A stretch of 64,000 nt of DNA from Neopestalotiopsis rosae (taxonomy: Eukaryota; Ascomycota; Sordariomycetes; Amphisphaeriales; Sporocadaceae): the NCBI GenBank assembly GCA_023078685.1, contig JALGAS010000004.1, positions 1,364,001 to 1,428,000 on the forward strand, given 5' to 3'. Both the position numbers and the translations under genes were made by a program. Shown in pieces: positions 1-64,000 of this stretch; the first letter of the stretch is position 1, and each line of letters opens with the position of its first letter. Below the pieces are notes generated by a model that saw only the letters and a program-made list of their open reading frames with translations, was not told where the DNA came from and did no database searches.

Positions 1-1493
1 GAGACCCGATTCACCCGAGAGAAATCGAAAATTCTCCTTCGACTTGACAGCGCGACCCGATTATAATCTCCACATGAAGGCGCTCACGGTGTGAACGATG
101 TGGGGTTGAATTGGAACTTGCGGGGCGCCGTTGCTGACTCGAGAGGGCAAAAGGTTGTCTCTTGGTTGTGAAGGGAAAAAGGGGAAGTTTGAACGAGTTT
201 TTCTTCTCTACTTTTTCTCTCTTCTTTTCTCAGACTGAAAATCTGCCAATGGAGGTTGTAGATTAAACCCTCCTCACGTGCGTCTTTTGTTAACGCTCCG
301 ACTGCCGGCAACTAGAATATTGACTGGGCTCTGAACAAACACAAGAAATGAGGAATGTGAATTGGTCCAGGGTCCAGGCCAGGCTATTGTCCATGTCGGC
401 CACCAAACTTCCAGGGGTCCACGTACGAATCAGCAAGTAAGGAATAGTCAGTGACCAGGTTTCCCCATCAATTGAATTGTGAAAATACCTAAACTCGGTC
501 GTTACTGTTACATGGACTATTCTCTACCAATAATGATTTATCTATTCTCTTCCTATGGCTGAATGGGTAGTATGAGTCTAAGAAGAGACTTGTCGTGCAT
601 AGGGCTGTTCATTGTTGGGGATCAGCACAATAGACAATTGAGTAGGAGCGCTAACAATGACCGAAGGAGAGACGGTTATGGACGGCTATGTCTCTGCAAC
701 TCACGGGTCCCTTCACGATGCCATACCAAAGCATACCTACAAGCAATAGCACATACTAATAAGCGACGAAAACGTAACAGCTACATTACAATTGCCTCAA
801 TGCAGTCAGGCGTGCGCTATAGCAGCTGCTCTTGAACCAATCCGGTTCCCCAGAACAAAACATTATCATTGCCAGGGCTGCAGGCCGGGGGAGTTGCCCT
901 CTTGGCGTGTCTCTGACAGTGGGGTTCTGCGGGGAAAGATGCAGTGAGATTAGAGGGAATTGGGGAATGGGACAGCAGCGATAGCTTTTTCTCTCGCTGC
1001 CATTTGCCGGGTCCCCCGCTAATTCTCCAGGTCCCATGACGTCGAATTTTGGTCTGAGCTGGATACGATACCCCAGAAGTAGCCCCCCCAGACCAGACCA
1101 GGCAGGGCACCTCCCAGTCTCGTACCCAAGGTACCCCAGGGTTCGCCTGGGTTGGCCTGGGAACTTTTGGTGGGTGGAAGAGGATTGACCCCAGGTCGCC
1201 ATCCAGTCAAGTCCCAGCGAAGTCCCAGCGGCACCCCAGACACACTCAAGATGGTCTGCTGCCCCCCAGACACCCAGACAGACCTGACGCCAGACGGGCA
1301 AAGCCAGACCAATACCTAGGACCTTTTTTGCTGCCGTGTCACTCACTCACTCGGGCGTTTTGCCCATCTCTGGACGATCACTTCTAATACCAACATTTCC
1401 GGAAAACTCAATGATTGAAGACTGGCAGTGTAGTGAGTAAGGAGATTTGCCTGGCTTGCAAGTGGCCGCTTTCCACCTCGAACGATATCGCGA
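1..1493. other. Intergenic region, no gene seen
   Basis: No reading frame here has fungal coding character. The longest one, on the minus strand at 786-1346, is low-complexity and matches no family I know. The stretch around 1080-1320 is C-rich, with short near-repeats of CCCAG and CCAGAC type words. It probably includes the upstream region of the Zn2Cys6 gene that starts at 1494. Confidence 0.6.
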
Positions 1494-3828
1494 ATGCCCT
1501 CACACGAGAAAGCGGAGCTCCTGGCCACACCATGGTACGATTTCTTTCCATTCTGTTATTGCTTTCTTTCACTCAATGCCGCTCCGCCCTTGCGCTCCGT
1601 TCAACTCTGTTTTGTGGAGTGACTCTCGGAAGCGTTGTCTTGTGTATTCCGGCTAAGATGCTGACCTGGTTTCCGGCGCCGCCGCAGCCTTCCGTGCCGG
1701 GAGAATCATTTGAAATGTGACCGGCTAATACCGAAATGCTCCCGGTGTTCGAACTCCGGCCGGGAGTGCAAACTTGCCTTCAAGTTCAAGCCCGCAAAAG
1801 GTATGTATTCATCTCCCTCTCCTGCCAGCCAGGCAATCAATCATGCAAGTCAATTGTCGTCCCTTGAAATCTCAATTGACCCTTGCCCCGTCTAGACACA
1901 TTCAAGAAGAATCAGCGATGGATCAAAACCCCCAGAAGTCGTAAGTCCCCCCATCACTTGGCTATACTTTTGTGAGTGACTGATTCAACTCATGCATTTA
2001 TTAGTGACATACATAGACGAAACCACGTCATTAGCATTTGGCAGCTCGCCAGAAAATTCCTTTACTCCTCAGAGCGAGCGAGGAGATTCACCTAGGTCCC
2101 CTCAATCCAGTCGGGATGATGCATCAGAAAAGGCGGCTCCTCGCCCTGTAGAGGCACCATTCCGCTACCCTACTGCAAGCGAATCGCCGCGGGAGCAGCG
2201 CGCAACTCACAGTCCATCACATACTCACTCAATATCACAATCTGAACCTTCCCCCATCGAGAAGCCTTTTGTTCCTTGGTCAGGGTCTGATAGGAACAGA
2301 GACGTCTCCGATAGCCCCATTGCCGGCAGTCAACCACCCTCACAGCCAACCCCCCAGGATAGGCAATTACCTACGCCCACCAGGAGTGTTGGCAGTGGCA
2401 GCCTCTCACACCTTTCACTTTCTGACCCATTTTCCTTGATGAATGAGGCCGAGGCACACCTGTTTAGACATTATGTACAACACCTAGGAGTTTGTGTAAG
2501 TATACTCGCAATTTGCTCCGCCCCATTCTCGTCTTCTGACTGGCACATCTAGCTTGATTTGACTGACCCCCTGCGAAACTTTGAGCTCGTGGTACCACAG
2601 CGTGCTACCATGTCCCCGACTCTGCTCAAAGCAATTTTTGCAATTGCCGCCAGGCATCTAAGCCAGACAAGTGATTATGATCCGCTAGCATCCAACAGAT
2701 ATCACGATGAATGTCTTGGTTATCTCATTCCCATGTTGGATAACTCTTATACCGTGTCCGATGAGAATCTTTTTGCTGCTACAATCATCTTGAGGATGCT
2801 TGAAGAAATGGATGGTAAGTCTTCAACCTCAAACTTGGAAACACTTCAAGCTAAGTGCATATATAATGCAGCCAGTTCAGGCCAGGACAACCATGGTCAT
2901 CTTCTTGGCATCCATGCTTTCGTGAATGTCGGGGACCAGATCATGCTGCCAGGTAGTTTGAGCGCAGCCTCATACTGGGTTGGTCTGCGCCAGGAGATTT
3001 ATAGTGCCATGAGCACACAGGCGCCTGTGAAAATTCGCCTTGATCATTTCATTGTTGACCGCTCCTTTGAGCCCACTGACGACTATACTTGGTCGAACCG
3101 GGCGGTGGTAAATCTTGCCGATGTTTTGAATTTTTGCTTCTCCGAGACGGCCCAGCCAAACTCCCGGTGGACGTACTTGAACGAACAATGCAGCCGCTGG
3201 GATGAAACCCGACCCCCGTCGTTTGAGCCTTTTTACTTCCGGGATCGAGGAGTTGGGGATGCGTTCCCGCAAGTTTGGTATCACTCGAGCTGTCATGGTA
3301 AGGCATCGAACTCTGGCGCGCCAATGAACGATGAGCTAATTGTGAATTCTCGAAAGTTGTCGGGGTGCAGCATCACATTCTGGCCCAGTTATTATTGGCG
3401 CAGTTTGATCCTGCGATACCGAGGGTCGGCACAAAGAGAGCTGCCGCCGTAAAGGCCATAGCGGTAAGTACAACAGAATCCATCCAGCCCAATTGTAAAG
3501 GTCTTGACTGACTTGGCCAAGAAACGGGTCGACTACTTGATGCGACAAATATGTGGAATAGGATCATGCAATCAATGGACGCCACCAGCTTTATTTACTG
3601 CGTCAATGGGCATTGCCATGTGTAGGTATTTCCGAAAACCCCAAATTTCGGAATGTATTTCCGTGACTGACCGTTTTAGTTGGCGATCAATTCGAGAACA
3701 GGGCAGACCAGGAGGCAATGCTAGACGTGCTTAAAAAGACAGAGACGAACCATGCACGTCCTACAAAGGCGATACAACAGCAGCTCATGAGGGTGTGGGG
3801 ATGGATGACGGACTACGAGCATGGCTAG
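1494..3828 (+). CDS. Zn2Cys6 transcription factor with Fungal_trans_2-like domain
   Basis: Nuclear DNA-binding regulator. The proposed exons are 1494-1534, 1688-1800, 1896-1940, 2005-2495, 2553-2814, 2872-3297, 3357-3463, 3522-3621 and 3680-3828. They are all in phase, use GT-AG introns and give 577 aa. The zinc cluster appears only after splicing: exon 1 ends in TG and exon 2 begins with C, completing the first cysteine of CLPC, followed by RENHLKC, DRLIPKC, SRC and SNSGREC. This is a perfect C-x2-C-x6-C-x6-C-x2-C-x6-C. The next exon encodes DTFKKNQRWIKTPR, a linker typical of this family. A Ser/Pro-rich stretch follows (roughly residues 75-215), then an alpha-helical domain containing LKAIFAIAARHLS, as in Fungal_trans_2 (PF11951) proteins. 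The target is unknown. It lies 0.8 kb upstream of myo-inositol oxygenase in the same direction, so control of inositol use is possible but only inferred. The exon 8 acceptor at 3521 is the least certain boundary. Confidence 0.88.
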
Positions 3829-4639
3829 AGTCGAATACTGACCATTGAATTATGAACTCATTGAAGATTCAGTCCCCGGACTTTCCTCGCGTGTTTGTTC
3901 AGGAAAACATTTCCACGCACGATTTGAGTAGGTACACGCAGTGCACACATGGCAGACATCCCTAACTAGCCTATCGACATTAGGCTTTGAGTTGATAAGT
4001 AGGCGAGGCGTGAGTGCCCGCTCATTCGGTCCCCTTCCCGGCAAACAGGGCAAGCAAGGGTATGGAATACTCGCGCGCGGCGGAACCTACTGCGTAGAAT
4101 GAGAAAAGATGACGATCAAGAAATTCTTGCACGGCTACTGGTCCCCGCACTCCGAACCACAGATTGGCGATCTAGAGCCAGAGGTGCCAAGTAGCACGAG
4201 GCCTAATTAGTGGACGGCGCAATGCGTGTGCAAGAATAGTCTTCCCCATGGAGAGAGGTAGACGATTTCTATTTGGGGTAATCCTCGGGCATTTTGACCC
4301 GATCTGTCTTATATAGGTCAAACACTAGAGGCTCAAGTGGGTGGTGCGGCACTTACCCTCGGCGATTTTATCCTTTTTCGACGCGAGTATGCCCAGTTTA
4401 CTGACGGCAACTCCAGTTACATCAGTCTCCACCATATGATATAGTTTTCAGTATATATCGACCTTGGAACTGACCTCAAAATGATTGCATTCGACATTCA
4501 CACATATCAAACAATATCAACAACAACAGCATCATCATATATTGTCGGCTGTAGATATAAACAATCAGACAGCGACATTCTTCATCATTTCACCACACTC
4601 AACCACCTTCACACAACCTTGAGCACTTAATCAGACACA
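3829..4639. promoter_or_regulatory. Upstream region of myo-inositol oxygenase
   Basis: No gene is visible. The region has TATA-like words (TATATAGG near 4310 and TATATATC near 4450). It ends in a CAA/CAC-rich leader (about 4495-4639) typical of well-expressed fungal genes, just before the ATG at 4640. There is no obvious repeated operator. Confidence 0.5.
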
Positions 4640-5666
4640 ATGGCACCCGGCGCTCTTGTAGACCACGACACCACGGCCCGCGATGGCCAGGCCCTCGAGG
4701 ACCTCTCAGACAAGATCGACGCCGTCAACGTCTTGAAGGACCAGAAGAAGGCCGCTGCTGCCGCCAAGGCCAAGGCTGAGGAGGAGGCTGCCTTCAACAC
4801 CCAGTCCGAGTTCGACTCCGAGAAGGACAAGACACAATTCAGACAATACGAGGACGCTTGCGACCGTGTCAAGAACTTCTACATTGAGCAGCACACCAAG
4901 CAGACCGTTGCCTACAACCTGAAGGCACGCAACGACTTCAAGTTCCGGGAGAAGCACCACATGACCATCTGGGAGGCCATGGAGAAGTTGAACACCCTCA
5001 TTGACGACTCCGACCCGGACACCAGCCTGTCCCAGATCCAGCACTTGCTCCAGTCCGCCGAGGCTATCCGCAAGGATGGCAAGCCCCGCTGGATGCAGCT
5101 GACCGGTCTCATCCACGACCTGGGCAAGCTCCTCTACTTTTACGGCTCCCAGGGCCAGTGGGACGTTGTCGGCGACACCTTCCCCGTCGGCTGCGCCTTT
5201 GACGAGCGCATCATCTACCCGGGCTCCTTCAAGGAGAACCCCGACATCAACGACCCCATCTACAGCACAAAGCACGGCATCTACTCGCCGGGCTGCGGCC
5301 TCGACAACATCATGCTGTCCTGGGGCCACGACGAGTACCTCTACCACGTCGTCAAGGACCAGTCGACCCTGCCCGCCGAGGCCCTCGCCATGATCCGCTA
5401 CCACTCCTTCTACCCCTGGCACAAGGAGGGCGCCTACCGCGACCTCATGGACGAGCACGACCACAAGATGCTCGAGGCCGTCAAGGCCTTCAACCCTTAC
5501 GACTTGTACAGCAAGAGTGATGGTATCCCCGATGCCGAGAAGCTCAAGGTATGTTCCGTCACCAATTCTACAGATAACTATTTGAATCAGTCACTAACAC
5601 ACTGAATAGCCTTACTACCTTGAGCTGATCAACGAGTTCTTCCCCAACGAGGTCATTGAGTGGTAG
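4640..5666 (+). CDS. MIOX: Myo-inositol oxygenase
   Basis: Cytosolic non-haem di-iron enzyme that cleaves myo-inositol with O2 to D-glucuronate. Exons 4640-5548 and 5610-5666 give 321 aa, with the intron 5549-5609 starting GTATGT and ending ATAG. The HD-type metal-binding motifs are visible: LIHDLGKLL (about residue 160), SWGHDEYLYHVV (about 235) and YHSFYPWH (about 256). The C terminus, PYYLELINEFFPNEVIEW, matches the conserved end of the family. Length is normal (roughly 280-330 aa). The N-terminal 60 residues are a charged Lys/Glu/Ala-rich extension as in fungal members. Codons are strongly G/C-ending, which leaves an open but meaningless 252-codon frame on the other strand. The Zn2Cys6 gene upstream is the only neighbour that could be linked to its regulation. 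Confidence 0.96.
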
Positions 5667-6347
5667 ATCATTTCATGTCTGCACTTGGCTAGGAATAATT
5701 GGGATATGGTTATGACAAAGCGTTCAATTTTGATTTCACTTTTTTCTTTTGCTGGTTATGGAACTTTTTGAAGATACAATAGAGAACAAACACACCAAGT
5801 GTGCGGCATGATAAGCCTTTGTCTACTCGAAATAAAATACTAGGGGCGAAAAGTAAAAAGTAGCCCTTTCCCGACCTTTGTGGCGGGATATCATCACTTC
5901 ACTTTCATGTTCCAGCGATGCCACTACTGTGCTCTTGATTGAATGGATGTGATACTCCTCAGGGGAGGATCAACTGTCCATCCCGTGTCTTATGACCTCA
6001 ACACTGCATACATATGGCAGTGAAAGGTGTCACCAAGTATTACTCAACTCTAATAACCCATGTGCAAGACGTGATTGGTGCGATTATAAATCATTAAAGC
6101 ATTATTCAGATAGTCTTCTAGATATAGTAAGTCCTGGAGTAATCTATGCACGCCATGCCTCTGCAAAGCGGACTGACTGCACAATTAGAGCCAGCCACAT
6201 CAACACTGCATACTCTTAATGCACGAGTATATCTGGGGAAGCAGCGCACATCCGTTCTCATTGGTCACAAAACTTGCCATATCAAGCTCGATTGGTTCTT
6301 TTGAAACCTTACATGCCGCATCCGCCATATGCTGCGCAAGGAGTCCC
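5667..6347. other. Convergent intergenic region
   Basis: 3' flanks of the oxygenase (plus strand) and of the MFS gene (minus strand). AT-rich with no coding signal. Nothing else is seen. Confidence 0.5.
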
Positions 6348-8401
6348 TCAACTCTTGACCTCGTGCCCTTCTTTTCCTGGGGTATTCTGCGCCGCAGAAG
6401 ACTGGACCTCCTCGGCCATTTGCTCCTGGTTCGGCGGAGTACCGTTGCCATTCTCCTCGTCAGCAGCTCCCTTGTTCTCGGCGGGCATCTCCTTTCGCAC
6501 GCTCCAGCCGCCGCGCCAGCCCACCCAGCCCTTTTCGTGGGGGCCCCGGAGGAAGCACAGGACGAGGGCGAAGCCGATAAAGGCAATGTTGCACCCGCCG
6601 CTCCAGGTCCACCCGCCGCGGGCGTACAGGCGGTTGCCGACGGCGGTGCCCGTGAGCTGGCCCGCGAAGCTGAACACCATGTAGGCCGTGTTGACGCGGT
6701 TGCGCTTCTTGGGGTCGAGGCGCGTGTACACGTTGGTGCGGTTGGCCGTGTGGGCAAAGTTGGCGCCCGTGTCCATGGTGATGGCCTGGACTATCGGGCC
6801 CGCCACGGTGAATTTGCCTATAAATGTGCCGATTACGATGCCTAAGAATTCTAGCGATAGGCCTAGGATCACGCTGAAGAGCGGCACGAAGCGGTCTGTT
6901 ATCAGGCGCGACCACAGCGGACCTAGAGTAATGACGGCGATGCCAATAAAGGCAAAGAAACCAATCTCTAGGGACGAGTAGTTGTAGGGTGGCGATGCGA
7001 GGAGAAATGTGAGGGTCGTCCAGAACGAGGTGAACGCGGCGCTCAACAGGTATCCTGTAAGGCAAGCTTGTAGCAACACTGGCTCCTTGACTACCATTGT
7101 AATGATATCCCATAACAATTGAAGATAAGGAAGGCCAGGGTCCTTTGCTGGATAATCCGGGAGAAAAAAGAATAGCAGAATGAGTATCATATACTGAGCA
7201 CCAAATGCCTAATTGTATCCTGTCATTAGTGTTTCGATATGCAGTTTTGACACGGTCCCTAAGACTCACCAGCCAGTATATGTTCCGCCAAGAGGTGAAG
7301 TTGGCCAAGATACCTGACAAGACCCTAGCAATCAACATGCCAAGTGCAAGCCCCGAGACGACAATAGAAAGCGAGCTTGCACGCCTATGCGGAGGAGCTA
7401 GGTCTCCGACCAGGGGCAGCATCAGCTGTGGCGTTACGGTTCTAGAAAGATGGTACTCTGTCAGCACGCGTTTGCCATACATCATTCCATGAGCCTGCAG
7501 TGTCCCGTGTCAAAGCATGGCAGCCTGCCGATACTCATGAAATCATGGGGGGAAAGAGGTACATACCCGACGCCACATATGAACGACAGCCCGATAAAGG
7601 CATTGAAGTTATTGGTGAGGCACAAGCCAAGCCACTATACTCTATCAGTCGCATGTTCGTTGGTAAAACCAGGATACACCATTGCCTACCACGGTGGCCG
7701 TCGCCCAGATCAACGACAGGACAAAAGGTCTTCGGCGCACTTTGTCGCCAAGCGGACAGACGAATAACAGGCCTACGGCGTAACCAGCCTGAGAAAGTGT
7801 CGCGACATTGGACGCCGTCTCAAAGCTGACGTTGAAGTCGTGGGCCAGAATATTGAGAATCTGTTCATAATATCAGCCATCATGCTGTGATTTTAAAAGT
7901 AAAGAGGTGAGTAGTAGTAACTGACTGGTTGTGGATAGTACAGATTGGCAACAGTAAAGGTTCCGGCCTATAACACGACTCAGTTCCGCTTTAACTAAAG
8001 AACCTCCAACCGAATTGCCCTATACTGACCAGTCCCATCAACATGTTCATGGGCAATGAAAACTGGGGAGGGTTATCCGGATCATAGCGACATCGCTTAG
8101 GGATCCACGAAAGCCTGCTAATTAGCGATGTTCTTGTGGTCCCCGATGCCGCCTTGTCGTCCCCCGTATCAAGGCCGCTGCCGTTCGTGGGGCTTTTGAT
8201 GTGGTGTGGATCTTTTTCGTCTTGGTCGCCGAGCTGGTGCGGCTGGTCCTCTTGAACTGAGACGCCATCGGTCCGTTGTATGCTCTTTGCATCCGAAATC
8301 ATTTTTGTGTCTTCCAGCTCTTTTGACATTTCTTGCTGATTGAGACCGACATTTTGTCTCGTCTCCCCGATGTCGTCATCCGTTCCCTTTGACGGATGCA
8401 T
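6348..8401 (-). CDS. MFS transporter, DHA1-like (12 TM)
   Basis: Plasma-membrane carrier of the major facilitator superfamily. Six exons on the minus strand (8401-8030, 7967-7926, 7860-7690, 7634-7567, 7441-7270, 7208-6348) join in phase to 561 aa. The first ~115 residues are hydrophilic and charged. TM1 starts at FSLPMNMLMGL and runs into AGTFTVANLYYPQP across an exon junction. Motif A is present as CPLGDKVRRRPF between TM2 and TM3. The later half carries WSRLITDRFVPLF, a second motif-A-like loop. The C-terminal tail (about 55 residues) is polar. The YYPQP sequence after TM1 resembles the drug:H+ antiporter-1 group that also includes bacterial YgaY-like carriers. The substrate cannot be read from sequence. 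It is head-to-head with another MFS gene starting at 9516. Confidence 0.9.
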
Positions 8402-9515
8402 GTTTGCGGCGAGCTCCGTCTGTTCTGATTATCCAGGCAGTGTAAGTAAGTTGGCGGTCTGGCTTACGACGGCAAGGGCGTCTCTTTAAGCATGACAGAT
8501 CGCAAACCTATCAATGACCTCGCAAAACATGCTCCGAGTACTCAAATGTATAAAGAGAAACATAAACACCCATTGCAAAAACTCCTGTGTGTAAAGGCTC
8601 AAGTTTCGGGACTCGGGAATAGTAGGGGGTCGGCGATAGCGGCTCGATCCGCATATTCGCTTGCAGGGGGGGATAAGTCCCCGAGGTCATGTTCATTTCA
8701 TTACCAAGCAAACCAAGCACCGGATTAAACGCTGGAGCTAATGTACGTGTGGTGCAGCTGCTTTTACTGACCTACCCGCTTAAGAACTCTGCCGATTGAA
8801 TTCCCTCTAGTACCAATGAGATCATTCCCGGAGCTTATATTCACTGTCTCTTCAACAAGGACATCTGATTGTCATATTTCACATCGGATCTTTACAACGG
8901 TGGTCAGCACATCTCCGCTTTGAGAACCGATATGGGGCATATCCTTGCAGCACGTAAGTCGGGCGCCGAATGGCGGTCGGTAGCGGGCGTAATGACGGGC
9001 GGCAAGGCAAGTAAGAGGAGACCACAATGGAGCCGCCCGCCCTTGTGCCTTGTGCCTTGTGGGTGAGGAGCCACAAGCGGTGTCTCCATCGTAACACAAC
9101 GCTGCAATCACTTTAGCTACTAGCATCTCATCTCTACATATTTGTGACCCTTGACTGGTCAGTAGTCAGCGGATTGAGCAATCCCAGGGCACTTGTAATC
9201 ATTGAAATTGGGGTATGCATCTGGCATCACCTTGTATCTCACCCCGCCGTATCGGAGGCGTCGTCTCCACCTATTCGGTCCAGGTCAATGACATGATCGG
9301 CACTTCGGCTCGACTCCGTCAGTGCACACGAAATTTCGCAATCGTATCTCTATCTATCTCTATCTCTCTAATCTCTTCCTCTCATTCTCTCTCTAAAGTT
9401 CCTTTTCTTTTAGGAACCGGTGAAGTTTGTCTTCTTTCGAGGGGTTGATTCAATTGGAGGTTTTTATTTCCCATTTGACCTATTGTCACTCGTTTTTCTT
9501 GTGCTGTTGGTGAAA
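8402..9515. promoter_or_regulatory. Shared upstream region of two divergent MFS genes
   Basis: About 1.1 kb lies between two oppositely oriented transporters. It holds no credible gene. The right end (about 9345-9395) is a pyrimidine-rich leader with TCTATC/TCTC repeats just upstream of the ATG at 9516. Confidence 0.5.
9345..9395 (+). repeat. Pyrimidine microsatellite (TCTATC/TCTC)
   Basis: A run of TATCTC, TATC and CTCT units in the 5' leader of the MFS gene. Such CT tracts are common around fungal transcription starts. It is short and imperfect. Confidence 0.7.
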
Positions 9516-11382
9516 ATGGCGGCCACTGAAACTACGCCCTTGCTGGGTAATGGCGCGCAAAAGAAGCAGCCGGCGGTCGCCACAGCGAAAGCGGAGCAAA
9601 AGAGTTCCTTCTTCGGGCCCGCCAATCGCATTCTCTTGGCCGGCTTCTTGATGGCATTCACACTGGGCATCACCCAAGTCCCGTACGTATTTTAATGAGC
9701 GAAAAGATATCGATTTCCATGGCAATAAGACACTTTGAAAAAACCATGTACTAATTCACCATGCTAGTATCATTTACGTATTTCGTGTAATGGAATGTGA
9801 TGTATTCTATAGCCATAATCCCCCATTTGACGGCGTCGGCGATCGCTGCCACCGCCGGGAGATCGACGCCGGCACCGCGACGCAGGTCTCCATCCTGGGC
9901 ATGTCCACGTCCTTCAGCGGCGTCTTCAACCTCTTTGTGTGCGGGTACTTTATCAAGCTGTGGGGGCCCCGGTGGGCGTTTGTTAGTCAGACTTCGCTGC
10001 TGGGCATCCGCGTGGCCACGCAGGTCATGGGCGTGACGGTCGGTGGCAGGACGGGTATCATCATTTTTCAGGCGTTCCAGAGTATAGGCATAGTCGGTGG
10101 GCCACGTGGGTTTCAGTGAGTAGCTCCCTCTCCCTTTCTCCCCTTGAATAAGGTTTCGCGGCAACCAAATACTGACAATGCCTCCGTCCAGGTTGGTGCT
10201 TAATACAGCAGTTAGTGAAATTGTCCCTGCGAGAGAGCGGACTGCCGTCTTTGGTAGACTTCAAGGCTCCATCATGCTCGGAACTGCCTTTGGCTATCTG
10301 CTGGGCGGTGTGCTTGGTGACATGTACGGCATTCGACGACCCTTTGAAGTGGCCTTTTTCCTCTACATTACATCTAGCATATACGGAGCATTGTTCTTGC
10401 CTGAAGCCCCCACCGAGGGCCAAGCCGAGAAGAAGAACCCTCGTGGTGTCGGCGGCTTCTTTGCACCTCTCAAAGTCATTGTCCCGCAAAAGTACATACA
10501 AGAGGACGGCAAGTTGTTTACGAGTTACGGCCTCATCTTTCTTGCACTAGGCATCTTCCTCGGAGTGTTCGCCTCGACTTATGCGCCGACCTTGTTGCAA
10601 ATGTATGCCACATCCGAATTCGATTTTGGAACCAAGGAGAACGGATGGCTCATGTTTGGAAACGCGCTTATTCGGGGTCTCTTCTTGATCGTCATGTTCC
10701 CCAAGATCATTTCGGTCGGCAGGACGTGGCTCAATGGGCCCAGCGAAAAGCCGCACGGCAGCACGGAGAATGCAGACGGGGACGTCGATGACGTGCCGAC
10801 TGATCCTCGGGATTTCCCCGCCTCTCCAGGCGAGGAAGTGCCGCAAGAACCAATCAAGGCGCCAGAGCCAGAAGAAGAGGAGGACGAAGACGTCGGAACC
10901 GGTTTCGATCTCATGTTTGTTCGCTGGAGCTTGGTTGTAGACACCATCGTGACCGCCATAGCCGGGTTCTCGAGCCAAGGGTGGCAGGTGTACATGGCTG
11001 GATTCCTCCTCCCCTTTGCCTCTGGTTCCGCACCGGCGGCAAAGGGCGTCATGACGGAAATGTGTCCTTCCAATCAGCGCCAGGACGCCATTGCGGCCAT
11101 CACTTTGGTCGAAAGCGCCGCCATGCTGATCACCCAGGGACTGTTTGGTCTCATTTTCGCCTTCTTCTCCGAGATTGGTCAGCCGAGATTGACCTTTTTC
11201 TGCAATGCTGTAAGTATCTACAAGCACACTCCCGTGTCCGCTTTTGCTAATTGTATCTAAAGGGATTTGCTCTGGTTGCAACTACGGTTTTGTTTTTGTC
11301 GAGATTCCCACCACCGGGAAGTAAGCGTATTGACGAGATCAATGATGATGAGGTCGAAGCGGAGCATTCTATGGATCAATAA
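9516..11382 (+). CDS. MFS transporter, TetA-like subgroup with acidic central loop
   Basis: Membrane transporter. Exons 9516-9682, 9768-10115, 10192-11209 and 11263-11382 join in phase to 550 aa. The start at 9516 gives an N terminus with METTPLL-type dileucine context (MAATETTPLLGNG). TM1 (NRILLAGFLMAFTLGITQVPIIYVFRVMECD) is completed only by splicing. GDRCHRREIDAGTATQVSILG, FVCGYFIKLWGPRWAF and the VVGGPRG-like IVGGPRGFQLVLNT stretch match a fungal MFS family seen near secondary-metabolite and resistance genes. The central loop (about residues 355-415) is strongly acidic, with a Glu/Asp run. The second half (LMFVRWSLVVDTIVTAIAGFSS onward) closes with an acidic tail. The cargo is unknown. 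Confidence 0.9.
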
Positions 11383-11905
11383 AATGAGTCTTTGTGCTTG
11401 AACTCATTCCAAAAGTACTCAATAAATGTTTTCACGCGTTACATAGACTTATAGACTAAAATATGCATGCCAAAATTGAAAGACGTCAAAAGAATACGAG
11501 CACTTCGATTGCCTTTAATTCTTGAAGCTTGGTAGAAAAGCCTAGTATTTTTCTTCCTGTGACATCAAGGCAAATTTGTGCCTTTTGGCCTGGGGAATAT
11601 GTATGATAGCTGCCCTCGTATTAGTGATCGGCTACGCTTTTCCGGTGATGTTGGACCTACTGGCGACTCAATTCATACTCATGAACGTGACGAAGGTCAA
11701 AGATTTCTTATGACGCCCGACGCTACTCGGAATGCCTTGACCACTTGGAGCGGCCGCTCAATGGATCTCCGCCGACGACCGATCTTCCGAACGAGACGAA
11801 CCGAGACAACTCTCCGATGATCCGCGCGCAGTAGTCGCTCCACCCGGGGAGCGCAGATCGTTGCATCTCGGAGCACCGTCACTCGTCAAGCTTCTCTCCA
11901 GTCTT
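11383..11905. other. Intergenic region, no gene seen
   Basis: AT-rich 3' flank of the MFS gene, followed by about 300 bp of mixed sequence. Short open frames here have no family resemblance. Confidence 0.5.
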
Positions 11906-12823
11906 TCAACCCTGTGACTTGGACTTGATCACTTTGGACTGTCGTAAGATCTGTTCCTGTTCTTCCCATGGCAAAGCTTTTAGTTTCTGAAATATGACCC
12001 TCTCGTCCTTTTTCATTAGTTCTTCTTTTGCCAGCTCCGCGGCTAGATTTTGCTGTTCCTCATTCAACTGAGACCGGCCTCGGTGATAGTATGATCGCTG
12101 CGTAGCCTTGTAATCCACACGCGCTTGGTTAGGCTCGGAAGTTGTACTCGTCTCATGCAGAGCTGTCCCAGACGTCGCTTTTGGGTCCGGTACACTCGAC
12201 TCTGTTTCCTTGTCATCACTAGCATGATGCACTCGATGCACCTCGTCGTTGTTGAGCGAAACTTGACCCAGACATGCCAATGGCTTATTCTTCATCTCGC
12301 CGTGGTGGTATAAGCCATCCTCTCTGATCTCAACACGCACGTTGACGCCGAGCTCGACGCCCGTGGCGGCAACATCGTGTTTCCTCAGCTCTTCCTGCCC
12401 CAGAGTCGTAAAGACTATGCTCCAGGTGCCGTCGCCGTGTGCATGACAGGTTGCCAATTTTCCGCCCCTCGACTTGAAAAATGAGGTTGTGACGACCTTT
12501 TTGGGGTCCGCCTTGTCTTGGCTTGACGTATGCCGAAAGCAGCCTCTGCGGCATGTTAACAGACTGTCTCCGAATTGAAAGTGAAGATAGTATCAATAAG
12601 TCCACATACTTGATTTTAGCTTCCCGTACCGTAGGTATCTGGGACCGGTTAGCTCACGATCGGACGGTGCTATTTTTACACAACTTGCGATGATTTCCAT
12701 GTAGTTTGCCACACTTTCAGTAGTGTGTGCCCAGCCCAAGCCACCATCCAGATCCCGGCGCAGATCTTTTATACTGTAGTTTCCACGATACTTCATGTTG
12801 ACTTTTGTTGATTTCAGTGTCAA
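11906..12823 (-). CDS. Hypothetical protein, unrecognised family
   Basis: Two minus-strand exons, 12823-12610 and 12543-11906, join in phase across a GTATGT...AG intron and give 283 aa. Starting from the ATG at 12796 gives 274 aa. I do not recognise it. What can be seen is an N-terminal region with RDLDGGLGWAHTTESVANYMEIIASCVKIA. A middle region made continuous by splicing reads SCFRHTSSQDKADPKKVV and then CHAHGDGTWSIVFTTLG. The polar, charged C-terminal half contains an EEQQNLAAELAKEELMKKDE stretch likely to be coiled coil. No signal peptide is seen with this start. A further upstream exon carrying one cannot be excluded. Coding character is moderate. A chance pair of frames is possible but unlikely given the clean splice junction. 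Confidence 0.5.
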
Positions 12824-14127
12824 GTTCTATGATTACAAACAATAATTTGCCGATATGGTGAGCGCAGAGAGAAGACGAAGGCTAGTGGCTGACGCAATAG
12901 CGTTGTGGCATGTTTTGGTGTTGATTCATTATTGAGATATGGGGCCCCATTAATCACATCGAGATATAGTGACTTAACGCGCTCAATTCAATGATATGCT
13001 AACCTGTGCAGCGACGATTTCGCTTCCAAAGGAATGAAAAAGTTGAACGCATAGCCATCGGCAATGACTCAGACCGTTGTGCGTCGTGTTAACAGAATAT
13101 TCAAGAACATTCCAAGAATTTCAATGTCAGCCTCAACCTATTGAACGTGTACTTCATCGTGAATTTAGTGCTCAGTGTCCTGTATCCTGTATCAGTGTAC
13201 GTTGATCCGCCGCACCGATGCCAAGCCACCCAGCTACCCCGCTGTCCTACCCGCCAGACATCAGTACTGGAGTATAGAGGTATATTGATCTCGCCACAGC
13301 TATACTTCACAAACCAAGTTGCTTGTACACGTTTAACGATAAGTAAAAGTATACAATAGAATGAACCTCCAACCCACTCCCAATCTGGCAACAAAGAAAA
13401 CAAAAAGCTTTCCCCGCAAACACCAAAAGCGATTGGTCGTATTCTCCATCGCCGATCAGCGCTCGTTTACCGTCAGAATACTGGCAAAACTCCGGCATTT
13501 TTCAGGTTGATCGGCCCGTCGGCCGGCTGCAGTAGCAGGGTTCAACTGGACTAGGTTAGGCGGCTTGCAAAGGCGTTGCCCGTTCCTGCGTTTAAACGAT
13601 TGAGGGGCTTCGTCTGCTTCCCGCCGGAAAATATCCCATTCTGATAAACATTCACGATGGTACTATTGTTCTCTATCTTGGCGACGGTGAATGCTGGATG
13701 TAATGGGAAGCAGTGACCTGCAGGATTGCAGATTTATCCATAAGCGAGGCGGTGATGATCTACAGTTCATCGGCCTCTAAAAAAGAATTCATGAAAAGGG
13801 CAATAGACGTGCAGCTCTTCCATCAGGTCCGAATGTATGAACCATATCTTGGCCCGCAACGGGCAACCGCGAATGACCCCCCATGCCCAGCGGATGAAGT
13901 GGTGCCGCCGTGGAGCCAATGATAGATATCGGCGAAGTAGATGCAATAGTATTTAAGAATAGCTCCGGCGCCACGTTTTTGATCATTTGTAAACACGTTT
14001 TGATAGCCATTCCCCTTCCCCTCCCCTCCTTTCCTCTCAATTGCTTCAATAGCAATCTGCTGGTCCTGGTCTCTGCTTTTGCCATTACACCCATCTTGTA
14101 AACGTTGCCCAAGGCCAGACACTGAAA
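12824..14127. other. Intergenic region upstream of GH3 gene
   Basis: About 1.3 kb without a credible gene. A CT-rich leader (about 14008-14050) precedes the GH3 start. Several short frames on both strands lack codon bias. Confidence 0.5.
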
Positions 14128-17081
14128 ATGGCGGACCTCAACGTAGAGGAGGTGATGAAGAAGCTCACTTTGTCGGAGAAGGTGGACCTACTTTCAGGTT
14201 TGTTGAATTCCTTGCACTGCCATGTACAACCTGGCAACAATGACTAATTTTTGAACTCCAGGTATTGATATGTGGCATACCAAGGCATTGCCTCAGCATG
14301 GAATCCCCTCCGTGAGGACATCAGACGTGGTGAGTTCAACATCGGCCATGTGCAATCTTTTTGAGTTTTCCAAAGTTAACAGACTAGCAGAGTATAAATC
14401 GGCCATGATCGTGTATCGTAGTAGCTATACCTGACATCAGCGACCGGCATAGGGACCCAATGGTGTTCGAGGAACCAAATTCTTCAACGGTGTAAAGGCA
14501 GCATGTTTCCCCTGCGGAACAGGACTCGGAGCAACATTCAACACCGAGCTCCTGGAGGAGGCCGGAAAGCTCATGGCCGACGAGGCCAAGGCCAAGGGAG
14601 CGCACGTCATTCTGGGTCCCACCATCAACATGCAAAGATCGCCGTTGGGCGGCCGTGGCTTCGAGTCCATTGGCGAAGATCCGTTCCTGGTATGTTAACC
14701 AAATGGCATAGTCCCCTTTTGTGAACAAAGAATTAAACTTCTCGCGATCTAGGCTGGTCTGGGAGCCGCGGCTCTCGTCCGGGGCATTCAGTCCAAGGGC
14801 ATTCTGGCCACGATCAAGCACTTTGTCTGCAACGACCACGAGCACAAGCGCAATGCCGTCCAGGCCATGATTACTGAGCGAGCTCTGCGCGAGATCTATG
14901 CGCTCCCCTTTCAGCTTGTAGTCAAGGATTCCCAGCCGGCCGCCTTCATGACGGGATACAATGGTGTCAATGGCACATACTGCAGTGAGAACGACAAGTT
15001 GCTCGACAAGATGCTGCGCGGAGAATGGGGTTGGGAGGGACTCGTCATGAGCGATTGGTGGGGTACCTACAGCACTACAGAGTAAGTCCAGATGGCACGG
15101 AAGTAATGATATGAGCCTTTCTTTGACTGACTCGTCCAAACAGGGCAGCCATAGCAGGACTGGATCTGGAAATGCCGGGCCCGACACGGTTCCGTGGTGA
15201 TGCTCTGAAGTTCAACGTCCAGACGGACAAGGTCCGAGAGCACATCATTGACGACCGAGTGAGAACTCTCCTCGAGTTTGTCAAGAGAAGCTACGAGAGC
15301 GGCGTCGGAGAGAATGCACCCGAAAAGACGCTGGACACACCGGAGACGGCGGCACTGCTCCGCAAAATTGGTAATGAAGGTATCGTTCTCTTGCAGAATG
15401 AGAAGAACGTGTTGCCTTTGAAGAAGGATAAGAAGGTGAGCATATCTCAAGAGCCATCTGGCTCCTATGTGGTTCATGGCAACTAATATCGATTATACAG
15501 ACGGTCGTCATTGGACCCAATGCAAAGATTGCTACCTACCACGGTGGTGGCTCGGCTTCTCTTGCCGCCTACTATGCAGTCACTCCGTTTGACGGTATCA
15601 AGGAGAAACTCGACAAGGCTCCTGACTACACAGTCGGTCAATACTCACACTTGATGCTCCCGCCTCTAGGCTTTTCGACAAAGTCCCTCAGTGGAAATGA
15701 TGGCATGACCATGAAGTTCTACAACGAGGCACCAGACGTTTCCGGAAGAAAGGCGTTTGACGAGCTCGAGATCCTCAAGACGGACAACTTCCTGATCGAC
15801 TACCAGCACCCCGATCTCAAATCTGAGCTTTTTTACGCCACTTTGGAGGGCACACTGACTCCCGATGAGGACTGCACATATGAGTTTGGCCTCGTCGTGT
15901 GCGGCAGTGGCAACCTCTACGTCGACGGCAAGTTGGTCATTGAAAACACCACCAAGCAGACGCTGGGCAATGCCTTCTTTGGCTGCGGCACAATCGAGGA
16001 GAAGAGCCATTACGAGGTGAAGAAGGGACAGTCGTACCACATCAGGGTCGAGTTTGGATCCACCCCGACATCGAAGCTGGGCGACCAGGCCGTGCTCATG
16101 CGAGGTGGTGCGGTCAGACTTGGTGGCTGCAAGGTCATTGACCCCAAGGCCGAGATCAAGCGTGCCGCAGCTCTGGCTAAGGATGCCGATCAGGTCATTA
16201 TCTGTGCTGGACTCAATGCTGTAAGTGACATGATACCACTCAATACTTATATCTTTGATGAGCACCGATCTAACCAGTTGAATCTCTAGGACTGGGAGAC
16301 GGAGGGTGCAGACAGAGAGCACATGGCTCTCCCGCCCGGCATGGACGACTTGATCTCGGCCGTCGGAAAGTCCAACGCCAACACGGTCGTGGTGCTGCAG
16401 TCCGGCACGCCCGTCGAGATGCCCTGGATCAAGGACGTCAGCTCCGTGATCCAGGCGTGGTACGGAGGCAACGAGACGGGCAACACCATTGCCGACGTCC
16501 TGTTTGGCGACGTGAACCCCTCGGGCAAGCTCAGTCTGAGTTTCCCCCTCCGCGGCTCCGACAACCCGGCCTTTCTCAACTACCGCACCGAGGGCGGCCG
16601 CGTGCTCTACGGCGAGGACATCTACATTGGCTACCGCTACTACGAGTTTGCCCAGCGGCCCGTGCTCTTCCCCTTTGGCCACGGCCTGAGCTATACCACG
16701 TTTGCGTTTTCCGACCTGTCCGTCTCGGAGAAGGAGGGCAAGCTCCGCGTCGACGTGCGCATCGAGAACACGGGCGGCGTCAGGGGCGCCGAGGTGGCGC
16801 AGGTCTACGTCGCGCCCAAGCAAAAGTCCAAGGTGAACCGCCCGGTCAAGGAGCTCAAGGGCTTCGCAAAGGCCGTGCTCGGCCCCGGAGAGAGCAAGGT
16901 GGTCACGGTCGAGCTCGAGGCCAAGTACGCCGGCGCGTACTGGGACGAGGAGCGAAGCAAGTGGTGCGTCGAGGCTGGCGAGTACGATGTCATTGTGAGT
17001 GACAGCAGCGAGATCAAGGACGCAAAGGCAGTCAAGGCCTCGTTCAAGGTACAAAAGACGACCTGGTGGTCTGGGCTGTAG
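14128..17081 (+). CDS. GH3 beta-glucosidase with PA14 and fibronectin-III-like domains, intracellular
   Basis: Hydrolyses terminal beta-D-glucosides. Exons 14128-14197, 14262-14329 (or -14326), 14453-14689, 14753-15081, 15144-15435, 15501-16220 and 16290-17081 give 834-835 aa. The catalytic N-terminal barrel shows [22 protein letters not shown] and [12 protein letters not shown], whose Asp is the family nucleophile. A PA14 insert runs from about [12 protein letters not shown] to LGGCKVID (roughly residues 410-560). The second catalytic domain carries [10 protein letters not shown] (acid/base Glu region) and [22 protein letters not shown]. The C-terminal FnIII-like domain starts near [12 protein letters not shown]. 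There is no signal peptide ([12 protein letters not shown]), so it is probably cytosolic, acting on imported cellobiose or glycosides. The donor of intron 2 is uncertain. GTGAGT at 14330 leaves an extra Val before GPNG, while GTGGTG at 14327 restores the conserved SDGPNG. Confidence 0.95.
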
Positions 17082-17461
17082 TTTGAAGAGGTAGGAGTTC
17101 TTCTTGCATGATTAACGTATTGCAAAAGTTATGTTTCCTCTGAAATGAAGTCTTATTTGAACATGGAATGAAAGAAAGCCGTCTTAAGACCTATATCATG
17201 CAGATGAGTGATGGAGACTTATACAGCTGCGTTCTCTATTAGCACCTTAGTACCCCGCCAGACTTGCGCATAGGACCCCGCTATTCAGCAATGACATCGC
17301 TAAACTGCGACGCGTTGATGGACCTAGGCGCGTCAAGTCTTTACTATTTTATGCCCAGTTCATATGATCATACAACAAATTTCTCAGGCTCGGGCACGTC
17401 GCATACAGCCAATTGCACTTGGACAGAAGAGACGAAGAGAGAAAAGACTGTTGAATAGACC
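17082..17461. other. Short intergenic region
   Basis: 3' flank of the GH3 gene and promoter of the fta4-like gene. Nothing distinctive is seen. Confidence 0.45.
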
Positions 17462-18313
17462 ATGGCACCGCCAACAATCCTCGCGCACAAATCCGCCTTC
17501 CTGACCGTCCAAACACTACACCTATCGCAAAGCCTCGCACCGTCGACCGCCTGGCGGAACCGCGCCAACAACAACAGTGACAATGACGGCGCCAGCATAC
17601 CCCAGCGCGCAATCGACGACGCCCTCTTCCGCCTAAACCAGAACCTCCAACAGCACGTGCGAAGGGTCTACCCGCCACAGGCGACACGGCAGGTGGCCGA
17701 GCAGATTGACAGCCTGTTCCTGGGCGTAGGAGAAGACGAGGGCGGCGCCGGCGACGATGCCATGCGGGACGGTGACGAGGGGCTGCGGGCTCTCAAGGAG
17801 CTAGACGAGTTGCGCGAGGGTATCGATCTGAGTACGTTTTTCCAGCCGATGCGCCGCTCACTCCATTACATATCCTGAAGATTGCACAGTTCACTAACAC
17901 CCACTCCCCTTGAAACAGCTACGGACGAAGCCATATCCTCCCTCCCGACGACGTGGGACGCCCACCGACCCGAACAAGCAGAAGCCGACGCGGACGTGGC
18001 GCAGCAATACGAGACTTTACAGGACCGGCTACAAACGCTGTCGGCGCAGAGGGCCGAGACCAAGGCCCGTGTTGATAGACTGCGGCAGATGCAGGCCCTG
18101 CTGCGGCCTTTCGAGACCAATGTGCAGGAAAACCTCGTTACCCGCAACGGCGAGATTGAAAAGGAGCTGGAGCGCATGCGCGTCCTGCTGGTGCGGGTTG
18201 CCGGCAGAATCGGTCAGTTGCCGGACAAAGAGACCGACGGCGCCGACGAGATCATGGAGGACTTGGATGTAATAGAGAGAAGTAAAGTTGACGCTCTTCT
18301 CGGTGGGTTTTGA
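17462..18313 (+). CDS. fta4: Kinetochore Sim4 complex subunit Fta4
   Basis: Subunit of the inner kinetochore (CENP-U-like arm of the Sim4/COMA complex) in ascomycetes. Exons 17462-17831 and 17919-18313 give 254 aa. The N terminus, TILAHKSAFLTVQTLHLSQSL, followed by a Trp-Arg-Asn-Arg segment and IPQRAIDDALFRLNQNLQQHVRRVYPPQATRQVAEQIDSLF, fits the FTA4 family pattern (PF13093). The C-terminal half, from about residue 150, is a long coiled coil (ETLQDRLQTLSAQRAETKAR and later heptads). Length fits the family (about 230-270 aa). The family assignment is from memory of the pattern. MIND-complex proteins were considered but fit less well. Confidence 0.75.
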
Positions 18314-18652
18314 AAGTGCATATTGACGATGCACGTGGACTTGGGCGTTTCGCTGATATTTTGTCTTGCAAATTCTGTTATGATACCCCTATTGATTATT
18401 CGATTCTAAAGACGCTTTCAACTTAATTATTGTCGATTACTTACACAAAGGCCTTGTTCACTTTAAAGATCCAGGGTGTATTGGGAATTTCTTTAATCAT
18501 CAGTGTACGGCGGAGTATAGCCGAAGATCAGCAAAAGGTGGTATTCATTCTGTTTAGAAGCTATTTGTTACTTATTCTATAGAGTTGGGTGTTGCCAGGT
18601 ACAATTTCCAGTTTGAGAGCCGACATGAAATTCCCATTCATGGAGTTTGTCT
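18314..18652. other. Convergent 3' region
   Basis: AT-rich flank between the fta4-like gene (plus) and the calpain gene (minus). No features seen. Confidence 0.45.
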
Positions 18653-21600
18653 TCAGGTTGGCACAATACTCTTCTTCCTGCGCTCCTGATCACCAACGAG
18701 AGTAGCATCCTTGGCAGAGTCATCCACATCGAGTCCGAGCTCAACTTCGCTCTCGGCATCGTCTCGATCCTCGCTGTTGGCTGTATCAGTGTCCTTACCA
18801 CCCTCAACGTCCTTAGCATCCTCGGGATCGGGCTTCTGACCCTTGTTCGAAGGTCTTCCGGTATGTTGATTTAGGCGAAGCACTCTGAGCTTGACTATTT
18901 CTTCGTCCTTGTCATCGTCAAACACCTTGTAATAAACTCTCAAGCCCACAGTGGCCATGGCATTCCAGGGATTACTCTCGAACTCATCCTCTGGTTCAGC
19001 CACTGGTGGACCTTGCGGTGCAGCGGGAGGGGCAGGCGGAGGCTTTGGGCGGCTATCGAGCTGATATTCAAGGACGCGGTCGGAAATATCAGATACTACT
19101 GAAATATCGGACTCGTCAGAGGAGGATTCTTCTTCAGATTCGGACGGAGCCTCCATGGGCTTTGGCGGGAACTTGGCATTGCCACGATGTGGCACAGTGG
19201 CCTTCTTAACCGGTGCGGTTCTGTCTGCGCATGTGCAACCTTGGATTCTACTCGATTGCATCTCGTTATGTTTGACTGGGATATCCTGAACAGTCTGTAC
19301 TGGGCTTGTGGCCGGGCCTTGAGTCACTGCTTCAGTGCTCTTGGCCTCAGTCTGTTCAGGAGCCTCGCCAACTTCGAGCGACGACTCTCCAGATCCTGTT
19401 GAGGGGGTTCTGAAGCCGGTGTCGCTACCAGAGTCTGAGGCAATGGACTCTTGCGGAGAATCATGCTTGGAATCATCGGCAACGGAAGTATTTGGGCTTG
19501 GTGTTTGAATTTGAACACGCTTCTCCGTGTCTTTGCTCTGCATCAGGTTTGATGGATTGGGTCGAATGGCAAGGTCAGGGTGACGAGCCTGCTGAGCTTT
19601 CTGGGCCTTCTTCAACTCGGCTTTCGCCTTGGCCTTGGCCTTGCGCTCGCGGCGTTTGTTCAATGCCTTGACTTGAAAGTAATATTCTCGTTCCTTGGCT
19701 TCCATCAGTTTTTCACGAAGCTCTTTCTTCTCCTTTTCCCGCTTGCGTTTCTCTGCTTCCTTCTTGGCTTCCTTTTCTTCACGAGTCTCCACAATGGTCC
19801 CTTTGCTGTGAGCTAAGTCGTATGACATGCCAACCGCAACAAGCTTGTCACGCCTCTCGCGCGCATTGTTGCGTACCACGTCTTCTATCGGCAGTATGTC
19901 CATGTCGCGCGTGGCGTTGACCTTGAGCAGAACCGTGTACTCTCCAGCATCGAGTTCCAACTCAACATTAACACTGCGCCTCTGGCAGTAAGGACTGATT
20001 GTTCGAACGACATAGTCTTCCTGACCTGCCTTGTGCAGTCGGAAATTCAACGTAAAGCTGTACTGTCCCTCCAAACCTTGATAATAACGATCATCAAGCT
20101 GCGAAAGGACAATCACCACGGGACGCGTTTTTGTAATAGAGAACGCAAACAGGGTTTCGTGGTAGTCGAGTGTCCACGAAATAGGGAGGGTCGTCCACTC
20201 GGAAGTGATTTTCCAATCATCGTTGAAGAGGCGAGTACGGTCAAAGGCCTGAAACTTGCGAAGAAGATCTGGGTACGAGATCCAGAATGCGCCATCGTCG
20301 CCAAAGCGATGGTTGAGTTTGACCAACCATTCAGCTGTCCATTCTTTGGAACCATCACTCCAAGGACCTTTCCATTCTCCCTTTCCCCACGGGTTCTTCA
20401 AAAGCAAAAGTCTATGGCCATCAATCTCAACAGCTTTCATGATAGAGTAAGCATGCAACTCGACGATGCCTCTACGGTCGCCCCAGCCAATGCCCCACAT
20501 GCCCGTCGAGCAGCCGAAAAGGAATTCGTCGTTGACCTTCATAAGCTCTTCCTTCCAGAAATGCTCCTTGTCGAGAATATCTTTGGTATAAATCTCACTG
20601 GTGACACCTCCAGTCAAATCTTCGATACCCTCTCCCGTAAAACCTCCCTCAATGGCAGCATAGTCACCATGCGCCTTTGCGTAAGCCTTTTCGAGCAGGG
20701 GTAGCCAGGTTTCGTCAGCATGGACGCACTGAGCAAAGTATAGCGCCCCCGAGCCGCTTTGGTAGGCTTTGCGGTACTGCTCTTCAGACTCGACCCGCTC
20801 TCGGTCTTCCCACAGCATGCGCTCCAGGAAGCTCTCCTCAAAGTCCGGCTTTGTAAGAAAGAGCTTGTCATCAATAATCTCGGAAATCCATTCCCCGTCG
20901 CGGTGGAAGACAAATCCATACACACCAACTTGCTCGTCGCGAGCCACGCAACAGCGTTCAATCAGACTAGGTTTGTTGCTCAGCGTGCACAAGGCAGCCA
21001 TGAGCCAGCAATCGCCGTCTCTGCCTTGTCGCACATCACTCGCGGTCGGACCATCAATGTAGAATTGGGGATTATCAAAGATGTCAGGCACACGCTTGAC
21101 GCTCTTGGGCTTGAACTCGGACGGGTCAGGGTCTTTGATATTGTGTAACGTTTCCAAAGTGTCCCGTTTGCCCCATTTTAAATCCCACTCCAAATCAAAG
21201 TGAGGATCACGATATTTCTGGTTGATCCGGCGGCATTCCTTAACGATTTTGCTGACCTTGGCCTTGCAGACCTCAGCGGCTTCATCGTATGATGCTTGAG
21301 TGGTGATTCCCGTCTTGCGGGCGTGCTTTGCGGCAAGTCGAACGTAAGAATTGTGAGGTATGACAGTGGTGGCTAAATCCAGTCAGCACTTCAAATCATG
21401 GTTTCTTCAGCTGAACTCGAAAATTTTGATCATGCAAGTGAAAAATCGAGATCCGTTGAAGGAAACGTCAGATTCATGCTTACCTTTGCCTGGAGTCTTT
21501 GTATTGAACTTGGTCCAAAACTCATCAATGGCATCCTGAGGAGCTTGCTGCTTCTTCCTAGGCATTTTGGGTAGGACTACGGGTACTTGTGCAATGACGG

Positions 21601-21733
21601 GTCTTCGACGGCGAACAGGCTCTTCTTCTTCGGATCCGCTGCCGCTGCTGCTGGTGTAGTCGTCGCGATCTAGGTATGCGGCCTCTGAGGGTAATGGAAA
21701 TATGAAAGACATGTTGACGAGAGGAGGGGGCAC
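18653..21733 (-). CDS. Calpain-family cysteine protease with charged coiled-coil C terminus
   Basis: Intracellular papain-fold protease. Minus-strand exons 21733-21484 and 21372-18653 give 989 aa. A start seven codons later (ATG at 21712) gives 982 aa. The complete triad is visible: Cys205 in GRDGDCWLMAAL, His390 in IVELHAYSIM and Asn410 in LLKNPWGKGEWKGPWSDG. A beta-sandwich C2-like region follows (about residues 440-560, with CQRRSVNVELELDAGEYTVLLKV). Next come a Lys/Glu-rich helix (about 580-670) and a long disordered Ser/Glu/Pro-rich tail. The domain order differs from PalB/Rim13, which begin with an MIT domain, so I do not assign it to the pH-signalling calpain. The substrate is unknown. 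The N terminus has an acidic patch and RRRRP, possibly a nuclear localisation signal. Confidence 0.93.
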
Positions 21734-22998
21734 AAGTGCACCAACTGCTCACTTAGAACTTAGAAAGATAAGTGAAAAGTTCAGAGGAAAGAATAAATGA
21801 CTCTTAGTGAAGGGAAGGTGCAGCTGAAGTCCGCTGGCTCTTGTCTTCACGAGGCTCGTACGGGAGCTTGTGCGATGTGACCGTAAGCCACGATCGGTCA
21901 GTTGCTATTCCCAAGACGGTGACAGTGTTGATTCCTAGACCCAAGAATTCCGGAGCCTCCGCATGTGCCAAAGAAAATCATGAAGATTATAAGAAATTTA
22001 AAAGGAGGCAACAGCGACTAGAGGCCCTTTTGTTGTATGCAGCCTGATGGCTATTCTCTATGTCAGATCTTCTCCATACTCCAAGGCCCCCAGCCAGCCG
22101 CTATCGAAAGTCTTTTGCATTAACGATGCACCATCATGCAAGCCGTCTGACAGTCTCCATCTCCGACCTACCGAAAATGCAAAAATGGCCATGCCGAAGC
22201 ATCCATACAGCTCGTCTCAAGCAGGATTTTGGCGGCGATTGGCCATTTTGCGGAATAGGGCTGAGCCACCCCGAGCGATCCAGATTGCCTCGCAACCTAT
22301 GAGCCATTTGGTCACGCGCCTGTCAGATGCACGAGCCTTAAAATCAAGATCGTTGGTGTCGGCCAGCCGCACGTTCTCTGCCTGCTGAGGTCTGTCTCTG
22401 CGTCGATGTAACCCGCCCCCACCTTGCACTTTTGGGCTCACTACAGTTCGTGCCGTAGTGGTTCGTCATGGCGGCCAGGCAGGGGTCGTTTGGGGGTGCT
22501 TCGGTGACTCTGATTGCTTGGTACTATTACTCATGCAATGCATGCATTCCTCGAATAAGCAGAGTCATTCGACCGGAGCCTTGACTTATTATTCCAAGTC
22601 TCAATCATTGTCCAGTCGATTCATTCGAGGATTGAACTAGATAAGCAGGCTGCAGGAATTTTATAGCTTTATAATGCGCAAGCAAGCTCGGCTACAAATT
22701 ACACTGTGGATACACCCTGGTTATAGTGCTCGGATTCGAGATGATTATCCAGGGCTCGTGTTGACTAGGTACTTCGGTCGCCAGGTGCCAGGAGCAAGCA
22801 ATAGTAACACTATCATCGCTTTGATGGTTAGTCCATTTTGCTCTCTTGCAACACGACAAATGATAAGATCTATTGCATACCACTGCCTGATAGAAATATC
22901 CTCTGATTCCTGGCCGTTGAATCGAAAACGACAGTAGATCAGCAATGGACTTGTTCTGTTGCTTATTGATGCAGTTGTTCCTGACATATGACAATCTA
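21734..22998. other. Intergenic region between calpain and HET genes
   Basis: The calpain promoter is at the left and the 3' flank of the HET gene at the right. No frame over about 110 codons is present and none is recognisable. Nothing repetitive was noted. Confidence 0.5.
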
Positions 22999-25219
22999 TC
23001 AAATTATTGTAATGGTGTGCCACCCATTATCCATCCTCTCATGCGAACGTATATCTTCGTTTCCACGTTCCATCCTCCTCAGGAATTCTTCAAGTCCCAC
23101 TGACACAGATTGATGAAGCCCGGGAATCGGCAAAATGTGAACAACCTTTAGTAAGCAAAAGCCCACACGCTTATATACATTCTTGGCGGGAGTTACGGCG
23201 ACGAGGAGTAGTAACGACACATCCAACCTGAAAGCGATGGAGTCCAGGTCAAGCTGCAACGGTAGGGCAAAGATGACCGGCGGTATTGCATCGGTGTTCC
23301 AGTGATAATCAGGACAAATATGAACGTTGGACCACTGGATGCCAGGCTCTCCGTATCTTTGAGTGAAGGCCGACTGGAGTCCCTTTTCTCTTTTGCATCC
23401 CATATAGTATAAAGGTGCACAAACCGTCAGCCAGCCATTGTCGATTGCGCCATATTCATCTTGCCCACTGGGCTTCGTCCGCACCTCGAGGATCTTGGGA
23501 ATTTGCAATGGGTTTCCCTTGTTTGAGGAGCATTCCGTCACCATCATGGAGGGGTCTCGCCCACATAGAGAGGCCCAGGACCAGCTTGGGGCCACATAGA
23601 CATCGGGTCGCTCTTGAGGATTATTGGTAAACCAAGTCAGATCGCTGATGAAGGTGTCCTCCCACAATCCGGCATGATAGAGACTCTGTCTAAAGCCACC
23701 AAAGTAGCGGGCAATGGCGGATATTGCTATCAGTCTATCGCTGGTTATCGTGATTGAAGTATTGCAATAACGTCTCACAATATCCCTCCAAGCTGGAACT
23801 ATTTTGTTCCTTGACAAAGCTTTCATTGAAGTTATCAGACTCTGTTCTTGAGCGAATGCAGTGCCGATGACATCGGCTTTACGCAGAGGGTGGTCTGTCG
23901 GCATGCTTTCAGAGCTGATTTCCTCGGCGCAACGGAAGTGGATCTGGTCGTGAGCGAAGACAACTGTTCGACTTGCCAGGAGCGTTTCCTGTAAGACCCA
24001 GGCCCGTTGGAATAGAGGACTGTGCCAGATTGACTCAGTTGCGTAACGGAGTTGTAGAATATGCTCGTCATTGAACCATAGGATTTGATCTTTTGTTCCA
24101 TGCTTGGACATAGAGAGAATGTCAGGAATACTTGTGCGCGGATCACGAAAGCCAAAGAGCCGCCCGGAGCCGTCTGGCGCTGACGCAGCGGCGATATTCA
24201 ATAGTCCATGTTTGTAGACCGAGCCCATGGTAGCGCTTTCGCGGCGCCAGTCATCAACTGAATCCTGCATAATACACTAGACCAACACTGTATTAGAATT
24301 ATGATTGGTTTGTGGAGTGGCGATGCCGTTTCGTTATGAAGCAACTCACCAAGCAATCAATCCATATATAATGGACACCCAGCCTCATAGCTACAATGGC
24401 TGCATCTTTGTGTAGAGATGGAATTTCGGTTATCGGAATATCCTGGCTGAACTGCACATGATTATCACTAGTGAGCCTCAAGGGCTGTCGGTGTCCCCAG
24501 CAGTGACTCAGTGTTATATATGGACCTATCATGGTCTCTTCTGCTGTTTGCATCATACGTAGACGAAGAGTTTCTCGCTCTTTGCGAATATTGATCAGCC
24601 GCTTCGGATACCATGCGGCAGAAGACTGGCATAAGGTGTGGCGCTCCTTGCAGTGCTTTAGTCGACTTTTTATATATTCGAATGATGGAGCAGATTCTAG
24701 GCTATTGTCGAATTTCGGAATGCTGTATCCATTCGTAAATTTGAGTGAATGAAGATGGTGAAGAGTACTGGCAATGAACAGCGTCCTGGGCTTCTCGACA
24801 AATTCACAATGAATTGAATAATCGCTCTGTGTGAATACTGGGGCTGGTCGAATCGTCATTATGGTTTGCATAATGGGCAACTTGTCGGGGAGGGCTTTGA
24901 GCCAATCCGAATGAATAATTCTCGACATGCGCTGATTTAGCTGGTGCTTTTTACAGAGATGGAAGCAATTCCAGCAGTGCTCAAAAGCACCTTTGATTAG
25001 TTCGGGCAAGTTCCGATGCAGTGTAAGGGTTTTAACTTCACACATGTTAATATATCTCGAAAACAGGAGCAAGAACGACTTACCACCCCATGAATTTGTT
25101 GTTTCAATGATCTCGACCTCTGAATTGGAGGTTCGCCCAAAGACCTCCGAACACCTCACGCACAATTGGGCCGGTGAACCACTCAAGGTTGACAGGTCCC
25201 ATTGTGCTTTGCTGCTCAT
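22999..25219 (-). CDS. HET-domain (heterokaryon incompatibility) protein
   Basis: Minus-strand exons 25219-25084, 25035-24350 and 24276-22999 give 699 aa. The HET domain (PF06985) is split by intron 2 and becomes continuous on splicing. It runs from PYITLSHCWGHRQPLRLTSDN through DAAIVAMRLGVHYIWIDCL, then CIMQDSVDDWRRESATMGSVY, NIAAASAPDGSGRLF, WHSPLFQRAWVLQETLLASRTVVF and the WSWASL motif. This is the whole domain in order. HET proteins trigger cell death on fusion between incompatible strains, and such genes are often polymorphic. Intron 1 (25083-25036, 48 nt) is a multiple of three with no in-frame stop, so an unspliced model is also open. The GGT-G/TT-AAA junction restores a plausible sequence. 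It sits next to metabolic sub-cluster A, with no visible functional tie. Confidence 0.93.
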
Positions 25220-25739
25220 TCTTGCTCAAGGTATTGTTCTCGTAGGTCTGAAATGTTGAATAGTAATGTAGGTTCTATCTGTGACAGATTGAATAGCAAA
25301 GCAAGTCGCCGATATGTAGGTCACTATGGAAGCTCGGGTCTGTTTGCTCCTGCAACTGGGGGCCATTTACCGTTGCATACCTACGGACTTAAGTTATTGC
25401 AGGGGGCGAATTGTACCCCATTGCTACATAGGCGGCACGTCCGATTCAGCTGCTCTTGAATGGTATCTATGTGATGAACCTTTGATTATGTTCTGGAAGG
25501 TATGCAAGGATATAGACTCCACCTTCATCTGGACAATGTGAACTATTGAAGAGTTACATTTGCCATTGTTTTGATATCCGTCCATCAAGAACCGCACAAA
25601 AAATGGTACAAAGCTCTGAAAAAGTTACATGATACGCTCTATCGATGCACTGGGTTGTGAGAAAATGATATCACTTCACCGGTCAAAATCTCCTCAGAAG
25701 TGAGAAGTCTTGTATCAAGTAGAAAAATTGCGCATCTAC
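25220..25739. other. Upstream of HET gene and 3' flank of TIM-like gene
   Basis: No gene is seen. A few short open frames lack family resemblance. Confidence 0.45.
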
Positions 25740-26498
25740 TTACGCAGAAGCTATTTCCTGTATAGTCTTATAAAACTGTGCCGGATCATGAGCAAACCGG
25801 CCCAGGAACAACCCATCGACGCCACCCTTTAGCTTTTCGAATAGGCCAGGTCCAGCACTACCTCCATACAATATCCTCGTCGTACCACTTCTCCTCTGCA
25901 CACAATCCAGCGCGCGGATATCCTTCACCACACTGACCACATACTCTGCCGCAGCAGGGCTGGCGGCGCCAATCGCCCAGACGGGCTCGTAGGCGAGTAT
26001 GACTTCAGCGCCGTCGGGCACAGCCGCCATGACGCTCTCGAACTGCGCGCGGCACTCGTCCACGGCGAGCGCCACCTCGCCCTGGCTGCGCTCGCCGATG
26101 CAGACGAGCGGGATCATGCCGTTGCGGGCCGCGGCCGCGGCCTTGCGCGCGGCGTCGTCGTCCGTCTCCTTGAAGATGCGGCGGCGCTCGGCGTGGCCCA
26201 GCTCCACGATGCGGCACCCTACCTCGGCGAGGACCTGCGGCGATACCTCGCCCGTGTACGCGCCCGCGTCTTCGTAAAAGGCGTCTTGCGCACCGGTGAG
26301 AATCTTGGTGTGGTCGAGTTGGCCAATAACCGATGTCAGAGTAATGTGGTCCGGGATAATGAAAACGTCAACCTCATCTAGCAATGCCGGCGACTTGGAC
26401 ATTAGCTGAAGGATTTCCTCGACGAATTGCTTGGTTCTCGCTGCAGAGAAGTACATCTTTGTGGACACGCCCACAAGCCGGCGTCGAGGAGGGGTCAT
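25740..26498 (-). CDS. Triosephosphate-isomerase-like protein, probable erythrulose-phosphate isomerase
   Basis: Single exon, 252 aa, TIM-barrel aldose-ketose isomerase. All three catalytic residues are present: Lys14 (STKMYFS), His102 (ELGHAERR) and Glu171 (LAYEPVWAIG). The phosphate loop is LYGGSAGPG (about 210-218). It departs from housekeeping TIM at the N-terminal NWKMN-type signature (Asn replaced by Thr) and at SERR, which is AERR here. This pattern is seen in the TIM paralogues of tetritol catabolism: EryH/TpiA2 of Brucella, LerI of Mycobacterium and EYI1 of Yarrowia. Those enzymes convert L-erythrulose-1-phosphate to D-erythrulose-4-phosphate. The position, 0.66 kb downstream of an RpiB homologue in the same direction and near a DhaK-type kinase, supports that role by inference. 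A lack of introns and very G/C-rich codons set it slightly apart. The housekeeping TIM is presumably elsewhere. Confidence 0.9.
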   Translation of the reverse strand: MTPPRRRLVGVSTKMYFSAARTKQFVEEILQLMSKSPALLDEVDVFIIPDHITLTSVIGQLDHTKILTGAQDAFYEDAGAYTGEVSPQVLAEVGCRIVELGHAERRRIFKETDDDAARKAAAAARNGMIPLVCIGERSQGEVALAVDECRAQFESVMAAVPDGAEVILAYEPVWAIGAASPAAAEYVVSVVKDIRALDCVQRRSGTTRILYGGSAGPGLFEKLKGGVDGLFLGRFAHDPAQFYKTIQEIASA

Positions 26499-27162
26499 TT
26501 TGGTGGGGAGGCTTCTGTACAGTAATGACCACTGTCTTCCGGGCGAAAGTAAAGGAGAATAGTAAGTGTATACACCTTCTCACACTATGAGAAGGGTTAA
26601 AACATGAATTTGTTCTAAGAGGACTTCAAGGTACAAGTGAATGGCAGAGATAGGGTCGTATAATTTACGGAAGAGCGGAAATGTGATGAACTTATTCTCA
26701 CGTTCCTCTACTAGCGCTATGAACTGGGCTAAAGTCAGTGGAGCTTGGTAGGTGGATCACCTGTAACGTGGTTACTGTACCTTATGTCCTTATATGTTGA
26801 GTTGTGGACACGATACCGAACCAATACGTATGGGTCGTATCTGCGTACGACTCAACTGCTATCGTTTGGAAAATATGCTGCAAAAAAATCAACTGAAATG
26901 TGAATATCCGCTGACCTGGTGGCTTTTCTGCGATGATACGCGCAAGACATCATATTAAAAGCTATACTGGCGGTTAGTGAGTGAGGCACCGACTATAGCC
27001 GTGTAGAACATCCCTGGCGCGCTTTTTAAAACTATTGTTTGTTCAAGAAGTCTTTGGTTAAAGCAATCTATTGTGCAACCTTTCCGTCGGGCTCGAAATG
27101 ATGCCAGAAGAGACGAATACATAGACGCTATCTAGAGATTCATTTCAACTTGTCAAGGGCGC
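26499..27162. promoter_or_regulatory. Promoter region of the TIM-like gene
   Basis: This region lies between the TIM-like and RpiB1 genes, both on the minus strand. The word GGGTCGTAT occurs twice, at 26653-26661 and 26832-26840. The second copy is part of the inverted repeat GTCGTA-N6-TACGAC (26834-26851). These are candidate regulator sites upstream of the TIM-like gene. No gene is seen. Confidence 0.45.
26834..26851. promoter_or_regulatory. Inverted repeat GTCGTA-N6-TACGAC
   Basis: Six-base perfect arms with a six-base spacer, about 340 bp upstream of the TIM-like start codon. One arm, with its GGG prefix, recurs at 26653-26661. The binding protein is unknown. Confidence 0.4.
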
Positions 27163-27723
27163 CTAGGCTGCCAACTCAACATGCTCGTACTCGGTGATGG
27201 CGTCGACCTTTGCTGCACTGGCGCTGTTCGGGTCAAATTGGTACCCCAACCATTCCTTGGCCAGCTTCCGTGCCAACTCTATACCAATCACTCTCTCGCC
27301 CATGCAGAGCACCTGGGCGTTATTGCTCAGCACAGCTCTTTCCACCGAGAAGCTATCATGTGCTGTGACGGCGCGGATGCCCTTGACCTTGTTTGCTGAG
27401 ATGGCCACTCCAAGTCCCGTTCCGCAAATTAATAGTGCTCTATCGCATCTGCCCTGGGCGACAAGTTTGGCAGCATCAACCGCGCGGTGTGGATATGCCG
27501 TCTTGTCGTCTGTTCCGTGGCTGCCAACGTCCGTTACCGATTCGACGCGCGGGTCGCTTTCAAAGTCGGCCTTGATCTTGTTCTTGTAACTGACACCTGC
27601 ATCCTGGAAGGTATTAGAGTTTCGTGCCCGTACTCGTAGTGGTAGACGGAGAAAGCCAGAAGAATTCTCAATTGCCTGACTTACATCGCATCCCACGGCG
27701 ATTTTCCACTTTGGTGTTGCCAT
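27163..27723 (-). CDS. RpiB/LacAB-type sugar-phosphate isomerase, copy 1
   Basis: Ribose-5-phosphate isomerase B family enzyme. Minus-strand exons 27723-27685 and 27603-27163 give 159 aa. The 81-nt intron (GTAAGT...CCAG) is a multiple of three and open, so an unspliced reading adds 27 foreign residues. Splicing joins GCD to DAGVSYK and restores the family N terminus (compare [10 protein letters not shown] in copy 2). Catalytic Cys73 is in [19 protein letters not shown], and His95 is in [25 protein letters not shown]. The family interconverts phosphorylated aldoses and ketoses. In tetritol pathways (EryI, DerI, EYI2) it makes D-erythrose-4-phosphate from D-erythrulose-4-phosphate. It is head-to-head with kinase 1 (28538) and upstream of the TIM-like gene. 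The substrate is inferred from context. Confidence 0.93.
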
Positions 27724-28537
27724 GGCTCTGAAATCTTGTTCTGGTTCTAGCTGAGGTAGGAGGATTGTTCACGATGCTTGAGGATCTGACTTTGCCAAAT
27801 GAATTAAAATATTACTAAGTTAAAAGATACGGTCGGGCTGCAAGCAACAATATTATGTGGCGTGACGTTTCTTAGCTCTAACCATGAGCATAACATCAGG
27901 TAACTGCCCTGCATATTATTCTATCTGGCTGTCCGGTTGCCGGCAACCATGATCACTTCCCATCCCTCACCTCATCACACTTGCCGCTTCCTCCCCTCAA
28001 TCGGTGATCCGAGCGATTGGCAAGAAGGTACCTAATCTATTGCCAACCAGGACCTCGTGTCGCGCAGCATCAGTCCATTCACCCACCCCCGCCCTTGACC
28101 ATCCCCCAACCGAAGCGGAACTGCTGCAACGGGGGCATCACACATCATCACTTCCGGTTCGATCGCCCCCCCTTACAAACCCCCAAAGGTCATCCGGATC
28201 AGCGACAGCAAACTACCTAGACTACGCTCCACTAACTCTAGTCGCACATGCTAATCACAGTCTGGGGTGCAGTTTTGGGGAAATAACTTCAGACGCTACC
28301 CCTCCATAAATGGGAACGGCGTTCGCTTCTTCTCCACAAACTCCTCCACTTGCTGACGCCTAGAACCCGAACCGTTCCTTCTACATAGTACCTTTCGGAT
28401 TGCCGAATTAGGAAACCCGCGAGCTTGTAAGTCGATAGTACCGACACCAAACGGCGACTTATACATGAACACCAAGAAATTGTCGACAAAGAATTGAAGA
28501 CAGAATTTGAAACAACAATACAGAAGCATTCAGCAAC
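27724..28537. promoter_or_regulatory. Divergent promoter, RpiB1 / kinase 1
   Basis: An 814-bp shared upstream region. It contains the perfect 14-bp palindrome GGTTGCCGGCAACC at 27935-27948. The half-site GGCAACC recurs in the LtnD-like/aldolase 1 promoter at 32539-32545. No gene is seen. Confidence 0.5.
27935..27948. promoter_or_regulatory. 14-bp perfect palindrome, candidate operator
   Basis: GGTTGCCGGCAACC reads the same on both strands and has a central CCGG. It lies about 210 bp from the RpiB1 start and 590 bp from the kinase start. The embedded CCG/CGG triplets are the type of half-site bound by Zn2Cys6 dimers. The function is inferred. Confidence 0.45.
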
Positions 28538-30388
28538 ATGTCGAACCGCCATATCTTTGGGTCCCCCGATGGACTTGTCAACAAGTGTATCAAGGGGATC
28601 ATAGCTTATAACCCAGCCCTCAGCCTAGACGAGGAGAATCGTGTCGTGATCAATACAGAATATGACAAATCAAAAGTCTCTCTTGTCAGTGGTGGCGGTT
28701 CAGGACATGAGCCGGCTGTAAGAGGTTTCCAATTTCTTTCACCAAAAAGTCAATTATAATGCTCACACAAGGACAAATGCTGATCAATTCAATTACAGTG
28801 GTCTGGATATGTAGGCGAAAACATGCTTGCCTCGTCCGTGGCCGGAGACATCTTTGCCAGTCCTAGTACCAAACAGATCTTGGCTGCCATAGACGCCGTA
28901 CCTTCGGACAAGGGCACCATTCTAGTCGTCACAAACTACACCGGAGACTGCCTGCATTTCGGCTTGGCAAACGAAAAGGCTATTGCCAAAGGTCACAACT
29001 GCCGCATGATCATCTGTGGGGATGATGTCTCTGTTGGCAGAAAGGGAAGCCTGGTGGGACGCCGCGGTCTGGCTGGTCAACAGGGCGTATTGAAGGTCAT
29101 GGGCGGCGCCGCCGGAGCTGGCGAGTCCCTCGACGATGTCTACGATCTTGGGGTCGCATTCTCGGACCAGATTGTCACCATTGCTGCCACTCTGGATCAC
29201 TGCCACGTGCCGGGAAGGACAGAACATGGCACACTTCAGAGCGATGAGATCGAGCTTGGAACGGGACCACACAATGAGCCTGGATACCAAAAGCTCTCAC
29301 CAGTACCAACTCCAGAAGAACTCGTAAAGCGTATTCTCCTGTATTGCTTGGATGAGACCGACGAGGACAGAGGCTACGTCAAGTTTGGAAAGGGCGATGA
29401 GACCATGCTTCTCGTCAGCAATTATGGTGGTATCTCATACCTCGAAATGGGTGCTCTTGTCGACGAGCTGCTTGAACAGCTGGCCCGGGACTGGAACATT
29501 GAGCCTATCCGTGTAGTCTGGGGCACTCTTGAGACATCCCTCAATGCGCCCGCGTTTTCAGTATCAGTCGTCAACATGACAGCGGCTGCCAAGAACTGCA
29601 AATACTCCACAGACGACATCAAGAAGTTCTTCGACGTTAGGACAAATACGTCTTGGGAATCCATGACCGGTTCGCAAGCGAAACGTCGTAGCCGTCGTGA
29701 GCAGATTGCTAAGCCTATTCCGCATATCAAGAAAACAGTTGACGACGCCAAAGATCTCAAGATTGACCCAAAGACACTGGAATCCATGCTCCGCAAAGCA
29801 TGCAACAACATTATTGAATCAGAGCCCGATCTTACCAAGTGGGATACTATCATGGGCGACGGTGACTGTGGTGAAACCTTGAAGACAGGCGCACTGAATC
29901 TTTTGGCTGCGCTTGATTCCGAGAAGCTAGCAGCAAGCGGCTCAGTGGTGACAGTGTTACAAGAGCTTGAAGAGATTGTCGAAGGAAAGATGGGCGGCAC
30001 CCTTGGGGGTATTCTTGGCATCTTCTTCGTCTCTCTGCGGACCGCATTGGAGCAGAATATTGACCAAGGCACCGGGTCTGAGGGCGTTCCCGAGCTGTGG
30101 GGCAAAGCGCTCAATGTTGCTCTGGGTAGCCTGCGAAGATATACACCGGCTGGAGAAGGCGACAGGACAGTCATGGATACATTGATTCCATTCGCACGTG
30201 TTTTGTTGTCGAGCGGTTTTGACAAGGCAGTCGAGGCTGCTGTCCAAGGTGCTGAGGCAACCAAGGACATGAAGCCCAGACTTGGACGTGCGACATATCT
30301 TGGCGAGAATACGAGCAGAGACTCTGTCCCTGACCCCGGTGCCTGGGGTGCTATGGTTGCGATCAAGGGACTCAAAGAGGGCATGTAG
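28538..30388 (+). CDS. DhaK-DhaL type ATP-dependent ketose kinase, copy 1
   Basis: Dihydroxyacetone-kinase-family enzyme (DAK1/DAK2 in one chain), which phosphorylates short ketoses such as dihydroxyacetone, erythrulose or glyceraldehyde. Exons 28538-28717 and 28799-30388 give 589 aa, the usual length. The DhaK domain (about 1-340) has SLVSGGGSGHEPA, ASPSTKQI, TNYTGD (Asp110), the ALDHCHVPG-like TLDHCHVPG, and GPHNEPG, whose His218 matches the covalent substrate-binding His. A basic linker (about 350-385) leads to the DhaL domain with KWDTIMGDGDCGET (Mg-ADP aspartates 414/416) and GDRTVMDTLIPF. The ending, DPGAWGAMVAIKGL, is typical. It faces RpiB1 across a shared promoter. By analogy with EYK1, LerK and DerK the substrate may be erythrulose. 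Plain dihydroxyacetone kinase activity is the main alternative. Confidence 0.95.
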
Positions 30389-30590
30389 ATATCATAGGGA
30401 CGGCGAGATTGTCATACTTAATTAATGCTTTTCGATGGACTGGCAACGCGATTTTACTTGTAAGATATGCTATTAATAATAATCTGACAATGGTACCAAT
30501 AATTGCACTGAGTGATCTGTGTGATAAGTTGAAATGCACAAAGTGTGAATTATTATTCGTGTCTGCAAATGCTACTTGATTATGCTGAAA

Positions 30591-31919
30591 TTATACTCCC
30601 CAGACTCTGACTACCTGTCCCCAGGTGGCTTCCGGGGCCGTCTTTGGCCTATGGGACAATGCTAATCTCGAAATGTTCAAAGCCTGGCTGCCCAAGAATA
30701 CCGGAACCTTGAGCCGTTGTGCCTCATCTACCGCATCCTGCAATTCTTGCGTGAGCTTGGGCAAGCTCTCCGTGCCTTGTGGTGCACCCGCAGCGCCAAA
30801 GACACCCAAGATCTCGGGGCCACTCTTGTCCAGCATGACGCTGCCGCCTGCCGCATTGACACACAAATCCATGACCTGGTCGAGATCGAGCCCGAGGCGC
30901 TTCGCAAAGGCCAGGCACTCTGCGGCGGAGCACAGGTGGATGCCCCGGAGCAGGTTCACGACCAGCGCCAGCTTTGCCTCCTCGGTCTGCGCCGTGGCGG
31001 CCACGGGTCCCACCTTGCCGACGCCCTCGGTGTACACCCTGATCATGCCGCTGTCGTCGTCGGGGCCGTAGCCCTTGCCCAGGCCGGCAAAGTAGACCTG
31101 CTCCGCGGCGCTGGACAGGGGCGTGGGGAACCCGACGCGCCGCGCCTCGGACGTGATGATGCTCGTGTCCTTGAGGATGATGGTCAGGGCGCTGGCCAGG
31201 GGCTGGAACTGCGGGTGCAGCATGCGCGGGCTCCGGTTCTCAAACATCCAGCTCCTGCCCTCGGACTTTAGGATCGCCTCGGCTGTCTTGGGCAGGTCCA
31301 GCCCCAGGTGGCTGGCGAGGCCCATGGCCTCGCTGCCGGCCAGGATCTGCACGGCGGCCAGCACCTGGTGCACCATCTTGAGGTTGCTGCCGGCGCCCAC
31401 GCCGCCCTTGACGATGTACAGCTTCTTGGGGTCGGACATTTCTTCGAGCAGGAACCTCGTCTGCTCAATGGCCGCGTCCGCGGCGCCGGCCATGATGGAC
31501 AGCGTGCCGTCGGCAGCGCGGTAGGTTCCACCCGAGACGGGGGCGTCGACGAGGACAATGTCCTCCCGGCCCAGCGTCTTGAGCTGCTCCGTCAGCCCCT
31601 GCACGTACGAGCTCGGCACGGTCGAGCACAGCAGAATCGCGGCGCCCCTGGAGAGCGACGGCAGCGCTGGACTGTCGCCCTCAATGAGAACCGATTGGGC
31701 CTGCGCCGCGGTGGCGACCATGCAGACGACATAGTCCTTGCCTTTGACCGTTTCTGCGGGTGTGGTTGCTGCGAGACCACCTGCGTCCTTGAATTTGTCG
31801 AGAGTTGGTCCCCAGACATCGAAACCAGTAACATTATAGCCTCGCTTCACCAGATTGGTGGCCATTCCGAAGCCCATGGCTCCCAGGCCAATAAACGCGA
31901 TATCTGGTTTTGAAGTCAT
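30591..31919 (-). CDS. 3-hydroxyisobutyrate / L-threonate dehydrogenase-like protein with two C-terminal domains
   Basis: Single exon, 442 aa, beta-hydroxyacid dehydrogenase family. The Rossmann domain starts with IAFIGLGAMGFGMA (8-20). The substrate signature is VDAPVSGGTYRAADGTLSIMAG (124-145), and catalytic Lys181 is in GVGAGSNLKMVHQ. After the first all-helical domain (about 175-300) a second similar domain follows (about 315-425: KLALVVNLLRGIHLCSAAECLAFAKRLGLDL). The chain is therefore about 140 residues longer than bacterial 3-HIBADH or LtnD (about 300). LtnD-like enzymes oxidise 2-hydroxyacids such as L-threonate. A plant protein fuses two such units to a DUF1537 kinase and a class II aldolase. 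Here the aldolase is the divergent neighbour, and no DUF1537 gene is in the window. The true substrate is unknown. Confidence 0.9.
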   Translation of the reverse strand: MTSKPDIAFIGLGAMGFGMATNLVKRGYNVTGFDVWGPTLDKFKDAGGLAATTPAETVKGKDYVVCMVATAAQAQSVLIEGDSPALPSLSRGAAILLCSTVPSSYVQGLTEQLKTLGREDIVLVDAPVSGGTYRAADGTLSIMAGAADAAIEQTRFLLEEMSDPKKLYIVKGGVGAGSNLKMVHQVLAAVQILAGSEAMGLASHLGLDLPKTAEAILKSEGRSWMFENRSPRMLHPQFQPLASALTIILKDTSIITSEARRVGFPTPLSSAAEQVYFAGLGKGYGPDDDSGMIRVYTEGVGKVGPVAATAQTEEAKLALVVNLLRGIHLCSAAECLAFAKRLGLDLDQVMDLCVNAAGGSVMLDKSGPEILGVFGAAGAPQGTESLPKLTQELQDAVDEAQRLKVPVFLGSQALNISRLALSHRPKTAPEATWGQVVRVWGV

Positions 31920-32989
31920 GATTATATCGATTATATTGGTCGTTTCGGTATAGTAGGCCAGAACACGGGTTTTTCAAAGTTGTGCTTGAAAATGCTACCC
32001 GTTTATGAAGTCTTGTGTTTGAAAACAGAATTGAATTCCGACTGCTTTTCTTTGCTATCCACATACAAAAGAAAATGGGAACATGATGTCGATTCTACCT
32101 GAATATGTGCCTGGCCCGACCCAAATAGTCAACCCGCAGTCCACCCCATACATGGCAAAGTCTCAATCCGCCCCCCACGCAAGTGACCAGTGGAATTCGA
32201 CGCAGGACGCTACTATTCGGTACTATTAGCCCGTACTCAGCAAGAAATGGTAGAATGCCGCTCGGCTCATTCCCCCGAACCGATCTCGGGGCTCCGTCAT
32301 GATTTTGGGCCCCTTCCCCGCTCGAAAATGGAGCTCCACATGCCGTTGAACATTGGATTTCTCGATTTCTCCTCAGCTCGTTTCGTTTTAGCCGGGAATA
32401 ATGACCGTGGGCAAAGTTCCTCTTTTTCTACGTTCGTCATATGCCGTATGTAGATGATTAATAGGCCATTGATTCTTGCCCACACCCCGTCAAGTGATAA
32501 AAGGCTATTTCGCCCGAACATGCCTTACCCCCAAAACAGGCAACCCGGCCGATCGTGAGCATCACAGTGGTGCGCTTACATGCCAAACACGCCCGTACTA
32601 ATCCACACAAGCTCTGAAAAGGAACATGCCTCTAAACGCTTCGGGGTATCAGTGCATCGGCATTCCGGAGCGAAGTCCAGGTTGTCAGTACCGATTTCCT
32701 GCCTATGCAAGTTGGGTCCATAGTATTATAGTGGATCGTAGGTTGGGGAAATCACCTCCCATGACGTGAATTATCCAATGTCGCTGAAGCTATTCGCGAC
32801 CAAGAAGAATACTTCAAACACATGCTGGAAATACATTTCATGTCAATTGCCTGACCTGATCGTCATTCTTATACTTCTTGCCCAGGTACTGTCAGTGCAC
32901 TTAAGACAAGAAATACAGGTTTCACACTAAACTCTGACATCACATCCCACTTATACAAATCCCAAAGACCTTCAAACCCATCTCATACC
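31920..32989. promoter_or_regulatory. Divergent promoter, LtnD-like / aldolase 1
   Basis: About 1.07 kb shared by two oppositely oriented metabolic genes. It contains GGCAACC followed by CGGCCG (32539-32551), matching half of the palindrome at 27935-27948. No gene is seen. Confidence 0.5.
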
Positions 32990-33856
32990 ATGCCGCGCCC
33001 ACCCCTCTCCCAGAACCGTTCCCTGGCCATACTCAAGGCGGCCCGCGAGGGCGGCTACGCGGTGCCCGGCATGTGCTGCTACAATATGGAATCAATAATC
33101 GCCACCGTGCGCGCCGCCGAGGCTGCCAGGTCGCCGGCCATGGTGCTCCTGTTCCCCTGGGCCATGCAGTACGCCGACGAGGCGCTGGTGCAGGCGGCAG
33201 CCAGCGCGGCCCACAACGCCAGCGTACCCGTCTCCCTACACCTGGACCACGCGCAGACTCCGGAGCTGGTGCGCCGCGCCGCCGACATCAAGGACGCCTT
33301 TGACAGCATCATGTGCGACATGAGCCACTACGAGCGCGAGGAGAACCTGCGGCTCACCTCGGAGCTCGTGTCGTACTGCCACGAGCGCGGCATCGCCGCC
33401 GAGGCCGAGCCGGGCCGCATCGAGGGCGGCGAGGACGGCGTGGCCGAGACGGCGGACCTCGAGGGCCTGCTCACCACGCCGGAGGAGGCCCAGGTCTTTG
33501 TCGACACGGGCATCGAGATGCTGGCGCCGGCGTTTGGCAACGTGCACGGCGAGTACGGCCCGCGCGGCATCCGCCTCGAGTACGACCGCCTCGAGTCCAT
33601 CAACCGGGCCGTCGGGGACAAGGTCTTCCTGGTCCTGCACGGTGCCGACCCCTTTGACGAGGAGATCTTTACCAGGTGCATCAAGGCCGGCGTGAGCAAG
33701 GTCAACATCAACAAGGGCATGAACAAGCACTACGCCCGCGTCCAGGAAGAGATGCGAGGAAAGCCTCTGACCAGCGTCATTGAGGCGGGTACCGATGCCA
33801 TGCAAAAGGCGATTGAGCAATATATGCACTGGCTAGGAAGTGCCGGCAAGGCCTAG
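32990..33856 (+). CDS. Class II (zinc) ketose-bisphosphate aldolase family protein, copy 1
   Basis: Single exon, 288 aa, FbaA/GatY/KbaY family (PF01116). It cleaves ketose phosphates to dihydroxyacetone phosphate plus an aldehyde. Visible motifs are PGMCCYNMESI near the N terminus, LHLDHAQ with catalytic Asp86 and zinc His87, AEPGRIEGGEDG (141-150), FGNVHGEYG with His186, and VLHGAD with His217, followed by KVNINKGMN. Length fits the short GatY-like branch rather than fungal fructose-bisphosphate aldolase (about 360 aa), so it is not the glycolytic enzyme. It is clearly paralogous to the gene at 49865-50814. It is head-to-head with the LtnD-like gene. The substrate is unknown. A phosphorylated tetrose, pentose or tetronate derivative is possible. 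Confidence 0.93.
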   Translation: MPRPPLSQNRSLAILKAAREGGYAVPGMCCYNMESIIATVRAAEAARSPAMVLLFPWAMQYADEALVQAAASAAHNASVPVSLHLDHAQTPELVRRAADIKDAFDSIMCDMSHYEREENLRLTSELVSYCHERGIAAEAEPGRIEGGEDGVAETADLEGLLTTPEEAQVFVDTGIEMLAPAFGNVHGEYGPRGIRLEYDRLESINRAVGDKVFLVLHGADPFDEEIFTRCIKAGVSKVNINKGMNKHYARVQEEMRGKPLTSVIEAGTDAMQKAIEQYMHWLGSAGKA

Positions 33857-34458
33857 ATAATCATTTTTATGAATATGTATTTCATTGCAGATGTCGTCTG
33901 CCATCTTATTCAACCCACTGCCTAATGGTGTGACCGTCGTACTCGCCTCCTGGCCGGAGTGTTGAGGTTTTGGAGAACTGCAAGCCAAGTTCGAAAGTCA
34001 GGCGACGATCATCGACCAATATGGGGCTCAACATGTATTGAAGGAATATTAGAGTGAGGAGTCCCATTGGGAGTGATTCGTTCGTGTGATGAATCCTCAC
34101 GGTGCGAGGCTTCATCCAGTCATAGCAGAGAGACTGAAGGAAAAGGGTCACTGGATTTGTGGACGAGATATATTACAGTCTGAGCATACTCGGGGGTTTC
34201 GCCGGTCTAGTATAACTTTCCTTGCAATATCTACATGTCCTCAGCAGTGCAGAACAGTGGTCTCCACGTACAAGGCCGTAAAAGTTTCAAATTTTGCCTA
34301 TTCGATTATTCAATCTTGTGCTGCGATTAATATGGAGTCGCAGACACAGCAAATGTCCGCCATATACGCGCTCACACATGCGCCGACTGAGCTTATTCTA
34401 TTCGTACATTCCGTCCAGAGAAATTCCATGTTCTGTGTTGACCGCAAAATACGTAGTC
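33857..34458. other. Convergent 3' region after aldolase 1
   Basis: No gene is seen. This is the boundary between sub-cluster A and the housekeeping block. Confidence 0.45.
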
Positions 34459-36149
34459 TCAATATCCGCTTTGCTCTGAGCGATGATCAGACTTTGCAGC
34501 TTCACCAGCCTCCTGGATTGCACCTTCATCACCACGCAGCTTCGCAAAATACTCCTTGATGTCCTCTGCAGAAATAGCCTTACCAGATCCTGCAAACTGC
34601 TCAAAGAATGGCTTCAACTTTTCTTTCATATGGTTGTATGCCATTACTCCTTCGATAGCACGAACACGATCTACATTTCGCAATGCTGACTCTCCCCGCT
34701 CGTAAATGGATCCACTGCCCTGGGTAGATCCCCCATGCTCGGAAGCGGCATCTGTGAGCGGCGGTTCGTATGACTCCTCTTCCTCGAGAAGCTGGGGGTG
34801 AGTCTGTAGTGTAGGAAAGCATTTAGAACAGCGACAGAACTGGTTGCGGAAGTTCTCTGTGACAAATAAAGAGAACTGGCCAGTTGCCGCCTGAGGAAGC
34901 GAGTCGCATTTGCAGGTTGCGTCCGTTCCCGTAATTGCATCCTTGAGCTCCTCCTTTGACTCATCCTTGGCAATCTTGATTGCCTCGTCGGTCTGAGTGG
35001 CAGAATTACTGCCAGACAGTACAGTTGGCTCTTCACTCCTAATGCGCTTGTTTTCATTCTCTTGGCCATCTGTGTCGTCCTGTTCGTCACGCTGCCGCTT
35101 GTTGGCGGAAGACGGTACAAGCTCATCTTGGCTCTTGAAATGGACTGCAGGTAGGAAGCCCGCTGTCCCAGCATATTGCTTAATCCAAGGGTTGGCGTCT
35201 ACACACTTGTAGCAGATGAGATGTTCAAAGTCATCCTCGCCTGGAAAGCCATCGGGTAGTGGGGCATCATCCTCCTCCTCCTCCTCGACTACGTTAGTGT
35301 CGCTATTTTGCTGTGGTGCATCGATCTGGGTTGGAGCATCTTCAGCAATGGTAGGAAGTGGATTGCTGTCACTGATGACCTTTGCGCTGGCTGATTTCGA
35401 TGCTTCGTACCACTTGGGTCCCAAACCCATGAGACAGCCTGGATGATACCAGTCCTCTCCGCAACCCCCCTCCTCGTGGGTCCCAAGACCCAGGCATTGA
35501 AACATGGTTCCCTTCTGCTCGTGAGGGTTGTAGTCGATTGCGCACGAGCAGAAACGATTGCGAAAGTTTTGGTTGTACTTGTTGTTGGGGTCAGCGGGCT
35601 CTGAATGGACGCCGCCCTTGGTATTGGTCTCTGAATTGATGCGTAACGTGCAAGGATGGTCTGGGGAGAACCTGGTCGTACCACAGTCGCAGGTGAAATT
35701 GCGCTTCTGAAAGATCTCGACTAGCTCGTGCTCTCCATGACATTGTATAGAGCAGGAATAACACACGCCCGCAGGCTGGTAGTCGGAGTCGGTGCTGTGC
35801 TCAGCAGGAGGTGGGTGGCAGGTCAAGCAAGCAAACACATTCTGTCGCAGTGAGCCTAGCTGTTTGGTGCAGTTTTCAATACTCTGGAGCAACGTGAAAT
35901 CTTGAGGTTAGCTGGGGTGTGTCACCTTCTCATTTCTACTGGGAAATGGATCGGATGACGTACATATGGCAGAGCTTCGCGAGCATCAGCTTCAAGCTGC
36001 ATCTGATCTCTCAGAAATTCGGCAGCCGTCTGGGAATCCTCTGAGCGCTGCGACATGCTCTCGCGTCGGTGGCCCGGAGCTTCACTTGGTGCTGCATCTT
36101 CATTCGATCCGCCGGTGGCCGCAATTGGTGCTTGCGGCTCGTCTGGCAT
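34459..36149 (-). CDS. mlo2: UBR-box / PHD protein of the Mlo2-UBR7 family (putative E3 ubiquitin ligase)
   Basis: Minus-strand exons 36149-35964 and 35883-34459 give 536 aa. A UBR-type zinc box begins at Cys67 (CTKQLGSLRQNVFACLTC) and continues through GVCYSCSIQCHGEHELVE and FTCDCGT. An atypical PHD finger follows: RNRFCSCAIDYNPHEQKGTMFQCLGLG, then GCGEDWYHPGCLMGLGPKWYE. A third Cys cluster, NQFCRCSKCFP, is near residue 390. The order matches S. pombe Mlo2 and human UBR7. UBR7 is linked to histone H2B ubiquitination and Mlo2 to mitosis and lipid homeostasis. An acidic low-complexity stretch separates the PHD from the third cluster. It shares a 0.64-kb divergent promoter with MCM2. It is housekeeping and not part of the metabolic cluster. 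Confidence 0.9.
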
Positions 36150-36785
36150 TGTGTAAGTCGGCGGTTGGCGGAGAATGCAACAGACACTATCAGGATCCGA
36201 TGGCGAATTGGATGTATGCGCGACGTCGATTGGGAGCTGTTAGTTGCGACGGTGGAGTAGATGAAGAGCAACAATGACAGATCAGCCCAGCTGTATGTTG
36301 TTGTTGGTGGTAGCAGTCATCATGGATGGGCGCATTCATATCAACTGCCATTCAATTGTACCACCCGAGCTCCAGCACCCAATTACCTTTACTGACCAAC
36401 CAAGTGACGCGCGCGCCCACTGATTAAGACCGCGACAGAGCTGGGATCAGGCTTCTTAGTGCTGCTGGGCGGGACAGCACTAGGGCTAGACGGGACTAGC
36501 ATTCATGCAACCACTTTGTGACGCGTCCGACACACGAAAAGACGCGCTCTTGCCTGTCCACAGCGCGTCGGTCCCCATCTTTGATTAATTGGCGGAGCCT
36601 CTTTTTCACTCGGTCGGGCGCTTGCAAGTGTCGAACCTGATTCAAACGATTCCCCGCGCGCGATCTCTCCCACTTCGCTTTTGCATTCTCACCAATTTCT
36701 CTCCTTTTGGGTGTATTATATCCAAGGACATCAGACGTCGTAGCAATCGATCTCGTGTGCAAAATACACAAGATCAATTGTCAAG
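36150..36785. promoter_or_regulatory. Divergent promoter mlo2 / MCM2 with CGCG boxes
   Basis: It contains a consensus MCB box ACGCGT at 36521-36526. Further ACGCGC/GCGCG words lie near 36407-36416, 36542, 36563 and 36657. In yeasts, MCB sites bound by MBF drive G1/S transcription of MCM genes. This fits the MCM2 gene to the right. Confidence 0.6.
36521..36526. promoter_or_regulatory. MCB box (ACGCGT), likely MBF site
   Basis: An exact MCB hexamer 260 bp upstream of the MCM2 start, with other CGCG words nearby. Use by MBF is inferred from yeast replication genes. Confidence 0.55.
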
Positions 36786-39574
36786 ATGAGGTAGGCATCT
36801 TTTTCTTCCCCGAAATATCTGTACCACTCACCTGGCATGCATCACAACCATATACCGCAAATATCACAATGACTGACCTTGAATCGTTGTACAGCTCCCA
36901 GAACCCACCCAGCTCGCCTTTGCGCAGCAACATGTCCTCGGCCAACCGAGGAGCTGCCCCTCGTGGCAACCGCAAGCGTGCCCGCACTGGCGGCGATGCC
37001 AGCTCGTCAGTTGCAGCCTCTAGTCCCATGCCCTCATCACCGCCGGCGTTCGACAATATTGCCCACGGACGCGACGATGAAGATGACATTGAGGAAGAGG
37101 CTGAGATCCAGGACGACATTGACGAGCTTGATGAGATGGCCGAGGACGATATTGATCTGTTCCGTGAGGGTTTCGAGCGAGACTACCGCGGAAAGGATGA
37201 CAACGATGGCTACGAGGGCATCGACATTGATGACGAAGGCGACTATGACGAGCTCAATCTTGGCGACAGACGAAGACTTGAGGCACAACTCAACCGCAGA
37301 GATCGTGAAGTTGCGCGCAGAAGACGCATGCCCGCCGCCTTTCTGCAAGATGAGGACGACGATGGCGATATCGACCTGACAGCACAACCTCGTCGACGTC
37401 GCCACCACTATGATGAGGACCCCGATGATGAGATGGACCAGGATATCATGGATGAGGAGCTATCCTTGGAAGCACTCCAAGACGTCAAGGCTTCCAGTTT
37501 GACTGAATGGGTTTCGCAACCCGCTGTGCAGCGAACAATCAAGAGAGAGTTCAAGGCTTTCTTGACCGAGTATACCGATGAGAGTGGCTCGTCCGTATAT
37601 GGAAACCGCATCCGAACCCTCGGTGAAATCAATGCAGAGTCTCTCGAGGTTTCATACGACCATCTCTCGTCTTCGCGCGCCATCCTAGCTTACTTCTTGG
37701 CCAATGCGCCCGCTGAGATGCTCAAGCTTTTTGACGACGTTGCCCTAGATGTTGTGCTTCTGCACTACCCCGACTATGAGCGCATTCACACCGATATTCA
37801 CGTTCGTATCTTTGATCTTCCAGTACACTACACCCTCCGCCAGCTGCGTCAATCTCACTTGAACTGCCTTGTCAGAGTCAGCGGTGTGGTCACAAGGCGA
37901 ACGGGTGTTTTCCCTCAGCTCAAGTATGTCAAATTTGACTGCACAAAGTGCGGTGTCACGCTCGGACCTTTTCAACAAGAGTCCAATGTCGAGGTCAAAA
38001 TCACATTCTGTCAGAACTGCCAGTCTCGGGGTCCGTTCACGATAAATTCCGAGAAGACAGTTTACCGAAACTACCAAAAGCTCACCCTCCAGGAGTCTCC
38101 TGGTACCGTGCCAGCTGGCCGTTTGCCAAGACATCGGGAGGTCATTCTCCTGTGGGACCTGATTGACAAGGCCAAGCCTGGTGAGGAAATCGAGGTGACT
38201 GGCATTTACCGAAACAACTACGATGCTCAGCTGAACAACCGGAACGGATTCCCCGTCTTTGCTACCATTTTGGAAGCAAACAACGTTGTCAAGTCTCACG
38301 ATCAACTGGCTGGCTTCAGGTTGACTGAGGAAGATGAGCAAAAGATCCGCAACCTCTCTCGGGACCCGCAGATCGTTGACAAAATCGTCAACTCAATAGC
38401 CCCTAGCATCTATGGCCACAGCGATATTAAGACCGCAGTGGCACTGTCACTCTTTGGTGGTGTGAGCAAGATCGCTAAGGGATCTCACCACGTGCGTGGC
38501 GACATCAATGTTCTCCTCCTTGGTGATCCGGGTACTGCCAAGTCTCAAGTACTCAAGTACGTGGAAAAGACGGCACACCGAGCTGTCTTTGCCACTGGTC
38601 AAGGTGCCTCCGCTGTTGGTTTGACGGCTAGTGTCCGTCGAGACCCTCTCACCAGCGAATGGACCCTCGAGGGCGGTGCTCTTGTCCTTGCCGATAGAGG
38701 AACATGTCTCATTGACGAGTTTGACAAGATGAACGACCAAGACCGAACCTCCATTCACGAAGCCATGGAGCAGCAGACAATCTCCATTTCAAAAGCCGGT
38801 ATCGTGACTACTTTGCAGGCACGTTGCGGAATTATTGCAGCTGCCAACCCGATTGGTGGTCGCTATAACTCCACCATCCCATTCTCCTCCAACGTCGAGT
38901 TGACTGAGCCTATCTTGTCCCGTTTTGATATTCTCTGCGTTGTTCGAGATACTGTTGATCCCTCGGAGGATGAACGTCTTGCTCGTTTCATCGTCGGATC
39001 CCACAGCCGCAGTCACCCGACCACGCAGACGACGGAAGACTCGATGGAAGTCGAGCCCGAATCACAAGCTGCCGCTGAGACTCAAGAATCCCAAGCTAAG
39101 AAGGAGAGCGAAATTCCCCAAGAGCTGTTGCGAAAGTACATCTTGTATGCACGTGACCACTGCCATCCTAAGCTTCTGCACATAGATGAAGATAAGGTTG
39201 CAAGATTGTTTGCAGACATGAGAAGAGAGTCACTGGCCACTGGTGCCTATCCTATTACTGTAAGTGAATTGTCAGAACATTTCGGCCATCACACGAGACT
39301 AATTTTTGCATGATAGGTTCGTCACTTGGAGGCGATTATCCGTATTTCCGAGGCATTCTGCCGGATGAGATTGGCAGAATATTGCAGTGCTCAAGACATC
39401 GACCGTGCCATTGCCGTGACAGTTGAGAGTTTTGTTGGCAGTCAAAAGGTCAGCTGCAAGAAGGCTCTCGCCAGAGCATTTGCGAAATACACACTTGCAC
39501 GACCTGGTGCTGGTGCTTCATCGGCGAGAAGGGGCGGCGCCCTGTCAAGGAGGACGGCTGCTGCCACTGCTTAG
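36786..39574 (+). CDS. mcm2: DNA replication licensing factor MCM2
   Basis: Subunit of the MCM2-7 replicative helicase in the nucleus. Preferred exons are 36786-36790, 36895-39259 and 39317-39574, giving 875 aa. The first exon is only ATGAG, spliced (GTAGGC...ACAG) to CTCCCAGAAC to give MSSQNPPSSPLRS. Alternatively, translation starts at ATG 36869 in the same frame (MTDLESLYSSQNPPSSP). The acidic N-terminal tail (about 60-200) is typical of MCM2 histone chaperoning, with LNLGDRRRLEAQLNRRDREVARRRR. The zinc finger is FDCTKCG...FCQNCQ. The AAA+ core has Walker A GDPGTAKSQ, Walker B TCLIDEFDKM and the arginine finger SRFDI. NCLVRVSGVVTRRTGVFPQLKYVKFDC and the following GIYRNNYDAQLNNRNGFPVFAT mark MCM2 rather than other MCMs. 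The last exon encodes the winged-helix end. Confidence 0.96.
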
Positions 39575-40310
39575 TTTATGTTTCTTTAATGAGGGTTCAG
39601 ATCATGTCCGGAGTACAGGATGTCATTACAGTAACGAGATAGGATACAGCGAATGTATGGCTTGGCAAGGTCGATGTGGTAATTTAGATAGAATTGGCTC
39701 TGTATAGTCTAGTCCTTGCTGCAAACACAAAATACCACATGTTTGATTTCAATTGTCTGACGAATGTGTAGCTATTCATTTTGAAGTTGGTGTCGCCGCG
39801 CGTCGTGTCTGTCCTGCAACGCAACATGGGAAGATGCAGCTACATGGCTCACTGTCAATATACGGCATTACTATGCGAACTTGGACCGGGCAGGGTTTTT
39901 TCTTGAATTTCCCCCCGTTCAAAGTTGTTCTGCCGGCCTGTTTGCGGGGTTGGATATGCAGGATCCGTAAGACCTGTGAGCCCTGGCGGACCTGGGTTAC
40001 GGGATTGGTGCCAAGAGTCGATCATCAGGCTGCGCGTTCGCTTGCACAACCCTGGCAGACTATACCAAGGGATTAATGGGCAGAGGTAGTCGAGGCGATC
40101 TGCAATAATCCCTGATGTTAGGTAGTATTGGGATAAGAATCGGACGCACGATTTATTATCCATTTTGCTGATGCTTGAAGACGCGCAGAAGCACAGCATG
40201 AAGAATTCTCATTATATAAGGTCGTGCTTTTGAGTTGTATCTCATCAGCTGCTTGCTTACTTCATCTTCTTGTGTGCTATACTGCAGAGTGACAGATTGC
40301 GAAAAGAACC
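39575..40310. other. Intergenic region, no gene seen
   Basis: MCM2 3' flank and promoter of the oxidase gene. No coding signal or repeat was noted. Confidence 0.5.
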
Positions 40311-42415
40311 ATGAATTTCGCCAATTTCATCACTGGTGTTACCATCACCTTGATTCTGGCATGTCCGGTTGACGCCGAGATAGCAAGTTCAGGGAGACAA
40401 GTCCATGAGCTCAAACACAGAGAGACGTCTTTATTCGGTTACGAAGAGTCTTATTTGAGCGAACAAGACGCGTACAATCTCTTTTCGGGGCACGACGCAC
40501 CCGCCTTGAACAGCGGCGAGTGCAGGATCTTTCCCGGCGACGAGGACTGGCCGGTGCAGAGCGAATGGGCAGCCTTCAATGATGAGCTTGGCGGTGCGCT
40601 CATCCAGACGATTCCCTTGGCCGCGCCTTGCTACCAAGACTGGGGCATCTACGACGAGCAGACGTGCGATGCTATAACCACAAACTTTTCGGATCCATAC
40701 TACCAGTAAGTTGGCCTCAACCATATTGGATATATAGAACTCAAATTTCTCACACCTGTTTAGTGAAGCTGATCCGACGTCAATGATGTGGCCCATATGG
40801 CAGGGCAGGACCTGTATGCCTACGCAAGAAGCCAATGATACCTGCACATTGGGAGCCTACCCAGTGTACGCCGTCAACATCAGCAGCGTGGAGCAGATCC
40901 AGCAAACCATTGCGTATGCTCGGACTCACAATCTTCGACTGGTCATCAAGAATACGGGACACTGCTACCTGGGAAAGTCGGGCGGAGCGGGCGCCCTGAG
41001 TGTCTGGACACACAATCTCAAAGACATTGAGCTCGTTTCCGAGTATTCCAACACAAATTACACTGGGCCGGCATTTAGAGTTGGTGCTGGTGTCACAGTT
41101 CGCGAGATATATGAAGCTGCTCATAGTCATGGCTATGTAGTCCCTGGAGGTATCTGCGAGGTATGATCATGAGGATCCCTGAATTTGGATTACACTAACA
41201 CAAGCACAGAGTGTTGGATATGGCGGAGGCTATCTTGCTGGTGGTGGCCACACACCGATGTCTGGTCTTTACGGAATGGGCACAGACTCGGCGTTGGAAT
41301 TCCATGTAGTGACTGCGAATGGCACATTCATCACTGCCAATGAAACTTCCAATTCGGATCTCTTTTGGGCTCTGCGAGGTGGAGGTGGCAGCACGTTTGG
41401 TATTGTGACATCGGCAATCGTCATGTAAGTTTCCGCAACGCAAAATAACATGCTAAATCATGGGTCAAATTTCACAAACGAGGGGATACTGACATAGCGT
41501 GACAGGGCTCACCCAAGCGTTCCTATTGTCACCTCATCCTTTAGCTTCAGCACCAGCGCCGATGTCAGTAATGAGACCTTCTGGCTGGGTATCCGGGCAT
41601 TCTTTGAGGATTTCATCCCCTATACCGATGCAGGCACATACTCTTGGTGGTCCATTCTATCAAGCAACGGCACCACCACACTGACCATGAATCCCTTCTT
41701 CGCGCCCAATCACACCGTGGATTCCTTTACTGAGCTCGTGCAGCCGTGGTTCGACCGTCTCACCGAGCTCGGCATCCCTTTTACGCCCAACACGACGTAT
41801 TACGAAGAGTTTCTGCCCGCGTACAACGACAACTTTGGCATCGTGCACGACGCCGACAACGACCTGGCCATCAAGGACAGCGTCGGCTCCGTCGTCAGCA
41901 TGCCGGGCAACTGGCTGTTCCCGCGGCGCAACTGGGAGGACCCGGCCAAGTTCAACGCGACCTGGGACGCGATACAGGCCCACGGCGCGGCGGGGGTCAA
42001 GATCTTTGGCTACCACCAGGCGCCGCGCAACCGGCTGGGCGTCGACAATGCCGTCAGCTCGGCGTGGCGCCAGGCCATTGCCTTTTTGATCACGGGCGCC
42101 ACCGTGCCCGCGGGCGCGACCGCCGAGGACCTGCACAACGCGCACGAGGAGATCAATGCCCTGCTGGAGCCCTGGCGGCAGGTCGCGCCCACGAGCGAGG
42201 GCGGGGGCTCGTACCTCAACGAGGCGCACGTCATGGAGCCCAATTGGCAAGAGGCCTTTTACGGTGAGCAGTACACCGAGCTGCTGCGGCTGAAGCGCAA
42301 GTGGGATCCGAGTGATGTCTTTTATGCCACAACGGGCGTCGGAAGCGAGTCGTGGGAGGTCAGGACGGAGGATCAGGGTGTGCAGACGCAAAATGGAAGG
42401 CTATGTCGGCTGTAG
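40311..42415 (+). CDS. Secreted FAD-linked oxidoreductase (BBE-like)
   Basis: Flavoprotein oxidase of the vanillyl-alcohol-oxidase/berberine-bridge superfamily. Exons 40311-40705, 40764-41160, 41210-41424 and 41506-42415 give 638 aa. A signal peptide is likely ([22 protein letters not shown]). The FAD_binding_4 domain (about 165-340) shows [25 protein letters not shown] with His198, and [27 protein letters not shown] with Cys263. The pair matches the positions used for bicovalent flavin attachment. The C-terminal BBE motif is present near [49 protein letters not shown]. There are several N-glycosylation sites. Substrates in the family range from sugars to alkaloids, so none can be assigned. 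It lies between the two sub-clusters, and oxidation of a sugar or polyol is an open possibility. Confidence 0.93.
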
Positions 42416-42730
42416 TGCGTCGGTGGCGATCCCGTAAACTACGGCTTACTTATATGCCGGTATATTGCTTTTTCACGCCACAGCCATGTGCTTGCTGACA
42501 TGTTCTGTCGAGAAGATACCAGGATAGGCATTGATCGCTGTGAGAGCCTCGCGAATTTTGTTGTGTACCAGCGGCTGTCTAAGATTATCACACGGTAAAT
42601 TTAGGCTGTATAGGTCTCCTACGATCCATGAAAATTCAAGATAGATCAACATAAACATGGCATTTCTACTACCAGGCATAATCTTCACCTGACTTTGTTC
42701 CTTTCGTATGTTGAATCTCATTATACCAAA
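42416..42730. other. Short intergenic region
   Basis: 3' flank of the oxidase and 5' flank of the rhodopsin-like gene. Nothing distinctive is seen. Confidence 0.4.
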
Positions 42731-43830
42731 ATGAGCAACGTTCAATTGCCAGCGGAATATGGCACAAACGTTGCTGTTTTCGTTGGAGCCTTTCTAACGG
42801 TTCTCGCGACCGTGTCAGTAACACTTCGTTGCTATACTCGGTTTACGAACAAGATGGGCTTCAGGATGGACGACAGTCTTGTCTTGGTCTCATTCGCTCT
42901 AGCAATTGGGACTGACATTGCCATGTTATACGGTCAGTATCTTATTGGCTATTCGTATCATACACATTCAGTTGGATAAACAACTAATTGCAATTTAGCA
43001 ACCTTGCATAGTTCGAGTGGTTCAATCAGATCTGGAAATAACGAAATTAGAACCGATTTATACTCAAAAATCACGTTTGCCGGCACCACGCTGTATTCCA
43101 GCGTAACATCCACGACAAAGCTGTCCATTATGCTCATGTATCAGCGACTGTTTTCGATCAGTAGTGGGTTTCGCGACCAGCTGCGGGTCCTCATCGACAT
43201 AGTGGTAGCCTTTTGGGCAGGGGGCACCGTTACACAATTAATCAGCTGCATACCTTTCGAGCGTGCCTGGATGAGAGAGTCTGAAGAACTAGCCCAGTGT
43301 CTATATTACAACACATTTTGGGCGGCGTCTGGAATATTAGAGTCCCTGATAGATCTCATGATCATCGCTCTGCCTTTGAGGATAATCTACAGACTTCAAA
43401 TAAGCACGAGAAACAAGTTTACACTCTTGGGAGTGTTTCTTTTCGTCGTTCTGTGGGTTACCCACTACCCATATACATCGAGTCATAATCACGAGCTAAC
43501 CAAGCTCACTCACACAACAGTGTAGTCGTGTGTGACGTACTCAAGGTTGTAAACTGCTACGCGCCAAAGAGTCGACAGCCGTCCCTGCACACGCTGATCT
43601 GGGCCATGGCCCACTGCTGTACGGGCATCGTCTGCGCGTGCCTGCCCATCTGCTGGCCGCTGCTCGCGCGATTCGCGAGGCGGGTCGGGGGTCTATTGCC
43701 CGCTATTACCGTGCTCCGACGACAATGGAATAGCTCGCATGGCTGGTCGCTCTTGCGGGGGGAGAACTCTGACCCTGGAGTCCCTACGGTCTTGCATGAG
43801 CTCCCTCCTAGAAGATATGGGAATATTTGA
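42731..43830 (+). CDS. Rhodopsin-like (PTH11-type, no CFEM) integral membrane protein
   Basis: Exons 42731-42932, 42999-43452 and 43521-43830 give 321 aa. It shows the fungal rhodopsin-domain pattern: TM1 VAVFVGAFLTVLATVSVTLRCYTRFTNK, then MGFRMDDSLVLVSFALAIGTD, YSSVTSTTKLSIMLMYQRLFS, TQLISCIPFERAW and a Trp-Ala-Ala-Ser-Gly TM segment. ALPLRIIYRLQISTRNKFTLLGVFLFVVL follows, then the last helix AHCCTGIVCACLPICWPLL. Members are orphan seven-helix receptor-like proteins in filamentous ascomycetes. No CFEM cysteine domain is present. At 321 aa it is slightly short. The region around the second donor (42933) is less conserved: the loop reads ATLHSSSGSIRSGNNEI where family members usually have the long TM2-TM3 stretch. 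Partial decay or a missed exon is possible. Confidence 0.8.
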
Positions 43831-44787
43831 TCGAGCAGTCCATCATCCTGAAAGTATCTAACTTCATATACGATGGGAGACTTGAAATGAACGAGAGATC
43901 CGATACTAGCACCTTGGCTGGGAATGGGGAACTTGTGATCGAAACAAATCTCTAAAAAATAAATCAACCGCCCTAGGAAATGCTTGCCTCCGGAAATCCA
44001 CAGAGGCAACTTTTCGTGCGCGTCCTGAACCAGGCTACCGACCCATGTCAAGAGAAAAATACTAATCTTTTACATAATGCGGTGAGAATCATACGGTATC
44101 GACACCCCTGAGTCACCACCCCAATAGTCAGATTGCCAAGTTTTCATCGATTCAGGCCATTCCCCAGGACTAAAGTCCGCCGACCCTGCTTTCTTCAGCT
44201 CCATTTCCATACAGTTCCATTTTGATATGAATTTGTTCTCTTTCATGAGTCCAATAGACACGAGAGGGCAGACACACACGGTGATCCCGGGAATATGGGA
44301 TTTCCTGGCCTTTTGTCTCAGACCCCTCTACATCGTCTCGTGTTTGAGTTCATCTATCGGGTTCTTCCAAAGCCATCTTAGTCTGCCATACGCATTAAAC
44401 TATGGGAGCCGTCTTGCCAACGGCGCAGGATGATCCTGATAGTGACATCAAAGCTTTAGACACTGGACGCACTACCGATGTTGCGAGGAAAAGCTTTGCT
44501 CTCATTCCAGGTCAGAGTCATGGAATGAGCACTGCCCACGTAGATTCTAGAGTTTGCGGAGTAGTAAAACTATCGTGTGAATGAACGCTTACTGATTCGA
44601 AAAAGTTCACCAAGGACGTATTTTGATGCAAATCCGACAGGGTCTTGAAAATCGTAAATTCATACAGTACATTATACGGTCGCTCATCATGACTCGTATT
44701 ACATATTTCGTGCCCACACACTACTCAAAAACATTAAGGGTATAAACACTTTCCACAACTGGACATCTTTGTTGTCCGCTTTCGTCT
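43831..44787. other. Convergent intergenic region
   Basis: About 0.95 kb, 3' of both neighbours. Only short frames without family resemblance are seen. Confidence 0.5.
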
Positions 44788-46564
44788 CTAGTTCTTCTGG
44801 GGGGATCGCTTGAGCAAGACAAAGAGCGCCAGGTAACTGGCCACGCCGGTGAAGCACAATCCAGAAATGACTCCGAAACCCATGAGGTACTTGGCTGTTG
44901 AAAGAAGAAAGAATTAGCATTTCTGTAGAAGCGAAAGAAATATTGTGATATTTGCGCGGCGCGAATAACAACTTACGAGAGTCGACTGAAGGGAAGAGGT
45001 AAGATCCGTAAATCTGAGCCAAGTTACCCATGGCGTTGACAAAGGCCAGGCTGATGCCGCGGACCTCGGCGGACATGGTGGAAAAGGTGGACGAGGCGTA
45101 GGCGAGAGAGAGGCCGTTGGAGGCCCAGAGGCCCGAGGCCATGATGACGAGCAGGGCGTAGCGGGCGTGGAAGTTGTAGACGGCGCAGGTGATGACGGAG
45201 CACAGGCAGGCGACGCCCATGGCGCAGGCCAGGACCAGGCCTCGCCACTTGGGGTACTTGTCCATGAGGAAGACGACGATGATGGTGACGACGAAGGCCG
45301 CGACGTAGATGGGGATGGTCATGTACTGGGCGACGACCGTCGAGTAGCCGAGACCAGCCACCAGGGTCGGGTAAAAGTAAGACAGCGTCGAGGAGCCGAC
45401 AACGGCCATGTAACCGACGACAAACAGCCACACTCTCCAGTTAGTCAGGGCGACCTTGAGGGCCTGCAGGTGAGACAGCTTGGGAGTGTCCTCGGTCTCA
45501 ACCCTGCCGTTCGCGGCCTGGAGTCGTCGGATGGCCAGGGCTCGCTCGCGGTCGGAGAGTCTCTTGGTGTTGGCGGGGAAGTCCATGAGGATGAAGGATG
45601 CGATGATGGACCAGCCAGCAGTGGCAGCACCCTCAACAATGAAGAGCCATCGCCATCCAGCCAAGCCGTGAGCGCCTGTTGTGAAAAATTACTCGTTAGA
45701 CACAATGTTCTCATTTCGAAAGATGTAGCAGAAACTCATGGAAAACATACCATTCAGGTTGTTGGTGATGGATCCAGCAATGAGGCCACCGAAAGCTCCA
45801 GAGAGAATGGCAGCGGAAATGTAGACACCGAATCGCCGTGCTTGTTCTTCAGGCTTGTACCAACTCGAAAGCAGGAGAAGCATTCCGGGTGCGAAACCAG
45901 ACTCGAGCAGACCGACCAGGACTCTCAATCCGACCAAGGCCTCGTAAGTGTTGATAAAGGCCATTCCGATGGTAGCGCATCCCTATCATTTTGAAGACTC
46001 GTTAGTATATGATAACTTGATAATGGAATGATGAAAAACTTGATGGAACTGATGGAATTGACTCACCCAAAGGAACATGATGGCTGGAAGGAAGATTGAA
46101 GGCTTGGTGCGAGCCAAAATCATGCTGCATGAGAGTTAGCATCATCTTTGAACCATTGTTACAAACAAAATCTATGACTTACTTGGATGGAACTTCCCAA
46201 AGGACATAGCCAATGAAGAAAACAACCAGAGAAATCGAGTACTTGTTCGAGTCGAGGCCGAGATCCTTTTCCATGCCACCAATCTTTGCGTTACCGACGC
46301 TGAAAAACAAACACAAGTCAGTCAATTGAACCAAAAGCCCCTGAGACTTGTGCCTCTCTCTTACTTGGTTCTGTCCATGTAACTCAGCAAGTACATGAGC
46401 CACATGGTTGGCAGAATGTACAGATCGATCTTGCGAACGAGGGCCTTCTCCTCGTCCGTGCCGGGAACATAATCATCAATGTAGTTGTTCTGAGCCTTGG
46501 GATCATCCAAAATCTCCGGGTCAGTGACCTCGCAGTGTTCGCCTGATGTCTTGTCGAAACCCAT
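44788..46564 (-). CDS. MFS transporter, anion:cation symporter (allantoate/nicotinate permease-like) family
   Basis: Plasma-membrane carrier. Minus-strand exons 46564-46365, 46299-46183, 46124-46067, 45982-45751, 45675-44977 and 44894-44788 join in phase to 470 aa with 12 predicted helices. Signatures are IDLYILPTMWLMYLLSYMDRTNVGNAKIGGMEKDLGL at TM1, IGYVLWEVPSN, RVLVGLLESGFAPGMLLLLSSWYKPEEQARRFG, GAFGGLIAGSI, and GLAGWRWLFIVEG, the classic Dal5/Tna1-type block. The family usually carries organic anions (allantoate, nicotinate, tartrate, sugar acids). In this setting it is the obvious uptake system for sub-cluster B, and an acid-sugar substrate would fit the family better than a neutral polyol. 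It is divergent from the SDR gene with a shared 1.4-kb promoter. The final exon restores GFGVISGLCFTGVASYLALFVLLKRSPQKN. Confidence 0.93.
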
Positions 46565-47943
46565 GATGAAGATTGACTGATGAGTTTGTTATTCCAAGCG
46601 AAAGAGAGTGAAAAAGGAGGTTGATGAAAATTGAAGGTAAGACGACACGGGATCTGACAGGCCTCTTGTATCCCTTTTTTAAGGTTTGAAGGTGCAGCTG
46701 CAAAGTCTCCTTGCTCTTCTTGTCTTCTTGTTTATTCCAATTCAAGACCCAAGGAGACGGTACGCCAGGGGGAGTTATATAACCAAACGGTCTGCCCTAT
46801 CGTGACGCCGCTTACCCCAGGTTGATGCCGTCAACGTCCGAATGTGGAATGTTGCCCTTCAATTGGTAGTACGTAGTAGTGTTAGACCCAGGTTTAGGCA
46901 AATGGAGAAACTTGGGACAAGAGAAAGCCAAGTTTCTCTCCCCCAGCCTTGGGAGCCCACGCCAGACCAGCTTCTCCACGCAATCTTGTTCGTTTGGGGT
47001 ATCTAGTGCTCTCCACAATGGGGCCTCCACGTTTTGACTAGACAAATCAGGCGCTCTCGTGGTCCTCGTCCAGACCCAGCCGGAATGGCTCGGGGCAAAA
47101 CGAGATTGTGCTCTCGTGTGATGGCTCGACGCACAGAAGGGGGCCGCGACGCGGTCATTTCAGCCCAGCAGGAAATAATAATGGCCTTACCATCAGCTGA
47201 CGTAGACTAGTCTTTTCCAGAACGGTGCGGCAATTGCAACGGTGGTAGTTAGCAAAAGCGCGTCTCGCGGCACCCCCGGCTCCTGTTCAGGTTCAGCCCA
47301 GGAACGGGTGTCGGGGGTCATTGTGTGTAAGTGGTTCGTCAGCCGCAACCATTACCCCGGACGTCCGACCCCGAGGCGCGGCACTATGCCTTACCTCAGC
47401 AGCAAGCGGAGCCCCGGACGGAGTCGGTGGAGTATGTCCCTCGTGAGTGGACTAGGCTTGGATCTTTGGTGCCATTCTTCTGGACTTTCTTCCGCTTCTG
47501 GAGCCCTATAGCCAGAAGAGACCCTCCCTGCCTCTCGCGAGACGATGTGCGATGACGCCAAGGATCTCCGCAAGTCGTCTGCCGTGCGCAGAGTAGAGGT
47601 TTTGAGAGGGGCACAATGTACGGCATCGCGTCTTGTACTGCAACTATAGTGTAGTCGATCCCCCGCAACGCGCTTTGAGGTCGCCAACCCCGGAATGCGC
47701 AGAGGGGGGGAAAAAAGTTAAGGGAAGAAAGTAGATCCCCCGAGAGTGCGACCGATGCGATCCGGGCTCATGGTATTCTTTAAAAGGCCATGTCCTCCAT
47801 TGTTTTTATGATTCTTCTTTTGCACTACATACCAGCTATTGCTTCACTTATTGCCATCTCATTGCAGCTCCTCGCTCTTCTTTACCAAGTCTTCTTTTTA
47901 TACTTTCGAGACTTTTCACTCTCAACCACTTATATCCTTCAAG
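46565..47943. promoter_or_regulatory. Divergent promoter, MFS / SDR
   Basis: 1.38 kb without a gene. It has TTATATAA near 46773, about 205 bp upstream of the MFS start. It also has CGAGGCGCGG at 47372-47381, the core of the repeat found twice in the aldolase 2/RpiB2 promoter. The pre-SDR leader (about 47800-47940) is pyrimidine-rich. Confidence 0.5.
47372..47381 (+). promoter_or_regulatory. CGAGGCGCGG motif, copy in MFS/SDR promoter
   Basis: A ten-base match to the core of the direct repeat at 51607-51620 and 51730-51743, in the same orientation. Being GC-rich, it could occur by chance; one coding copy is at 31140-31149 on the other strand. Confidence 0.35.
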
Positions 47944-48940
47944 ATGAGCCCCTCCGCAGAAGGTTCCGCCGCCCCCTCTGGCGCCGTTGACAACTACCCT
48001 TCCACTCTGCCTGGTCCCAACCACAACTGGAAGATTACTCTCGAGGGCAAGGTCATTGCCAGTAAGTTGAATCTGCAGCACTTGCTATCGCCTATGGCCG
48101 AGGGAACTTTTAACTAACATTGATTTACCCTAGTCACTGGTGCCAACCAAGGTATTGGTCTCGGCCTCGCACAGGTCTGCCTCGCCAACGATGCCGCCAA
48201 GGTCTTCTCCCTCGACATCCAACAACCCGGCGACGACTTTGCCGCGCTGGCCAAGCTGCACCCAGGCAAGCTCGAGTTCGTGCAGACGGACATCACCAAA
48301 GAGGAGTCGGTCAAGAGCGCCATTGACGAGGTGGCCACGCGGGGAGGGCGCTTCGACGGCCTCATCGCCAACGCCGGCGCGACCAAGCACCTTCCCGCCC
48401 TCGACTTCACCCTGGAGCAGTTTGAGCGCCTGTACAAGCTCAACGTGACGGGCAGCTGGCTGTGCGCCACCTACGCCGCCCGCAAGTTCATCGAGCTCAA
48501 GACCAAGGGCTCCATCGTCTTTACCGCCTCCATGACCTCGTACCGCCCCAACCGCGCCGCCCCCTCGGCCCCCTACGGCGGCACCAAGGCCGCCGTCCGC
48601 AACATGACGCACACCCTCGCCATGGAGTGGGCGCAGTACGGCATCCGCGTCAACAGCATCTCCCCCGGCTACGTCAAGACGGCTCTTACATACTACGTCG
48701 AGTCTTCTCCCGACTGGGTAAGCAGAACCTCCACAAATTTCTCCATAAACATTCTATTTTACAGAAGTGCTAACATGTTTTGCGCGCAATCAGGACCTCA
48801 AGATGAAGTACTACGGCGGTATGCCCCGTCTGGCTCTCCCGCAAGAGCTGGGTGGTGCCTACGTCTACCTGCTGTCCGAGACGGCCACATACACGACCGG
48901 TATCGATATCCCCATTGCCGGTATCGTCGGTGGCTGGTAA
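47944..48940 (+). CDS. Short-chain dehydrogenase/reductase, polyol/ketose type
   Basis: NAD(P)-dependent SDR in the cytosol. Exons 47944-48061, 48134-48717 and 48794-48940 give 282 aa. The cofactor motif ITGANQGIGLGL (40-51) follows a ~35-residue N-terminal extension typical of fungal sorbitol/arabinitol-type enzymes (WKITLEGKVI). An acidic residue, FSLDIQQ, after the second strand favours NAD(H). NAG is at LIANAGATKH, the catalytic Ser is in TASMTSY (172-175), and Tyr187 and Lys191 are in APYGGTKAA. The end, ETATYTTGIDIPIAGIVGGW, is the common fungal polyol-dehydrogenase finish. It is the best local candidate for a tetritol-to-erythrulose step like EYD1 of Yarrowia, with specificity inferred only. 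It shares a promoter with the MFS carrier. Confidence 0.93.
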
Positions 48941-49864
48941 AGAAACAAAAAAAACGAGAAAGCGTCAGCAAAAGAAAGCATTTGCAAAATAATGGAGTTT
49001 AATTTTGTCTGGGTCGTCATATAGACTGTACATAGCCAGCGCATGAGAAATGGCGTCATTTATGGGTCCATGAATCCTTAGAATTTCATAATAAGAAAGT
49101 AAAATTCAAATCATTAGATGTTTTTATAAACTGAACCGTGAATGAGTTCCCAAACACTGTTTCAAGAATCATCGTCATTCTACAATCTTGTTGTGTTCCC
49201 ACTGAAGAATTTCGAGGATGCTGCTTAATGGTTAAGAAGCCTCGAACGCCCAGGTTAACTGTCAAGCATGTATCCACTTTGCGGGTTATCATAAACGGCC
49301 GAACTCCAACAAGTGAACAAACGGTAGTCCAAGTCTGCCGTACCAAAAACGCAAAGGTAGCTCTCGAGCTCATGATTGGGCTGATGGAGATGACCTCGGC
49401 TCAACGCTACTTGCTTACCTTTGCCTGACCGCTTCGGCAATTGAATCAGTCATGTTGGTGGAAATGCGATCGCAAGTCACAAAACGGAAGGCAACAAATG
49501 CGACATGCGTATACGAAGTATGCAACCGTGATTGAAGAGCAATTGGAGCGGCAACCAGGTCACTCTTTTCCTATTGCGCGAGATTTCCCATCATGCCATG
49601 TACAAACGAGACCTTTATACTTTCATCACGCTCAATAATATGCAATGCGACGTTGCAATTCTTCAGCGACTGCCGACAAGCCAATAGAAACTGGAAGCGC
49701 GTTTGCGAAATATGCCAGGTAGAAGAACGTTCAAATGCGGCAATTGATTGGAATGTCGAATGGTGGGAATTTTGTTTTTGAACTTTTTTTCATTGTCCAT
49801 TAATATTTACTAGCGGGATGCACTCGACCTGTAGTCTCTCCCTTGCGCATGTAACAAACACTCT
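48941..49864. other. Convergent intergenic region
   Basis: 3' flanks of the SDR and aldolase 2. AT-rich with no gene seen. Confidence 0.5.
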
Positions 49865-50814
49865 CTACGCCGCCTTGCCGGTGGAACCCGTGACATCCAT
49901 CTGCCACTCCATGAGCTTCTGGATGGCGTTGGTGCCGTCCTCCATGAGCGTCGTCAGGCTCGTGGTGGCGGCCTTTTCCTTGATGTACTTGAGGTAGTCG
50001 TCGAGCACCAGCTTGTTGACGTTGATCTTGCTGCAGCCGCCCTTGATGCAGGCCCGCATCACGTCCTCGGGGAAGTCGTTGGTGCCGTGCAGCACGATGC
50101 GCACGCGGTCCGCGGCCTTGGTGCGGATCATGTCCAGCCGGTCGTACTCGAGCACGGGGCCCCGGGCGCCGTACTCGCCGTGCACGTTACCAAAGGCGGG
50201 GGCCAAGAAATCAATGCCCGTCGCGATAAAGTCCTCGACCTGGTCCGATGTAGTCAATGCCCCCTCGAGATCGGCCGTGTCGGCGATGCCGTCCTCGCCG
50301 CCCTCGATCCGGCCCGGCTCCGCCTCGGTGCAGATCTGGTGCTCGTTGCAGTACGCGACCAGCTCGCGCGTCTTGGCCAGATTCTCCTCCATCTCGTAGT
50401 GGCTCATGTCGACCATGATGGAGTCGAAGGGTAAGTTGGCCGCAGCGTGCCGGATCAGCTTCTCGTCCTGGGCGTGGTCGAGGTGGATGGCTACCGGCAC
50501 CGAGGCCTCGCGGGCGGCTTTTGCGGCGGCGTGGATCAGGAGTCCATTGCTATAGGTAATCGCCCAAGGGAAGACTTGGAGGATGAGAGGTGCCTTTTTG
50601 GCTTCTGCGGCCCGGATAAAGGCCAGGATACACTCAATGTTGTAGCTGTAAATTTCAAAGGTGTCAATTGTGCCGGCTCAACTGCTTGATCTTGCAAAAT
50701 GCAAAGTGAGCATATCGGGATGTCTGCTTACGCGATGGGTGCGACAACACCGTAGCCGCCCTTGTCAGCATCCGAGAGGATCTTGTAAGTCGTATTCGTC
50801 TTTTTCCACTCCAT
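49865..50814 (-). CDS. Class II (zinc) ketose-bisphosphate aldolase family protein, copy 2
   Basis: Minus-strand exons 50814-50732 and 50645-49865 give 287 aa. The 86-nt intron interrupts the conserved N-terminal APIA/YNIE segment. Motifs in order are IHLDHAQ with Asp84 and zinc His85, DSIMVDMSHYEMEENLAKT, AEPGRIEGGEDGIADTADLEG, APAFGNVHGEYG, IVLHGTNDF and SKINVNKLVLDDYL. It aligns without gaps over most of its length with copy 1 (32990-33856) and is roughly half identical by eye. Differences around the substrate end (TNDFPEDV against ADPFDEEI) suggest different aldehydes or phosphates. It is divergent from RpiB2, with a promoter that carries a direct repeat. The substrate is unknown. Confidence 0.93.
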
Positions 50815-51606
50815 TGTATTTTCGTGTCTTTTTCTCAACTTTCAGATTCGTTTTGGGGGGAAATTGCAAGACAGGTCAGAAGGACGTCTAGTCTGAAAGA
50901 GCAGTATACAGCAACTTGAGATGGGTCTAGAACAGAATAGTGGGTGACGCCTCCAATTTTCTTTTTCGACGTTTTGAATGCAGAGCTGAAAATGAAGAAT
51001 CGTCAAGTCAAGTGTTCATACAGAAAATGCAAAGTGCTCGTAGGTAATGGAGATGCGAAATGACAATGATTTCATTGGGTCTGTATTCCGAATTGAGCAA
51101 GCCAGAGCAGATGCGCGTCTCTTTCCCTCTTCTGTACCTTGCCGCGAAGACCGCGACACCATGACGCTTTTTTTTCTTTCTTGAACTCGCCTCGTCACGA
51201 ACACCAACTTTTTCCCTCTTTTTTTCTTTATTCCCTTCAATGAGGGGCATCGTGCATTCGCTGCATCTCTCTGTGTCTCTCTCCATCTCCACCGCGGGGT
51301 TCCGTTCTCAGTCTGGCGTTGGAGTAACCCATGCTAAGCTACTACTTTAGATCCCGTCCCCCATGGCTTCCCCGCATAGGGCGTTTGGGGAGAGAGAGAC
51401 CTCGCTTCTGGTACCGCGACTCGCGGTCATAAAGCCCCCGGTCATGTTGCCAGTAAGCGCGGTCTATAACGAGGCAGGGATGGGCATTTTATTCCATAAA
51501 CAAGGTCTCGATGCGCGGAGGCAGTCGACTAAAAGAGAATAATGCCCCTCGTATACTTGCTCTTTATGAAAATGGCCTGCGGAATAATGCCATATGAGCC
51601 CATTGT

Positions 51607-51620
51607 CACGAGGCGCGGAC
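51607..51620 (+). repeat. Direct repeat CACGAGGCGCGGAC, copy 1
   Basis: An exact 14-base match to 51730-51743. Including flanks, ATTGnCACGAGGCGCGGAC is shared (19 positions, one mismatch). Candidate regulator site. Confidence 0.6.
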
Positions 51621-51729
51621 ATACTCCTCTGCACTTCTATGCACTCAGGGTCCTCTTCACGCGGGGGAAAGACGCCATTTTCGATAATGTGTTGCGAAGA
51701 GCAAGTACATAGACGTAGTGCACAATTGG

Positions 51730-51743
51730 CACGAGGCGCGGAC
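51730..51743 (+). repeat. Direct repeat CACGAGGCGCGGAC, copy 2
   Basis: Second copy, 123 bp downstream in the same orientation and about 290 bp from the RpiB2 start. See copy 1. Confidence 0.6.
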
Positions 51744-52032
51744 GAACACGGTACATTGTACATCTTGTATGGGCCCCGGACTTGATCTATATTGAGCCTG
51801 GATCTTAAATCTTGGAGACCCATGACCTAGGAGACATCGCGTCGCGTTTTATTTCTCCAAATCGTGAATATCGTCACTCGGCTCCGAGAAGTTGTGAAAG
51901 TTTTCCATCTTGTTCTTCTCCCATTTCATTTACATCTTCAAACTACACATACGGCGATTTCTGTATAGCACGGAATTTCTCATTCGTCACGTACTATCCC
52001 CCTTCATCCACACATACCTCATCATAGAAAAC

Positions 52033-52615
52033 ATGGCCGCAGTCCAGAAGCTCAGAATCGCCATCGGCGGCGACGACGCCGGCTTCGACTACAAGGCCAG
52101 GCTGGCCCAGGACCTGTCCGCCGACCCCCGCGTGTCCGAGGTCATCGACGTCGGCCCCGCCAGCGCCGCCGACAAGACGGCCTACCCCCTCTTCGCCATC
52201 GCCGCCGCCGAGCTCGTGGCCAGCGGTAAAGCCGACCGCGCCCTGCTCATCTGCGGCACGGGGCTCGGCGTCGCCATCAGCGCCAACAAGGTCCAGGGCG
52301 TGCGCGCCGTGACCGCCCACGACAGCTTCAGCGTCGAGCGCGCCGTGCTGTCCAACGATGCCCAGGTCCTGTGCCTTGGCCAGCGTGTCATTGGTATTGA
52401 GCTGGCTAGGCGGTTGACCAAGGAGTGGCTTGGCTACACTTTCGATCCTGTAAGTTTTGCAGCGGCCCATTTTGGTGTCTGGAGACACTTCAGCACATGA
52501 AACAAATTTACCGAATGTATTGGACTAACAAACTTGTCAGCAATCCGCATCCGCGGCAAAAGTAAAGGCGATCAACGACTACGATGCGAGGGGTGCTCCA
52601 GCCGTGGCAGTATGA
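52033..52615 (+). CDS. RpiB/LacAB-type sugar-phosphate isomerase, copy 2
   Basis: Exons 52033-52449 and 52541-52615 give 163 aa. The family fold is shown by [31 protein letters not shown], catalytic Cys74 in [19 protein letters not shown], and [37 protein letters not shown]. The C terminus [14 protein letters not shown] is completed by splicing. It is about 60 per cent identical by eye to copy 1, but its only intron is near the 3' end while copy 1 has its intron at codon 13. The duplication is therefore not recent. It may serve the opposite stereo-series from copy 1, as DerI and LerI-linked enzymes do in Mycobacterium. That is inference. Housekeeping ribose-5-phosphate isomerase in fungi is normally RpiA-type, so neither copy is needed for the pentose pathway. 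Confidence 0.94.
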
Positions 52616-52780
52616 GAATGGATATGGACACAAGACATGAACGAATTGATTTTGAGCGATAGAGCCATGAAAGAGTAAAACATAAAATAGATCCTTTGAA
52701 TAATAAACTTTTGGAAGCCAAAATCCCCTGGGGTATCATCCGTTGTATATACGATCAATGTTATACAGTGTAACATGTCA

Positions 52781-55400
52781 TCATTTTGCCCATTCGGCCA
52801 GAAGATCTTTCTTCATCGAGGCCATCGGCCAGCCTGTTCGCATTTCACAAGCGTCTATCAATGATAGAATAACATTGCGTTTGTCGGTATCTTGCACGCA
52901 AAGTCCAGCTGCGTCAGAGTTAGCCAGACATCCATGGAAGAGCAGAGATTTAAGGGCACGAACCTCCAAACAGACACTGCGCGGACATGATCTGGCTACC
53001 TTCATCGCGTAGCTCCATGGCTATTCCGCAAATAGTGGCAACAGCTTCTGAAAGTGTTTTCTGTCATGAACATCCATTAGATTAAGTGACTTCCAAATAA
53101 GTGATTTGTTGGCGACTAACCTGAGTTCTCAAATATCCATCAAAGCCCGAGGCGGCCGGACGGTGAAGAGTAATTAGTATACACGCAAAGCTGTAAATCT
53201 GGAGCGCAACACCATATTTTGGTGGATGAATCCAGAGAGGCTGGAATACGCTGTCGGGATTGGGGTCTGCTGTCGGTAGAGGCTGGAACAAAGGCCCGAG
53301 ATACATCTTCCAGCGCTCGAGTTCTGTAATCAGTGCCTCGCCGATGCGGATTCGTTTTGCCGTCGTGTCCGGTTCGGTTGGCGTTGGATCCCACTTTGAG
53401 CAGTAGTTGACTGTCTGCGACAGCAGGTATACTACGCGATCCGCAAGTTCATCTTGGTTTAAATCGCAGTAGTCTTTAAGCGGCCTCCAAAAAGAGAAAC
53501 ATCTCCTTCGTTCTCTAGTAACCTTGATATCAGCACATGTAATAGTCGCAAATTTAGTGAGGGCTCATAATACCTGAAGGCTGCCCAAATATCCTGACGA
53601 AGCCATGCCCACCACACAGACTGTCGCAGTCCACCGGAGGCGCCATTCACGTCTTGTGAACGTTGAATCCAAAAGACGCCCTTTAAATGACGTTTCCAAT
53701 TCGTATCTGAGGAATCGAGCATTTCGTAGGTGGAGATGACCACTGTAGCGCATTAGCGGGATCGTCCCTTTTTCTCTTCTTGTTTTCTTGGCAAAATTGG
53801 GCCACTTACATGCAGTGCCAAGCAGCTCCTCCGAATGTGTATATGAATTATACTGCAGAGCATTCTGCAAATAGTGCAACGTTTCGTAGTAGTACTGTAC
53901 GGCCACACTTGAATCTCTAGTGATGCCTACATTCGCCTCGGATATTTCTCTATGTCGTGCGCACAGTGCCTAATTGCCCGAATCATGTCAGTTTCTGTGT
54001 TTGTGTAGATACAGCAGGGATGTGCAAGTGCCTACCAGTATAGCTTTCATCAATCCTACATTCCGCAGCTACCATCCTTGTCAGCATGTGATGGAGAGTT
54101 GTTCGAATTGAAAGAAGTACTGACTGCCAAGCGCGTCGCATAACTAGAGAAATGTCTTCGAGGGTCAAAAATGTCAAGCTACAGACATGACACAAGTCAG
54201 CTTCGCAAGTCGGGCCATTGGACCTAGGGGATATGATAACTTACCCAAAGACTTGCTCTTTCAGCAAAAGTGCGAAACAGGGTTGCCTCATAGCTTGTCT
54301 GAAAGATACAAAAACGTTAGTCTCTCTCGTTGAGACATGATTCGTTGTTCAGGTCCAGTGTATGCAGGTTTCAAGGATGTTTTACTCCAACATGTACAGT
54401 TTAGGCAAGTAGCCCAGGGATCCTTCTGCAGCAAAAGAGACATTTATAGTAATACTGGATGCTCTTGATACTTACAAGCACAATATCTCGATTCAGTGAC
54501 CAAGCATGTCGTTCCACTGCTTGATTTGCTAGCGGTGCCGGTATTGAGACACTCCCGGAAATAGGTTGATTCTCTGTTCCTATGGGTTGAGACTCATGTC
54601 CCGTGTTCGACACCGAGTCTTCGGGGGCAGGACTCGGCGCAAGGGAGAATCCAGCATCTGCCTGGGCGGCATCCGTGGCTAACAGATCTAGCCATCGGTT
54701 CGAGGCCATATCCGTAGTCAGCAGCTCCGACGCCACCGTGTCCGGTGAGTAGGCATACTGGTAGGCCTCGGCCAGGGGTATGGTCGAAGGTGGTGGCGGA
54801 GGAGGAGGAGGCTGCGGCTGCTGTAGTGGTACATCTACCGGAGACGGATATAAATTGCGTGGACTTGGTCCTGCAGGAGGAATAGCAGAGTGCGGTGGTA
54901 TCTCTGGTATCGTTCTGGGAATGTCTACTTCCCTCCGCGACGAAAAGTTGAGCGTCGGAGAGGATGTCTTGGCCGGCTGAGTCACCGGACTCTGCTTGAC
55001 CTGCTGGCTTGGCTGACCATCTGAGGATGGACTTGGTCCCTGATCACCATAGACACAGTCCCGGCTGGATATAGAACAAGGGCCACATACGGGCACTATC
55101 ATAGTTTTTCTGCAATTAGGTTTACGATACTAACACTTGGGCAAAGTTGAGCATACCTCTCTCATCACATTTCTTGTCTATACAGGCAATATCTTGTTAG
55201 CCTAGCAGACTCTTCAACGCCCCACTCGTTGCTTGATAGTGATCGATTGGGGATTGGTGTAAGCACTTACGTCTCTTGCGACACGTGAGGCACCCAGTCT
55301 TGGTGCGCAGACCTCGAGATCTCGACTTGCGTATCCTCTTTGGCTTTGCAGGCTTTGCTCCCGTGGTGACACCCGGGGCCGGCGCCTCGGTCGGCTCCAT
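52781..55400 (-). CDS. Zn2Cys6 transcription factor, candidate cluster regulator
   Basis: Eleven minus-strand exons: 55400-55271, 55177-55157, 55095-54476, 54298-54245, 54178-54125, 54068-54036, 53969-53810, 53742-53574, 53514-53121, 53060-52964 and 52908-52781. All are in phase, giving 619 aa. The zinc cluster is assembled from three exons: CLTC, RKRHKKC, DERVPVC, GPC and SISSRDC, a perfect C-x2-C-x6-C-x6-C-x2-C-x6-C. A basic N-terminal segment (KPKRIRKSRSRGL) precedes it. A Pro-rich region with an eight-proline run follows (about residues 130-150). The regulatory domain shows TSYEATLFRTFAERASLW, LDIFDPRRHFSSYATRLA, MKAILALCARHREIS and HLKGVFWIQRSQ, as in Fungal_trans_2-type factors. It is head-to-head with kinase 2 inside sub-cluster B, so it is the natural pathway activator candidate. 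The 33-nt exon 6 is the least certain. Confidence 0.88.
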
Positions 55401-56715
55401 GCTTCGGAGGGCTCATGGATCGGCAACTGGGTCTTGTGCCTGTGAGGGCGCGTTCCCGCAGCCCATACACCAAACCTCAACCACAACCACCACAGCCAGT
55501 GACAGGAGACGCGTGCTTGCTACTATTTCCCCCGGCGATATCTGGGGTAAGAGGAAGACTAGGGTTTTCCCAATTGGTCCAATTCAGCCCAGCTCAGCGC
55601 CTCAAGGTTTCGTGGACAGGAGACGAGGGCGCAAATCGACAAGGCTTCAGAAGCGTGAAGGTAGAGAAGCAACAAGCGCAACAAGGGAGAGGTGAAACGA
55701 GAGCATCGTGTCGAGGCCACGGACACAATTTACAAGAACTGGAAGGAAACGCACGCAGCTGGATCCCCCTTTGGGGTTGACCCCCCATCTTTAATCCCCG
55801 CATACCTAGCAGCGAACGGGGCCCATGTCCCGGGTCGTGTTATTGCCTGTTAGCACTTGGGATGGCGAATGACTCGTAACGCGGTCCTGTGTGCCAACCA
55901 CATGGTCGGAACCAGCCTGTGGCGGCCGTGCTAGCGAAAGTCTAACGCTCTCTACAGGGCACCGGCTGGCAGTCTAGGTAGCATCCTGCTTGCCGTCCAT
56001 GGGTTGCTGTTCTGCTATTTGGTTGCGCTTCTTCGCTGCCATTCGCGAAGCCACTGAAGCTTTCCAGATGGTCCGACGGATCAATGGGCTTAGCACCGAC
56101 CGGGAACGTAATGGTCGGGGGGGTCTTTTGGTAGCTTTGCGGGGCTGAAGCTCCATTAAAGGCTCCATTCCCCATGGCATTTTTCTGCTGGGTTCAGTGG
56201 GCTTTAGCTGGGCTGGGCTAAATCCCGTGGGGTTTGGGTTGTGGGAAAGTGGATTCAAGCAAGTAATAATAAGTTAGCGACGGAGCCCACTGACGAATGC
56301 ATGGATGTCTGGTACATAACTGTAGGTACTGTAGGTAGCAGGTAGCTGTAGGGTCCAGACTGCGCATAGTACATAGCTGATAGATGGACGAGGGGATGGA
56401 CACGAGACGATGAACATTGACCCGGAAGAGCGCAACAAGTGATGGACAAGAAATGATGAAGCTACCGTGTGCGTCGCAGTTCCACGATGGAGTCATGCAA
56501 AGAGACGTCGCTTCCATTTACCCAGTGTGCTGGCTGGCTGCAGACGGCAAATGGTTCAAAAAGGTATTTGGGGTCACCCATCCCCTCACTCAATCTGAGC
56601 ACATACCCAAGACTCATAGATGAGGGGTGACGTGACGACAAAGCTCAATCACATATAGAGAATCTTTGTGTGTATCATTATTTTTCTTTTCTTTCTAAGC
56701 AACATATACGCAAAA
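55401..56715. promoter_or_regulatory. Divergent promoter, regulator / kinase 2
   Basis: 1.3 kb without a gene. Several C-rich words and the words GCCAACC and GGAACC are present near 55890-55915, but I found no exact copy of the motifs seen in the other cluster promoters. The AT-rich leader before 56716 contains TTTTTCTTTTCTTTC. Confidence 0.45.
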
Positions 56716-58855
56716 ATGTCTGATAAGCACTTCTTTCCAGAGACGGCTGTAAGTCAAAGTCATACATTCCTATATTCGTCCATGTCGTTGTTGTCCACCT
56801 TGGGTTGCGCTGCACTAGCATGACTTTGCATCTTCAAGACCCCCCAGTTTCATATTACATCATGCGCAAAAGCGATCGCACACCTCACCTTTACTTTGCT
56901 AACTTGTGTGTCTTGTTCTTTCCCAGGCCAACACCTTGGTCCCCCGGTACCTGAGGGCCTTGACGGCAGCCAACCCCCATCTCGGTCTCATCGACTCCGA
57001 ACGAGTAGTCTTTTCGAAAGAGAATGATCCCAGCACAGTATCGATCATCAGCGGAGGTGGTTCAGGCCACGAGCCCGGCTGGTCGGGGTTCGTCGGCGAC
57101 GGCGCATTGTCGGCAGTCGCTTGCGGTGACATCTTTGCCTCTCCCAGCACAAAACAGGTTCTGGCAGCAACAAGGGCCGTGCCATCCAACGAAGGAACCA
57201 TTTACATGATCACAAATTACACTGGTGACAAGCTGCACTTTGGTCTGGCCGCCGAGCGGGCCAAGGCAAGTGGTCTTTCCAAAAATGTTGCCGTTATTCC
57301 ACTCACAGACGATGTGTCCCTGGGAAGGACCAAGTCTGCCGTTGTGGGAAGACGAGGCATGCCTGGTCATGTCGTTCGTAAGTTCGGCCTAGCATTTCGA
57401 ATTATGTTGGAAATTGCACTATGCTGACATGTATCCCTTAGCCATGAAAATTGTCGGAGCTGCCGCCAAGAAACACGGCTTCCAAAAGTGTGTCGACATT
57501 GCCAAGGCCGTCAATGCCCAGGTTGTCTCGATTGGTTCCGCCCTGGACCACTGTCACGTTCCCGGTCGGGCCAAGCACGAGACCCTTCCGGCAGATGTGG
57601 TTGTGGTTGGCGCCGGCATTCACAATGAGCCCGGCGCTCAGAGACTCAGCCCTTTCCCTCCCGTGGAGGACCTTATTGCGTACTGCCTGAAGCTCCTCTG
57701 CGACCCCAACGATGCTGAAAGAGCATTCGTGAAATTCAACAAGGACGACGAGGTTGTGCTCGTAATCAACAACTACGGTGGCCTGTCCAACCTGGAGCTT
57801 GGTGCTCTGACAGACGAGACCATCATCCAGCTAGGTCGCACATGGAACATCAGGCCAGTGAGGATATTGTCCGACGCATTCGAGACGTCGCTCAACGGCC
57901 CCGGTTTTTCCATTTCTCTCTGCAATCTAGCCAATGCTTCCAAGGAATGCTCGACAAGCGTGAGCGAACTTCTCGAATTTCTCGACCAAAAGACGAGCTG
58001 TGTAGCTTGGCCCAATGTTGTGAGATCTTTCAAAGAGACGACCGCCTCGCCATCGGATATTCTCGCTGCAGCTGCAGAGGAAAAGCCAAAACTCTCAGCA
58101 GATAGCGACATCAAGGGTAAGCATCTATAAGAATCTGCCGTTTGTGTGAAAAGTTCTAACCAAGACACAGTCGACCCAAGTCTACTCGACTCGATAATCC
58201 GGACAGCATGCAAAGCAGCCATTGCTGCTGAACCCAAACTCACGCAATGGGACATGATCATGGGTGACGGCGACTGTGGAGAAGCAGTGCAGGGTGTATC
58301 GGAGAGTAAGTCATGCGACATGAATATGTTCAAACCTTTCCATAAACTAATCCGGACGGAACAGGTATCATCAAGACTTTGGACAATGGCATTGCCAAGG
58401 AAGGCTCCGTTCTATCCTTCCTCTTCTCGACAACAGAAGCCGTCGACGATATGGGCGGCAGTCTCGGCGCCATCCTAGGCATCTTGCTCTCGGCCTTTAC
58501 CTCGGCCCTCCAAGACAACGTCAAGGCCAACGGCGGCGCCGCCGACGCATCGACGTACGCGCAGTCGCTGGCGCAGGCCGTGACCGCGCTCAAGAACTAC
58601 ACGGGAGCCCGCGAGGGCGACCGCACCGTCATGGACGTTCTCATCCCGTTTGCCGACGCCTTTGCGCAGAGCAGCGACTTTCACGGCGCCGTGCAGGTGG
58701 CGCACACCAAGGCCGAGGGCACAAAGTCCCTCAAGGCCAAGTTTGGCCGCGCGAGCTACGTGTCCGAGGCCGAGGGCCAGGATATCCCGGACCCCGGCGC
58801 CTGGGCGTTCTACGAGTTTGTGGCCGGCATGTCGAAAGCCATCAAGGGGCAATAG
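56716..58855 (+). CDS. DhaK-DhaL type ATP-dependent ketose kinase, copy 2
   Basis: Exons 56716-56748, 56927-57377, 57442-58116, 58171-58305 and 58365-58855 give 594 aa. The DhaK domain has TVSIISGGGSGHEPGWSGFVGDG, FASPSTKQVL, TNYTGDKLHF, SALDHCHVPGRAKH and GAGIHNEPGA, whose His (about 222) is the covalent substrate-binding residue. The linker is followed by the DhaL domain with WDMIMGDGDCGEAVQG, DDMGGSLGAILGILLSAF, GAREGDRTVMDVLIPFAD and DPGAWAFYEF. All ATP- and substrate-binding motifs are intact. It has four introns against one in copy 1, so the paralogues are old or have separate origins. One copy could be the general dihydroxyacetone kinase and the other an erythrulose kinase, or each could serve one enantiomer as LerK and DerK do. 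It is adjacent to and divergent from the Zn2Cys6 regulator. Confidence 0.95.
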
Positions 58856-59168
58856 GTATGACACACATATAGAGATAATATAAGATAATTATTGTCAAAG
58901 CATAGTCTGTCGCTATGAGTGGCTTACAGAGTCACTTGGAAGTGATGCCAACATCTATCATCTTGGTAACCAGCTTTGCCTTTATAAACACAGGTCCATG
59001 TGTATTTTCCTAGGTCTTCCCACTGGTTCTGTTGCACCACGTCCAACCAAGTCACAGAATCATGCCCCGTCGTGACAAAGGCAATCATATAATGCTGTCC
59101 AAACCTGCCTACTACAACCAAACTACCAAACCGAGACGGGTCACCAGCTCCGCCACGTCCTCAACCCC
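58856..59168. other. Convergent 3' region
   Basis: Flanks of kinase 2 and of the cytochrome gene. No gene seen. Confidence 0.45.
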
Positions 59169-59970
59169 TCAAGACGCCTGCGCCGCCCAAGCGTCAAAGT
59201 CGGCCGACTTTGCATCATCCATGGTGAAATACCAATTCCCATACTGATCATGAAAGTTGAGCGTAGAATTATCACTCGAGGGGTCGGCAATAGCATTAGA
59301 GCTCTGGGTCCAGCCGAGGACGGGCTGGGTGGCGTTGCTGTAAAACGTGCGCCCGTCGGCCAGGATGCAGTCCTTGCACAGAAAGGTGAGGGTAAAGGCC
59401 GTCTCGTTGACAAAGGTGCCCGAAGAAATCGGGTGGACGGACGCGTCGGTGTCGTTGACCAGGTGCGGGTTGGCGTAGGCGTCGGCTTGGCGCAGAGAGG
59501 TCGTGATGCTGTCGCCGTTGGGGTAGGCTACTACCAGGAGGCTGTTTTGCACTGTTGGTCGGGAAGAGAGGTGTTCTCTGTCAGCTTCTCCACGGTCTAT
59601 ATTTTGGGGAATTGATTAGAGTCTGTGGAGGGTGGACAGAACAACTTACTTGTGCCTCCCAAAGAACATCCAGCCCAACCTTGAGTGGCCGAGACGGAAA
59701 ATTGGCCGATAAAGTCGGTCGTGACGTTCTCAGGGAACACCAGGCCAAAAGTATAGTTGCCGTTCACCTGTATTGTATGTCAATTTCAGGTCCATAGTTA
59801 CAGTAATATCCGTTGTCTTTGTTGGCAAAATGTCAGTAAGAGGGACGTACGTATCGCCAAAAGGTAAATCCCGTGATTGGGTCGACATAGCTGGCACCCG
59901 TCTGTTGACCTCTTGCAACGCCAGCCAAGCCCAGGAGAGCAGACGCAGAGAAGAATTTGGAAAAGAACAT
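59169..59970 (-). CDS. Secreted stand-alone cellobiose-dehydrogenase-type cytochrome (CDH-cyt)
   Basis: Minus-strand exons 59970-59851, 59767-59650 and 59551-59169 give 206 aa. The signal peptide MFFSKFFSASALLGLAGVARG is followed by QQTGASYVDPITGFTFWRY. The haem-b fold shows YTFGLVFPENV, FIGQFSVSATQGWAGCSLGGTM and LLVVAYPNG. Met80, completed by splicing, lies where the axial Met of CDH sits (SLGG-x-M). His180 in NFHDQYG is the candidate axial His. Cys138 and Cys141 (CKDC) may form the conserved disulphide. There is no flavodehydrogenase domain and no carbohydrate-binding module, and the chain ends shortly after the cytochrome fold. Such single-domain proteins are thought to be extracellular electron carriers, for example to lytic polysaccharide monooxygenases. 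Several N-glycosylation sites are present. Confidence 0.85.
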
Positions 59971-60861
59971 TTTCTTTTTGATAGCTTGGCTTGATAAAAA
60001 TGGCATGCAGATGAATGGCAGCCTAGGGAAGCTTGTTTTTCCCTCGACGGACTCAAGCCCAGCAATATAGTCGTATATTCTCCCAAGCCCCAACGGAAGT
60101 CCATCCGCATTGGTGCGGACTGACGTCTACAAACGCAACCCAGAAACGGCATTTGAATGGTCGCGAATGACGGCACGTCAATTAGCAAGAACGACATTCT
60201 ATTCCTTGCCAACCCCGGATTCACTTTGCGCGCAAATCTGTATAAAGAACCGCCCTGGCGCGTGGTGTACCTTGCATGGGGGGGTGCTAACACCAAAAGA
60301 AGCAGTTGGAGACTTGTTCCCGGGTAACCCCAAGCCCCGTTTCGGCATGTGCATCGTGAAGAGCTCCGATCGAGAACTCCGCCCTCCATGAACCGGGCCG
60401 ATACCTATGCCCTCCCCCCACTCACACTTCCCCGGACTCTCGCCGGCGGAATCGCCAAGAGATCGCTCACGCGCGCGGATGAAAACATGGGGAATGTGAG
60501 GAATGACGACGGTTGGCGCCGACAAATGTGCCGAGTACGACGCTGTTTGAAGCCTGTAGCTGGGCCTTGGATGTGTCCATTTGTTGGCGTGGCATCAGCT
60601 GTGGCAACGAACAACACATCAACAAGCAAAAGAATATCGATTTGAAGTGGGAATTCTACAACAAGAAGTAAAAGAACAGTACGTTGCTTCATACCAACAT
60701 CAGTTTTCAACACTCGGGATATCAAATGATGTTCCACCTAGTTCAGGTACGAAATCATAAGGAGTTTCAATTTGTTCAATATTAACACAAACTTGCTGAT
60801 CCAATCTTGTACTATTTTACAACAGTTCCAGGCGCTGCCAAAGACAATACATATAAGCCAA
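59971..60861. other. Intergenic region
   Basis: Cytochrome promoter at the left and 3' flank of the M13 peptidase at the right. Short frames only, and nothing recognised. Confidence 0.5.
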
Positions 60862-63800
60862 CTACCACAGCTCACATGTAGGCTCTTTGACTGGGCAGGA
60901 AAATGCCTCACGGAACTCCCTCGAGTTAGCAGTAGTGCCCAGGATACGAGCAAACGTAGGCGAGTGAGGGTCTGTGTAAATGTATTGAACTGCCTGCTGC
61001 GCCCTGATCTTTCCGCACCAGACTACGAAGCATAAAGTCAGTGAAACCTCAATACGGAGTAGGACGAAGAGGAGACTTACAGTTGGCATAGAAGATAAAG
61101 AACAGCTGTTCATGGCTAAAGTGATCAAGGCCAGGGAGACTCAGATCAACAGAGGTTGATTGCTGGTGTTTCTTCCAAGCCTGGAAAGCGGCAGTGAGAC
61201 CACCAGCATCGGCAATATTCTCGCCCAATGTCAGACGACCGTTCACATGCAGTGGCTTGCCCTTGGTGTCGTTGATAGTGAAGTTCGAGTATTGTTCCAC
61301 GAAGCAGTCGGCACGCTTCTCGAACTCTTCGACGGTGTGGTTCGTCCACCAATCTGTGAATCGTCCATGCTCATCGTAATGGCGTCCAGAGTTGTCGAAT
61401 GCATGAGAAAGTTCGTGGCCTGCTACCGCAGCGAAAGCACCATAGCTTACATAAGACGGTAAATCAACGGAGAAGACTGGGAACCTCATGATACCTGCTG
61501 GGAAAACAATTTCTGCGCCAACTGGGTTGTAGTAAGCATTGACGGTGTCTGCCAACATACCCCATTCCCCATGATCAACAGGCTTTCCAAGTTTGGACCA
61601 TTCCCTGTCGACCTCAATGGCATGGCTGGAGAGCGAATTGTTGAAGAATGACTGGGTGATCTTGAGGCCTTTGTAGTAGTCACGAAGGGCCTCTGGCTCG
61701 ATGATGTTCGGGGACTTTGTGGGATAGCCAATCTTTTGGTCGATCAGATTGACCTTGTTGACCGCGAGTTCCTTCACGCTGTCGTCCATCCAGCTAAGGC
61801 CATGGAGTTTCGAGATGAACTGCGACTTGATGTCCATGATGATCTGATCGCCAAACTTCTTGGCGTCTTCCGAGAAGGCAACTTCGATAAAGAAACGGCT
61901 AAGAATCCATCCGACTTGGCTATGGGCGACACTGACGCAAGTCTTCCAGCGCTCAGACTTGGTGTCCGCCTCTTTGCCTTGGAGAACATTGAAAAAGCGC
62001 GTAATGGGCTGCACCTCGGGGCCCTCGACGTAACCATACTTGGCTGCAATAACATTCCAGACCAAGTATGATTGCACTGTGGCTTTGCTTGTCTCTGACA
62101 GAATTTGTGAAACATTGCCCAGGAAATCAGGGAATGCAAGCAGCATGGTATCAAGCGTGTAGTTGTCAGGTACTGCGTTTCCATATTAGTAATTTGTCTT
62201 TGGGACGCGAATACTGTTCATACCAAGGCTTTCCAGGACCTTGTCATAGCCCAACTCTGGCGCAAGCTTGCCTACTTTGCTGACTTTTTCAATGTTGTAA
62301 TATTTCTATTATACGTCGAATTAGTATATATAATTAGCAGCGCATTGATGGAAAACTCAAGTGTGTACTCACAGTGACATCCTGTTGGTCCTCGGGAGGG
62401 GGGGTAATAGCCGCTATCTTCTTCTCAAGATCAACGACCGACTTTGCCAATTTGCTGGATTGCTTTCGACTAGCATTGCTAGGGAGAAGACCACTGAACA
62501 CCTCTTCGAGCATAGCTTGGTACTTTTCCACAACATCTTTATCTTCGTAGTACTCGGGGGAGGGCAAAGTCAGACCGGCTGGGGAGGCCTGGATGATGAC
62601 CACCTCCTATCTTAATGATTAGACCATGTCCGATATGACATTGCCGCAATGAAACTCACAGGGTTCTTGTCATCAGCACCAGCGCCCAGACCCTCAAATG
62701 TGGTAATGCCCCACTTCTCAAGCAGGAGGACTGTGTTGGACAGGCTTGCATGATCGCTCTCTGCAAACAAGTCGTCGTCTCCGAAGCTTTTCTCCGTCAC
62801 CGGGAACCGCTTCGCCACCTCTCCGATAACGTCGACAAGTGGCTGAACACCGATCTCCCTGATCACGGTCTCATCCATGCAGGCGCCGAAAGCTTCCTTC
62901 ATGGTGTTGAAGTTCTCCTCATCTGTAGAGGTTGCCTGGACAACAAGATTTTGTGGCGAGAACGAAGAGTGCTTTACAGTGTCAGTCCCGCCCGAAGAAG
63001 ACATGTCACATTGCAACAATAAGAGTTGAATGAAGGATAATGGTAGAACAAACCTTGGATTCGCCAGGATATTCACCTTGCAGGATACGCTTGATAATGG
63101 CCTGTCCATCGTCGGACATTTTGCCCAGCGTTGAGTAAGACGTGCGGTCTTCTGGAATATCGTGACTGGAAGTGAAGCCATCACAGACCAGGTGGTCAAA
63201 ACTGGTACAGGCATCGACATTCTGGTAGTCTGGCGATAGTGTGTCTATGCCAAAATGAGTCACTCAGTCATTATTCACAAAGGTTTAGACCTACACAATA
63301 TCTCGGACGCAGCGTGAATGCAGGCCGGTGTAAGGCATAGCGCGGAAGCCATTCCTGGCTTTCCCCTGGATCGAGCAAGGACTGCGATGGATTAGTTAGG
63401 AATAATTCGAGTAATGAGATTATTGATCAGGGATTTGGTGACAGCCAGGTCTATTTCATGAGTGCGCTGTATTGCCGTCTCAACGCAAATGCCGGTTTTC
63501 ACGGGATTTTGTGACGTGAAGCGAGGGCTTCGAAATCAAGAAGGAACATGGGAAGAAACAGATACAGAGCGCACAACACCAGATCCGTATATCACCCGCA
63601 ATAGTGGATGTCATGATTGCTCGGTCACAGCCGAACTGGAAGAAAAGGGACCTCTATGGTACATGACTTCAGCTTACTTACCTCCGGACAAGATCAGTAT
63701 GACGACGAATCCAATGACCAAGAAGATACTGGCAATGAGAGAAATCCAACGACGGCGTCGGCGGCTTTTGATCTGTTGATTCAGGTGTGCAAAGTCATCT

Positions 63801-63874
63801 TCCTCATGTCGGTTGGCACCGTCGCCGGCAGAATCGCGAAGCAGCGGCGTCCGCTCGCTATTGCGGTCGGCCAT
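60862..63874 (-). CDS. M13 zinc metallopeptidase (neprilysin/endothelin-converting-enzyme family)
   Basis: Type II membrane peptidase. Minus-strand exons 63874-63682, 63381-63295, 63244-63054, 62971-62660, 62606-62373, 62305-62224, 62172-61081 and 61022-60862 join in phase to 783 aa. A cytoplasmic tail with ERTPLL and RRRRR is followed by one TM helix (WISLIASIFLVIGFVVILIL, about 42-61). The ectodomain starts with CLTPACIHAASEIL and DACTSFDHLVCDGF. The zinc site is HELSH (619-623), with the third ligand Glu684 in GENIADAGGL. NAYYNP (578-583) binds substrate. The C terminus CELW, with WCGKIRAQQAVQYIYTDPHSPTFARI before it, is the family hallmark. It cleaves peptides, probably at the cell surface or vacuole. 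Human neprilysin is about 750 aa, so the length fits. It has no link to the metabolic cluster. Confidence 0.95.
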
Positions 63875-64000
63875 GCTCTCGGTGTGATGCTCTTCGTCGG
63901 AGCACACACGTCTTGTGTATAGTGAGCAAAAGGGTCGGACAGCAGTAGTCTTGTGTGATCCGAATTGGCGAACCACAGGCTAGATAGTTGAGAAGCTCCC
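63875..64000. other. Upstream edge of M13 peptidase gene
   Basis: Promoter or leader sequence up to the window end. An in-frame ATG at 63976 would add 34 residues that do not resemble the family, so the start at 63874 (MADRNSERTPLL) is preferred. Confidence 0.5.

Follow-up and report, generated by a model that had tools for sequence, protein, structure and literature searches.

Two neighbouring blocks of genes in Neopestalotiopsis rosae may together take a small sugar acid to D-erythrose-4-phosphate through oxidation, decarboxylation and erythrulose, a reading that we regard as plausible rather than probable and for which we infer substrates, step order, stereochemistry and co-regulation. The blocks lie in a window of 64,000 nucleotides, the whole stretch of DNA analysed here (C12:1364001-1428000 of a 53.8 Mb genome in 17 contigs). 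Block A contains a TIM-like isomerase, RpiB1, DAK1, an LtnD-like dehydrogenase and the class II aldolase FBA1; block B contains an MFS carrier, an SDR, FBA2, RpiB2, a Zn2Cys6 regulator and DAK2 (Table 1). A Pfam scan, gene models and homology confirm these genes, and the families that a preliminary description had named in two blocks were borne out by Pfam, NCBIfam, gene models and, for the regulator, hand splicing. Genes for a UBR-box protein, MCM2 and a berberine-bridge-type oxidase lie between the blocks. No published description of the cluster was found in the literature searched.

Table 1. Features of the two blocks, with positions in the window
Feature	Position	Strand	Evidence
TIM-like isomerase of block A, LerI/EryH-type candidate for L-erythrulose-1-phosphate isomerase	25740..26498	-	Pfam TIM, PDB match, motifs
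RpiB1 (one intron), DerI-type candidate for D-erythrulose-4-phosphate isomerase	27163..27723	-	Pfam, TIGR02133, Ser at ring-opening His
Divergent promoter RpiB1/DAK1	27724..28537	.	CGG-N4-CCG at 28002, 28396
DAK1 (one intron), DhaK-DhaL kinase and candidate for the erythrulose kinase	28538..30388	+	Pfam, gene model (3' end set from open frame), dak_ATP
LtnD-like dehydrogenase, second helical domain at C-terminus	30591..31919	-	Pfam, NCBIfam, structure model, Foldseek
Divergent promoter LtnD/FBA1	31920..32989	.	CGG-N4-CCG at 32287, 32658
FBA1, class II aldolase, both phosphate-site signatures lost; candidate decarboxylase/non-phosphate aldolase	32990..33856	+	Pfam, alignments
MFS carrier, D-galactonate (anion) family, six exons in model	44788..46564	-	Pfam, gene model, NCBIfam
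Divergent promoter MFS/SDR	46565..47943	.	CGG-N4-CCG at 47358, 47407
SDR, block B dehydrogenase	47944..48940	+	Pfam, gene model, NCBIfam; paralogue on C13
FBA2, second aldolase, same fungal clade as FBA1	49865..50814	-	Pfam, gene model, alignment
Divergent promoter FBA2/RpiB2	50815..52032	.	single CGG-N4-CCG at 51295
RpiB2	52033..52615	+	gene model, match to RpiB1, alignment
Zn2Cys6 regulator, ATG at 55400, 3' end approximate	52781..55400	-	DNA spliced by hand; similarity to C13 gene
DAK2, second DhaK-DhaL kinase	56716..58855	+	gene model, NCBIfam dak_ATP

Judged from sequence, the lower half of the pathway fits the known erythrulose module (LerK, LerI, DerI), which leads to D-erythrose-4-phosphate; the likeness to an erythrulose route noted earlier holds for the trio of kinase, TIM-like and RpiB-like proteins. 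The TIM-like protein (Pfam TIM, 7.4e-58) has as its second-best PDB match 11ef, an 'L-erythrulose-1-phosphate isomerase' (E 2e-36). It has the motifs GVSxKMY-, HAERR, WAIG..PA, GGSAGPG and GRFAH-type in common with the TIM-like proteins of five bacterial plasmid rpiB operons, and among the four of these operons that are annotated, three have a DHA kinase and all have an RpiB. The TIM tree, which has no starred branch and no housekeeping TIM row, is weak and nothing rests on it. RpiB1 (Pfam LacAB_rpiB, 2e-40) passes the NCBIfam cut-off of TIGR02133 (186 bits vs. 168) and stays below that of NF051858, the D-erythrulose-4-phosphate isomerase DerI/EryI (139 bits vs. 240). RpiB2 was identified through alignment and a 70% match to RpiB1. 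Both contain SN[ND]AQ, with Ser replacing the ring-opening His, as in 8/8 rows aligned. One would expect this His to be missing in an enzyme acting on an acyclic C4 substrate, as it is in both proteins. The same replacement is described for a Coccidioides RpiB, for which shorter substrates are suspected in the part of the source available (PMC3212906). RpiA is encoded elsewhere in the same genome, where a third RpiB was not found. DAK1 matches Pfam Dak1 (4e-80) and Dak2 (1.4e-39), and DAK2 scores 605 bits against NCBIfam dak_ATP.

For the upper half, a sugar acid is a better candidate substrate than erythritol, because the carrier is of D-galactonate type, the LtnD-like protein is nearest to L-threonate dehydrogenase and the aldolases have lost their phosphate signatures. 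Between the C4 polyol and the sugar acid suggested in the preliminary description, the acid is now favoured on these grounds and erythritol or threitol less so. The aldolase and LtnD-like genes, taken there for extra side branches, more probably form the pathway's entry half. The carrier (Pfam MFS_1, 2.2e-18) scores 204 bits with the NCBIfam model of the D-galactonate family (cut-off 395) and 24 bits with that of sugar porters; by these scores it is of the D-galactonate (anion) type rather than a sugar porter, though under the curated cut-off. The SDR (Pfam adh_short, 2.8e-43) scores below the curated cut-off of each of the 25 NCBIfam models shown, and these scores do not assign it as a polyol dehydrogenase. 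The LtnD-like protein contains Pfam NAD_binding_2 and two NAD_binding_11 stretches, its LtnD-type part being repeated as in plant LTD. L-threonate dehydrogenase is its best NCBIfam model (297 bits, below the cut-off of 350), and it is 41% identical to the LtnD of S. meliloti, whose gene sits in an ltnD-otnI-otnK operon.

The aldolases match F_bP_aldolase (Pfam, 6.3e-86 for FBA1 and 4.7e-76 for FBA2), with a best curated NCBIfam score of 189 bits against a cut-off of 343. Among the matches listed, the closest named relative of FBA1 is in Neopestalotiopsis sp. 37M (99%). The class II motifs HGxS/T and NxxT are what we take to be the two phosphate-site signatures. At these sites Ser/Thr and Thr are kept in 12/12 bacterial class II aldolases and in 0/9 fungal rows of the alignment. 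Neither signature is kept in any of the 120 homologues listed, and the HLDH metal/acid motif is present in 120/120 of them. This points to fungal aldolases that act before the kinase, on an unphosphorylated substrate. A 2-OtnC with an F_bP_aldolase domain is already known (PMC12540250, as far as the available part goes); the phosphate signature is still present in the 2-OtnC-like rows from bacteria, whereas FBA1 lacks it. The single-sequence structure model of FBA1 is poor (pLDDT 48.9) and no reading rests on it.

In the proposed pathway, the LtnD-like protein of block A would oxidise an aldonate, perhaps a pentonate, with C5 in best agreement with the gene set as a whole. FBA1 would then use Zn-enediolate chemistry, like that of the F_bP_aldolase-type 2-OtnC, whose substrate is a phosphorylated C4 acid, to release CO2 and free L-erythrulose from the oxo-acid. 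DAK1 would phosphorylate L-erythrulose, the TIM-like enzyme would turn L-erythrulose-1-phosphate into D-erythrulose-4-phosphate, and RpiB1 would form D-erythrose-4-phosphate, feeding the pentose phosphate pathway. Block B would run in parallel to this, its members being an acid carrier, the SDR in place of the LtnD-like protein, FBA2, DAK2 and RpiB2. Block A may serve the L-series and block B the D-series, because the TIM-like gene is found in block A only; the doubled genes agree with the two enantiomeric series proposed earlier. More specific, and rather doubtful, is a fungal route, for which no description was found in the literature searched, in which C5 aldonates (e.g., L-arabinonate, or the ascorbate breakdown products L-xylonate and L-lyxonate) become erythrulose by oxidation and decarboxylation, a class II aldolase family acts on unphosphorylated oxo-acids, and the blocks correspond to the L- and D-series.

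If the cluster does work in this way, a sugar-acid entry would be added to the erythrulose route, plant-associated fungi would be able to use aldonates that come from ascorbate or pectin, and there would be a reason for RpiB alongside RpiA in some fungi. A function would also be found for an aldolase family that databases name fructose- or tagatose-bisphosphate aldolase even though it no longer has the phosphate-site signature, and such a non-phosphate class II aldolase might have synthetic use. Were the C5-aldonate reading true, functions would follow for the structures 3s6d (TIM-like), 3qd5 (RpiB) and 3pm6 (aldolase), presumably all of Coccidioides immitis.

Promoter sites suggest a link between the two blocks. 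Seven CGG-N4-CCG sites occur in the 6.3 kb of cluster promoters (1.0 expected, 0/2000 shuffles), in four of the six promoters and in both blocks, with none in the TIM or the TF/DAK2 promoter. Measured against the remainder of the window, the enrichment has a p value of 0.0022, which with 21 spacers scanned is borderline after correction. The sites suggest that blocks A and B form one pathway, probably controlled by one Zn2Cys6 protein. Hand-spliced exons at 55400-55271, 55177-55157 and 55095 onward give a Zn2Cys6 protein, CLTCRKRHKKCDERVPVCGPCSISSRDC; the ATG and the first two introns were set by hand, the gene finder having built no model. Two later pieces of the regulator have no Pfam match, and it resembles a C13 gene over 52962-53903.

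Synteny in other fungi, which the earlier description had proposed as a check, is indeed found: the LtnD-like, FBA1 and TIM-like genes share a contig or have neighbouring locus tags in other Sordariomycetes, so that their grouping in block A is not due to chance. In Neonectria punicea, locus tags 007254-007255-007256 are FBA, LtnD and TIM. Among the matches in three homologue lists of 120, with a shared contig judged by equal longest-contig size, LtnD and TIM are linked in 39 cases, FBA and TIM in 25, FBA and LtnD in 25 (one of them, at 1690 bp, too small to be a genuine case), and all three in 13.

Bacteria provide related gene sets. Enterobacterial operons, among them those on plasmids of Erwinia E602 and Pantoea At-9b, presumably of the D-apionate type (Carter 2018), likewise combine rpiB, a DHA kinase, a TIM-like protein, a D-galactonate-family carrier, a 6-PGDH superfamily oxidoreductase and a further enzyme, but they have a PGDH_C dehydrogenase and an AP_endonuc_2 enzyme where the fungus has the LtnD-like protein and F_bP_aldolase. 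In the accessible part of PMC10733421, the mycobacterial LerK, LerI and DerI, also engineered into E. coli, carry out the same reactions from L-erythrulose to D-erythrose-4-phosphate. That module is fed by the tetritol dehydrogenase EltD and not, as proposed here, by an acid-oxidising pair, and the fungal kinases differ in being of the eukaryotic DAK lineage (25-31% identity to the bacterial operon kinases).

The erythritol cluster of Yarrowia lipolytica (EYD1, EYK1, EYL1/EYI1, EYL2, EUF1) also groups a DHA-kinase family kinase, TIM-like and RpiB-like proteins and a Zn2Cys6-type regulator; EUF1, of 951 aa in the text available (PMC5624910), is likened to the present regulator by description, not by sequence. 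Plain use of erythritol or threitol, in which the SDR would oxidise the polyol, the kinases, TIM-like protein and RpiBs would follow, and LtnD and the aldolases would be accessory, is somewhat unlikely. The Yarrowia set of kinase, TIM-like and RpiB-like proteins (PMC9835291, PMC5992420) and the growth of another Sordariomycete, Trichoderma reesei, on erythritol (PMC11210129), both as given in the available parts of these sources, speak for it. Yet the set is doubled here, with an LtnD-like protein, two aldolases and an anion-type carrier in addition; neither aldolase nor LtnD is reported for Yarrowia in those parts, and LtnD and FBA1 are the linked partners of the TIM-like gene in relatives, in a search that covered LtnD, FBA and TIM. 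It is unlikely that two unrelated gene groups happen to be neighbours, with block B acting on a different substrate: housekeeping genes do separate the blocks, and the SDR, aldolase and regulator triple recurs alone on C13, but both blocks hold the same paralogous families and share promoter sites.

Other readings keep the acid and change the chemistry. It is quite unlikely that the aldolase splits a 2-oxo-aldonate at C3-C4 into hydroxypyruvate and an aldehyde that DAK phosphorylates. Lys/Arg replaces Thr at the old phosphate site in 9/9 fungal rows and could grip the carboxylate, and the paralogues' surroundings (Ldh_2 and RraA-like genes on C14; a cluster on C13 whose 20 kb read showed no kinase) would agree; such cleavage, however, needs no TIM-like protein plus RpiB, nor were genes for glycerate or hydroxypyruvate noticed among the cluster members. 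Highly improbable is an LtnD-like protein that itself decarboxylates oxidatively, in the style of 6-phosphogluconate dehydrogenase, with the ketose made directly and the aldolase acting elsewhere. Its model (pLDDT 89.7) aligns with 6-phosphogluconate dehydrogenase 2w8z over 471 columns (TM 0.73, Foldseek) because of the second helical domain, and KM[CV]HQ occurs in most homologues listed, but the first Foldseek match is the LtnD structure 3g0o, Ala occupies the position that we take for that of the acid Glu in 6-phosphogluconate dehydrogenase, and the linkage of FBA1 would be left without explanation. A three-step route from L-threonate or erythronate to DHAP, in which DAK would stand in for the DUF1537 kinase while FBA1 would serve as 2-OtnC, is very unlikely. 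This bacterial and plant pathway (LtnD, 2-OtnK, 2-OtnC; plant LTD) does pair LtnD with an F_bP_aldolase-type protein (PMC12540250, in part), and the fungal LtnD is repeated like plant LTD; but the cluster lacks a DUF1537 kinase (2-OtnK), the phosphate signature kept by the bacterial 2-OtnC-like rows is lost in FBA1, and TIM-like and RpiB would be superfluous. The single DUF1537 match in the genome is on another contig, C3, and a genuine threonate route may exist outside the cluster. DUF1537 operons of Deinococcus and Rhodococcus contain an F_bP_aldolase gene; the Deinococcus oxidoreductase had no match to LtnD, so that the label 'three-step' is secured for these operons only in part.

Relatives of the aldolase also occur outside the cluster. 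Beside the C14 paralogue lie genes for an Ldh_2 dehydrogenase and an RraA-like protein, and the C13 paralogue is clustered, with no kinase seen within the 20 kb read. When genome contigs were searched with the alignment of the aldolases, none of the 106 pattern matches was a relative, and the aldolase profile reached E <= 1e-50 in 9 of 398 Pseudomonadota genomes (best 5e-58). Of the loci opened, L137 reads as GatY-like, and in L133, L134 and L136 a dehydrogenase adjoins a class II aldolase. The latter three, which we read as sulfoquinovose-type operons, were rejected as a model for the cluster, their dehydrogenases matching the LtnD-like protein at 24-28%, against 41% identity for S. meliloti LtnD. 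The contig search with the LtnD alignment returned 80 loci, nearly all from Hyphomicrobiales by title.

The two blocks of named families in the preliminary description were recovered at the same places by a self-trained gene finder and Pfam (see table). Within each block, divergent pairs are the prevailing arrangement of adjacent genes. The surrounding genome has 53.8 Mb in 17 contigs, and among the matches listed FBA1 shares 99% identity with one from Neopestalotiopsis sp. 37M, a genus of the Sporocadaceae. In a genome search, RpiB occurs in two places, both inside the window (RpiA is present on contig C1), and DAK matches occur in the window and on C16. The nearest other TIM, on C1, has 33% identity to the TIM-like protein, and LtnD-like has only relatives of about 25-32% identity outside the window. 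Aldolase relatives lie on C13 and C14, with a weak match on C11. Block A is adjoined by GH3 glycosidase-like and calpain-family cysteine protease genes and by a fragment of a HET-domain (heterokaryon incompatibility) gene; 20 kb away lies a gene for myo-inositol oxygenase (Pfam MIOX, 4.7e-119), likewise a sugar-acid-forming enzyme.

Coordinates of the two blocks (gene finder + Pfam), neighbouring genes and related loci of the source genome (G000)
Feature	Position	Content
Block A	25.7-33.9 kb	TIM-like, RpiB1, DAK1, LtnD-like, FBA1
Block B	44.8-58.9 kb	MFS, SDR, FBA2, RpiB2, Zn2Cys6 regulator, DAK2
Myo-inositol oxygenase	4640-5666	
GH3 glycosidase-like	14128-17081	
Calpain-family protease	18653-21712	
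HET-domain fragment	22999-24276	
C13 group (L022, L023)	G000:C13:4116000-4135999	
C14 locus (L024, L025)	G000:C14:826500-846499	
DUF1537 locus (L028, L029)	G000:C3:571000-590999	

The TIM-like protein matches the PDB structures 3s6d (rank 1, E = 1e-55) and 11ef, an L-erythrulose-1-phosphate isomerase (rank 2, E = 2e-36). It shares sequence motifs with plasmid-encoded TIM-like proteins, the best of which have 42-44% identity, and their loci were opened. In operons of Arthrobacter FW306, Erwinia, and Pantoea, the TIM-like gene is adjoined by a DHA kinase and RpiB, families also in block A; a Klebsiella plasmid has the relative with RpiB and an FGGY kinase, and an unannotated Arthrobacter plasmid has a DHA kinase and an MFS nearby. 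The four DHA kinases from the bacterial operons (L030, L031, L033, L149) have GC[TS]LPGA where the fungal kinases have HCHVPGR or HVHVPGR, and thus lack the His that we take to bind the kinase substrate. Because a tetrose 4-phosphate is unable to form a furanose ring, loss of the ring-opening His from RpiB would fit such substrates. SN[ND]AQ is found in 8/8 aligned RpiBs (RpiB1, RpiB2, structures 3qd5 and 5ifz, and four operon RpiBs); the alignment had no ribose-type RpiB, and the contrast with that type rests on PMC3212906, which describes Ser109 replacing the conserved His and suspects a shorter substrate.

On NF043037 (L-threonate dehydrogenase), LtnD-like reaches 297 bits, below the cut-off of 350, and it shares 41% identity with LtnD of the S. 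meliloti ltnD-otnI-otnK operon. The protein contains an additional, second helical domain: Pfam finds two NAD_binding_11 stretches, and six helices are repeated in the predicted model (pLDDT 89.7), for which Foldseek ranked 3g0o first and gave a full-length alignment with 6-phosphogluconate dehydrogenase. This repeat of the LtnD-type part is common to the fungal protein and plant LTD, the latter as described in PMC12540250. For the MFS carrier, TIGR00893 (D-galactonate transporter) gives 204 bits, short of the cut-off of 395, and the sugar porter model gives 24 bits; of the three PDB entries that the carrier matches, two are the D-galactonate transporter. TIGR00893 gives 271 and 275 bits for the Erwinia and Pantoea carriers, and HpaX scores about equally there. 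The single DUF1537 (OtnK-type) match genome-wide lies close to a dehydrogenase-like gene and an MFS.

When 21 class II aldolases were aligned, the nine fungal rows grouped as one clade (100/100). The HGxS/T loop keeps its Ser or Thr, and NxxT its Thr, in all 12 bacterial rows; the fungal rows carry Asp, Asn, or His at the first of these positions and Lys or Arg at the second. From class II aldolase structures, we take both positions to bind the DHAP phosphate. Neither signature is kept in any of the 120 best FBA1 homologues listed, as expected of close relatives. From these residues we infer that the fungal aldolases do not need a C1-phosphate, so FBA1 would act ahead of the kinase. On C13, a partly paralogous group combines relatives of the block B aldolase, SDR, and regulator with a sugar-porter-like MFS, an AKR, other SDRs, and an oxidase (some named by eye); no kinase or isomerase was noticed near this aldolase within the 20 kb read. 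The fourth aldolase of the clade, on C14, accompanies Ldh_2 and RraA-like genes.

A C5 aldonate is our inferred substrate, chosen because all five block A enzymes would then be used once. The aldonate would be converted to an oxo-acid by LtnD-like (block A) or the SDR (block B), and FBA1 or FBA2 would release CO2 and erythrulose, which DAK would phosphorylate; a TIM-like step would follow in the L-series only, and RpiB would act last, yielding D-erythrose-4-phosphate. The 2-OtnC precedent, which PMC12540250 describes by citing other work, acts on a phosphorylated C4 acid. No description of such a fungal cluster was found in the literature searched at the level of titles and abstract openings; related work was drawn on (PMC9835291, PMC11210129, PMC12540250, PMC10733421, PMC5624910, PMC5992420, PMC2431125, PMC11194214, PMC3212906).

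Linkage of FBA, LtnD, and TIM extends to other assemblies. Taking equal size of the longest contig as an indirect sign, and among the best 120 listed in each of three protein searches, FBA and LtnD are joined 25 times (24 without an impossible 1690 bp case), LtnD and TIM 39 times, FBA and TIM 25 times, and all three 13 times. Locus tags confirm closeness in at least ten assemblies, with spacings from adjacent to four apart (e.g., QQX98_007254-007256 and jhhlp_003156-003157). The TIM-like protein P0255 of Rhizodiscina lignyota, a Dothideomycete, has 82% identity to that of the window, and its gene may possibly have been transferred.

CGG-N4-CCG, first picked out among 105 patterns, has seven sites in six cluster promoters totalling 6,301 bp versus 13 in the remaining 57,699 bp of the window (binomial p = 0.0022, 21 spacers scanned), and none of 2000 shuffles reaches seven (mean 1.0). 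The sites lie in four of the six promoters (two promoters per block) and are only suggestive of a regulatory link.
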